The translations under genes were made by a program, and so were the position numbers. This document shows, one piece after another, positions 1-43,866 of a stretch of DNA of 43,866 nt. Each line of letters starts with the position of its first letter. Position 1 is the first letter of the stretch. The stretch comes from Anaeromicrobium sp. (GTDB taxonomy: Bacteria > Bacillota > Clostridia > Peptostreptococcales > Thermotaleaceae), in contig NZ_JAOART010000081.1 of assembly GCF_025210435.1 (NCBI RefSeq), forward strand, positions 1 through 43,866, given 5' to 3'. The notes under the pieces are model-generated. The model made no database searches, was not told the origin of the DNA, and saw only the letters and a program-made list of their open reading frames with translations.

Positions 1-202
1 ACCACAGTTTTACTTCAGAACAACTGACGTAACAGGATCAATCGCATTACCAGAAGGTGTAGAAATGTGTATGCCTGGAGATAACGTACAAATGGAAATC
101 GAATTAATCACACCAATCGCTATCGAAGAAGGATTAAGATTCGCTATCAGAGAAGGTGGAAGAACAGTTGGAGCTGGAGTAGTTGCTTCAATCATCGAAT
201 AA
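1..202 (+). CDS. tuf: Elongation factor Tu, C-terminal end (partial)
   Basis: The frame from base 2 to the TAA at 200-202 encodes the last 66 residues of EF-Tu, the GTPase that delivers aminoacyl-tRNA to the ribosome. The end reads [15 protein letters not shown] followed by a short tail, the nearly invariant C-terminus of domain 3, preceded by a TDVTG segment and MPGDN. The 5' part lies outside the window. It is followed at once by a terminator, so the S10 operon downstream is a separate unit, though tuf is its usual neighbour in Firmicutes. Confidence 0.98.
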
Positions 203-223
203 TTGATTATTTGAAGTTTAATG

Positions 224-255
224 ATATAGCCGAGTTTAACTCGGCTATATTTTAA
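224..255 (+). terminator. Rho-independent terminator after tuf
   Basis: An 11-bp perfect stem (224-234 with 240-250) closes a 5-nt loop and is followed by a short T-rich run. It starts 22 nt after the tuf stop codon and separates tuf from the S10 promoter. Confidence 0.9.
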
Positions 256-286
256 ATAATTTTTTTAAAAAAAGTCAAATAAATAC

Positions 287-315
287 TTGCCAAAAATAGA
301 AAGATGCACTATACT
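287..315 (+). promoter_or_regulatory. Sigma-A promoter of the S10 operon
   Basis: A -35 TTGCCA (287-292) and -10 TATACT (310-315) are separated by exactly 17 bp. An overlapping TATAAT (315-320) would give a 22-bp spacer and is less likely. The hexamers are the same as those before the hydrogenase operon at 23537-23565. Confidence 0.75.
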
Positions 316-321
316 ATAATA

Positions 322-525
322 GTGTGTTTGCAGGACTGCAATGAAATGAAAGGTTGCCGCTGTAATAAGGGGAAATTTTCATGGAGAATGTCCGTTCAGT
401 GAAATGGGCGACAGGATTTCGTGAGCTCTCTGTTTCTTTAAAAGATAAGAAACACCTGGAAGAGTGTACCGAGGTTCTCGTTGTACGTTTTGAGCAAAAA
501 ATGCGTGCGATGAAAAGGAGGGAAA
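322..525 (+). promoter_or_regulatory. Structured 5' leader of the S10 operon
   Basis: About 205 nt separate the promoter from rpsJ. The stretch is visibly richer in GC than the rest of the intergenic DNA and holds several hairpins: 328-332 with 337-341; 432-438 with 447-453 (GTTTCTT/AAGAAAC); and 466-473 with 477-486 (GTAC-GAG/CTC-GTAC). Long S10 leaders occur in Firmicutes and Proteobacteria; the ligand here, if any, is unknown. An open frame at 381-572 is more likely a by-product of low stop density than a leader peptide. Confidence 0.55.
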
Positions 526-529
526 TAAC

Positions 530-850
530 ATGGCAAACAGCAAGGGAAAGCAAAAAATCAGAATCAGATTAAAAGCATATGATCACAAAATATTAGATCA
601 ATCTGCTGAGAAAATAGTTGAAACGGCTAAGAAGACAGGTGCTGAGGTATCTGGTCCAGTGCCACTACCAACTGAAAAGCAAATCATTACTATCTTAAGA
701 GCTGTTCATAAGTACAAAGACTCTAGAGAACAATTTGAACAAAGAACTCACAAGAGATTAATTGATATTTTAAGCCCAACACCTAAGACTGTAGACTCTT
801 TAATGAGATTAGATTTACCAGCTGGTGTTGATATTGAAATTAAATTATAG
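530..850 (+). CDS. rpsJ: 30S ribosomal protein S10
   Basis: S10 is a small-subunit head protein and, with NusB, an antitermination factor. The 106-residue product shows the family core [12 protein letters not shown] near the N-terminus, the loop segment VSGPVPLPT and the end [14 protein letters not shown] at 530 follows a GGAGGG Shine-Dalgarno. It is the first gene of the superoperon, and is a few residues longer at the N-terminus (MANSKGKQ) than the roughly 102-residue norm. Confidence 0.98.
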
Positions 851-955
851 TAAAAGTGTAGATACTAAGATATAGGTTTATATAGATTTGCCTCTACTTA
901 GTATGATTGCATGAAAAGGTGTAATCCGCTGTAAGAAAATTAGGAGGTGTAACAA

Positions 956-1585
956 ATGAAACAAATTTTAGGAAGAAAATTAGGAATGACTCAAATCTTC
1001 ACAGAAGAGGGAATTGTAATTCCTGTAACAGTTGTTGAAGCTGGTCCAGTTCATGTTACTCAAGTAAAGACTGTTGAAACTGATGGTTACAACGCTATTC
1101 AAATTGGATTTGAAGATAAAAAGGAAAAGCAAGTTATAAAGCCAGAAAAGGGACACTTTGAGAAGGCTGGAGTAGCTGCTAAGAAAGTTGTAAGAGAAGT
1201 TAGAATTGATGATGTAACAGGATATGAAATAGGACAAGAAATTAAAGCTGATATCTTCGAAGCTGGAGCTAAGATTGATGTAGTTGGAACTTCTAAAGGT
1301 AAAGGAACTCAAGGTCCAATTAAGAGACATAACCAATCAAGAGGACCTATGAGTCATGGTTCTAAGTACCACAGAGGACCAGGATCATTAGGAGCAAGTT
1401 CTTATCCATCAAGAGTGTTCAAGGGCATGAAAATGGCTGGAAGAATGGGTAATGAGCGTGTTACTGTTCAAAATTTAGAAGTGGCTAAAGTGGATGTTGA
1501 AAGAAATCTAATTTTAGTTAAAGGTGCAATTCCAGGACCTAAGGGTGGAGTTGTAACAATAAAAGAAAGTGTAAAAGCTAAGTAA
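956..1585 (+). CDS. rplC: 50S ribosomal protein L3
   Basis: L3 sits near the peptidyl transferase centre and helps start 50S assembly. The 209-residue frame begins [15 protein letters not shown] and carries the long extension with [17 protein letters not shown] and the [12 protein letters not shown] segment that reach into 23S rRNA. ATG is preceded by AGGAGGTG. The 105-nt gap before it contains a hairpin (862-869 with 897-904), so this junction may be processed or regulated. Confidence 0.98.
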
Positions 1586-1615
1586 TAAATCTAGCTACAG
1601 AAGGGAGGAATTGAA

Positions 1616-2239
1616 ATGCCAAAGGTTGATATAATCAATGTTTCAGGTCAACAAGTAGGTGACATTGAATTAAGTGAAAACATCTTCGGAGCTGAAATAA
1701 ATGCAAGTGTATTACATGAGGTTGTTAAGAACTACTTAGCAAATCAAAGACAAGGTACTCAATCTGCTAAAACTAGAGCGGAAGTTAGAGGTGGCGGAAG
1801 AAAGCCTTGGAGACAAAAGGGAACTGGTAGAGCTCGTCAGGGAAGTACTAGATCTCCACAATGGGTTGGTGGTGGAGTTGTATTCGCACCAAAGCCAAGA
1901 GACTACAGATATACACTACCTAAGAAAGTTAAGCGTCTTGCAATGAAGTCTGCTTTAAGTTCTAAGGTTAAGGAAAGTGAAATGATAGTTTTAGATGAAT
2001 TAGCATTAGAAACATTTAAGACTAAGGATATGATTAATATTCTATCAAACGTTAAAGCTGGCAAGAAGGCATTAATCGTATTACCTGAAGTGGACGAAAA
2101 GGTAATCAAATCTGCTAGCAACATTCCTGGAGTGACTACTACAATAGTAGGAGCATTAAACGTATATGACATCTTAAACCATAACAACTTCATTGTTACT
2201 AAAGAAGCTGTTGCTAAGATAGAGGAGGTGTACGCATAA
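1616..2239 (+). CDS. rplD: 50S ribosomal protein L4
   Basis: L4 lines the exit tunnel. The 207-residue product has the loop signature [20 protein letters not shown] and the globular start [11 protein letters not shown]. In gamma-proteobacteria L4 also represses the S10 operon; whether it does so here cannot be told from sequence. Its TAA overlaps the ATG of rplW (TAATG), implying translational coupling. Confidence 0.98.
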
Positions 2240-2532
2240 TGAGAACTCCATATGATGTAATTAAAAAGCCTGTTATCAGTGAAAAAAGTATGGATGGCAT
2301 GGCAGATAGAAAGTATACTTTTGAAGTAGACATGAGAGCTAATAAAACAGAAGTAAAACAAGCTGTTGAAGCTGTATTCGGAGTTAAAGTTGCTAAAGTT
2401 AACCTTATAAAGGTAGTTGGTAAGGTTAAGAGAATGGGTAAACACATGGGTAAGAGAGCTGACAGAAAGAAGGCTGTTATTACGTTAACTCAAGATAGTA
2501 ATGGAATCGAATTCTTCGAAAGCATGATGTAA
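2239..2532 (+). CDS. rplW: 50S ribosomal protein L23
   Basis: L23 surrounds the tunnel exit and docks trigger factor and SRP. The 97-residue product begins [17 protein letters not shown] and holds [25 protein letters not shown], both typical. The start overlaps the rplD stop by one base, and the SD GAGGAGGTG lies inside the rplD end. Confidence 0.97.
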
Positions 2533-2565
2533 TAGTAAACCGTTAAGAAAAAGGAGGGAAAAAGC

Positions 2566-3399
2566 ATGGGTATCAAAAGTTTTAGACCGACTTCTCCAGC
2601 GGTAAGACATATGACTGTTTCAACTTTTGAAGAAATAACTAAGAAAGAGCCAGAAAAGTCATTATTAGTACCACTTAAGAAAACTGCTGGAAGAAATGCA
2701 CATGGTAAGATCACAGTTCGTCATAAAGGTGGCGGAGCTAAAAGAAAATACAGAATTATAGATTTTAAAAGAAATAAAGACGGTATCCCTGCAAAGGTAA
2801 CTGCAATCGAGTATGATCCAAATAGAAGTGCTAACATTGCATTATTAACATATGCAGATGGAGAAAAGAGATATATCGTTGCTCCAAATAAGTTAGTAGT
2901 AGGAAGCACAATCGTATCTGGACCAGAAGCAGATATCAAAGTAGGAAATGCATTACCACTTAAAAATATACCAGTAGGTACAGTTATTCATAATATCGAA
3001 ATGAAGCCAGGAAAGGGAGCACAGTTAGTAAGATCAGCTGGAAACTCTGCTCAATTAATGGCTAAGGAAGATAAATATGCACAAGTAAGATTACCATCTG
3101 GTGAAGTTAGATATATTAGTGTTAATTGTAAAGCTACAATAGGTCAAGTAGGAAACTTAGACCATGAAAATATCACAATCGGTAAAGCTGGACGTAAGAG
3201 ACATATGGGTATCAGACCTACAGTAAGAGGTTCTGTAATGAATCCTAATGACCATCCACATGGTGGTGGTGAAGGTAGATCACCTATCGGTAGACCTTCT
3301 CCTGTTACTCCTTGGGGTAAACCAGCTCTTGGATACAAGACAAGAAAGAAAAACAAAGCTTCTGATAAATTTATCGTTAAGAAAAGAAATCAAAAGTAA
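2566..3399 (+). CDS. rplB: 50S ribosomal protein L2
   Basis: L2 is among the most conserved ribosomal proteins and is needed for subunit joining and peptidyl transfer. The 277-residue frame begins [17 protein letters not shown] and has the C-terminal [19 protein letters not shown] loop carrying the conserved histidine. An AAGGAGGG SD lies 8 nt upstream of the ATG. Length is normal. Confidence 0.98.
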
Positions 3400-3479
3400 T
3401 AGAGGGAAAGAGGTCATGGAAAGATGGACCTTGGCCTCATAGTCCTCGGTTTATATAGATACCGAAGGGAGGATTAACA
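3400..3479 (+). other. Structured spacer between rplB and rpsS
   Basis: This 80-nt gap is long for the operon. It can form a hairpin at 3446-3465 (TCGGT/ACCGA), and upstream a GGTC (3412-3415) can pair with GACC (3427-3430), or alternatively GAGG (3410-3413) with CCTC (3435-3438). There is no U-tract, so this is not a terminator. It may be a processing or pausing site. Confidence 0.4.
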
Positions 3480-3764
3480 ATGGGTAGATCACTTAAAAAG
3501 GGACCTTTTGTAGAAGCAAAACTTTTAAATAGAATAGAAGAAATGAATACGGCTGGCGACAAGAAAGTAGTAAAGACTTGGTCAAGAGCGTCAACTATAT
3601 TCCCACAAATGATTGGACACACTATAGCCGTTTATGATGGAAGAAAGCACGTTCCTGTATATGTTACAGAGGATATGGTTGGACACAAATTAGGAGAATT
3701 TGCTCCAACTAGAACTTTCAGAGGACACGCTGGTGATGAAAAATCATCAAAAGTTAGAAGATAG
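3480..3764 (+). CDS. rpsS: 30S ribosomal protein S19
   Basis: S19 forms a complex with S13 in the 30S head. The 94-residue product begins [16 protein letters not shown] and contains [27 protein letters not shown] and [12 protein letters not shown], all family hallmarks. ATG follows GGGAGG after the structured spacer. Confidence 0.98.
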
Positions 3765-3787
3765 ATAAACGAAAGGAGGTTATCCAA

Positions 3788-4123
3788 GTGGAAGCTAGAG
3801 CTATAGCAAAATATGTACGTATATCTCCAAGAAAATTAAAGCCTATTACGGACATGGTTAGAGGCATGAATGCTGATGAGGCATTAGCAGTTTTAGAATA
3901 TACACCTAGAGCAGGAGCTGCTGTACTTGCTAAAGTTATTAAGTCAGCTAAGGCAAATGCTGAGAATAACCACGAAATGGATGCAGATAAGTTATATGTA
4001 GCTGCAGTTAACGCTAACCAAGGACCTACAATGAAGAGATGGAGAGCAGGTTCTATGGGTCGTGGAATGAGAATATTAAAGAGAAGTAGTCATATAGATG
4101 TAGTACTAAAAGAAAGAGCTTAA
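3788..4123 (+). CDS. rplV: 50S ribosomal protein L22
   Basis: L22 lines the exit tunnel, and its hairpin is a macrolide-resistance site. The 111-residue product begins MEARAIAKYVRISPRK and ends with MKRWRAGSMGRGMRILKRSSHIDVVL. The start is GTG at 3788, set by GAAAGGAGG 8 nt upstream; no alternative ATG fits the conserved N-terminus. Confidence 0.97.
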   Translation: MEARAIAKYVRISPRKLKPITDMVRGMNADEALAVLEYTPRAGAAVLAKVIKSAKANAENNHEMDADKLYVAAVNANQGPTMKRWRAGSMGRGMRILKRSSHIDVVLKERA

Positions 4124-4139
4124 AAAGGAGGGATAACGC

Positions 4140-4940
4140 ATGGGTCAAAAGGTAAATCCAAACGGATTAAGAGTTGGAGTTATTAAGGACTGGGACTCAA
4201 AGTGGTATGCGGATAAGAAAAACTTTGCAGACCTTTTAATCGAAGATAACAAGATTCGTAAGTTTGTAAAAAACAAACTTTATACATCTGGAATTTCTAA
4301 AGTTGTAATCGAAAGAGCGGCTAATAATAAGGTTAAAGTGAATATTTTCACAGCTAAGCCAGGAATGGTTATCGGAAAAGGCGGTTCTGGAGTAGAAACT
4401 TTAAGAAAAGATATTGAAAAATTAGTTAACAAATCTGGAGATGTAAAAACAGTTTTCATTAACGTTAACGAAGTAAGAAGATCAGAAAAGGATGCTCAAT
4501 TAGTAGCAGAAAACGTAGCATTTTCATTAGAAAGAAGAGTATCTTTCAGAAGAGCTATGAAGCAAGCTATTCAAAGAGCTATGAGAGCTGGAGTACCAGG
4601 TATTAAAGTTATGGTGTCAGGAAGACTTGGCGGAGCTGAAATGGCTAGAAATGAAATGTACCATGAAGGAAATGTTCCTCTACATACAATTAGAGCTAAC
4701 ATTGACTATGGATTTGCTGAAGCAGATACAACTTACGGAAAAATTGGTGTTAAAGTTTGGATAAATCATGGAGAAGTTCTTCCTCAAACTGCTGAAGAAG
4801 TAAAGGCACAAAGAAGAGCTAACAGAGATAAAAACTTCAACAGAGACAATAGAAAGCCAAGAAATGACAGAAGAAATAACAGAAATGATAAAAGAAATAA
4901 CTTCAAGAGAAGAGAAAATAACGGACAAGCAAACAAGTAA
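4140..4940 (+). CDS. rpsC: 30S ribosomal protein S3 with long basic tail
   Basis: S3 is at the mRNA entry site. A KH domain (residues about 40-110, with [12 protein letters not shown]) and the C-terminal S3 domain ([20 protein letters not shown]) are complete. At 266 residues the product is about 45 longer than the roughly 220 usual in Firmicutes. The extra part (from about residue 224) is almost only Arg, Asn, Lys and Asp and looks disordered. The frame is intact to the TAA, so this is a true extension. Confidence 0.97.
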
Positions 4941-4971
4941 ATTTTGAAGCTAGGGAAGGAGGATACAGACG

Positions 4972-5412
4972 ATGTTAATGCCTAAAAGAGTTAAGCGTCG
5001 TAGAGTGCACAGAGGCAGAATGACAGGTGTTGCGCAAAGAGGTAACAAAGTAACATACGGTGATTTTGGTATAATGGCACTAGAGCCAGCCTGGATTACT
5101 TCAAGACAAATAGAAGCTGCCAGAGTTGCTATGACTAGATACATTAAAAGAGGGGGAAAAGTTTGGATTAAAATATTCCCTCATAAGCCAGTAACACAAA
5201 AGCCTGCAGAAACTCGTATGGGTGCTGGTAAAGGTTCACCAGAATATTGGGTTGCAGTTGTAAAGCCAGGTAGAGTTATGTTTGAATTAGCGGGTGTTCC
5301 AGAGGATACAGCTAGAGAAGCTATGAGACTTGCTATAAACAAATTACCTATAAAGTGTAAATTTGTAACACGTCAAGAATTGGAAAAGGGTGGTGAAGCT
5401 AATGAAAGCTAA
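4972..5412 (+). CDS. rplP: 50S ribosomal protein L16
   Basis: L16 organises the A-site region of 23S rRNA. The 146-residue product begins [16 protein letters not shown], so the first ATG (4972) behind AAGGAGGA is preferred over the one at 4978. [17 protein letters not shown] is the conserved loop. The 3' end overlaps rpmC by 11 nt. Confidence 0.97.
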
Positions 5413-5602
5413 TAAGCTTCATGATATGACTGTACAAGAGTTAAATGGTAAGTTAATAGAGTTAAAAAATGAGTTATTTAACTTAAGATTCCAATTAGCT
5501 ACAGGTCAATTAGAGAATCCTATGAAAGTTAAATCTGTTCGTAAGGAGATTGCTCGTACTAAGACCATCCTTAGAGAAAAAGAATTAAACATGGAAAAGT
5601 AA
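5402..5602 (+). CDS. rpmC: 50S ribosomal protein L29
   Basis: L29 is a small two-helix protein near the tunnel exit beside L23. ATG at 5402 gives 66 residues starting [14 protein letters not shown], with the conserved [21 protein letters not shown]. An in-frame GTG at 5390 would add four residues, but the SD-like AAAGGGTGGTG inside rplP is better placed for 5402. It overlaps the rplP end. Confidence 0.95.
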
Positions 5603-5632
5603 TTATAGATAGTCGAAAGGAGGGCTTAACTC

Positions 5633-5887
5633 GTGGAAAGAAATAGAAGAAAGACTAGAGTAGGTCGTGTAGTAAGTGACAAGATGGAAAAAACTATCAC
5701 TGTTGCAGTAGAAGATTTTGTACGTCACCCAATATACGGAAAAGCCGTTAAGAGAACTAAGAAGTTCAAAGCTCATGACGAAAATAACCAATGTAACATT
5801 GGAGATAGAGTAAGAATTATGGAAACTAGACCATTAAGCAAAGATAAGAGATGGAGATTAGTTGAAATTATGGAGAGAGCTAAGTAA
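5633..5887 (+). CDS. rpsQ: 30S ribosomal protein S17
   Basis: S17 is a primary 16S rRNA-binding OB-fold protein. The 84-residue product has [21 protein letters not shown] and [20 protein letters not shown]. The start is GTG at 5633 behind AAAGGAGGG. Confidence 0.97.
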
Positions 5888-5913
5888 GTTAAAAGCGGAG
5901 GGAGGTATACCAT

Positions 5914-6282
5914 ATGATACAACAAGAAACTCGCTTAAAAGTTGCAGATAACTCAGGTGCTAAGGAATTACTATGCATTAGAGTTTTAGGTGGATCAAAG
6001 CGTAAGTACGCTAACATAGGTGATGTAATTGTTTGTGCCGTTAAACATGCAACACCAGGCGGAGTTGTTAAAAAAGGTCAAGTAGTTAAGGCTGTAGTTG
6101 TTAGAACAGTAAGTGGAGCTAGAAGAAACGACGGAAGTTATATAAAATTTGATGAGAATGCGGCGGTTGTAATCAAAGAAGATAAGAACCCTGTAGGAAC
6201 TCGTATTTTCGGACCGGTAGCAAGAGAGTTAAGAGAAAAAGATTTTATGAAAATCGTTTCACTTGCACCAGAAGTATTATAG
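5914..6282 (+). CDS. rplN: 50S ribosomal protein L14
   Basis: L14 forms part of the intersubunit bridge and is a docking site for RsfS. The 122-residue product begins [18 protein letters not shown] and ends [11 protein letters not shown], the standard ends and length for the family. The SD is GGAGGGAGG. Confidence 0.98.
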
Positions 6283-6300
6283 TTCGAGGAGGTGTAGTAG

Positions 6301-6606
6301 ATGCACGTTAAAAAAGGTGATACAGTAGTTATTATTGCTGGAAAAGATAAAGGTAAGAAGGGTAAAGTATTAGAAGCTCTTCCAAAGAAAAGCAGAGTAA
6401 TCGTTGAAGGTGTTAACATTCAAAAGAAGCACCAAAAGCCAAATGCTAAGGTTCAACAAGGTGGAATCATGGAGCAACCAGGAGCAATTCACGTATCTAA
6501 CGTAATGCTTTGGGACGAAAAGGCAAAAGCTCCTACAAGAGTAGGATTTAAAATAGAAAACGGTAAAAAAGTAAGAGTATCTAAAAAGTCCGGAGAGATT
6601 ATATAA
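6301..6606 (+). CDS. rplX: 50S ribosomal protein L24
   Basis: L24 is an assembly initiator of 50S. The KOW motif is at the N-terminus ([21 protein letters not shown]), followed by [13 protein letters not shown]. The 101-residue length is normal, and ATG follows GAGGAGGTG. Confidence 0.97.
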
Positions 6607-6635
6607 TACTAAGTAGTTGAAGGGAGGTTAACGAG

Positions 6636-7178
6636 ATGACAGCTAGATTAAAAGAAAAGTATAGAAATGAATCTACTAAAGCATTAATGGAGAAGTTCAA
6701 CTACTCTAATGTTATGGAATTACCAAAAGTAGAAAAAATAGTAATCAACATGGGTTTAGGAGAAGCTAAAGACAATTCTAAAATCATGGAAGTAGCTGTA
6801 GAGGAATTAGCTACTATAGCAGGACAAAAGCCAGTTATAACTAGAGCTAAGAAATCTGTTGCGAACTTTAAAATCAGAGCAGGTATGCCAATAGGAGCGA
6901 AAGTAACTTTAAGAGGCGAAAAAATGTATGAGTTCATGGATAGATTATTCAATGTTGCGTTACCAAGACTTAGAGACTTCAAAGGTGTTAAGAAGAACGC
7001 ATTTGACGGAAGAGGTAACTATGCATTAGGACTTAAGGAGCAATTAATATTCCCTGAAATAGAATATGATAAGGTTGATAAAGTAAGAGGAATGGATATT
7101 ATATTTGTAACAACTGCGAAGACTGATGAAGAATCTCGTGAGTTATTACAATCATTAGGTATGCCATTCGCTAAATAG
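6636..7178 (+). CDS. rplE: 50S ribosomal protein L5
   Basis: L5 binds 5S rRNA and contacts S13 and P-site tRNA. The 180-residue product has [31 protein letters not shown] and the C-terminal [13 protein letters not shown]. Length and both ends fit the family; the SD is AGGGAGG. Confidence 0.98.
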
Positions 7179-7193
7179 TTAGGAGGGAACACT

Positions 7194-7379
7194 GTGGCTA
7201 GAAAAGCTCTTGTAGTTAAACAGCAAAGAAAGCAAAAGTACTCAACAAGAGAATACAATAGATGTAGAATATGCGGAAGACCACATGCTTATTTAAGAAA
7301 ATTTGGTATTTGCCGTATTTGCTTTAGAGAATTAGCTTATAAAGGTGAAATACCAGGAGTAAGAAAAGCAAGCTGGTAG
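7194..7379 (+). CDS. rpsN: 30S ribosomal protein S14, zinc-binding (type Z)
   Basis: This is the short, 61-residue zinc form of S14. Ligands are C24, C27, C40 and C43 (CRIC...CRIC). The start is GTG at 7194 behind TTAGGAGGG. The long zinc-free form, used by some Firmicutes under zinc limitation, is not in this window. Confidence 0.97.
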
Positions 7380-7404
7380 GAATATAGGGAAGGAGGTATA
7401 CACC

Positions 7405-7803
7405 ATGACTATGACAGATCCAATCGCGGATATGCTGACTCGTATTAGAAATGCTAACGTTGTTAAACATGATACTGTTGACGTTCCAGCTTCTAAGATG
7501 AAGAAAGCTATTGCTGAAATATTATTAAGTGAAGGTTTCATCAAAGGATATGATGTAATCGAAGATGGATTACAAGGAATTGTAAGAATCCAAATGAAGT
7601 ACGGAGCACAAGGTGAAAAAGTTGTAAGCGGATTAAAGAAAATATCAAAGCCAGGATTAAGAGTATACGCTAAGAAAGATCAAATACCAAAGGTATTAGG
7701 AGGGCTTGGAATAGCAATCCTTTCTACTTCTAACGGTATTGTTACAGATAAAGAAGCTAGAAAATTAGGAACTGGTGGAGAAGTTATCTGCTACGTTTGG
7801 TAA
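7405..7803 (+). CDS. rpsH: 30S ribosomal protein S8
   Basis: S8 binds helix 21 of 16S rRNA and is the spc-operon repressor in E. coli. The 132-residue product begins [17 protein letters not shown] and ends GGEVICYVW, both diagnostic. The ATG at 7405 follows GGAAGGAGG at good spacing; the second ATG at 7411 would remove only two residues. Confidence 0.97.
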
Positions 7804-7833
7804 TAGATATCTTTAGGTATAGGAGGTGCAGCA

Positions 7834-8373
7834 ATGTCAAGAATAGGTAAACAGCCGATTACTATCCCTGCAGGTGTAGAAGTTACAGTAAACGACAAAA
7901 ATCTTGTTACTGTAAAAGGACCTAAGGGAGAATTATCAGAGCAAATTAACGAAGCTATTAAGGTTAATATAGAAGAAAATACTTTAACTGTTGAGAGACC
8001 AACAAACAACAAGGTACACAGATCATTACATGGACTTAGCCGTACATTAATTGACAATATGATCACTGGTGTAACTAAAGGATACGAAAAGAAGTTACAA
8101 GTTGTTGGAGTTGGATACCGTGTTGCTAAGCAAGGTAAGAAATTAAACTTATCTTTAGGTTTCTCTCATCCTGTAGAAATGGTAGATCCAGAAGGTCTTA
8201 CTACAGAAGTTAACGGAACTAACGAGATTATCGTAAAAGGAATAAACAAGCAAGCTGTAGGAAACTACGCTGCTAAGATCAGATCTTGGAGAGAGCCTGA
8301 GCCATACAAGGGTAAGGGAATCAAGTATGCTGATGAAGTAATTCGCCGTAAGGAAGGTAAAACAGGTAAATAG
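7834..8373 (+). CDS. rplF: 50S ribosomal protein L6
   Basis: L6 lies near the factor-binding site. The 179-residue, two-domain product begins [17 protein letters not shown], has [15 protein letters not shown] in mid-protein and ends with [26 protein letters not shown] follows AGGAGG. Confidence 0.98.
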
Positions 8374-8390
8374 GAAAGGAGTGAAATAAA

Positions 8391-8747
8391 GTGAGCAAGA
8401 ATAAAACTCGTCAAACAAGACATGCCAGAGTACGTAAGAAAGTATCTGGAACTCCTGAACGACCAAGATTAAATGTATTTAGAAGTTTAAACAACGTTTA
8501 CGCTCAAGTTATTGATGATGTGGCTGGAAACACTTTAGCTTCTGCTTCTACTTTAGATAAAGAAATTAAAGAAAAAGTAGCTAACGCTAGCAATAAGGAA
8601 GCTGCTAAACTAGTTGGAGAATTAGTTGCAAAGAGAGCTATCGAAAAGGGAATCAAAGAGGTTGTTTTCGATAGAGGTGGATACATTTATCACGGAAGAG
8701 TTAAAGAACTAGCTGAAGGTGCAAGAGAAGCTGGACTACAATTCTAG
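8391..8747 (+). CDS. rplR: 50S ribosomal protein L18
   Basis: L18 carries 5S rRNA into the central protuberance with L5. The 118-residue product contains [20 protein letters not shown] and [25 protein letters not shown]. The start is GTG at 8391, with AAAGGAG upstream. Confidence 0.97.
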
Positions 8748-8763
8748 TAAAGGAGGGAAAAGA

Positions 8764-9270
8764 ATGCGCCGTCAAATGATAGATGCGAGCAATTTAGACT
8801 TACAAGAAAAAGTTATCAACATTAGCCGTGTTACTAAGGTTGTTAAAGGTGGTAGAACTTTCAGATTCAGTGCTACTGTAGTAGTTGGAGATGGAAACGG
8901 TCATGTTGGTATGGGTTCTGGAAAAGCACAAGAAATTCCAGAAGCCGTAAGAAAAGCTATTGAAGCTGCTAAGAAGAACTTAATCTTTGTTCCTAGAGTT
9001 GGAACAACGATTCCACATAGAATAAGAGGTATATTTGGAGCTGGAAATGTTTTATTAATGCCAGCAGGAGAAGGTACAGGAGTTATCGCTGGAGGTCCAG
9101 TACGTGCAGTATTAGAATTAGCAGGAATTAAGGATGTAAGAGCAAAGTCTTTAGGAACTAACAATTCTAGAAACATGGTAAATGCTACTATGGCTGGATT
9201 AAAAGAATTAAAGTCTGCTGAACAAGTTGCAAAACTTAGAGGTAAGACTATAGAAGAATTATTAGGTTAG
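8764..9270 (+). CDS. rpsE: 30S ribosomal protein S5
   Basis: S5 helps mRNA entry and decoding fidelity. ATG at 8764 directly follows AAAGGAGGG and gives 168 residues starting [16 protein letters not shown]. The frame is open further upstream to 8719, but that part overlaps rplR and lacks an SD. The dsRNA-binding-like domain has [16 protein letters not shown], and the C-terminal domain [17 protein letters not shown]. Confidence 0.97.
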
Positions 9271-9284
9271 AGGAGGGGAAGACC

Positions 9285-9467
9285 TTGGCTAAAATGTTAA
9301 AAATAACATTAGTAAAGAGTACTATCGGGTCCAAGCCTCAACATAGAAAGAACATAGAAGCGCTAGGACTAAAAAAATTACATCAAACGGTTGAAAAACC
9401 AGATAATCCTCAAATGAGAGGTATGATTGCGAAAGTAGATCACTTAGTAAAAGTTGAAGAAATATAG
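9285..9467 (+). CDS. rpmD: 50S ribosomal protein L30 (TTG start)
   Basis: This 60-residue single-domain 50S protein has KITLVKSTIGSKPQHRKNIEALGL and ends MIAKVDHLVKVEEI. The start is TTG at 9285, 6 nt after GAGGAGGGG; starting there gives the usual MAKxLKITLVKS N-terminus. The next ATG (9294) would remove three residues. Confidence 0.95.
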   Translation: MAKMLKITLVKSTIGSKPQHRKNIEALGLKKLHQTVEKPDNPQMRGMIAKVDHLVKVEEI

Positions 9468-9485
9468 ATCTAAGGAGGTGTAACC

Positions 9486-9926
9486 ATGAAGCTACATGAA
9501 TTAAAACCAGCACAGGGTTCCACTAAGAACAGAAAGAGACTTGGAAGAGGTACTGCCACTGGACAAGGTAAAACAGCTGGACGTGGTCAAGACGGACAAA
9601 AGTCTCGTAGCGGTGGAAATATCAAGGCTGGGTTCGAAGGTGGACAAATGCCTTTATATAGAAGACTACCGAAGAGAGGTTTCACTAACCCATTCAAGAA
9701 AGTTTGGGCTATCATAAATGTTGAAACTTTAAACAAGTTCGAAGAAGGAACTATCGTAACTCCAGAATTATTATTAGAAACTGGTACAATCAGCAAGATT
9801 GTAGATGGTGTTAAGATTTTAGGAGACGGAAACATAGAAAAGAAAATAGAAGTACGTGCTCATAAATTCAGTAAGTCTGCGATCGAAAAGATTGAAGCTG
9901 CTGGAGGGAAGGCAGAGGTGATCTAG
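9486..9926 (+). CDS. rplO: 50S ribosomal protein L15
   Basis: L15 is an early 50S assembly protein. The 146-residue product has the long basic N-terminal arm ([37 protein letters not shown]) that threads through 23S rRNA. The SD is AAGGAGGTG. It ends one base before the secY start codon, so the two are probably translationally coupled. Confidence 0.98.
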
Positions 9927-9927
9927 A

Positions 9928-11205
9928 TTGCTTACTACCCTAAAGAATGCTTGGAAAATTCCTGATTTAAGAAGAAGGATATTATACACCTTGGGTATGA
10001 TGCTTATATTTAGATTAGGTTCTGTTATACCAGTTCCCGGTATGAAAGTAGAAGTGATTCAACAAATGTTTGGAAACTCTGAGAGTGGATTGTTTGATTT
10101 ATTCAATCTATTCTCAGGGGGTGCTTTTGGTAAATTTACAATATTTGCTTTAAGTATTACTCCATACATTACAGCATCTATTATAATGCAACTTCTAACT
10201 ATAGCTATTCCAAGTCTTGAGGTATTAGCTAGAGAAGGTGAAGAAGGAAGAAAGAAAATTGCTCAGTATACTAGATATGGAACTGTAATACTAGCTTTAG
10301 TTCAAGCTACAGGAGTTAGTGTTGGTTTATTTAGACAAGCATTAATAGATACTAGTTTCTGGTCTGTTGCTGTAGTAGTTGTAACTTTAACTGCTGGAAC
10401 TGCTTTCTTAATGTGGTTAGGAGAACAAATAACTGAAAATGGCATTGGTAATGGTATTTCTTTAATTATCTTTACTGGGATAGTTTCTAGAATTCCATTA
10501 GGAATAGCACAAACATATGCTAAATGGGATGCCAATGAAATTTCCATAATTTCTTTAGTAATATTTGCTGTATTAGCAGTATTCGTTATAGCAGGAGTAG
10601 TAGCAATTCAACAGGGAACCAGAAAGATCCCAGTACAATATGCAAAAAGAGTTGTTGGCAGAAAAATGTACGGAGGTCACTCAACTCATATACCACTTAA
10701 GGTAAATCAATCGGGAGTTATCCCAGTAATTTTTGCCGTATCACTATTACAATTTCCACTAACGTTAACTTATTTTTTCCAAGGTGGAGCTTTTAGTGCG
10801 TTTGTGCAAAAATGGTTATCTCCAGCGGGAACGCCTGGTGTGTGGATATACTCAGTTTTAAATATAATATTAATCATATTTTTTACATACTTCTATACAG
10901 CGGTTACATTTAATCCTGTAGAAGTTGCAGATAATATGAAGAAGCAAGGTGGATTTATTCCAGGTATAAGACCAGGAAAGCCTACTGCTGAGTACTTAAA
11001 CAGAGTGTTAACAAGAATCACTTTAGCAGGAGCTGTTTTCCTTGCTGGTATAGCAGTAATGCCAACATTAGTTATGCAGTTTACAAACTTCAGTATGAGG
11101 TTTGGTGGGACTTCATTATTGATTGTAGTAGGTGTTGCGCTAGAAACTAGTAAACAAATAGAAGCTCAGATGATGATGAGACATTATCAAGGGTTCTTAA
11201 AATAA
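9928..11205 (+). CDS. secY: Preprotein translocase subunit SecY (TTG start)
   Basis: SecY is the pore of the Sec translocon in the cytoplasmic membrane. The 425-residue product has ten hydrophobic segments, the N-terminal KNAWKIPDLRRRILYTLGM, the plug-region segment FDLFNLFSGGAFGKFTIF and the cytosolic loop VQYAKRVVGRKMYGGHSTHIP. The TTG at 9928 follows GCAGAGGTGAT at the end of rplO and matches the family N-terminus. Confidence 0.97.
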   Translation: MLTTLKNAWKIPDLRRRILYTLGMMLIFRLGSVIPVPGMKVEVIQQMFGNSESGLFDLFNLFSGGAFGKFTIFALSITPYITASIIMQLLTIAIPSLEVLAREGEEGRKKIAQYTRYGTVILALVQATGVSVGLFRQALIDTSFWSVAVVVVTLTAGTAFLMWLGEQITENGIGNGISLIIFTGIVSRIPLGIAQTYAKWDANEISIISLVIFAVLAVFVIAGVVAIQQGTRKIPVQYAKRVVGRKMYGGHSTHIPLKVNQSGVIPVIFAVSLLQFPLTLTYFFQGGAFSAFVQKWLSPAGTPGVWIYSVLNIILIIFFTYFYTAVTFNPVEVADNMKKQGGFIPGIRPGKPTAEYLNRVLTRITLAGAVFLAGIAVMPTLVMQFTNFSMRFGGTSLLIVVGVALETSKQIEAQMMMRHYQGFLK

Positions 11206-11262
11206 GGAAGATACAATGGGGGATGTTTCCCCATGTAACTTCAATTCTAGGAGATGATGTTT

Positions 11263-11907
11263 GTGAGACTAATATTATTAGGACCTCCAGGTGCAGGAAA
11301 AGGAACACAAGCTGCAGGCATAGTTGAGAAATATAATGTACCACATATATCTACTGGAGATATTTTCAGAAAGAATATAAAAGAGAAAACAGATCTAGGT
11401 GTAAAAGCCAAAGAATATATAGATAAGGGTCTACTAGTTCCTGATGAAATAGTAGTAGCAATTGTTAAAGACCGACTAGAAGAAGCGGATTGCAAAGAAG
11501 GATTTCTACTTGATGGATTTCCAAGAACAGTAAATCAAGCAAGAGCTTTAGATGAAGCACTTAAAAACATGGAAGTTAACTTAAATGAAGTAGTTAATAT
11601 AAATGTGGATAAGGAAGTGTTAGTTGGAAGAGCTGTAGGGAGAAGAATCTGTAAAGAATGTGGAGCTACATTCCACATTGAATTTAATCCAGCTAAACAA
11701 GAAGGTCTATGTGACAAATGTGGTGGAGAGCTTTATCAAAGAGCTGATGATACGGCAGAAACTGTATCTAAGAGAATTGAAGTTTACATCAATGAAACTC
11801 AACCACTAATTGACTATTATAAAGAAAAAGGTATACTAGTGACTATTGATGGCCAACAGGACATTAATAAGGTATTTGACGATATAGTAAAGGCTTTAGG
11901 AGCTTAG
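11263..11907 (+). CDS. adk: Adenylate kinase, zinc-lid type
   Basis: Adk interconverts ATP + AMP and 2 ADP. GTG at 11263 is chosen: the SD AGGAG (11249-11253) touches the ATG codons at 11254 and 11257 but is 9 nt from the GTG, and [16 protein letters not shown] is the family start. The product has 214 residues. The P-loop is at residues 7-13, LDGFPRT binds AMP, and the LID carries four cysteines (CKEC and CDKC), a structural zinc site common in Gram-positives. The position after secY is conserved. Confidence 0.96.
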
Positions 11908-11909
11908 AT

Positions 11910-12656
11910 ATGATTATTATAAAATCAAAAAAGGAAATTGAGTATATGGAAGAAGCGGGTAAAATCGTAGCATATACTCATGAACTTTTAAAAGAGCATA
12001 TAAAGCCTGGTATTACTACTAAAGAATTAGATCATATTGCAGAAAATGAGATCAGAAAGCATGGCGCCATACCAGCTTTCAAAGGATATCATGGATTTCC
12101 AGCAACTATTTGTGCATCTGTAAATGAAGAGGTAGTCCACGGCATACCTGGATTAAAAACTTTAGAAGATGGCGATATTATAAGTATAGATATTGGTGCT
12201 GTTATTAATGGTTATTATGGAGATGCGGCAAGAACCCATCCAGTGGGAAATGTAAGGGAAGAAGCGTCAGCGCTTATTGAAGTTACAAAACAAAGCTTTT
12301 ATGAAGGTTTGAAGTTTTGCAAAGAAGGCTATAGATTATCTGATATTTCCCATGCTGTTCAAAAGTATGTGGAGGAAAATGGATTTTCAGTGGTTAGAGA
12401 TTTTGTAGGACATGGAATCGGTCAAAATATGCATGAGGACCCTCAAATTCCGAACTTCGGATTACCTGGTAAAGGGCCAAGATTAAAATCAGGAATGGTT
12501 TTAGCTATTGAACCCATGGTAAATATGGGATCATATCATGTAAAAACTTTGTTAGACAACTGGACTGTAGTTACTATAGATGGTAAGTATTCTGCCCATT
12601 ATGAACATTCAGTAGCTATAACAGAAGAAGAACCAATAATATTAACCACTATTTAA
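11910..12656 (+). CDS. map: Methionine aminopeptidase, type I
   Basis: This enzyme removes the initiator Met from nascent proteins. The 248-residue product shows the pita-bread fold motifs: [11 protein letters not shown], the metal ligands in [19 protein letters not shown], the [11 protein letters not shown] histidine, and the acidic ligands in [10 protein letters not shown] and near [16 protein letters not shown]. It starts 2 nt after adk, with AGGAG inside adk as its SD. Confidence 0.97.
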
Positions 12657-12677
12657 AGTCAGGTAGGTGAGAACATC

Positions 12678-12956
12678 ATGAATAAAATTGATGAACTTTC
12701 CGTGGGTCAGATAGTTAAGTCAAAGGCTGGAAGGGACAAAGATAGAAACTTTATTGTTATCAAAAAAGTTGACTGTCAATATGTACTAATAGCAGATGGC
12801 GATTTGCGAAAAGTAGATAACTTAAAAAGGAAAAAAGTTAAGCACTTATTAATATATAATTTAATAAGTGAAGAAGTCAGAAAAAGAGTTTTAAATGACG
12901 ACAAAATAACTAATTTGCTTTTACGCAAAGAACTTGAGAAACTGGATCTAAATTGA
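12678..12956 (+). CDS. KOW-domain RNA-binding protein (small)
   Basis: The 92-residue protein begins with a KOW-like beta module (SVGQIVKSKAGRDKDRNFIVIKKVD, then YVLIADGDLRKVDNLKRKKVKHL). A charged helical tail follows. Proteins of this kind, related to the L14e/L6e/L27e KOW group, sit between map and infA in many Clostridia and are absent from the Bacillus version of the locus. A role in ribosome assembly or translation is inferred from position only. Confidence 0.8.
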   Translation: MNKIDELSVGQIVKSKAGRDKDRNFIVIKKVDCQYVLIADGDLRKVDNLKRKKVKHLLIYNLISEEVRKRVLNDDKITNLLLRKELEKLDLN

Positions 12957-12984
12957 TTCAGAAAATAGGAGGTAGAAAGTTCCT

Positions 12985-13209
12985 ATGGCTAAAAGCGATG
13001 TAATAGAAGTGCAAGGTACAGTTGTTGAGGCTTTACCTAATGCTATGTTTAAAGTAAAATTAGAAAATGGCCATGAAATATTGGCTCATATATCAGGAAA
13101 ATTAAGAATGAATTTCATCAGAATTTTACCTGGTGATACTGTTACTATAGAATTGTCACCTTATGACCTGACAAGAGGAAGAATTACCTGGAGAGGCAAG
13201 GGTAAGTAA
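12985..13209 (+). CDS. infA: Translation initiation factor IF-1
   Basis: IF-1 blocks the A site during initiation. The 74-residue S1/OB-fold product has [34 protein letters not shown] and [14 protein letters not shown], near-identical to other IF-1 proteins. The SD is AGGAGG. Confidence 0.98.
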
Positions 13210-13226
13210 TCTAAGGAGGGATAACA

Positions 13227-13340
13227 GTGAAGGTAAGAGCTTCAGTTAAGCCTATTTGCGAAAAATGTAAGATCATAAAGAGAAAAGGTAAAGTAATGGT
13301 AATTTGTGAAAACCCAAAACATAAACAAAAACAAGGTTAA
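13227..13340 (+). CDS. rpmJ: 50S ribosomal protein L36, zinc form
   Basis: This is a 37-residue protein too short for most gene finders. GTG at 13227 follows AAGGAGGG. It has [13 protein letters not shown], the zinc ligands C11, C14, C27 and H32, and ends HKQKQG. Together with the four-Cys S14, S4 and Adk, it shows that the locus uses the zinc-dependent forms throughout. Confidence 0.97.
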
Positions 13341-13363
13341 TAGTAGCAAATTACAATAATAAT

Positions 13364-13372
13364 TGATATAAT
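13364..13372 (+). promoter_or_regulatory. Possible extended -10 promoter before rpsM
   Basis: TGATATAAT (13364-13372) fits an extended -10 (TGN-TATAAT). No good -35 lies at the right distance. The identical TTGATATAAT occurs before ecfA1 (16402-16411). It would allow rpsM-rplQ to be transcribed separately from the spc operon. Confidence 0.4.
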
Positions 13373-13385
13373 GGTAAAAGCGTTT

Positions 13386-13445
13386 AGTTAGGATATAAGT
13401 GCGGCTGGTGTTTGGACATTTCCAAGTATACTTATACCTAATTAA
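13386..13445 (+). promoter_or_regulatory. Hairpin leader upstream of rpsM (candidate autoregulatory RNA)
   Basis: A 12-bp stem pairs 13388-13400 with 13430-13441, with a single bulged A. Its apical part holds an internal loop and a second 5-bp stem, TTGGA (13412-13416) with TCCAA (13421-13425). No U-tract follows, and rpsM starts about 50 nt later. Operons coding S4 are repressed by S4 in E. coli and B. subtilis at unrelated structures; this could be a clostridial counterpart, but its ligand is unknown. Confidence 0.5.
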
Positions 13446-13492
13446 TATATAAGCCTTTTTAAGGAGTATAACATATTAGGAGGTGTAACATA

Positions 13493-13864
13493 ATGGCAAG
13501 AATCGCAGGTGTTGACTTACCAAGAGACAAGAGAGTCGAAATTGGATTAACATACATTTATGGTATAGGAAGAAATTTATCTAATGATATTTTAGAAGCT
13601 GCTGGAATCGGTGCTGATACAAGAGTTAGAGACTTAACTGAAGAAGAAGTAGGAAAGTTAAGACAAATCATTGATGATTCATACACAGTTGAAGGTGATT
13701 TAAGAAGAGAAATATCTTTAAATATTAAGAGATTACAAGAAATCGGATGCCTAAGAGGAATCCGTCACAGAAAAGGTCTTCCAGTGAGAGGTCAAAAGAC
13801 TAAGACTAATGCAAGAACTAGAAAAGGACCTAAGAGAGCTGTAAGCCGTAAGAAGAAGAAGTAG
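13493..13864 (+). CDS. rpsM: 30S ribosomal protein S13
   Basis: S13 is a 30S head protein contacting L5 and P-site tRNA. The 123-residue product begins [21 protein letters not shown], has YGIGR, and ends with the basic tail [20 protein letters not shown]. The SD is AGGAGGTG. It is the first gene of the alpha cluster. Confidence 0.98.
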
Positions 13865-13882
13865 GAAAAGGAGGTAAAAGGC

Positions 13883-14269
13883 ATGGCAAAAAAAGTTCGT
13901 AAAAAAAGACGCGAGCGTAAGAATATAGAACGTGGTCAAGCGCATATTCAATCTACATTCAACAACACTATCGTAACTCTTACTGATTTACAAGGAAATG
14001 CTCTTTCTTGGGCTAGTGCTGGTGGATTAGGATTTAAAGGATCAAGAAAATCTACTCCTTTTGCTGCACAAATGGCAGCTGAAGCAGCTTCAAAAACTGC
14101 TATGGAGCATGGTTTAAAGACTGTAGAAGTTTACGTTAAGGGACCTGGTTCAGGACGTGAAGCAGCAATTAGAGCATTACAAACAGCAGGACTTGAAATT
14201 ACATTAATTAAGGATGTAACTCCAGTTCCACATAATGGTTGTAGACCACCAAAGCGTAGAAGAGTTTAA
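13883..14269 (+). CDS. rpsK: 30S ribosomal protein S11
   Basis: S11 lies on the 30S platform. The 128-residue product has [18 protein letters not shown], the segment [24 protein letters not shown], and the end [18 protein letters not shown]. The SD is AAAGGAGG. Confidence 0.98.
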
Positions 14270-14292
14270 TTAGATTAGGAGGTGTAATAATA

Positions 14293-14913
14293 ATGGCAAG
14301 ATATACAGGACCATCTTGTAGACTTTGTCGTCGAGAAGGACAAAAGCTATATTTAAAAGGTGAAAGATGTTATTCAGATAAATGTGCAGTTTCTAAGAGA
14401 GCATATGCTCCAGGACAACACGGACAAAGAAGAACAAAATTATCTAACTATGGATTACAATTAAGAGAGAAGCAAAAGGTTAAGAGATATTATGGATTAT
14501 TAGAAGGACAATTCAGAAAGTATTTTGACCAAGCTGAAAAAATGGAAGGAATCACTGGTGAGAACTTCTTAAAGGTTTTAGAAACTAGACTAGATAATGT
14601 AGTTTTTAGAATGGGATTTGCTTCATCTAGAAAAGAAGCTAGACAATTAGTAAGACACGGACATTTCTTAGTAAATGGTAAGAAGGTAGATATTCCTTCA
14701 TACTTAATTTCTGTAGGAGATGTAATCGGAGTAAAAGAAAAGAGTTTAAGCTCAGCTAAGTTTAAAGCTTTAGCAGAAGCAGCTAGGACTGTACCTGCAT
14801 GGGTAGAAGCAAACTTCGAGAAGTTAGAGGGAAAAATAGTTGCACTTCCAAACAGATCAGATGTTGATCTTCCAATAGAAGAGCACTTAATCGTCGAGTT
14901 ATACTCTAAGTAA
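14293..14913 (+). CDS. rpsD: 30S ribosomal protein S4, zinc-binding form
   Basis: S4 nucleates 30S assembly. The 206-residue product has an N-terminal zinc site, C9, C12, C26 and C31, the segment ARLRREKQ-like [15 protein letters not shown], and the S4 RNA-binding fold ([33 protein letters not shown]). In B. subtilis rpsD is a lone gene; here it is in the alpha operon between rpsK and rpoA. Confidence 0.97.
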
Positions 14914-14976
14914 TAGAAGGTAGAATCAGTTACCCTCATATATTTATGAAAAAAAATTTCAAGGAGGGTTAAGTTA

Positions 14977-15924
14977 ATGATTGAAATTGAAAAGCCAAAA
15001 GTTGAATGTGTTGAATTAAACGATGAATCTACTTATGGGAAATTTGTCGTGGAACCTCTTGAAAGGGGTTATGGAATAACTTTAGGTAATAGTTTAAGAA
15101 GAATTTTATTATCTTCATTACCTGGCGTAGCCGTTAAATGGGTTAAAATTGATGGAGTTTTACACGAATTCTCAACAATTCCAGGGGTAAAGGAAGATGT
15201 AACAGAGATCATTCTTAATTTAAAATCTTTAGCAGCTAACTTAAATTCTGATGAAGAAAAAGTAGTTAGGATTGATATGGAAGGTCCAGGATTAGTAACT
15301 GCAGGAGATATTATTGTAGATGCTGATGTGGAAATACTAAATACTGACCTTCATATTGCAACTTTAGAAGAAGGTTCTAAGTTAGCTATGGAAATAGCTC
15401 TTGCTAAAGGAAGAGGATATGTTCCAGCTGAAAATAATAAAAGTGATAATATGCCAATTGGTGTACTACCAGTTGACTCTATCTATACTCCTGTAAAGAA
15501 AGTTAGCTATCATGTGGAGAACACAAGAGTTGGTCAAGTGACTGACTTTGATAAGCTTACTCTAGAGGTTTGGACGGATGGAAGTATAAAACCTGATGAG
15601 GGAGTTTCTTTAGGAGCTAAAATAATGAACGATCACTTAAGATTGTTCATTGATCTAACTGACCATGTGGAAAATGTAGAAATCATGGTAGAAAAGGAAG
15701 AGGACAAGAAGGAAAAAGTTATGGAAATGACTATTGAAGAGCTTGAACTGTCTGTTAGATCATATAACTGCTTAAAGAGAGCTGGAATAAATACTGTACA
15801 AGAGCTTACTGAGAAATCAGAAGAAGATATGATGAAGGTAAGGAACCTAGGTAAGAAATCCCTTGAAGAAGTTCAACATAAATTGCATGAACTAACGCTA
15901 GGATTGAGACCTAGTGATGAATAG
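14977..15924 (+). CDS. rpoA: RNA polymerase alpha subunit
   Basis: The 315-residue product has the dimerising N-terminal domain ([36 protein letters not shown]), a charged linker near residue 240, and the alpha-CTD ([30 protein letters not shown]) that binds UP elements and activators. ATG follows AAGGAGGG. The 63-nt gap from rpsD shows no clear promoter. Confidence 0.98.
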
Positions 15925-15947
15925 CATAGCTAGAAGGAGGGAAAGAA

Positions 15948-16289
15948 ATGGCAGGACATCGTAAATTAGGCCGTCCAACTGGTCACAGAAAGCTTATGTT
16001 AAGAAACTTAGTAACAAGCTTACTTAGAGACGGTAAAATAACAACTACTATCACAAGAGCTAAAGAAACTCGTAAGCTTGCTGAGAAGATGATAACTCTT
16101 GGTAAAAGAGGAGATCTTCATGCTAGACGTCAAGCAGAATCTTTTGTTTTAGATAAAGATGTTACTAAAAAAGTATTCGATGAGATCGCACCAAAGTATA
16201 CTGAAAGAAATGGTGGATACACTAGAATAATGAAATTAGGACCAAGAAGAGGCGACGCTTCTGAGATGGTTATTCTTGAATTAGTATAA
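15948..16289 (+). CDS. rplQ: 50S ribosomal protein L17
   Basis: L17 is at the tunnel exit. The 113-residue product has [39 protein letters not shown] and ends [24 protein letters not shown], of standard length. It is the last gene of the alpha cluster and is followed by a terminator. Confidence 0.98.
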
Positions 16290-16296
16290 TAGATTG

Positions 16297-16327
16297 AGGG
16301 ATTAAGTGTGAACTTAGTCCCTTTTTA
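16297..16327 (+). terminator. Terminator after rplQ
   Basis: A 10-bp stem (16298-16307 with 16312-16321, one G-T pair) has a 4-nt loop and is followed by TTTTT. It marks the end of the ribosomal superoperon. Confidence 0.85.
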
Positions 16328-16402
16328 GTATAAAATTATAGAAATTAAGTGTAATAATACCATATAAATTCTACTTCTCATAAAGACTTTTTCAGTATTT
16401 GT

Positions 16403-16411
16403 TGATATAAT
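16403..16411 (+). promoter_or_regulatory. Extended -10 promoter of the ecf-truA operon
   Basis: TGATATAAT fits TGN-TATAAT. It lies 44 nt before ecfA1 and after the rplQ terminator, so it is well placed. The -35 is weak. Confidence 0.45.
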
Positions 16412-16454
16412 TGTTAAGGAAAGAATACTAAACCCATAGGGAAGGAAAGAAACA

Positions 16455-17285
16455 ATGGAAAATATTATAGAAATTAAAGAACTAGTACATAAATATGGAG
16501 AAGGAGAAGGGGAAACTGTAGCATTAAACGGAGTAGACTTACATGTTAAAAAAGGAGAATTTCTTGTAGTCATAGGCCATAATGGATCTGGTAAATCTAC
16601 CATGGCTAAACATACTAATGGTTTATTATTACCAAGTAGTGGAAAAGTCTTTGTAAATGGTCTGGATACTTCAGATTATAATAATATATGGAATATAAGA
16701 CAGGATGCTGGAATGGTATTTCAAAATCCAGATAATCAGATTGTGGCCACTGTGGTAGAGGAAGACATAGCCTTCGGACTTGAGAATCTAGGGGTGAATC
16801 CGGAAAAAATAAGACAAAGAGTTTATGATGCTCTAAAGACCGTAGGAATGTATGCGTTTCGAAAAAAAGGTCCCCATTTACTTTCGGGAGGACAAAAACA
16901 AAGAATTGCCATAGCGGGTGTTATAGCCATGAAACCAGAGTGTATAATCTTTGATGAGCCTACGGCCATGCTAGATCCTTCTGGGAGGAAAGAGGTTGTA
17001 GAGACTATGGTAAAGCTAAATAAAGAAGATAAGATAACTATAGTTAATATTACTCATTTCATGGAAGAGGCCGTATATGCAGATAGAGTAATAGTTATGG
17101 AAAAGGGAAATATAATAATTGAAGGAACACCTAAGGAAGTGTTTTCCCAAGTGGAAAAGCTAAAGAAATTAGGACTAGATGTACCTCAAGTAACGGAATT
17201 AGCTTTTGAATTAAATAAAGAAGGAATGGATATTCCTAAGGATATACTTACAGTAGATGAGTTGGTGAATTACTTATGTCAATAA
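16455..17285 (+). CDS. ecfA1: ECF transporter ATPase EcfA1
   Basis: One of two ATPases that power energy-coupling-factor vitamin uptake with EcfT and interchangeable S subunits. The 276-residue product has Walker [10 protein letters not shown], the Q-loop [10 protein letters not shown], signature LSGGQKQR, and Walker [14 protein letters not shown]. The 3' end overlaps ecfA2 by 10 nt. No S component is in the window, consistent with a group II (shared) ECF module. Confidence 0.95.
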
Positions 17286-18130
17286 AGGTAGAAAATTTAA
17301 AACATATATATAATCCTAATACTCCCTTTGAAACGACAGCATTAAATAATGTGAGTTTCAGTATTGCGAAGGGAGAATTTATAGGCCTTATAGGCCACAC
17401 GGGTTCAGGTAAATCCACTTTAGTGCAGCACTTAAATGGAATATTAAAACCCCATAGTGGAAAAATCATTATAAATGGAGTAGATATTACAAAGCCTAAG
17501 ATGAATTTAAGAGAAATTCGTCAAAAGGTAGGATTAGTATTTCAATATCCTGAGCATCAATTATTTGAAGAAACAGTCCATAGGGATGTGGCCTTTGGCC
17601 CTACTAACTTAGGACTAGATGGGGATGAAGTAAATGCTAGGGTTAAAGAGGCCATAAAATGGGTGGGTCTTAATTATGAAGAGATAAAGGACAAATCTCC
17701 CTTTGAACTGAGTGGAGGACAAAAAAGAAGGGTTGCCATAGCGGGAGTTGTGGCTATGAAGCCAGAAGTATTAATATTAGATGAACCTACAGCAGGCCTT
17801 GATCCAAAGGCAAGGGATGATATTTTAAATCAAATAAAGAAGCTTCATAATGAATATAGAATGAATATAATATTAGTTTCCCATAGTATGGAAGACATAT
17901 CTAGATTAGTAGATAGAATTGTAGTAATGGATAAGGGGCAAGTGGCTCTTATGGGAAGTCCTAAGGAAGTTTTTAAGGAAAGTAAATTATTAACAGAAAT
18001 TGGTCTAGGCGTTCCTCAAATTACTATACTTATGAATAAGCTTAGTGAAAAGGGAATTAATATAAAGAAGGATATATTCACCATAGATGAGGCTAAGACA
18101 GAAATACTAAAATGGATGAGGAGTAAGTAA
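17276..18130 (+). CDS. ecfA2: ECF transporter ATPase EcfA2
   Basis: The second ATPase, 284 residues: Walker [11 protein letters not shown]-loop [14 protein letters not shown], signature LSGGQKRR, Walker [14 protein letters not shown], and the H-loop SHSMED. The QYPEHQLF sequence identifies it as the A2 partner. The stop is one base before ecfT. Confidence 0.95.
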
Positions 18131-18131
18131 T

Positions 18132-18932
18132 ATGTTAAGGGATATAACCATAGGGCAATATTACCCTATAGATTCGTCTGTCCATAAAATGGATCCAAGA
18201 GTTAAAATAATTATTACCTTTGCCTATATTATGTCTTTGTTTTTAGTAAAAAACTTTATGGCATATGGATACGTAATTGGATTTTTAGTAATTACCATAG
18301 GTTTATCAAAGGTACCTGTGAAATTTATTGTTAGAGGATTAAAGCCATTATTTCTCATTATAACTTTTACCTTTTTAATAAATATGTTTATGACTAAGGG
18401 TGAGATTTTATATGAAGTAGGTCCACTTAATATAACTAAAGAAGGTTTAAGACAGGCTGTATTTATGGCTACTAGATTAATATTATTAATAATAGGTACG
18501 TCCATGTTAACTCTAAGTACATCTCCTATAGAGTTAACAGACGGTATAGAAAAGTTATTAAATCCATTTAAAAAAATTGGAGTTCCAGCCCATGAATTGG
18601 CCATGATGATGACCATAGCCCTTAGGTTCATTCCTACATTACTTGAGGAAACTGACAAGATAATGAAGGCTCAAATGGCAAGGGGAGCAGATTTTGAAAG
18701 TGGAAATTTAATGAAACGTGCAAAGAGTTTAGTACCCTTATTAGTACCCCTATTTATAAGTGCATTTAGAAGAGCTGAGGAGTTAGCCATGGCCATGGAA
18801 GCTAGATGCTATAGGGGTGGAGAAAATAGGACTAGAATGAATCAATTGTCCATTAGTAGTAAAGATTATGTAGGGGCTTTTGTTACGATTCTCATGATAG
18901 GTGCAGTTATAATAGATAGAGTCATGTATTAG
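18132..18932 (+). CDS. ecfT: ECF transporter transmembrane protein EcfT
   Basis: The membrane scaffold of the ECF module, 266 residues with about five to six hydrophobic segments. It begins ITIGQYYPIDSSVHKMDPRVKI, and the coupling helices carry the Ala-Arg-Gly type motifs (AQMARGADF, AMEARCYRGG) that contact the ATPases. It is in one transcription unit with ecfA1, ecfA2 and probably truA. Confidence 0.95.
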   Translation: MLRDITIGQYYPIDSSVHKMDPRVKIIITFAYIMSLFLVKNFMAYGYVIGFLVITIGLSKVPVKFIVRGLKPLFLIITFTFLINMFMTKGEILYEVGPLNITKEGLRQAVFMATRLILLIIGTSMLTLSTSPIELTDGIEKLLNPFKKIGVPAHELAMMMTIALRFIPTLLEETDKIMKAQMARGADFESGNLMKRAKSLVPLLVPLFISAFRRAEELAMAMEARCYRGGENRTRMNQLSISSKDYVGAFVTILMIGAVIIDRVMY

Positions 18933-18950
18933 AAAATTGAAGGTGAACAT

Positions 18951-19685
18951 ATGAAAAATGTAAAGCTAACGGTGGAATATGATGGTACTTTATTTTATGG
19001 ATGGCAAAGACAAAAAAATGATAGATCTGTTCAAGAGGAAATTGAAAAGGGTCTATCTAAAATAATGAAAAAGAATGTGAAGATAAATGGATCTGGGAGA
19101 ACTGATGCAAGGGTCCATGGACTTAGACAGATTGCCAACTTCAGGGAAGAGTTTACCATACCAATAGAGAGAATACCAGTTGCTTTAAATTCCATACTTC
19201 CAGATGATATTGCCATAATAAATGCAGAATTAGCAGAGGAAAATTTCCATGCAAGATATGATGCTGTTGGAAAAAAGTATATATATAAAATCTATAATGA
19301 CCCATATAGAAGCCCCCTGTGGAGAAATTATGCCTATTATGTTGGAGATGAATTAGATTTAGATAAAATGATAAAAGCTTCTAAGGCATTTATAGGAACT
19401 CATGATTTTATAGGATTTATGTCCTCAGGCAGCTCTGTAGTAGATACGGTGAGAACTATCTATGATTTAAGGATTCATAGGGAGGGTCCCTTAATAACCA
19501 TAGAGATTAAAGGTAATGGATTTTTATATAATATGGTTAGAATTATAGTAGGTACCCTTGTGGAAGTTGGAAAAGGGAAGAAATCAGTAGATGAAATGGG
19601 TAAAATTATAGAATCTAGGAGTAGGAAGAGGGCTGGACATACGGCACCAGCCCAGGGCCTGTATTTAAGCCATGTATATTATTAA
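18951..19685 (+). CDS. truA: tRNA pseudouridine(38-40) synthase
   Basis: TruA modifies U38-U40 in the anticodon arm. The 244-residue product has the catalytic aspartate D52 in GSGRTDARVHG, the N-terminal VEYDGTLFYGWQRQ and the KGNGFLYNMVRIIVGTL block. Placement after ecfT matches the common Firmicutes order ecfA1-ecfA2-ecfT-truA-rplM-rpsI. The SD is AAGGTGA. Confidence 0.96.
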   Translation: MKNVKLTVEYDGTLFYGWQRQKNDRSVQEEIEKGLSKIMKKNVKINGSGRTDARVHGLRQIANFREEFTIPIERIPVALNSILPDDIAIINAELAEENFHARYDAVGKKYIYKIYNDPYRSPLWRNYAYYVGDELDLDKMIKASKAFIGTHDFIGFMSSGSSVVDTVRTIYDLRIHREGPLITIEIKGNGFLYNMVRIIVGTLVEVGKGKKSVDEMGKIIESRSRKRAGHTAPAQGLYLSHVYY

Positions 19686-19692
19686 AAATACC

Positions 19693-19721
19693 TTGACATT
19701 AAAATGTAGGTATATTAAAAT
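19693..19721 (+). promoter_or_regulatory. Sigma-A promoter of rplM-rpsI
   Basis: A consensus -35 TTGACA (19693-19698), a 17-bp spacer and -10 TAAAAT (19716-19721). It lies 8 nt past the truA stop, so rplM-rpsI has its own start. Confidence 0.85.
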
Positions 19722-19734
19722 ATATAGGTAATGT

Positions 19735-19812
19735 GTATATTAGTAAATCCACTAGCCCCGGATTTCTAAAAATAGATTACGAGAGTGAAAGAGTGTTAAA
19801 GTAGTGATAGGA
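19735..19812 (+). promoter_or_regulatory. Leader of rplM with hairpin (possible L13 leader)
   Basis: The 5' UTR contains a stem of AAATCC (19745-19750) with GGATTT (19760-19765), extended past one bulged U by TTAG (19740-19743) with CTAA (19766-19769), giving 10 bp and a 9-nt loop rich in C. Firmicutes rplM operons are known to carry an L13-responsive leader; position and size fit, but I could not match its consensus base by base. Confidence 0.5.
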
Positions 19813-19821
19813 GGGAAATCA

Positions 19822-20250
19822 ATGAAATCGTTCGTTGCTAAGCCACAAGAGATTGAAAGAAAGTGGTATGTAGTGGATGCTGAGGGTAAGACATTAGGTC
19901 GTTTTGCTTCAGAAGTAGCTGCTATATTAAGAGGAAAAAGAAAACCAATTTATACTCCACATGTTGATACTGGAGATAATGTAATTGTTATAAATGCTGA
20001 AAAAATAAAGGTAACTGGTAAGAAGTTTGAAAACAAAATGTACAGACATCACACTGGTTATGTAGGAAACTTAAAAGAGTTTACTTTCAAAGAAATGATG
20101 GAAAGAAAGCCTGAAGCTATTATTCAATTAGCTGTTAAGGGAATGCTTCCAAAGAATTCTTTAGGAAGAAAAATGTTCAAAAAATTACATGTATACGTTG
20201 GTGCTGAGCACAAGCATGAAGCTCAAAAGCCAGAAGTTTTAGATATATAA
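19822..20250 (+). CDS. rplM: 50S ribosomal protein L13
   Basis: L13 is an early 50S assembly protein. ATG at 19822 behind AGGAGGG gives 142 residues beginning [20 protein letters not shown]; an in-frame upstream start would add six residues and lacks a proper [26 protein letters not shown] and [16 protein letters not shown] are the family blocks. Confidence 0.97.
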
Positions 20251-20279
20251 ATAGGTTCTGAAAGAAGGGAGGATGCACA

Positions 20280-20672
20280 ATGGCTAAAGTACAATACTAT
20301 GGTACAGGAAGAAGAAAGAAATCTATCGCTAGAGTAAGATTAGTTCCTGGACAAGGAAATATAACTATTAATGGAAGAGACGTGGAAGAATACTTCAACT
20401 ACGAAACATTAAGAAGAGAAGTAAGAAGACCTCTTACTTTAACAGAAACAGAAGGAAAGTTTGATGTTATCGCAAAGGTACACGGTGGTGGATACACTGG
20501 TCAAGCTGGAGCTTTAAGACATGGTATCTCTAGAGCTTTATTAAAAGCTGATGGAGAATTTAGACCTACTCTTAAAAAGGTTGGTTTCTTAACAAGAGAT
20601 CCAAGAATGAAAGAAAGAAAGAAGTACGGATTAAAGAAAGCAAGACGTGCTCCACAATTCTCAAAGAGATAA
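20280..20672 (+). CDS. rpsI: 30S ribosomal protein S9
   Basis: The C-terminal tail of S9 reaches the P-site tRNA. The 130-residue product has [39 protein letters not shown] and ends [12 protein letters not shown], the conserved tail with terminal arginine. It is paired with rplM and followed by a terminator. Confidence 0.98.
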
Positions 20673-20691
20673 TATTTTCTATAGAGAAATT

Positions 20692-20730
20692 AAAACACTA
20701 TTCAGTTTTAAACTGGATAGTGTTTTTTTG
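20692..20730 (+). terminator. Terminator after rpsI
   Basis: A 14-bp stem (20694-20707 with 20711-20724, one G-T pair), a 3-nt loop and a run of seven T. A clear intrinsic terminator. Confidence 0.92.
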
Positions 20731-20827
20731 TTTTATATTAAAGTATATGAAAATATAGATATATATAATAGAAAAAATGTGCAAACTAATTAGAGTTATA
20801 TTATTAAAAATATTAGGGGGTGATAGA

Positions 20828-21985
20828 ATGAGGTTGAATAAAAAAAAATATTTCATAAAGGGATATATGAATTTATTGATTGTAATATTAATTGCTATCA
20901 CATATTATAAATTTGTTGATAATTTAGATTCCATGTACAGAAATATAGGTACTGGAATAAATAGAGTATTAAATATATTAAAGCCTTTTTTAGGAGGATT
21001 AATAATAGCTTATATATTAGATCCCCTAGTTAAATGGATAGAATTTAAATTATTAAGTAAAATAAAGGGTCTTAAATATAAAAGGGCCATAAGTATAGGA
21101 TTAGTTATATTATTTATTGGAGGAATTGTGACCATTGTACTTATTTTAATAATACCAGCTACCATAAGCAGTATTAAGGATTTAGTCAATAATCTACCTA
21201 AATATATAAATAAAAGTGAAAGTAAAATTCTAGAATTGATTAATTTAATAGACAAAAAAGACTCTTATAATTTTGTACAAATGTTAAATGGAAATATAAA
21301 AGAAATCTTTACTAGATTAGGATATAAGGCAAGAAGCAGTATAAACAACATATTAGATGGAGTGGTTATATTTACATCTAAAACTTTAAATATATTATTG
21401 GCATGTATAGTATCCTTTTATGTTCTTATATATAAGGAGAAAATAATAAATTCAACTAGACGTATATTAAGGGCATATTTAGATGATCATAGGGTGGATG
21501 AAATTGAGAAGTTCATAATAGAAGGGGATAAAATATTTGTTAAGTATGTTATAGGGAAATCTGTTGATTCTTTAATCATAGGTATCATGGCCTTTGGAAT
21601 ATTGACTATTATTAAAAGTCCCTATGTAATACTCATAAGTATAGTAGTTACTATTACAAATATGATTCCTTATTTTGGCCCACTAATAGGAATGGTAGTG
21701 GGATTTATGTTCGTATCCTTTTATAGTAGTACTAAAGCTTTATGGGTATTAATATTATTATTTTTTTTACAGCAATTTGATAGTTTTTATCTTACTCCTA
21801 AGATTTTAGGAGACAAGATAGGAATAAATCCCATATGGATTATATTTTCTATTATATTAGGAGGAAGTTTATTTGGATTAGTAGGTATGTTTTTAGGAGT
21901 TCCTGTCATATCCATAATATTAGTTACCTTTGATAAAGTAGTGGAAAAAAGGTTAAAGAATAAGAATAATATTAGAAAAGAATAA
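20828..21985 (+). CDS. AI-2E family transporter (permease-like)
   Basis: The 385-residue membrane protein has about eight hydrophobic segments, an N-terminal pair, a long extracytoplasmic-type middle region (about residues 130-200) and a C-terminal block with TITNMIPYFGPLIG and QQFDSFYLTPKILGDKIGINPIWIIFSI, typical of the AI-2E/YdbI/YtvI superfamily. Substrate is unknown; some members move ions or signals, and YtvI is sporulation-linked. ATG at 20828 follows AGGGGGTGAT, which is better than the more upstream in-frame ATG at 20777. R1 copy A begins 5 nt after its stop. Confidence 0.85.
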   Translation: MRLNKKKYFIKGYMNLLIVILIAITYYKFVDNLDSMYRNIGTGINRVLNILKPFLGGLIIAYILDPLVKWIEFKLLSKIKGLKYKRAISIGLVILFIGGIVTIVLILIIPATISSIKDLVNNLPKYINKSESKILELINLIDKKDSYNFVQMLNGNIKEIFTRLGYKARSSINNILDGVVIFTSKTLNILLACIVSFYVLIYKEKIINSTRRILRAYLDDHRVDEIEKFIIEGDKIFVKYVIGKSVDSLIIGIMAFGILTIIKSPYVILISIVVTITNMIPYFGPLIGMVVGFMFVSFYSSTKALWVLILLFFLQQFDSFYLTPKILGDKIGINPIWIIFSIILGGSLFGLVGMFLGVPVISIILVTFDKVVEKRLKNKNNIRKE

Positions 21986-21989
21986 AAGG

Positions 21990-22226
21990 ATAGATTATAG
22001 TTTATAAACTTGATTTATGTGAGCCTACTTCAGGAAAATATATTGAAAATTTTTTCCACCCAAGTCCTTGTCACAAGGGAAAGTGTAAATCTTCGTAGAT
22101 AGGTTAATTACTCATGTTGGAGGAGCATAGGATGTTGTGACGTTCCAGGGTTCCAAAAATTTTTAATATATTCCCCCTTGTAGGCAAGTTACTGTATAAA
22201 GAAAACTTAGTGTTACGAAATCCATA
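21990..22226 (+). repeat. R1 repeat, copy A
   Basis: About 237 bp, 5 nt after the AI-2E gene. Ends are ATAGATTA and AAATCCATA, degenerate versions of the R1 inverted ends. It contains the conserved core (GTGAGCCTACTTCAGG, CACCCAAGTCCTTGTCACAA, GTTGTGACGTTCCAGGGTTCC, TAGGCAAGTTACTG). The long stem of the element is present with some G-T pairs. No reading frame of note. Confidence 0.9.
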
Positions 22227-22289
22227 AATATAATAGTTCTCATATATTTATAAAAGGTGAATAAAATATATTAGTAGTTAGGGAAAAAG

Positions 22290-22526
22290 TATAGATTTCT
22301 GGTGTATAAACTTGCTTTATGTGAGCCTATTTCAGGAAACTATTGAAAATCTTTTCCACCCAATTCCTTGTCACAATCGAAAGTGTGAATCTTCGTATAT
22401 AGGTCCACGTGTCATGTTGTAGTAGCATATGCTGTTGTGACGTTCCAGGGTTCCAAAAATTTTCAATATATTTACCTTCGTAGGCAAATTACAGTGTAAA
22501 GAAAATTTAAAATCATGAAATCTATA
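22290..22526 (+). repeat. R1 repeat, copy B
   Basis: 237 bp from TATAGATTT to AAATCTATA, in the same orientation as copy A and 63 bp after it. The left arm of its long stem lacks two bases relative to the right arm, so pairing is less perfect than in C and E. The end lies 8 nt before the cwlD SD, so it forms most of the cwlD upstream region. Confidence 0.9.
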
Positions 22527-22544
22527 AATATGTGAGGTGGTAGC

Positions 22545-23246
22545 TTGATAGTAATTATGAGAAAAAGATATGTATACCTAGTAGTAATCATGTTTATACT
22601 CATAGGAGCCTTATTATTAATATCAGATAAATTTGTAAGTACTTTTAAATTCAATGTAAGTAAAGTAATAATAGTAGATGCAGGCCATGGTGGCATAGAT
22701 GGAGGTGCAGTGGGGAAAAGTGGAACTAATGAGAGTAAGATAAATTTAGAGATAGCTTTAAGGTTGAGAGAGTTATTAGAAGAACAAGGAATTATTGTGA
22801 TTCTTACACGGGATGAGGATGTGGGATTATATTCTGACTCTGGAACCATAAGAAAGAAAAAAAATGAAGACCTAAGAGAGCGTAGAAAAATGATGAATGG
22901 AAATAATGCTGATTTATTTATTAGTATACATATGAATAGTTTCCCTGATTCTAAATATTATGGGGCTCAGACTTTTTATCCAGAAAATTCGGAAGAAAGC
23001 GAATTATTAGCTAAAAATATTCAAGAACAATTAAAAAAAGTATTAGATAGGAAAAACCATAGGGAAGCTAAATCTAAAAGGGATGTATACATATTAAAAG
23101 AATGTAAGGTACCAACAGTCCTAGTGGAATGTGGTTTTTTAAGTAATTTCCAAGAAGAAAAGTTACTTTCTAATAATATATATCAAGAAAAGGTGGCCTG
23201 GGCCATATATGTGGGTGTATTAGAATATTTTCAAGAGATAGATTAA
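22545..23246 (+). CDS. cwlD: N-acetylmuramoyl-L-alanine amidase CwlD
   Basis: CwlD removes the stem peptide in the first step of making muramic-delta-lactam in the spore cortex. The 233-residue product has an N-terminal membrane segment (about residues 8-26) and an Amidase_3 domain with zinc ligands H48 (DAGHGG), E63 and H129 (SIHMNS), and the catalytic glutamate in VLVECGFLSN. The TTG at 22545 is 5-6 nt after GAGGTG; the in-frame ATG at 22557 is too far from it. Length matches B. subtilis CwlD. Its partner PdaA is not in the window. Confidence 0.9.
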   Translation: MIVIMRKRYVYLVVIMFILIGALLLISDKFVSTFKFNVSKVIIVDAGHGGIDGGAVGKSGTNESKINLEIALRLRELLEEQGIIVILTRDEDVGLYSDSGTIRKKKNEDLRERRKMMNGNNADLFISIHMNSFPDSKYYGAQTFYPENSEESELLAKNIQEQLKKVLDRKNHREAKSKRDVYILKECKVPTVLVECGFLSNFQEEKLLSNNIYQEKVAWAIYVGVLEYFQEID

Positions 23247-23252
23247 GATACT

Positions 23253-23380
23253 TGTGGATAAGATGTGAACAAAAAAACTAAAAACTGCTAAAAGTCAGAA
23301 AATTACACGTATATAGAATATTATATTTATCCACATTTTATACACTATTATAATTAACATGTGTATGAATATGTGGATAA
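23253..23380. promoter_or_regulatory. Cluster of DnaA boxes
   Basis: Three perfect copies of TTATCCACA lie within 128 bp: 23253-23261 (- strand), 23327-23335 (+) and 23372-23380 (-). Three more sites differ from TTWTNCACA at one place: 23264-23272 (-), 23338-23346 (+) and 23360-23368 (-). The surrounding DNA is very AT-rich. The cluster is in the gap between cwlD and the hydrogenase operon, with no dnaA or dnaN nearby, so it looks like a non-origin DnaA-binding cluster. The rest of the 358-bp gap (23381-23536) shows only AT-rich DNA and short runs of T. Confidence 0.6.
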
Positions 23381-23536
23381 AATTAGGATATAATTATAAA
23401 GGATTATATTCAGGAATTTTTAGAAAATTAACGTTTATAAATATGGATTACCCATGAAGGTATATCCCTATTTATAGATGTATTTTTTTTGTAGATTTAA
23501 TATGATAAAAAATTATCAAAATTATTAATTTAATCG

Positions 23537-23565
23537 TTGCCATGTGGTTAAGGGGATAGTATACT
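23537..23565 (+). promoter_or_regulatory. Sigma-A promoter of the hydrogenase operon
   Basis: -35 TTGCCA (23537-23542), 17-bp spacer, -10 TATACT (23560-23565), 39 nt before the first gene. The hexamers and spacing equal those of the S10 promoter, so strong vegetative expression is likely. Confidence 0.8.
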
Positions 23566-23604
23566 GTTTATGAATATGACTGGATAAAAAAGGGTGATAG
23601 GATT

Positions 23605-23844
23605 ATGGAAATTAGTATATGTGTTGGAAGTGCTTGCCATTTAAAAGGATCACAAAGGGTAATTAAAAGATTACAAGAACTTGTTAAGATGAAGAATCTT
23701 GAAGATAAGATAGTTATAAAAGCATCCTTTTGTTTAGGTGAGTGTAATGACTATGTATCTGTAAAGGTGAGAGATGAAATAAGTTCTGTAAATGAAAGTA
23801 CTGTGGATGAGTTTTTTTATGAAAATGTTTTAGGGAGGCTTTAA
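23605..23844 (+). CDS. Thioredoxin-like [2Fe-2S] ferredoxin (NuoE C-terminal type)
   Basis: The 79-residue protein is a minimal thioredoxin-fold ferredoxin. Likely cluster ligands are C6 and C11 (CVGSAC) and the pair in FCLGEC near residues 43-47, the C-x4-C / C-x3-C pattern of NuoE, HndA and HydC. It lacks the helical N-terminal domain of full NuoE. As the first gene of the operon and 2 nt from the next, it probably exchanges electrons with the neighbouring iron-sulfur proteins. Confidence 0.88.
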   Translation: MEISICVGSACHLKGSQRVIKRLQELVKMKNLEDKIVIKASFCLGECNDYVSVKVRDEISSVNESTVDEFFYENVLGRL

Positions 23845-23846
23845 GG

Positions 23847-25547
23847 ATGAACATATTGAACTTTTCAAAGGCTAATTGTAAGAATTGTTATAAATGTTTA
23901 AGAAGTTGTCCTGTAAAAGCAATAAAAATAAAAAATGAGCAGGCCCAAATTGTAATTGAGAAATGCATCGGTTGTGGAAATTGCTTTAGAGTATGTCCAC
24001 AAAATGCACGAAAAATTAAAAGTGATTTAGAAAAGGTTAAAGATGCTATTAAAGATGGAAAAAAAGTAATAGCCAGTGTAGCCCCTAGTTATGTGGGAGC
24101 TTTTAATATGAAGACGGTGGGACAATTTGCAACAGGATTATTTGAACTTGGATTTAGTATAGTAGAAGAAACTGCCATTGGAGCAGAAGTAGTATCAGAA
24201 ATATATAAGAATAAGATAGAAAAAGGGGATAAAAAAATATATATAACTACCTGTTGTCCAGCTGCTAATGACCTAATAGAAAATTATTATCCAAAACTAG
24301 TAAATTATATGCTACCAGTAGTATCACCTATGATAGCCCATGGAAAAATAATAAAAGAAAAATATGGAATGGATTCCTATGTAGTATTTATAGGTCCTTG
24401 TATTGCAAAAAAGTTAGAGGCTGTAGATTTTAGACATGATGATATAGTAGATGCAGTAATAACTTTTGATGAATTAGAAGAGTGGTTTTATAATGAAAAA
24501 ATAGAACTTGATCATTTAGAAGAAAGTGATTTTAATGAAGATTCATTTAAAAGGGGTAGAGCCTACCCATTAGAATCCGTTTTAAATTATGAGAATGTAT
24601 CTAGAGAATATGAAGTACTTAAGATAAGTGGAATTGAAAACTCCATGGAAACCTTAGAATCTATAGAAAACAATCATTTAGATAAGATTTGTTTAGAGAT
24701 AAATACTTGCAGTGGTAGTTGTATAAAAGGACCTGCCATGACTGAGAAAAACTTTTACAAAGTAAAAAAAGCAGTAAAGGATTATGTGAAAGAAGCTAAG
24801 GATATGGAAGGATTTCAGGATTCTAATTGTGAAAATTTTAATAAGAAATTCTTAGATAAGAGTCCTTTGAGAAAAGAAGCATCACAAGAGGAGATAGAAG
24901 AAATATTAAAAAAAATAGGTAAGTATGAAGAAAAGGATGAACTAAATTGTGGAGGCTGTGGATACAATACTTGTAGAGAAAAGGCTCAAGCCGTATATGA
25001 GGGCATGGCTGAATTAAATATGTGTCTTCCCTTTATGAGAAGTAAAGCAGAGGGCCTTACTAATGTAATATTTGAACATTCACCAAATGGAATAATACTT
25101 ATAGATGATGAACTAAAAATAAAAGAACTTAACAATAAAGCAGAGAAATTATTTCATGTAAGAGCCCATGAAGTAAAGAATAAGCCTGTTGAAGTCATAT
25201 TAGATGATGAGTTATTTAGAAGAGTTCTTCAAAGGAAAGAAAGTATTATAGGTAAAAAAATATATCATAAGGAATATAATATTGTATTATTTCAGAGTAT
25301 CATATATTTAGAAAAGGAAAGCATATTACTTGCCATTATGACAAATATAACAGAAGAAGAAAAACACAAAGAGGAATTAACTCTAGTAAAGGAAAATACC
25401 ATAGAAGCAGCACAAAAGGTAATAGAAAAGCAAATGAGGGTAGCTCAAGAAATTGCCAGCTTACTGGGAGAAACCACAGCTGAGACTAAGGGTATACTTA
25501 CTAAGTTAAAGAAAATAGTCCTTCAAGAAAATGGTGATTATAGATGA
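23847..25547 (+). CDS. PAS-containing [FeFe]-hydrogenase-like protein (HydS-type putative sensor)
   Basis: 566 residues. Two [4Fe-4S] motifs (C11-C14-C17-C21 and C40-C43-C46-C50) precede an H-cluster domain with TTCCP (C136, C137), GPCIAKK (C185) and CSGSC (C288, C292). All four H-cluster cysteines are present, but L1 and L3 deviate from TSCCP and MACxGGC. A four-Cys cluster motif (C368, C371, C376, C393), a PAS domain (about 403-500) and a helical tail follow. This domain order is that of group C/HydS proteins, thought to sense H2 or redox state and not to be main catalysts. The stop overlaps the next ATG (ATGA). Confidence 0.9.
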   Translation: MNILNFSKANCKNCYKCLRSCPVKAIKIKNEQAQIVIEKCIGCGNCFRVCPQNARKIKSDLEKVKDAIKDGKKVIASVAPSYVGAFNMKTVGQFATGLFELGFSIVEETAIGAEVVSEIYKNKIEKGDKKIYITTCCPAANDLIENYYPKLVNYMLPVVSPMIAHGKIIKEKYGMDSYVVFIGPCIAKKLEAVDFRHDDIVDAVITFDELEEWFYNEKIELDHLEESDFNEDSFKRGRAYPLESVLNYENVSREYEVLKISGIENSMETLESIENNHLDKICLEINTCSGSCIKGPAMTEKNFYKVKKAVKDYVKEAKDMEGFQDSNCENFNKKFLDKSPLRKEASQEEIEEILKKIGKYEEKDELNCGGCGYNTCREKAQAVYEGMAELNMCLPFMRSKAEGLTNVIFEHSPNGIILIDDELKIKELNNKAEKLFHVRAHEVKNKPVEVILDDELFRRVLQRKESIIGKKIYHKEYNIVLFQSIIYLEKESILLAIMTNITEEEKHKEELTLVKENTIEAAQKVIEKQMRVAQEIASLLGETTAETKGILTKLKKIVLQENGDYR

Positions 25548-26716
25548 AATATTTTATAGATGTATCATCAAATAGTCTAAATAAATATGAAGAAGAACTG
25601 TGTGGAGATAAGGTTGAAATAATAAGAAATGAAGATAGTGTAATAATAGTTGTGGCAGACGGATTAGGCAGTGGAGTAAAGGCAAATATCCTAGCTACAC
25701 TAACTTCAAAAATAGCAGCAACCATGCTAAATGAAGGCATTAGCATAGAAGAGACCGTAGATACCATAATAAATACCCTCCCTGAGTGTAGAGTAAGAAA
25801 ATTAGCTTATGCTACCTTTACTATGATAAAGATAAGGGATGATGGTAGTGTTTATATAGCAGAATATGATAATCCTCCATTCATATTAGTAAGTGGAAAT
25901 AAACACTTAGAAGTGGTAAAGAGGAAAAAGGAACTACAGGGAAAAACTATAAAAGAAAGTGACTTTAAATTATCACCAAAGGATACCCTTACTGTAGTCA
26001 GTGATGGAGTTATTCATGCAGGAGTAGGAGCTTACTTAAATTTAGGTTGGCAATGGGATAATGTGAAAGATTACTTAGTAAATATAAATCTGAAAGAAAA
26101 ATCAGCAGATGGTGTAGGAAAGAATTTAATAGATGTATGTGAAAATTTATACGGAGGGAAACCTGGAGATGATACTACTGTAGTATCTGTTAAGGTTAAA
26201 GAACCTGAAATAATAAATATGCTAATAGGGCCACCACAGGATAAAATGAAGGATAAGGAAGTAGTATATGATTGGATAAGGGGAGAAGGAAAAAAAATAG
26301 TATGTGGTGGTACGGCAGCTAATGTAGCATCTAGAGAACTAAATAGAAAAATGAAAGTAAGTATGGATATAATAGACCATGAAGTACCACCTATAGCATA
26401 TATAGAGGGAATAGATTTGACAACAGAAGGAGTACTTACTTTAAATAATGCATTAAAGAGAATAGAATATTATAGAGAAAAGGGAGAATTAGCATTTAGA
26501 AAGTCCTTTTATAATAAAAAGGATGGAGCATCCATGTTGGCTAAAATCCTCATAGAAGATTGTACCCATCTAAATATATGGATTGGTTCAGCAGTGAATC
26601 CTGCCCATCAAAAATCTGATTTTCCTATTAATTATTCTACCAAGTTAAAGATAATAAATGATATGATAAAAGTTATGAAGAAAATGGGAAAAGTTGTGAC
26701 TAAAAAAAGTATATAA
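25544..26716 (+). CDS. SpoIIE/PP2C-type phosphatase linked to HydS
   Basis: The 390-residue protein has a PPM/SpoIIE-type phosphatase domain in its N-terminal half: the metal-site motif VVADGLGSG (D39), YATFTMIKI, then TVVSDGVIHAG and GDDTTVVSVKV. From about residue 235 to the end is a second region with IVCGGTAANVASREL and IEGIDLTTEGVLTL that I do not recognise. It overlaps the HydS gene by 4 nt, so the two are coupled; HydS may control its activity. It is probably not SpoIIE itself, as there is no membrane domain. Confidence 0.82.
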   Translation: MKYFIDVSSNSLNKYEEELCGDKVEIIRNEDSVIIVVADGLGSGVKANILATLTSKIAATMLNEGISIEETVDTIINTLPECRVRKLAYATFTMIKIRDDGSVYIAEYDNPPFILVSGNKHLEVVKRKKELQGKTIKESDFKLSPKDTLTVVSDGVIHAGVGAYLNLGWQWDNVKDYLVNINLKEKSADGVGKNLIDVCENLYGGKPGDDTTVVSVKVKEPEIINMLIGPPQDKMKDKEVVYDWIRGEGKKIVCGGTAANVASRELNRKMKVSMDIIDHEVPPIAYIEGIDLTTEGVLTLNNALKRIEYYREKGELAFRKSFYNKKDGASMLAKILIEDCTHLNIWIGSAVNPAHQKSDFPINYSTKLKIINDMIKVMKKMGKVVTKKSI

Positions 26717-26727
26717 CGAGGTGACAT

Positions 26728-28179
26728 ATGATTAAATTTCAAAGTAATGTACAATTGATAAAGTTTGAAGTATTAAAAGAAGTGGCAAAATCAGCTATGG
26801 AAAATAGATTATTACAAGATTATAAGAAAATACCAAAGAGAATAATAAAGGGACCAAAGCCTAGAACTAGATGCTGTATATATAAGGAAAGGGCCATAAT
26901 GAAACAAAGGGTAAGGGCTGCTATGGGAGGAAAAAGCAATAATAAAAATATTATTGAGGTCCTAGATATAGCCTGTGATGCTTGCCCTATAAACAGATTT
27001 ACAATAACAGAAGCTTGTAGGGGATGTCTAGCCCATAGGTGTTCAGAAGCATGTCCTGTAGGAGCCATATATCATGTGGGACAAAGGGCCTATATTAATC
27101 AAAATATTTGTATAGAATGTGGTAAATGTAGGGATGCTTGTCAGTATAATGCCGTATCAGATGTAATGAGACCTTGTAGAGGTTCTTGTCCTACGGGAGC
27201 TTTAACCTTAGATGAAGATAAGACTGTTGTAATTAATGATGATTTATGTGTACAATGTGGTATATGTATAGTACAATGTCCATTTGGGGCCATAATGGAT
27301 AAATCCTTCATACCAGATATATTAGATATTATAAAGCATTCAAAGGAAAATACTAAATATAAAACATATGCTGTAGTAGCTCCAGCCATAGTAAGTCAAT
27401 TTGATACGGATTTTTCTAAGGTGGTAGAAGCCATAAAAGAATTAGGGTTTTATGACGTGATAGAAGCAGCAGAGGGTGCCGATTTAGTAGCCCATTATGA
27501 AACAGAGGAATTTTTAGAAAAATCAAAGGATGATGGGGTAATGACCACATCCTGTTGTCCAGCCTTTGTAAAATATGCGGAAATAACATATCCACAATTT
27601 AAGGATAATATATCTTCAACCGTATCACCTATGATAGCCATAAGTAGACTTATAAAGGAAAAGGACGAAAAGGCAAAGGTTGTATTTATAGGACCTTGCA
27701 TTGCAAAAAAAGCAGAAGCCATGAGAGAAGATGTAAAAGGTGCTACAGATTTTGTAATGACCTTTGAAGAATTGTATGCCATGTTGGTTGCTAAAGATAT
27801 TAAAATTGAAGATTGTGAAGGTGACTTTAACAGTAAGGCAACACCTAATGGTAAGATGTTTGCAAGAAGTGCAGGAGTAACAGAAGCAATAAAAAATGTA
27901 ATAAACAAGGAAAAGATAGATGTGGACTTCAAACCGGTTACTTGTAATGGGTTAAAAGAATGTGATAAGGCATTTAAAATGTTGAAGGTGGGACGTTTAA
28001 ACGGAAATTTCATAGAAGGTATGGCTTGTGTTGATGGTTGTATTGGTGGGCCCGTTAATTTAATTAGAAGAAAACAAAATACTAAAAAAGTAAATGACTA
28101 TGCGAAAGAATCGAAAAATATTAATGGAGATTATATTGTGGACGAAAGTAAAAAATGTGATTTACATATGCATAGGTAA
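26728..28179 (+). CDS. [FeFe]-hydrogenase, monomeric with multiple ferredoxin clusters
   Basis: 483 residues. The N-terminal part (about 80-190) is cysteine-rich with at least three ferredoxin-like motifs (CRGCLAHRCSEACP; CIECGKCRDAC; CVQCGICIVQCP), a plausible wire to ferredoxin. The H-cluster domain shows L1 TSCCP (C276, C277), L2 GPCIAKKAE (C324) and L3 MACVDGC (C434, C438), so it should be catalytic. The arrangement is that of group B hydrogenases. It is the last gene of the operon, 11 nt after the phosphatase gene. Confidence 0.9.
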   Translation: MIKFQSNVQLIKFEVLKEVAKSAMENRLLQDYKKIPKRIIKGPKPRTRCCIYKERAIMKQRVRAAMGGKSNNKNIIEVLDIACDACPINRFTITEACRGCLAHRCSEACPVGAIYHVGQRAYINQNICIECGKCRDACQYNAVSDVMRPCRGSCPTGALTLDEDKTVVINDDLCVQCGICIVQCPFGAIMDKSFIPDILDIIKHSKENTKYKTYAVVAPAIVSQFDTDFSKVVEAIKELGFYDVIEAAEGADLVAHYETEEFLEKSKDDGVMTTSCCPAFVKYAEITYPQFKDNISSTVSPMIAISRLIKEKDEKAKVVFIGPCIAKKAEAMREDVKGATDFVMTFEELYAMLVAKDIKIEDCEGDFNSKATPNGKMFARSAGVTEAIKNVINKEKIDVDFKPVTCNGLKECDKAFKMLKVGRLNGNFIEGMACVDGCIGGPVNLIRRKQNTKKVNDYAKESKNINGDYIVDESKKCDLHMHR

Positions 28180-28191
28180 AAATAGTAGATC

Positions 28192-28387
28192 AAAAGAGTA
28201 GACTTTATTTAAGGCATATGAAAAAAATAAACTAGTCAATTTCCTGAGGGATTTGGATTATTTTCAAGGCATGGTGAGCGAGCATATTGAACATATGTAA
28301 GGGAGCCATAACGAAGAAAATAATTCAAATAACCAGTGAAATGACTAATTTATTTTTTGAATATGCCTAAAGTATACTCTTTTTTTT
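28192..28387 (+). terminator. Terminator of the hydrogenase operon with repeat in its loop
   Basis: A 15-bp stem with one mismatch pairs 28192-28206 with 28369-28383 and is followed by T through 28387. The loop contains the whole R2 copy a, itself a self-complementary element. Without R2 it would be an ordinary terminator with a loop of a few bases. Confidence 0.7.
28212..28368 (+). repeat. R2 repeat, copy a (MITE-like)
   Basis: 157 bp bounded by imperfect inverted ends of about 24 bp (AGGCATATGAAAAAAATAAA on the left, its partial complement on the right). Inner arms also pair: 28251-28264 with the complementary GAAAATAATTCAAA near 28316-28329, and ATGG with CCAT nearer the centre. It therefore folds into one long interrupted hairpin. 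No reading frame. An inverted second copy is at 39327-39484. Confidence 0.85.
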
Positions 28388-28417
28388 GTATAGTCATATA
28401 CTTAAAAGTAAATACTA
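28388..28417 (+). promoter_or_regulatory. Possible sigma-G promoter of the ger operon
   Basis: GTATA (28388-28392) and AATACTA (28411-28417) with an 18-bp spacer resemble the forespore sigma-G pattern (GMATR-N18-CATWMTA), each with a deviation. Germination receptor operons are usually sigma-G dependent. Confidence 0.4.
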
Positions 28418-28449
28418 ATATTTGTAATAATAGGTTAAGGAGTTAGACT

Positions 28450-29928
28450 ATGGATAAAGATAAAATACTATCATTGTCATTAAAAGAGAATATAGAAATA
28501 TTTGATAAGAGTTTTAATAAGGAAGCTACTATAAAATATAGAAAATTTAAATATAAAAATGAAATAGATTGTTGTTTAATATATGCAGGAGATATGATTG
28601 ATGGAGAAACCATATACTCAACCTTATTAAGACCTATTTTATGGCATAATAAATTACCAGAAACTGATTTAATTTCATATTTAATAGATAACGTAATAAT
28701 TAGCCATGATGTTAATGTGAAAAACAAGGTAAATGAAATGATTGGTGATATACTTTATGGATTTGTTGTATTTCTAATTGATGGAGAAAATGAAGGCATA
28801 GTAATACCAGCACAAGGATGGGAAGAAAGAAGTATAACGGAGCCCATATCAGAACAGGTAGTAAGAGGCCCTAGGGAGTCCTTTAATGAAGCCATAATGA
28901 CTAATATAGCACTTCTTAGGAGGAAGATAAAAAGTCCAAATTTGAGATTTAAATTTAGAGAAGTGGGCAAAGAAACTCGAACTAGGGTATGCATCAGTTA
29001 TATAGAAAATATAGCTGAAATGAACATAGTAAAAGAAGTAGAAAAAAGATTAGATACTATAGACATAGACGGAATATTAGAAGGTGGGTATATAGAAGAA
29101 TTAATAAGGGATGAACCCCTATCTCCCTTTGCTACTATAGGTGGTAGTGAAAGACCTGATACCATAGCAGGGAAATTATTAGAAGGAAGGATTGCCATAT
29201 TTGTGGATGGTGCTCCCTATGTGCTTTCAATGCCCTATGTGTTTATAGAATATTTTCAAACTAATGAAGATTATTATAATGGGTATATATATTCATCCTT
29301 TAATAGGATGCTAAGGCTTTTAGGATTTTTCTTATCCACCAGTGTACCAGCCATTTATGTGGCCTTAGTAACCTTTCATCAGGAGATGGTTCCAACTCCT
29401 TTAATACTTAGTATATCAGCAGCTAGGGATGGTGTTCCCTTTCCCACTATTGTGGAGGCCCTACTTCTTCTATTGGCTTTTGAGTTATTAAGAGAGGGTG
29501 GAATTAGATTGCCTGCACCTATAGGTTCTACCATAAGTTTTGTTGGAGCCATCATATTAGGCCAAGCTGCAGTAGATGCAAAATTTGTTAGTGCTCCCAT
29601 TGTAATAATAACGGCTCTAACGGGAATAACTAACTTCTTATTACCTAATATGATAGGTCCCCTTAATGTGGTAAGATTAATATTTTTAATATTAGCTTCT
29701 TTTTTAGGACTATATGGATACATATTTGGAGTTATGGGACTCATAATACATTTAGTATCAATGAAATCCTTTGGAATACCTTACATGTTAGATATTGGAG
29801 AATTAAAGTTTCAAGATGTAAAGGATACGGCCATAAGGGCCCCCTGGTGGTATATGACACTAAGACCTAAGTTAATAGGTAAGAAAAATAGAGTTAGACA
29901 AAGAAAAAAATCACATAAAAAAAGGTGA
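28450..29928 (+). CDS. Spore germination receptor A subunit (GerAA/GerKA family)
   Basis: 492 residues. The soluble N-terminal region (about 1-280) has the family blocks YAGDMIDGETIYSTLL and EQVVRGPRESFNEAIMTNIALLRR. The C-terminal region has four to six membrane segments (about 285-312, 330-352, 360-400, 407-440). A subunits form, with B and C, the nutrient receptor in the spore inner membrane. Start: ATG after AAGGAG. Confidence 0.93.
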   Translation: MDKDKILSLSLKENIEIFDKSFNKEATIKYRKFKYKNEIDCCLIYAGDMIDGETIYSTLLRPILWHNKLPETDLISYLIDNVIISHDVNVKNKVNEMIGDILYGFVVFLIDGENEGIVIPAQGWEERSITEPISEQVVRGPRESFNEAIMTNIALLRRKIKSPNLRFKFREVGKETRTRVCISYIENIAEMNIVKEVEKRLDTIDIDGILEGGYIEELIRDEPLSPFATIGGSERPDTIAGKLLEGRIAIFVDGAPYVLSMPYVFIEYFQTNEDYYNGYIYSSFNRMLRLLGFFLSTSVPAIYVALVTFHQEMVPTPLILSISAARDGVPFPTIVEALLLLLAFELLREGGIRLPAPIGSTISFVGAIILGQAAVDAKFVSAPIVIITALTGITNFLLPNMIGPLNVVRLIFLILASFLGLYGYIFGVMGLIIHLVSMKSFGIPYMLDIGELKFQDVKDTAIRAPWWYMTLRPKLIGKKNRVRQRKKSHKKR

Positions 29929-29933
29929 TTTAG

Positions 29934-31076
29934 ATGAAAAAAATAATCATATTAATTATAATATCTACCCTATTAACAGGGTGTTGGAACTACATTGAAA
30001 TTGATGATGTATCCATCGTAATGGGTATAGGTCTAGATTATGATGAAAATAGTGAGGAGGTTATACTCACAACTGAAATTGCCAAACCCGTTAGACAACA
30101 GGGTGGAACTATTATTAGATCACAAATAATAAAATCTAAGGGTAAGAATATGACTGAAGCCATAAGGAATTTAGTTAAGATAACGGGAAGAGAGATATTT
30201 TGGGGTCATACTAAAATGGCACTATTAGGGCCTAAATTAATAGGAAATAAAGAAAAATTCATGTCATGTGTAGATTATATGAAAAGAAGTAGTGATTTTA
30301 GAGATAATATATGGTTAGTAATGGCTGAAGAAAATAGCCCCTTTGAAATATTAAGTAGTGAAAAGGTCCTCCAAAACATATTGAGTTTTCAAATAGAGGA
30401 TACATTTAAAAACGAAAAGGAAATAGCAAAGTACAAAGGGGTTGAATTATATGACTTTGTAGATAAATTGGCTACAAAGGGCACATCCCCTATTCTACCT
30501 TTGATTAAATTAGAAGAGGGGAATAAGGGGAAGGAAATAAGCGTTAGGGGGACGGCCATATTTAAAGATATGAAATATATTGGAAAATTAGATGGGGAAG
30601 AAACTAAATATTTATTGTTTATATTAAATAAATTAGATGGTGGACTTTTAAATGTGGATTTAGAGGAAAAAGATCAAAAGGCTACATTAGAGATATATAG
30701 TAGTGATACAAAGTTAAAGGCAAATTACGAAGATAAAAGATTATCTATGGATATACATATTAAAACAGTAGTAGATATAGCTAACATAAATAAAGAAATA
30801 CTTATAGATAAGGAAGAAGTTCAAAATAAAATAAAAAAGAAGGCTCAAGAAGAAATCGTGACTAATTGTGAGAAAGTAATTGAGTTATTTCAAGATGAAT
30901 ATAAAAGTGATAATCTTGGATTTTCCTATGAATTTAAGAAAGAATATCCTAAGGTGTGGAAAGAATTAGAAAATAATTGGAATGAAGTATTTAGTAATAT
31001 GGAGGTAAAAATAAGTTCACATGTGGTTATTCAGGGAAGTGCTTTAAGGTCAGGACCAATAAAGGTGGTGAGATAG
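29934..31076 (+). CDS. Spore germination receptor C subunit, Ger(x)C lipoprotein (first copy)
   Basis: 380 residues with a lipoprotein signal (MKKIIILIIISTLLTGC; lipidated Cys 17 followed by WNYIEIDD). The body has the family pattern of N-terminal nucleotide-fold-like region (VSIVMGIGLDYD), WGHTKMALLG and the C-terminal domain ending KISSHVVIQGSALRSGPIKV. It begins 5 nt after the A subunit gene. Confidence 0.92.
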   Translation: MKKIIILIIISTLLTGCWNYIEIDDVSIVMGIGLDYDENSEEVILTTEIAKPVRQQGGTIIRSQIIKSKGKNMTEAIRNLVKITGREIFWGHTKMALLGPKLIGNKEKFMSCVDYMKRSSDFRDNIWLVMAEENSPFEILSSEKVLQNILSFQIEDTFKNEKEIAKYKGVELYDFVDKLATKGTSPILPLIKLEEGNKGKEISVRGTAIFKDMKYIGKLDGEETKYLLFILNKLDGGLLNVDLEEKDQKATLEIYSSDTKLKANYEDKRLSMDIHIKTVVDIANINKEILIDKEEVQNKIKKKAQEEIVTNCEKVIELFQDEYKSDNLGFSYEFKKEYPKVWKELENNWNEVFSNMEVKISSHVVIQGSALRSGPIKVVR

Positions 31077-31077
31077 T

Positions 31078-31293
31078 ATGCTTTTTTTTATCATATTAGT
31101 ATATGTAATTATAGGTGCAATAGAGATTACTCCCCTAGTTAAGAAAAAAAAGAAAAAGGATTTAACTGTGTATTTAGTACTATATACATTAGCTTTAGTA
31201 TTGAGCGTACTAATTTCAATTGGGGTGAAGGTGCCATCACCAGCCATACCTATACAAAAAATGGTAGAAGCTGTCATTGGAAAGCAGGGATGA
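31078..31293 (+). CDS. Small two-TM protein of the ger operon (D-subunit-like)
   Basis: 71 residues with two hydrophobic helices (about 2-18 and 30-48) separated by a Lys-rich loop (VKKKKKKDL) and followed by PSPAIPIQKMVEAVIG. Short two-TM D proteins encoded with germination receptors modulate their function in Bacillus; size, topology and place fit that group. One base separates it from the preceding gene. Confidence 0.65.
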   Translation: MLFFIILVYVIIGAIEITPLVKKKKKKDLTVYLVLYTLALVLSVLISIGVKVPSPAIPIQKMVEAVIGKQG

Positions 31294-31296
31294 TTT

Positions 31297-32430
31297 GTGG
31301 TGAAAAAATACATAGTAATTCTATTTATTCCCATAATGCTATGTGGTTGTTGGAACTATAGGGAAATAAATGATAGGAGACTTATAGCTGGTGCTGCCAT
31401 AGACTATAATCCTAATACCCAGAAATATATATTAACCCTGGAAGCCATAGATCCCATGACTGAAGAAGGGGAGGAAAATAGAGGTGAAATATTTACTACA
31501 CAAGGAGATTCTCCCTTTGATTCAGTAAGAAATATGGTAAGTAAGTCTGGTATAAAATTTTATTGGTCCCATGCAAAGATTTTCATATTCAGTGAGGAAT
31601 TGGCAAAAGATGAAATTTTGCATATTTTAGATTATATATATAGGGATGGTGAAATGAGAAATGATATGTGGATACTCATTTCAAAGGGAAAGAGTGCAGG
31701 AGATATATTGCAGATAGAAGAGAATGAATATATGCCAATATCGTCCTTTAGAATAGCGAGAATTCTTCGGATGGAAAGTGAAAATAGTCTAGTAGGGTTA
31801 CATGCTGTTCCTATGGACGAGTTTATACAAAGGCTATATGAACCTAATCAAAATCCATCATTACCAGGGGTGAAGATAGAAAAAAATAATGGTACAGAAC
31901 ATGTGGTAGTAACGGGACTAGCCCTATTTAAAAAGGACAAACTATTAGGGTGGTTCACTGATGAAGAATCTAATATCTTACTCATTATAGAAGATAATGT
32001 TAAAAGGGGATATGAATATTATGAGGGTGAAATTCCAGTGGGCTTGTCTATTTTAGACAGCAAAACTAAAATTAAAGTAAAATTAGTAGATAATGAAATA
32101 AATATTTATATAGATGTGGATACTCAGGCAAATATTATTGAGCTAGGTGGAGATGTGGATTACATAAAGGAAAAGAGGGACATTCTTGAGAAGAAATTAG
32201 AAGAAAAGAAAAAGAAGGACATGGAAGATTTAATAAAAAAGGTTCAAAATGAATTTGGAGTAGACATATTTGATTTCTCTAGGCATGTGAAAGCTCAACA
32301 ACCTAAGTTATGGGCTAAAGTAAGAGGGGATTGGGATAGAATATTTAGGGAAGTAAAATTTAATATAAATGTTAATGTATTAATAAAGGGAAGTGAAAAG
32401 AAAAATAGTCCTATTAAGGTTAATAATTAG
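31297..32430 (+). CDS. Spore germination receptor C subunit, Ger(x)C lipoprotein (second copy)
   Basis: 377 residues, GTG start; an adjacent in-frame GTG at 31300 is an equal alternative. The lipobox is IMLCGC followed by WNYREIND. It has WSHAKIFIFSEELAKDEILHILDYI and the C-terminal NVNVLIKGSEKKNSPIKV. It clearly differs from the first C protein (one has WGHTKMALLG, the other WSHAKIFIFS), so it is an old paralogue and not a recent duplicate. Confidence 0.92.
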   Translation: MVKKYIVILFIPIMLCGCWNYREINDRRLIAGAAIDYNPNTQKYILTLEAIDPMTEEGEENRGEIFTTQGDSPFDSVRNMVSKSGIKFYWSHAKIFIFSEELAKDEILHILDYIYRDGEMRNDMWILISKGKSAGDILQIEENEYMPISSFRIARILRMESENSLVGLHAVPMDEFIQRLYEPNQNPSLPGVKIEKNNGTEHVVVTGLALFKKDKLLGWFTDEESNILLIIEDNVKRGYEYYEGEIPVGLSILDSKTKIKVKLVDNEINIYIDVDTQANIIELGGDVDYIKEKRDILEKKLEEKKKKDMEDLIKKVQNEFGVDIFDFSRHVKAQQPKLWAKVRGDWDRIFREVKFNINVNVLIKGSEKKNSPIKVNN

Positions 32431-32446
32431 AGTGGAGTGCTATTTT

Positions 32447-33541
32447 ATGGATAATAATAAAATAAATGAAGTAGAAGTTAGCTGTATAATAATATTGTTC
32501 ATATTGTCATCAGGATTTGTACTTCCCTTGGGAACTCAGGCACATGAGGACATATGGATAGTTATATTTACGGGAATGGTATTATCCATAGGCATGGCAA
32601 AGATTTATTCTTATATAGTAAGTAAATATGATAATAAAAATTTTTTCAAAGTGATAGAGATAGTTTTTGGAAAGTTCATTGGCACCATAATAAATATACT
32701 TTTCATATGGTTTGGGATACATTTGTGTGCTCTGACTCTCTATGATTTTGGAGAGTTTCCCACATCAACTACTTTAAATAACACACCATTAGTTATTTTT
32801 TTCATGGGAATGATGATTCTTTCCATATGGTTAGTGAAAAAGGGACCTGTTGTAATAGGGAAAAGTGCAGTAATTATAGTTTTTTTAACGTCCCCCATAC
32901 CCGTATTTACCGTATTATTATTAATACCTAAGATGGATTATTTAAATATAATGCCCCTATTACATTGTGGCCTTTCAAATTTTATGAAAGGAACATTAAG
33001 TACCTTTACTTTTCCCTTTGGAGAAACTTTTGTGGCAATAGCCTTAATAGAAGAAATTAAAGACAAGAAAAATATGTATAAAAGCTATGCTATAGGTATA
33101 TTAATAGGTGGTATAACTTTAGTGGGAGTTACAGTTTCTGAAATATTAGTAGTTGGCCATAATATATACTCAAATACATATTTCCCCGTTTATGTGGTTG
33201 CTAGTCAAGCCAGTGTGGGAGAGTTTATAGAGAGAATGGAAATTGTTACTATTTTAGCCACCAGTGTATCTTCATTTATAAAAATATCTGTTTGCCTCTA
33301 TTTCACGTGCAAGGGTATATCAACCCTATTGAATATGGAAAAATACAATTACATAGTTTCACCTGTAGGTCTGTTAATAGTAGGTATTGGCTACAGGATT
33401 TTTCCTTCAGCCATGGGATTTGTAAGTTGGGGTATTAATATATATCCCTATTATGCTATAGTCTTTGAAGTATTTTTACCTCTGATAGTATTTTTAGGAG
33501 TATATATTAATAAAAACAAAAGGGGCAAGGTAGGAAATTAA
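32447..33541 (+). CDS. Spore germination receptor B subunit (GerAB/GerKB permease)
   Basis: 364 residues with about ten membrane segments, of the amino acid permease-like (APC) superfamily that binds the germinant. It begins NKINEVEVSCIIILFILSSGFVLPLG and has PFGETFVAIALIEEIKDKK. ATG at 32447 follows GGAG by 9 nt; the frame is open upstream to 32393 inside the C gene but without an SD. Confidence 0.92.
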   Translation: MDNNKINEVEVSCIIILFILSSGFVLPLGTQAHEDIWIVIFTGMVLSIGMAKIYSYIVSKYDNKNFFKVIEIVFGKFIGTIINILFIWFGIHLCALTLYDFGEFPTSTTLNNTPLVIFFMGMMILSIWLVKKGPVVIGKSAVIIVFLTSPIPVFTVLLLIPKMDYLNIMPLLHCGLSNFMKGTLSTFTFPFGETFVAIALIEEIKDKKNMYKSYAIGILIGGITLVGVTVSEILVVGHNIYSNTYFPVYVVASQASVGEFIERMEIVTILATSVSSFIKISVCLYFTCKGISTLLNMEKYNYIVSPVGLLIVGIGYRIFPSAMGFVSWGINIYPYYAIVFEVFLPLIVFLGVYINKNKRGKVGN

Positions 33542-33567
33542 ATGGAATAGTAATTTTAATATATGAT

Positions 33568-33802
33568 TATAGATTTCTGGTGTATAAACTTGCTTTATGT
33601 GAGCCTATTTCAGGAAACGATTGAAAATCTTTTCCACCCAAGTCCTTGTCACAAGCGAAAGTGTGAATCTTCGTATATAGGTTCACGTGTCATGTTGGAG
33701 TAGTATAGGATGTTGTGACGTTCCAGGGTTCCAAAGATTTTCAATCGTTTCCCTTGTAGGCAAGTTACTGTATGAAGAAAGCTTAGTGTTGATAAATCTA
33801 TA
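33568..33802 (+). repeat. R1 repeat, copy C
   Basis: 235 bp from TATAGATTT to AAATCTATA, 26 nt after the B subunit gene. Its long stem is perfect over 20 bp (left arm from GGAAACGATTG, right arm ending CAATCGTTTCC), and it carries CGATTG/CAATCG where the other copies have ATATATTG/CAATATAT. It occupies most of the 354-bp gap before the next gene. Confidence 0.92.
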
Positions 33803-33850
33803 AATAACCAATAATGTATAGTAGGGAAAAAAGTTAAGGTATTATGTGTT

Positions 33851-33895
33851 ACCCCTATTCATATAATGTATAAATTATATGAGTGGGGGTTTTTT
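33851..33895 (+). promoter_or_regulatory. Terminator-like hairpin overlapping a ribosome binding site
   Basis: A 17-bp stem (33851-33867 with 33874-33890, two G-T pairs), 6-nt loop and six T (33890-33895), immediately followed by the ATG at 33896. The GGGGG of the right arm is the only SD-like sequence for that gene. The hairpin could stop transcription before the gene or hide its ribosome binding site. Confidence 0.7.
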
Positions 33896-34954
33896 ATGAA
33901 TATAGAGTTTCATTATTATATGATTTATTTAATAGCTACTAGAGCAGGTTTTAGACCAGAGTCAGCTAAAATAATGGCTATTTCTTCTCAATATGTGGAT
34001 GACAATGATATGATTTTTACCATAAGTAAAGGGACACCAGAAGAATATACAAATCATATTAGCCAAACTATGAATATAATTAAGCCTAAGAAAAAACTAT
34101 TTAGAATATACCCCTTGTTTCATTTCATCCCAGGGGACCCATTAGCCCTATCTGCTAGGAGGAAAGATGGGAAATTACATATGTTAAATACTACACCAAA
34201 TAGTACAAATGTTAATAGTATATTTGATATGGCAATTTATAGTAAAAATCTATATAGAATTGGAATAGCACTCCATTCCTTTGCGGATACTTGGGCCCAT
34301 CAAAATTTTACAGGATATTATGATACATTTAATAGTGTTGATGGAGGTGTAGAAAAGATTATACCATATATAGGCCATGCTTCTGCCTATTACTATCCTG
34401 ATTGGCCAGCCCTTATTTGGAAAGATAGTAGATTAGTGGGAAAATATATTAAAGTAAATAATAGGGAACGATTTTTAGAAGCAGCACGGGAAATATTTAG
34501 GAAACTTTATTTGTCATTAAATCCAAATGAAACTTCACAACATGTACATTGGGAATCTAAAAAATTATTAGAAGATTTAAATAATGCCATAGGGAAAATG
34601 GATCAGGGAAATGAAGAAAAGGATAATAGGATAAAAAGATATAAGGAATTGGCAAGGAAAAAAGAATACGGGGGAGGAGTCTTAGAAGATTACCAAAGGG
34701 ATAAATGGTTTGACCAAGTAGTAAATGAAGAAATTTTAGGAATTAGAGATAGGGGGGTAATAGCTATAAATGGAGTTAGTGTAGGATTAAATAGATATGA
34801 CCCTTTAACGGATATATATACTTGGAAAAATTCCAAGAACTATACTAAAAGTCATTGGTATAAATTCCAAGAAGCAGTTAAAACTCACCAAAAGGTGGCT
34901 TTTAATATATTGAGTAAGAAAAACTTTTCCTATTTAGATTTAAAAAACTGGTAA
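33896..34954 (+). CDS. DUF6765-like protein of unknown function
   Basis: 352 residues, no signal peptide or membrane segment. It has a His/Asp-rich block, IALHSFADTWAHQNFTGYYD (about residues 132-151), and other histidines (IGHASAYYYPDW), reminiscent of zinc-dependent phospholipase C or nuclease folds; the match to DUF6765 is from memory. ATG at 33896 is favoured; an in-frame ATG at 33866 lies in the hairpin loop without an SD. It stands alone between R1 copy C and the thiC leader, so context gives no clue. Confidence 0.6.
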   Translation: MNIEFHYYMIYLIATRAGFRPESAKIMAISSQYVDDNDMIFTISKGTPEEYTNHISQTMNIIKPKKKLFRIYPLFHFIPGDPLALSARRKDGKLHMLNTTPNSTNVNSIFDMAIYSKNLYRIGIALHSFADTWAHQNFTGYYDTFNSVDGGVEKIIPYIGHASAYYYPDWPALIWKDSRLVGKYIKVNNRERFLEAAREIFRKLYLSLNPNETSQHVHWESKKLLEDLNNAIGKMDQGNEEKDNRIKRYKELARKKEYGGGVLEDYQRDKWFDQVVNEEILGIRDRGVIAINGVSVGLNRYDPLTDIYTWKNSKNYTKSHWYKFQEAVKTHQKVAFNILSKKNFSYLDLKNW

Positions 34955-34993
34955 CATTTATATAAAAGTTATACAATTTTATAATCTATAGAC

Positions 34994-35022
34994 TTTACAA
35001 GGATAGATAAAAAAAGTATACT
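34994..35022 (+). promoter_or_regulatory. Sigma-A promoter of the thiC leader
   Basis: -35 TTTACA (34994-34999), 17-bp spacer, -10 TATACT (35017-35022). It starts about 25 nt before the riboswitch, as expected. Confidence 0.75.
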
Positions 35023-35048
35023 TAGATTGTAAAAAATAATATTAAGAC

Positions 35049-35134
35049 AAGGGGAGGCTATAAGGATAGCCTGAGAGAGAAATGTTATTTCTGACCCTCA
35101 TAACCTGATTTTGGATAATGCCAACGTAGGGATG
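35049..35134 (+). promoter_or_regulatory. TPP riboswitch (THI element)
   Basis: The conserved parts are all present in order: AGGGG, CTGAGAG, GACCC, AACCTGAT, GGATAATGCCAACGTAGGGA. It binds thiamine pyrophosphate. Together with the terminator 40 nt downstream it should switch off thiC-purF by early termination when TPP is plentiful. Confidence 0.95.
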
Positions 35135-35174
35135 TTTATATTTAGTATGGAATAATTGTGTATAATTCATATAA

Positions 35175-35203
35175 AATAGACTCGTTACGAGTCTATTTTT
35201 TTT
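35175..35203 (+). terminator. Riboswitch-controlled terminator
   Basis: A 10-bp perfect stem (35175-35184 with 35188-35197), 3-nt loop and a run of T through 35203. It is the expression platform of the TPP riboswitch. Confidence 0.88.
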
Positions 35204-35216
35204 ATATAGATATGGC

Positions 35217-35456
35217 TATAGATTTATTGATTATAAACTTGCTTTATGTGTGCCTATTTCAGGAAAATATATTGAAAATCTTTTCCACCCAAGTCCTTGT
35301 CACAAGCGAAAGTATGAATCTCCGTAGATAGGTTCATGACTCATGTTGGAGTAGCATAGGATGTTGTGACGTTCCAGGGTTCCAAAAATTTTCAATATAT
35401 TTACCCTTGTAGGCAAGCTACTGTAATAAAATAAATTTAAAATCAAGAAATCTATA
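35217..35456 (+). repeat. R1 repeat, copy D
   Basis: 240 bp from TATAGATTT to AAATCTATA, beginning 14 nt after the riboswitch terminator and ending 105 nt before thiC. It therefore lies within the transcribed leader whenever the riboswitch lets transcription pass. Core conserved, with GTGTGCC in place of GTGAGCC near the left end. Between it and thiC (35457-35560) is a short imperfect hairpin near 35498-35521 and the thiC SD. Confidence 0.92.
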
Positions 35457-35560
35457 AATCTATAGTTAGTTAATTATTCCAAAATCATACATATGTGAGA
35501 GTGAGTTATGGGCCTACTCTTTGAACTTTAATTATTTAATAAATTATAAGGGGGACAATT

Positions 35561-36874
35561 ATGAAATATAATACTCAAATGGAAGCTGCTAAAGCTGGAA
35601 TAGTAACAAAGGAAATGGAAATAGTATCGGAAAAGGAAAAGATGGATGTAAATAAATTAAGAGATTTAGTGGCAAAGGGATTAGTAGTAATACCAGCTAA
35701 TAAGAATCATAAAAGTATCAGTCCAGAAGGAATTGGAAGTGGCCTTAGAACTAAGATAAATGTTAATTTAGGAATATCAAAGGACTGTCCTAGTATAGAT
35801 AAGGAAATTGAAAAGGTAAAAATGGCCATAGATATGAAAGCAGAAGGCATAATGGATTTAAGTTCCTTTGGAAAAACAGAGGAATTTAGAAAAAAAATAG
35901 TAGAAATTTCTCCAGCAATGATAGGGACTGTACCAATGTATGATGCAGTAGGTTTTTATGATAAGGAACTTAAGGATATAAAGGCAGAAGAGTTTTTAGA
36001 TGTGGTAAGAAAACATGCAAAGGATGGAGTGGATTTTGTTACTATCCATGCAGGGCTTAATAGAGAAACTGTAAATACATTTAAAAGAAATGAAAGATTA
36101 AACCATATAGTATCTAGGGGCGGATCATTAACATATGCATGGATGGAATTAAATAATATGGAAAATCCTTTTTATGAATACTATGATGAACTTTTAGAAA
36201 TATGTAGAGAGTACGATGTTACTTTAAGTTTAGGTGATGCGTTAAGACCAGGAAGTATAAATGATTCTACTGATGCAAGTCAAATTAAAGAATTAATAAC
36301 ATTAGGAGAACTTACTAAAAGGGCCTGGAAAAGGGATGTACAAGTTATGATAGAGGGACCAGGTCATATGGCAATAAATGAAATAGAGGCAAATATGGTA
36401 TTAGAAAAAAGATTGTGCCATGGAGCTCCATTTTATGTATTAGGGCCTATAGTTACAGATGTGGCTCCAGGATATGATCATATAACAAGTGCCATAGGAG
36501 GAGCCATTGCAGCTAGCTCAGGAGCAGATTTTTTATGTTATGTAACTCCAGCAGAGCATTTGAGATTGCCAACCTTAGAGGACATGAAAGAAGGTATCAT
36601 AGCATCTAAAATAGCAGCCCATGCAGGGGATATTGCTAAAAATATACCTGGAGCAAGGAAATGGGATTTTGACATGAGTGAGGCTAGACAAAACTTAGAT
36701 TGGGAAAAAATGTTTCAATTGAGTATGGATCCAGAAAAAGCAAGGAAATATAGGGAAGAATCTATGCCACATAATGAGGATAGCTGTACCATGTGTGGAA
36801 AAATGTGTTCCATGAGAAATATGAACAAGGTAATGGCTGGGAAAGATATAAACATATTAAGAGATGATGATTAA
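35561..36874 (+). CDS. thiC: Phosphomethylpyrimidine synthase ThiC
   Basis: ThiC is a radical-SAM enzyme turning aminoimidazole ribotide into HMP phosphate for thiamine. The 437-residue product has [48 protein letters not shown] and YVTPAEHL. The cluster cysteines are C409, C412 and C416, spaced C-x2-C-x3-C; I recall x4 in the E. coli enzyme and a shorter loop in anaerobes. The related DMB-pathway enzyme BzaF is an alternative, but the TPP riboswitch supports ThiC. The SD is GGGGG. Confidence 0.95.
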
Positions 36875-36876
36875 CC

Positions 36877-38178
36877 ATGACAATAGATGAATTTAATGAT
36901 AAATTCAAAGAAGAATGTGGCATATTAGGAGTGTTTCTAGGCAAGAAAGAAAATGTAGAGACACAAGTATATTCAGGTTTATTGGCCCTTCAACATAGGG
37001 GTCAAGAAAGCTGTGGCATATCCTATAGAGATAATAATGAAATTAAAAATATTAAAAAGATGGGACTAGTAGATAACCTATTTGAAGGATTAAAGATTAA
37101 TACTAATCTATTAATAGGCCATGTAAGATATTCTACCTGGGGGGAGAGTAATATTAAAAATACACAACCTCTGTTTAGTAACAATATTAGCCTAGCCCAT
37201 AATGGAACCCTTACAAATGGAGATCATATAAAAGAAAATCTCATGAAAAAGGGAATAAAATTTAGTACAGATACGGATTCGGAAGTAATATTAAAAGTAT
37301 TCGAAGAAGAAGGCATAAAGGGAATTTATAATAGGATAAGGGGCTCATATGGAGTAGTTATTATGAAGGATGATGAGTTAATAGCCATGAGGGATCCCTT
37401 AGGAATTCGTCCCGTATGCCTAGGTAAGATAGAAGATGGCTACATAGTAGCATCAGAAAGTTGTGCCATAGAAGCTATGGGTGGATCATTTATTAGGGAT
37501 CTAATGGCAGGAGAGGTAATAAAAATAGACGAAAATGGAGTTTCTGTAATAAGAAGGGGAAGTAAAAGTATCAATACTTGTGCATTTGAGTATATATACT
37601 TTGCTAGGGAAGACTCTAAAATAGATGGAATTTCAGTAGGTGAAATAAGAACCCAATTAGGAAAAATTCTAGGAAAAGAAGATTTTAGTAATGACCATAT
37701 GGTTATGGGAGTGCCAGATACGGGGACTTTACCAGCCCTAGGTTATGCCTATGAATCTAATCTTAAATATGAACCAGGAATCCTTAGAAATAAGTATGTA
37801 GGAAGAACCTTCATATGTCCAAATAATAGGAAGAATAAAGTGAATGATAAATTTTTCATATTGAAGGATAGAATAAGAGAAAAGGACCTGATAGTAGTGG
37901 ATGATTCCCTAGTAAGGGGAACTACCAGTAAGGAATTGATAAAAAAGTTAAAAAAAGCAGGTGCTAATAGGATTCACTATAGGGTAGCTTCGCCCATTAT
38001 AAGATGTAAATGTGACTTGGGAATAAATATGAAAAATGAAAACATAATAGGTCATTTTAAACAGATAGAAGAAATAAGGGAAGAGATAGGTGCAGATACA
38101 CTAAAATATATAAGTACAGAGGATTTAATAAGCATATTAGGGAAAAATATTTGTACGTTATGTTTTACTAATAAATAA
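36877..38178 (+). CDS. purF: Amidophosphoribosyltransferase PurF
   Basis: PurF makes phosphoribosylamine, the first purine intermediate. The 433-residue product has a short propeptide with nucleophile C14 (EECGILGVF), glutaminase blocks (GLLALQHRGQES, HVRYSTWG, LAHNGTLTN) and the phosphoribosyl motif VVDDSLVRGTTS. Cysteines in INTCAFEY, CKCD and CTLC match the [4Fe-4S] sites of Bacillus-type PurF. It starts 2 nt after thiC with no other purine genes nearby, so it is probably co-regulated by TPP. It is somewhat shorter than the usual 460-500 residues. Confidence 0.92.
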   Translation: MTIDEFNDKFKEECGILGVFLGKKENVETQVYSGLLALQHRGQESCGISYRDNNEIKNIKKMGLVDNLFEGLKINTNLLIGHVRYSTWGESNIKNTQPLFSNNISLAHNGTLTNGDHIKENLMKKGIKFSTDTDSEVILKVFEEEGIKGIYNRIRGSYGVVIMKDDELIAMRDPLGIRPVCLGKIEDGYIVASESCAIEAMGGSFIRDLMAGEVIKIDENGVSVIRRGSKSINTCAFEYIYFAREDSKIDGISVGEIRTQLGKILGKEDFSNDHMVMGVPDTGTLPALGYAYESNLKYEPGILRNKYVGRTFICPNNRKNKVNDKFFILKDRIREKDLIVVDDSLVRGTTSKELIKKLKKAGANRIHYRVASPIIRCKCDLGINMKNENIIGHFKQIEEIREEIGADTLKYISTEDLISILGKNICTLCFTNK

Positions 38179-38218
38179 TAAGGATAGATGGCATTGCCAT
38201 CTATCCTTATTATTTTGG
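38174..38218. terminator. Bidirectional terminator between purF and the MBL gene
   Basis: A 19-bp perfect stem (38174-38192 with 38196-38214) with a 3-nt loop and A/T-rich sides on both strands. The stop codons of both convergent genes lie inside it (purF 38176-38178; MBL 38210-38212). Confidence 0.85.
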
Positions 38219-39289
38219 ATAATTATATGAACCTGGAGATACGTTAAACTCAATACTATTGCCATCAGAAGTACTAATTATTGTACCAGATTCATCTGTC
38301 CTATAAAGGGGTATTCCCTTTAATCTAAGTTTTTCTACTGTTTCCCTATGGGGATGCTTATAGTCATTTTTTCTTCCACAGGATATGACAGCATATTGAG
38401 GAGATACTTCATTTAAGAAGGCATCACTAGTAGAAGACCTGCTTCCATGGTGACCTACCTTTAATACATTAGACTTTAAACTAATTCTATTTCTAACCAT
38501 TTCTTCCTCAGAGTCCTTTTCAGAGTCTCCTGTGAATATATAGGAAGTATTTCCAAATATAACTTTAATTACTATGGAATAATCATTAAGATTGTGATAC
38601 TTTTTATCCCTTGGAGCCAGTATAACACAGGTGGAATCACCAACTTTAAAAGTATTTCCAATCTTAGGTTTTGTTACTTTAATATTCTTGTTTTTTATAG
38701 CGCTTATTACATCCCTATAGGTCTTTGTGGTATGAATTATGTTGGGTAATAGTACATTTCCAATTTTAAAGTTATTTATTACCGTATCTAGGGAACCTAT
38801 ATGATCTTCGTGTGGATGGGTACCTACCACATAATTTAATTTTTTAATATTATTTTTTCTAAGATAACTTAACAATAATTTGGAATCAGAATTATTACCA
38901 GCATCAATTAGCATAGTCTCCCCATTATTTTCAATCAATATGGAATCTGCTTGCCCCACATCTATAAAATGAACTCTCAGTTTTCCACTATAATCCTCAG
39001 ATACATGAACATCTTCTGATAAGACGGGAGTATCTTTTTTGATTTTATCCTTTAAGGATAATAGAAGGGAAGAGACATTAAAATCCTTCACAGGAATTTT
39101 TTGAATTTCTCCACCTAAAGGGAAAATATATGTGGATGTTAGAAAAAATATTAAAAATAAAGAACCATAATACTTGAGAACTTTAAGCCGTTTTTTGTTT
39201 TTAGTCCAAATAACATACTTGGGTTCTAATAAGCCTAGGATAAAAAGTGATAAGAATAAAAAAGCCATAAAAGAAAATAAAATATCCAT
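38210..39289 (-). CDS. ComEC-like metallo-beta-lactamase-fold protein, membrane-anchored
   Basis: 359 residues. Two hydrophobic segments at about 3-21 and 41-58 suggest anchoring with the enzyme domain outside the cell. The domain begins LRVHFIDVGQADSILIE and has the metal motif THPHEDH (H158, H160, D162, H163), FTGDSE and VGHHGS, as in the C-terminal domain of ComEC/Rec2. Stand-alone forms are widespread in Firmicutes; a nuclease or phosphodiesterase role is inferred. It is the only gene read on the - strand. Confidence 0.85.
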   Translation of the reverse strand: MDILFSFMAFLFLSLFILGLLEPKYVIWTKNKKRLKVLKYYGSLFLIFFLTSTYIFPLGGEIQKIPVKDFNVSSLLLSLKDKIKKDTPVLSEDVHVSEDYSGKLRVHFIDVGQADSILIENNGETMLIDAGNNSDSKLLLSYLRKNNIKKLNYVVGTHPHEDHIGSLDTVINNFKIGNVLLPNIIHTTKTYRDVISAIKNKNIKVTKPKIGNTFKVGDSTCVILAPRDKKYHNLNDYSIVIKVIFGNTSYIFTGDSEKDSEEEMVRNRISLKSNVLKVGHHGSRSSTSDAFLNEVSPQYAVISCGRKNDYKHPHRETVEKLRLKGIPLYRTDESGTIISTSDGNSIEFNVSPGSYNYPK

Positions 39290-39326
39290 ATAACTACTCC
39301 TTTAATATTGGATTTATGTAAGTCTA

Positions 39327-39484
39327 AGGCATATTCAAAAAATAAATTAGTTATTTCACTGGTTATTTGAATTATTTTCTTCGTTATGGAATCGCTTACA
39401 TATGTTCAATATGCTCGCTCACCATGCCTTGAAAATAATCCAAATTCCTCAGGAAATTGACTAGTTTATTTTTTTCATATGCCT
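39327..39484 (-). repeat. R2 repeat, copy b (inverted)
   Basis: 158 bp, the reverse complement of copy a with few differences. The ends are AGGCATATTC and CATATGCCT. Flanking bases do not match those of copy a, so the ends of the element are fixed by the limits of similarity. A stray AGGCATAT at 39515-39522 may be a chance match. The remaining gap to the lipase gene (39485-39597) is AT-rich and otherwise without recognised features apart from the lipase SD. Confidence 0.85.
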
Positions 39485-39597
39485 AAATAAAATTTTATCA
39501 CATTTTGTCTATTAAGGCATATAGGATTAATAAATTATAGGATTATGAAAATAAGGCCATAATTACTAATATAATTATAGTCATAAAGGAGGAACAT

Positions 39598-40446
39598 ATG
39601 GAAAATAAGGTGGCATTAGTATTAGAAGGTGGGGGACTTAGGGGGAATTTTACTTCTGGCGTACTAGATTATTTTTTAGATAACAATATACATATTCCCT
39701 ATGTGATAGGAGTTTCCATGGGAGCATGTAATGGATCTACCTATGTATCAGAACAAAGGGGAAGGAATTACAGGGTAAATACGGAGTTTTTAAGGGACAA
39801 AAGGTATTTTAGCTATAGTAACTTAATAACTAAGGGAGAGTTATTTGGTATGGATTTCATATTTGGAGATTTACCTAAAAATATATTACCCTTTGATATG
39901 GATACATTTATGAATTCGAAAAAAGAGTTTATAGCCGTAGCCACAGATTGTAATACAGGACAGGCCATATATTTTAGAAAGGGTGATTCAGAAGATATGT
40001 ATGAGGTATGTAAAGCATCTAGCAGTCTACCTCTCATATCCAATATGGTGGATATGAATGGTAAAAAATATTTAGATGGAGCTATTGCTGATGCAATTCC
40101 AGTGAAAAAGGCCATAGAGGATGGGAATAATAAAGTAGTATTAGTTTTAACAAGACCCTTGTCATATATGAAAAAACCTTTGAAGCTAGGAAGATTAATA
40201 GAATATAAGTATAGACAATACCCTAATCTAATAAATACCCTCCTAAAAGCACATGGGGTCTATAATGAAACTTTAGAATATATAAGGCAATTAGAAGAAG
40301 AAGGAAAGGCCTTTGTTATTCGACCGAGAGAACATTTACAAGTTGGAAGAATAGAGAGAAATAAGGAAAAAATAGATGGCATTTATAAACTGGGATATGA
40401 AATGGCAAAGGAAAATATGGATAATTTAATTGAGTTTATAAATTAA
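39598..40446 (+). CDS. Patatin-like phospholipase
   Basis: 282 residues with the patatin catalytic layout: oxyanion loop GGGLRG (11-16), nucleophile S40 in GVSMG, and the dyad aspartate D160 in LDGAIAD (Gly-Ala in place of the usual Gly-Gly). No signal peptide, so it should be a cytosolic lipid acyl hydrolase of the bacterial YjjU/RssA type. ATG follows AAAGGAGGA. It stands alone, ended by its own terminator. Confidence 0.92.
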   Translation: MENKVALVLEGGGLRGNFTSGVLDYFLDNNIHIPYVIGVSMGACNGSTYVSEQRGRNYRVNTEFLRDKRYFSYSNLITKGELFGMDFIFGDLPKNILPFDMDTFMNSKKEFIAVATDCNTGQAIYFRKGDSEDMYEVCKASSSLPLISNMVDMNGKKYLDGAIADAIPVKKAIEDGNNKVVLVLTRPLSYMKKPLKLGRLIEYKYRQYPNLINTLLKAHGVYNETLEYIRQLEEEGKAFVIRPREHLQVGRIERNKEKIDGIYKLGYEMAKENMDNLIEFIN

Positions 40447-40499
40447 AGTAAAATAAAGTCATATCTTTCAGAAAATTAGATTAAAATGTATATAAATGT

Positions 40500-40528
40500 A
40501 AAGACATGAAAAAGCATGTCTTTTTTTA
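40500..40528 (+). terminator. Terminator after the patatin gene
   Basis: A 9-bp stem (40500-40508 with 40515-40523), a 6-nt loop and a run of seven T. It separates the lipase from the agr-like locus. Confidence 0.85.
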
Positions 40529-40543
40529 TCGAAGGAATGGGGG

Positions 40544-40573
40544 TTTAAATGTATTGCATAAATATGGTAAAAT
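40544..40573 (+). promoter_or_regulatory. Possible promoter of the agr-like locus
   Basis: TGGTAAAAT (40565-40573) resembles an extended -10, with TTTAAA (40544-40549) 18 bp upstream as a weak -35. This is the only candidate found between the patatin terminator and the first gene of the locus. Confidence 0.35.
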
Positions 40574-40637
40574 AAGAAAAAAGGAAAAATATAGAAAATG
40601 TTGGTGTCATATGACTATTTAGGAGTTGAGATATAAT

Positions 40638-41102
40638 TTGATAGGTGGGGCTAAGACAATATTAATCATAAGGCAAATGATAGAGAGTATATTGCTAGTA
40701 GGTGGAATATATATATTGTCTAGTAAAAAATTAGATAAAAAAGCAATATATGTTGGTATTATACATGGAATAATTGTAAATGTTATTAGATTATTGCCAA
40801 TAAGCTTTGGGGTACACAGTGTATTATCTTTAACAGGACTAATATATATGGTAAGTCAAATAAGCAATATAAATATTATAAATATAATATCTAATGGAAT
40901 TATTTTGTTTTTAATATTATCTATATGTGATTGGATAGCTCTAGGATTATATACGAATCTATTTAAATTAAGTATAGAACAATTACTAAATGGGGGTGTG
41001 GTCAGTTCATTATATAGTATGGGGCCATTAGTTACAATTGCTATAATGTTATTTTTAATAAAATTTATAAGGGAAAGAAGAAAAAATGGATTTAATACAT
41101 AA
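40638..41102 (+). CDS. Small integral membrane protein of the agr-like locus
   Basis: About 154 residues, with some five hydrophobic segments and a basic C-terminus (FIRERRKNGF). I do not recognise the family. Start is uncertain: AGGAG (40621-40625) touches a TTG at 40626 and is 12 nt from the TTG at 40638, which I use; the first ATG is at 40677. Its 3' end overlaps agrB by 17 nt, so it is translationally coupled to the peptide system and may aid peptide export or sensing. Confidence 0.6.
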   Translation: MIGGAKTILIIRQMIESILLVGGIYILSSKKLDKKAIYVGIIHGIIVNVIRLLPISFGVHSVLSLTGLIYMVSQISNINIINIISNGIILFLILSICDWIALGLYTNLFKLSIEQLLNGGVVSSLYSMGPLVTIAIMLFLIKFIRERRKNGFNT

Positions 41103-41700
41103 ATTATCAAATCATATTTCTGAAAAAATTGAAAATGAACTTAATCATGACAATGATCAGCGGGAAGTAATAAAATATGGTGTCTTTGTGTCAATGCAGA
41201 TTCTATATTCAATATTAGTATCCATAATAATAGGGTTAGTCTGTGGAACCTTAAAAGAAATTTTAATAATATCATTTACAGCATCAATTTTAAGAAGGTA
41301 TTCTGGAGGGGTCCATGCTACCTCTTTGAATAGATGTGTGGTAATTGGAAATTTTATATTTGGGGTAATGGCATTAGGAGTAAAATATATTTATTTAAGT
41401 AATCATATAAGTCTATATTTAATAGGAGGGATATTCCTATATGGATACTATGTAATATTTAAATATGTACCTGTAGATACAGAATCTAAAAGAATAAAGA
41501 ATGATATAAAGAGAAAAAAATTGAGAAACAAATCTCTTGTACTTTTAAGTATATATCTCATAATCACCATGCTATTTATTAAAGATAATGTATCTATGGC
41601 AATTGCTATGGGAATATTTTATCAAATATTTACCCTAACTAAATTGGGAAATGTTACTTTGTCAAAATTAGATAATATATTATCTAATATAATAAATTAA
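41086..41700 (+). CDS. agrB: AgrB-like peptide-processing membrane protease
   Basis: AgrB removes the C-terminal tail of the AgrD precursor and forms the thiolactone ring. The 204-residue product has five to six membrane segments and the catalytic set at the same positions as S. aureus AgrB: R70, H77 and C84 (LRRYSGGVHATSLNRC). Typical motifs such as KYVPVDTE follow. The substrate gene agrD follows 15 nt downstream. Confidence 0.92.
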   Translation: MDLIHKLSNHISEKIENELNHDNDQREVIKYGVFVSMQILYSILVSIIIGLVCGTLKEILIISFTASILRRYSGGVHATSLNRCVVIGNFIFGVMALGVKYIYLSNHISLYLIGGIFLYGYYVIFKYVPVDTESKRIKNDIKRKKLRNKSLVLLSIYLIITMLFIKDNVSMAIAMGIFYQIFTLTKLGNVTLSKLDNILSNIIN

Positions 41701-41715
41701 AAGGAGAGTGTACAA

Positions 41716-41853
41716 ATGAAAAACAAATTATTTAAACTAGCTGTTGTATTAGGATCTGGTGTATTTGCGTTATTAGCAAATGCTACAGCTGCGTCTGCGT
41801 GCGCATGGGGAAGTTATCAGCCAGAGGAACCTAAATGTTTAAGAGATGAATAA
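41716..41853 (+). CDS. agrD: AgrD-like cyclic lactone autoinducer precursor
   Basis: A 45-residue peptide, ATG after AAGGAGAG. It has an amphipathic/hydrophobic leader (KNKLFKLAVVLGSGVFALLA), the core ASACAWGSY and the tail QPEEPK-C-LRDE. By alignment with clostridial AgrD peptides, whose tail QPEEPKSLRDE follows a five-residue ring, the signal is predicted as a thiolactone of C29 to S33 (CAWGS). C41 in the tail replaces the usual serine. Confidence 0.92.
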   Translation: MKNKLFKLAVVLGSGVFALLANATAASACAWGSYQPEEPKCLRDE

Positions 41854-41886
41854 AATATAAGAGATGAAAATCTCTTATATTTTATT
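41852..41886 (+). terminator. Hairpin after agrD (terminator or attenuator)
   Basis: A 14-bp perfect stem (41852-41865 with 41870-41883) and a GAAA tetraloop, followed by only a weak T run. It overlaps the agrD stop codon and lies 18 nt before the GGDEF gene, so it may lower, and not abolish, read-through into it. Confidence 0.65.
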
Positions 41887-41903
41887 ATAAGTAGGAGTAA
41901 AAT

Positions 41904-43556
41904 ATGAATACAACAAGGGAAAGAGAAATTAAAATACATGAAATTGTTTCTATAGTAAAGGTACTGACCATATTACAGGGGGCTATTATTTTATTTGTAG
42001 GTCTTGATTTTAACTTAGGCATAAGTTTGGTACAAAAGTTACAATATAATGTGTTGATGCTAATACTAATATTGATGATTATATTAGTAACAGCCTATAG
42101 ACTTTCTACAAATGGACATGAAGGGAAAATTATACATATAATAGAGACAATCCTAATGCTGTTTTTTTTAACAATACTAATCAATATAACTGGAGGATAT
42201 TTAAGCTTATACAAGCCAATTTTCATATTCTTAATCATAGTATCATCTATACAACATGGTAAAAAAATTGGTTTGAATATGGCGGGGATTTGTTCAATTA
42301 TAATATTAGGAATAGATTTAATAGAAGCAGGATACAGGGGCATAAATTCATACTTTGAGAGTGATTTAATAGTATCCGGTATATTCATATTAACAGCTTG
42401 GCTATTGGGCCATTATATAGAACTTGAGAATGAGTATAGGGATAGTATTATGGAGTTAGCAGTTAAGGATGAACTGACTGATCTTTATAATCATAGATAT
42501 TTTCAAGAATATCTTCATAGGGTAATAAAAAGAGCTGAAGAAGAAAAAAATGTAGTATCACTACTACTACTTGATATAGATTATTTTAAAAACTATAATG
42601 ATTGCTATGGACATACAGCGGGAGATCATGTACTAAGACAAATAGGCCGCATATTAAAAAGGCAAGCTGGAGATAAGGCCATGGTAGCTAGATATGGAGG
42701 AGAAGAGTTTGCCATAGTCATACCAGGAAAGAATTTAAATGAGGCTGTTGTTATTGGTGAAAATATAAGGTTGGCAGTGGAAAAAAATAATTTTTATGGA
42801 GAGGAAGCCCTTACATATGGGAGATTAACCATATCAGTGGGGGTATCATCATATCCAGAGAAATCTATAGGAAAAAGCGAACTTATAAATAGTGCTGATG
42901 ATGCCCTATATAGGGCTAAGTTTTTTCATAAAAATAGGGTAGAATCCTATGTATCTATTTTAGAGGAATTAAAGAATGAAATTGAAGATAAACACATAGA
43001 TATAATAAGTTCTATAAAAACTTTAATAAGTGTTATAAATGCTAAGGATAGGTATACTTATGCTCATACAGAGAGAGTAGTAATGTATTGTGATATATTA
43101 GGCCATAGGTTAGGACTAAATGAATGGGATACTAAAAAACTAAAATATGGAGCATATTTACATGATATAGGAAAGATAAACCTATCTAAGGCCCTTTTAA
43201 ATAAAAAGACTAAATTTACAAATGAAGAATGGGCTAATATGAAAATGCATCCCAATTATGGGGTGGATATTATAAAGCCTGTAGAAAGTTTAAAGGATAT
43301 AGTGCCTCTTATATTACACCATCATGAAAGATATGATGGTGGAGGATATCCTAGTGGTATTTCAGGCGAGAATATTCCCTATTTATCAAGGATTTTGACG
43401 GTGGTAGATAGTTTTGATGCAATGACTTCTAATAGGCCTTATAAAATGGGCAAGAGCTCTGAAGCGGCCATTGAAGAACTTTTAAAGAATAAGGGAATCC
43501 AATTTGATCCACATATTACTGATGAATTCATAAAAATAATAAAAGAGAAATTATAA
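41904..43556 (+). CDS. Six-TM GGDEF and HD-GYP protein (c-di-GMP turnover)
   Basis: 550 residues. The N-terminal 175 hold about six membrane segments (roughly 18-36, 46-64, 79-96, 104-116, 121-140, 153-171). A GGDEF domain follows (about 185-345) with intact active site GGEEF (265-269) but no inhibitory RxxD before it. Then comes an HD-GYP domain (about 365-550) with HDIGK (420-424) and HHERYDGGGYP. It could both make and degrade c-di-GMP. No histidine kinase domain. It begins 50 nt after agrD in the same direction, in the place where agrC/agrA might be expected. Confidence 0.93.
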   Translation: MNTTREREIKIHEIVSIVKVLTILQGAIILFVGLDFNLGISLVQKLQYNVLMLILILMIILVTAYRLSTNGHEGKIIHIIETILMLFFLTILINITGGYLSLYKPIFIFLIIVSSIQHGKKIGLNMAGICSIIILGIDLIEAGYRGINSYFESDLIVSGIFILTAWLLGHYIELENEYRDSIMELAVKDELTDLYNHRYFQEYLHRVIKRAEEEKNVVSLLLLDIDYFKNYNDCYGHTAGDHVLRQIGRILKRQAGDKAMVARYGGEEFAIVIPGKNLNEAVVIGENIRLAVEKNNFYGEEALTYGRLTISVGVSSYPEKSIGKSELINSADDALYRAKFFHKNRVESYVSILEELKNEIEDKHIDIISSIKTLISVINAKDRYTYAHTERVVMYCDILGHRLGLNEWDTKKLKYGAYLHDIGKINLSKALLNKKTKFTNEEWANMKMHPNYGVDIIKPVESLKDIVPLILHHHERYDGGGYPSGISGENIPYLSRILTVVDSFDAMTSNRPYKMGKSSEAAIEELLKNKGIQFDPHITDEFIKIIKEKL

Positions 43557-43557
43557 A

Positions 43558-43603
43558 GGATATGAAGTGGTAAATTATACATTATTCATATTCTTTTTAT
43601 TTT
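43558..43603 (+). terminator. Probable terminator after the GGDEF/HD-GYP gene
   Basis: A 9-bp stem (43558-43566 with 43585-43593, one G-T pair), an 18-nt loop and TTTTTATTTT. The loop is large, so strength is uncertain. 43604-43653 holds AT-rich DNA only. Confidence 0.55.
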
Positions 43604-43653
43604 CTATACATGGTATAATTAATATTAAAATAAAATCAATTTGAAAATGGGAT

Positions 43654-43866
43654 TATAGATTTATCATTTTCAAACTTGCTTTATGTGAGCCTACTTCAGG
43701 AAAATATATTGAAAATCTTTTCCACCCAAGTCCTTGTCACAAGTGAAAGTGTGAATATTGGTAGGTAGGTTCATGAGTCATGTTGAGGTAGCATAGGATG
43801 TTGTGACGTTCCAGGGTTCCAAAGATTTTCAATATATTTTCCCTTGTAGGCAAGTTACTGTATAAA
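43654..43866 (+). repeat. R1 repeat, copy E (cut by window end)
   Basis: Starts TATAGATTT; the first 213 of about 237 bp are visible. The long stem is perfect over 20 bp (left arm AAAATATATTG..., right arm ...CAATATATTTT). Same orientation as copies A to D. Confidence 0.9.

Follow-up and report, generated by a model that had tools for sequence, protein, structure and literature searches.

The 43,866-nucleotide contig analysed here in full (the window) carries a repeat, R1, with inverted ends and a branched fold, and the question that it raises is whether such a repeat acts as a structured RNA or moves as a hairpin-dependent element, the two possibilities named in a preliminary description of this DNA. 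All five copies listed there were recovered in place (Table 1). Our analysis points firmly to a mobile element: R1 is very probably a non-autonomous MITE, mobilised by a transposase of the IS630 (Tc1/mariner) type. R1 itself is a known kind of element, and the unusual part is the shared orientation of most sampled copies.

Table 1. R1 copies in the window and the terminal inverted repeats of copy B.
Feature	Position	Strand	Remarks
R1 copy A	22005..22226	+	Left end damaged; right TA at 22225-22226
R1 copy B	22290..22526	+	Complete, flanking TA included; same-genus empty site has CA at the target
R1 copy C	33568..33802	+	Complete, including flanking TA; equal-length empty site (20 bp + TA + 31 bp)
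R1 copy D	35217..35456	+	Complete; TPP riboswitch/terminator on one side, thiC on the other
R1 copy E	43654..43866	+	Right end lost at contig end
Left terminal inverted repeat of copy B	22290..22321	+	32 bp, TATAGATTT...TTTATG
Right terminal inverted repeat of copy B	22495..22526	-	32 bp compared

The element is delimited by TAGATTT...AAATCTA, measures about 234 bp and is flanked by duplicated TAs. The ends originally proposed, TATAGATTT and AAATCTATA, apply to copies B, C and D but not to A, where the left end is damaged, or to E, where the right end is missing; copy E is cut off because the window is a whole contig that ends there. Several R1 copies sit at contig ends of the draft genome. 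A syntenic contig of the same genus provides empty sites for B, C and D, from which the element and one TA are absent, those of C and D keeping a single TA (for B see Table 1). Comparison with the empty site also suggests that copy A begins near 22005 (TAAACTTG...), following the target TA. All four comparable window copies (A-D) are missing from the same-genus genome, whose thiC leader lacks copy D. Tandem R1 copies have one TA in common (AAATCTA-TA-TAGATTT), and a search for a longer target repeat in the flanks of 79 own-genome copies gave 3-bp agreement in two and agreement over 4 to 8 bp in none.

Three features by which MITEs of the IS630/Tc1-mariner group are recognised are present in R1. 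It uses a TA target that is duplicated on insertion. It has terminal inverted repeats, the outer 32 bp of which agree at 23 (B), 21 (C) and 26 (D) positions, and in an alignment of 75 sequences the outermost helix (columns 2-9 with 234-241) has 98.8% of cells paired. It is also short and without its own transposase: extracted copies span 222-240 bp and mostly 235-239 bp (n=92, some sites having been fetched twice), and no ORF wholly within copies C and D is longer than 48 aa. This agrees with the absence of a protein frame noted earlier, and a protein-coding repeat is rejected, as these two copies harbour short ORFs only.

Within its own genome R1 is repeated well beyond the window. A 23-mer pattern from the core gave 203 matches (reversed control, 0), which makes the family about 40 times bigger than the five window copies suggest. 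The same pattern was positive in one of 60 genomes, namely its own, and blastn across 394 genomes of the order found R1 in three, own included; weak copies may have been missed, as scoring covered only two first-look candidates in each genome. No match was found by blastn in plasmid and phage collections, or with the core pattern in viral contigs, where records of the own or very near genomes may be absent. A Marinisporobacter metagenome-assembled genome bears R1 on short contigs; the flank of one of these copies has no close match in genomes G000 or G001, a result compatible with transfer between genera or with mis-binning, and one that does not settle the matter. In the literature searched, no paper was recognised as describing the R1 family.

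The same genome contains a possible source of the transposase. The right end and C-terminal transposase fragments of an IS630-family element lie at the ends of five contigs (C39, C42, C94, C114 and C137). The C114 fragment matches Pfam DDE_3 at 76.1 bits (cut-off 28.6) and NCBIfam IS630 at 88.4 bits over profile positions 175-297 of 299, which is short of the cut-off of 100 set for whole proteins; this protein is a fragment. Neither the left half of this resident element nor its left end was recovered by the NCBIfam IS630 search, and the contigs break inside the element; a weak contig-start match on C90 is presumably another transposase type. Compared with the R1 left end that occurs most often, the IS630 end has 25 of 32 bases in common on C39, C42 and C137 and 22 of 32 on C94 and C114, and one R1 copy bears the IS630 end exactly (30/30 bases). 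For copy B, the left repeat matches the IS630-type end at 25 of 32 bases and its own right end at 23 of 32. A match to transposon ends, which the preliminary description had said would make R1 simply a deletion derivative, was seen as similarity of the ends, but not in the core, which, judged on the recovered right-hand part, bears no recognisable trace of the IS630 element. Relatives of this element occur in a genome of the same family (46% identity over the fragment; 3 copies of about 1.27 kb, with ends TATAGATAAAC), and a protein search (E up to 1e-8) found transposase relatives in 17 of the 394 order genomes, own included; peptide patterns found none in the genome contig collection or in viral contigs.

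A precedent for the chemistry is ISY100, which is reported to insert almost exclusively at TA, duplicating it, and to need no protein other than the transposase that binds its terminal inverted repeats (PMC2170065). R1 shares the TA duplication of ISY100 and the IS630/Tc1/mariner group but has no transposase gene, and we infer that it is moved by the IS630-type transposase of the same genome, using ISY100/mariner chemistry. Supplied in trans, the transposase would bind the approximately 32-bp terminal inverted repeats of R1, excise the element and insert it at TA dinucleotides, with duplication of the TA. The closest described counterpart is RUP of Streptococcus pneumoniae, a MITE reported at 110 copies of 107 bp whose ends are similar to those of the resident IS630-Spn1 (PMC3049150). 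By description rather than by sequence, the two are alike in high copy number, IS630-like ends, target duplication and a tight fold that includes the inverted ends (PMC3049150), and differ in that R1, at about 238 bp, is longer and its core is branched; at mostly 235-239 bp, R1 does not have the RUP length of about 107 bp.

Plain insertion at a symmetric TA does not account for the orientation of R1. Judged against GC skew, 42 of 51 copies lie along the leading strand, 4 against it and 5 are ambiguous. Of 41 copies with both neighbours, 36 sit between same-strand genes, at a median of 51 bp from the upstream ORF, and 32 of these point in the gene direction and 4 the opposite way. Short loci, with cruder gene calls, gave 48 versus 2 of 61, 51 versus 1 of 67 (plus 11 uncalled) and 58 versus 2 of 74 (47 uncalled); the 32 versus 4 above comes from longer contig stretches and, although less extreme, is trusted over these counts. 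Both properties depart from RUP, which is reported to be enriched between convergent genes and to have 60.9% of its copies on the leading strand (PMC3049150).

One account of the bias, which concerns the bias only and fits the MITE interpretation, is that replication sets it: which strand serves as lagging-strand template would govern whether the palindrome inserts or is lost. The skew counts favour it, as do the four copies opposing their neighbouring genes, three of which still follow the skew, the fourth being ambiguous. Contrary to this, contig C119 has two copies that run with the local genes and against the skew, no such preference is seen for a second MITE of this DNA (6 versus 12, with 1 ambiguous), and we know of no replication-strand rule for Tc1/mariner elements. 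On balance, we regard replication as a tentative cause, somewhat less likely than not; with the present data, replication and transcription as causes could not be separated. For R1 as a MITE, co-orientation presumably reflects selection against, or poor recovery of, reverse copies in DNA that is co-directionally replicated and transcribed. A further proposal, which we consider rather unlikely, is that R1 is an orientation-locked MITE: replication or transcription would fix its direction, the cell hardly noticing the folded core when it lies one way and no other. The core would pass as sense RNA within read-through mRNAs, or as a DNA hairpin on one particular strand at the replication fork, and reverse copies would be lost or never formed.

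Fold and orientation together invite a different explanation, namely that R1 functions chiefly as a structured RNA (a cis-regulator, an mRNA processing or stability element, or an sRNA); transposition would have spread it, and copies would then have persisted in the sense orientation, in which alone its transcript works. The preference for the gene direction and the short distance to the upstream ORF would suit this, as would the conservation of the fold. Copy C folds at -73.3 kcal/mol (MFE; z -6.3 versus 100 shuffles), broadly as first drawn, and the consensus fold of 75 sequences departs from that drawing in two stems, with GCCTAT/ATAGGC in place of AACTTGC/GCAAGTT and the second inner hairpin (ATGTT/AGTAT) absent. 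The GTCACAA/TTGTGAC stem (helix 6) has 100% of cells paired and the first inner hairpin (helix 7) 98.4%. Pairs with double changes number 11, versus 4.4 (sd 1.4) in shuffles, and the cross-species copies L053, L056 and L145 keep pairing despite double changes at 4, 3 and 3 pairs, but have it broken at 4, 4 and 7.

Against a primary RNA function, the fold is largely a consequence of R1 being an imperfect inverted repeat over its whole length; the two strands fold about equally well (mean -65.0 kcal/mol for the minus strand versus -68.5 over 79 copies). The claim that the arms of the 20-bp stem change together (CG/CG versus ATAT/ATAT) holds for copies C, D and E, but not for copy B, whose left arm is short and right arm long. 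Strict pairing is unsupported: of 71 own-genome copies, 25 combine a long with a short arm, and alleles of the inner part are mixed as well. Rfam 15 covariance models gave no match over copies A and B (E up to 5) or over the G001 copy L053 (E up to 2), and at gathering scores the window contains just a TPP riboswitch and an S10 leader, neither over R1; a described RNA family is rejected on this ground. The lack of all four comparable copies from the same-genus genome also counts against an RNA role, which we judge improbable. Of the two possibilities with which we began, mobility, though not necessarily dependence on a hairpin, is borne out by the TA duplication and by the IS630 element with similar ends, and structured RNA is disfavoured by the Rfam result, folding of both strands and arm mixing. 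For R1 as a MITE, pairing may be kept loosely by few founder copies, exchange among copies and perhaps arm-to-arm template switching, and we set aside strict RNA function as its keeper. A Y1 transposase moving R1 as a single-strand element of the IS200/IS605 type, or as a hairpin like REPINs, is barely credible, since, although such elements have hairpins and strand bias, which R1 resembles, R1 has terminal inverted repeats, a DDE (IS630) element with similar ends is present, and the TA duplication at empty sites contradicts it.

The ends of Correia elements also start TATAG. Transcripts of Correia (NEMIS) MITEs can reportedly be cut by RNase III, and those of ERIC destabilised via an RNase E site (PMC10969869); both are MITEs like R1, in other hosts, and the transcript effects are theirs (PMC10969869). 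With R1, this group of Clostridia gains a member of the RUP/Correia/ERIC class. As most copies lie one way and the second MITE of this DNA serves as an internal control, R1 is well suited to asking which process, replication or transcription, dictates the direction of small transposons. Around 200 copies of this palindromic element are spread over the draft genome, and one of them separates a TPP riboswitch from thiC.

The five R1 copies claimed for the window in the preliminary description are present as described, and they represent an ordinary kind of element, an IS630-type miniature inverted-repeat transposable element (MITE). The window is the complete contig C35 of a 3.96-Mb genome in 148 contigs; copy E is truncated by the contig end, and the R1 interior also forms the terminus of several further contigs among the matches listed. 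The R1 core 23-mer TTGTGACGTTCCAGGGTTCCAAA occurs at 203 places in this genome (≤3 mismatches; reversed control, 0). The 79 copies that we excised end to end have a mean pairwise identity of 0.89 (range 0.71-0.98) and a consensus that starts TATAGATTT and ends AAATCTATA.

Features located in the window beside the R1 family as a whole
Feature	Position	Strand	Description
thiC leader holding R1 copy D	35040-35456		copy D has the TPP riboswitch and its terminator on one side and thiC on the other; leader made longer
R2 copy	28199-28368	+	second MITE family
R2 copy	39327-39497	-	second MITE family
S10-Clostridia ribosomal protein leader	333-414		Rfam RF03136, 42.8 bits

The limits of the element were drawn from empty sites, for which copies A, B, C and D were compared with the syntenic contig of G001, the sole same-genus genome drawn. 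All four copies are missing there. The empty site at C agrees in length (20 bp + TA + 31 bp), the one at D shows a single TA amid some length change, and the one at B has CA at the expected target TA. Site A suggests a deletion of about 15 bp from the left inverted repeat of copy A (22000-22010), which still meets the flank on that side at TA. Tandem copies have a single TA in common (AAATCTA-TA-TAGATTT), and no direct repeats longer than TA were found, the flanks of the 79 copies agreeing over 3 bp in two cases and over 4-8 bp in none. On this basis the element is TAGATTT...AAATCTA, and the outermost TAs of the consensus are the target duplication. IS630 transposition into TA with TA duplication is established for ISY100 (PMC2170065).

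A search of the genome for DDE_3 (PF13358; cut-off 28.6 bits) identified IS630-type transposase fragments on C114 (76.1 bits) and C107 (36.7), with C94 under the cut-off at 25.1. The C114 fragment aligns to positions 175-297 of 299 of NCBIfam IS630 with 88.4 bits (whole-protein cut-off 100); that of C94 is 97% identical to it across 62 residues, and those of C39, C42 and C137 are 94% identical to it in their final 36 residues. Beyond the transposase stop, the right end on these five contigs (C39, C42, C94, C114, C137) reads inwards TATAGATTT(C/A)(G/T)TGGTAAA(G/A)AC(T/C)TTGTTTTATG. Compared with the commonest R1 left end, this right end has 25 of 32 bases in common on C39, C42 and C137 and 22 of 32 on C94 and C114; within R1 copies B, C and D, the left and right ends share only 21-26 of 32. 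The sixth match to this end pattern is an R1 copy on C21 (L139, 1500-1672) whose first 30 bp are the exact IS630 right end and the rest ordinary R1, a hybrid sequence that suggests exchange between R1 and the insertion sequence. On C42 an R1 copy adjoins the insertion sequence, one TA being common to both. The preliminary description had named a match to the ends of an annotated transposon with its own transposase as a sign that R1 is simply a deletion derivative: a similar right end is found on five contigs, but the resident element is interrupted internally by contig breaks and its left half was not found by full-length profile search of the genome. The same-family genome G009 carries three copies of a 1.27-kb element with ends TATAGATAAAC and 46% identity over the transposase fragment. 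The fragment on C107 (L127) is a second, distinct IS630-type transposase, with a stop within the matched region.

By blastn, with the best two candidates per genome scored, R1 occurs in at least 3 of 394 genomes of the order, its own included. Searching G001 with its own R1 copy gave at least eight matching pieces (best 40 of 74 candidates), including two full copies, 74% identical to window copy C, and fragments. Marinisporobacter sp. MAG McD1.33 has copies at 86% and 94%; its R1 loci (L145, L146, L147) are three short contigs, and the core of L145 resembles the G001 type. Either horizontal transfer or mis-binned contigs may account for R1 in this MAG. Neither R1 in plasmid and phage collections nor its core pattern in viral contigs gave a match. 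Within the searches made in this analysis R1 is a new family, and its closest published analogue is RUP, the IS630-linked MITE of Streptococcus pneumoniae.

The preliminary description took the pairing itself to be kept, as in a structured RNA or a hairpin-dependent mobile element. The RNAalifold input comprised 75 sequences, with 71 own copies (the other eight of the 79 being omitted without a fixed rule), two from G001 and two from the Marinisporobacter MAG, and gave a consensus of 46 pairs with an energy of -20.88 and a covariation term of only -0.87. Under this structure 97.7% of cells are paired against 96.5 (sd 0.1) in shuffles, and 11 pairs are doubly changed against 4.4 (sd 1.4), values reached by none of 500 shuffles, in a test where kin sequences can beat shuffles without structure and the structure comes from the same alignment. 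Slid structures on that alignment give 26-49% pairing. Paired changes thus exceed the shuffles, but the mixing of stem arm lengths and inner alleles speaks against strict pairing: the 20-bp stem arms are long/long in 30 own copies, short/short in 16, long/short in 14 and short/long in 11 (Fisher p 0.028; window copy B is short/long), with a complementary variable base in 10 of the 16 short/short copies, and the inner arms are ACCC/GGGT in 63, ATTG/GGGT in 3, ACCC/CAAT in 2, ATTG/CAAT in 1 and other in 2. Between species, 4, 3 and 3 of the 46 pairs are doubly changed yet paired in copies L053, L056 and L145, and 4, 4 and 7 are broken. Both strands fold with similar energy (plus -68.5, sd 8.8; minus -65.0, sd 9.3), the plus strand being lower in 56 of the 79 copies and the minus in 23. 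Given the mixed arms, broken pairs and similar strand energies, the palindrome appears to be maintained loosely and a strand-specific RNA is not demonstrated; the mobile element is supported by the TA duplication at empty sites and the IS630-like ends.

Orientation is the one unusual property of R1. We sampled 13 contig stretches (736,315 bases, the window among them), picked once the short-locus results were known: both-strand or many-copy stretches, C7 as a check on a discordant copy, and others by length. ORFs of at least 100 aa were called by a simple longest-ORF rule with no gene finder, and GC skew within 10 kb served as a proxy for fork direction. Counting copies as independent, which tandem pairs are not, 42 of the 51 R1 copies of at least 100 bits are leading by skew, 4 lagging and 5 ambiguous (binomial p 5e-9), and of those flanked by same-strand neighbours, 32 run with the genes and 4 against them (p 2e-6). 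The remaining copies lie between convergent or divergent genes (5) or have no called neighbour on one side (10). An earlier short-locus tally, with poorer gene calls, had given 58 vs 2. Where genes and skew disagree, two copies go with the genes and three with the skew, so that neither is singled out as the cause.

The second MITE of this DNA, R2 (~165 bp, ends AGGCATATGAAA.../...AATATGCCT adjoining TA), served as a comparison. Both window copies are missing at the syntenic sites of G001, and the 736 kb contain 24 matches including fragments. Among 19 R2 copies of at least 100 bits, 6 are leading, 12 lagging and 1 ambiguous by skew, and 3 are co-directional and 6 opposite between same-strand neighbours; R1 differs from R2 in both (Fisher p 6e-6 for skew, 0.0016 for neighbours). 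RUP likewise differs, with only 60.9% on the leading strand (PMC3049150), whereas R1 stands at 42 leading to 4 lagging.
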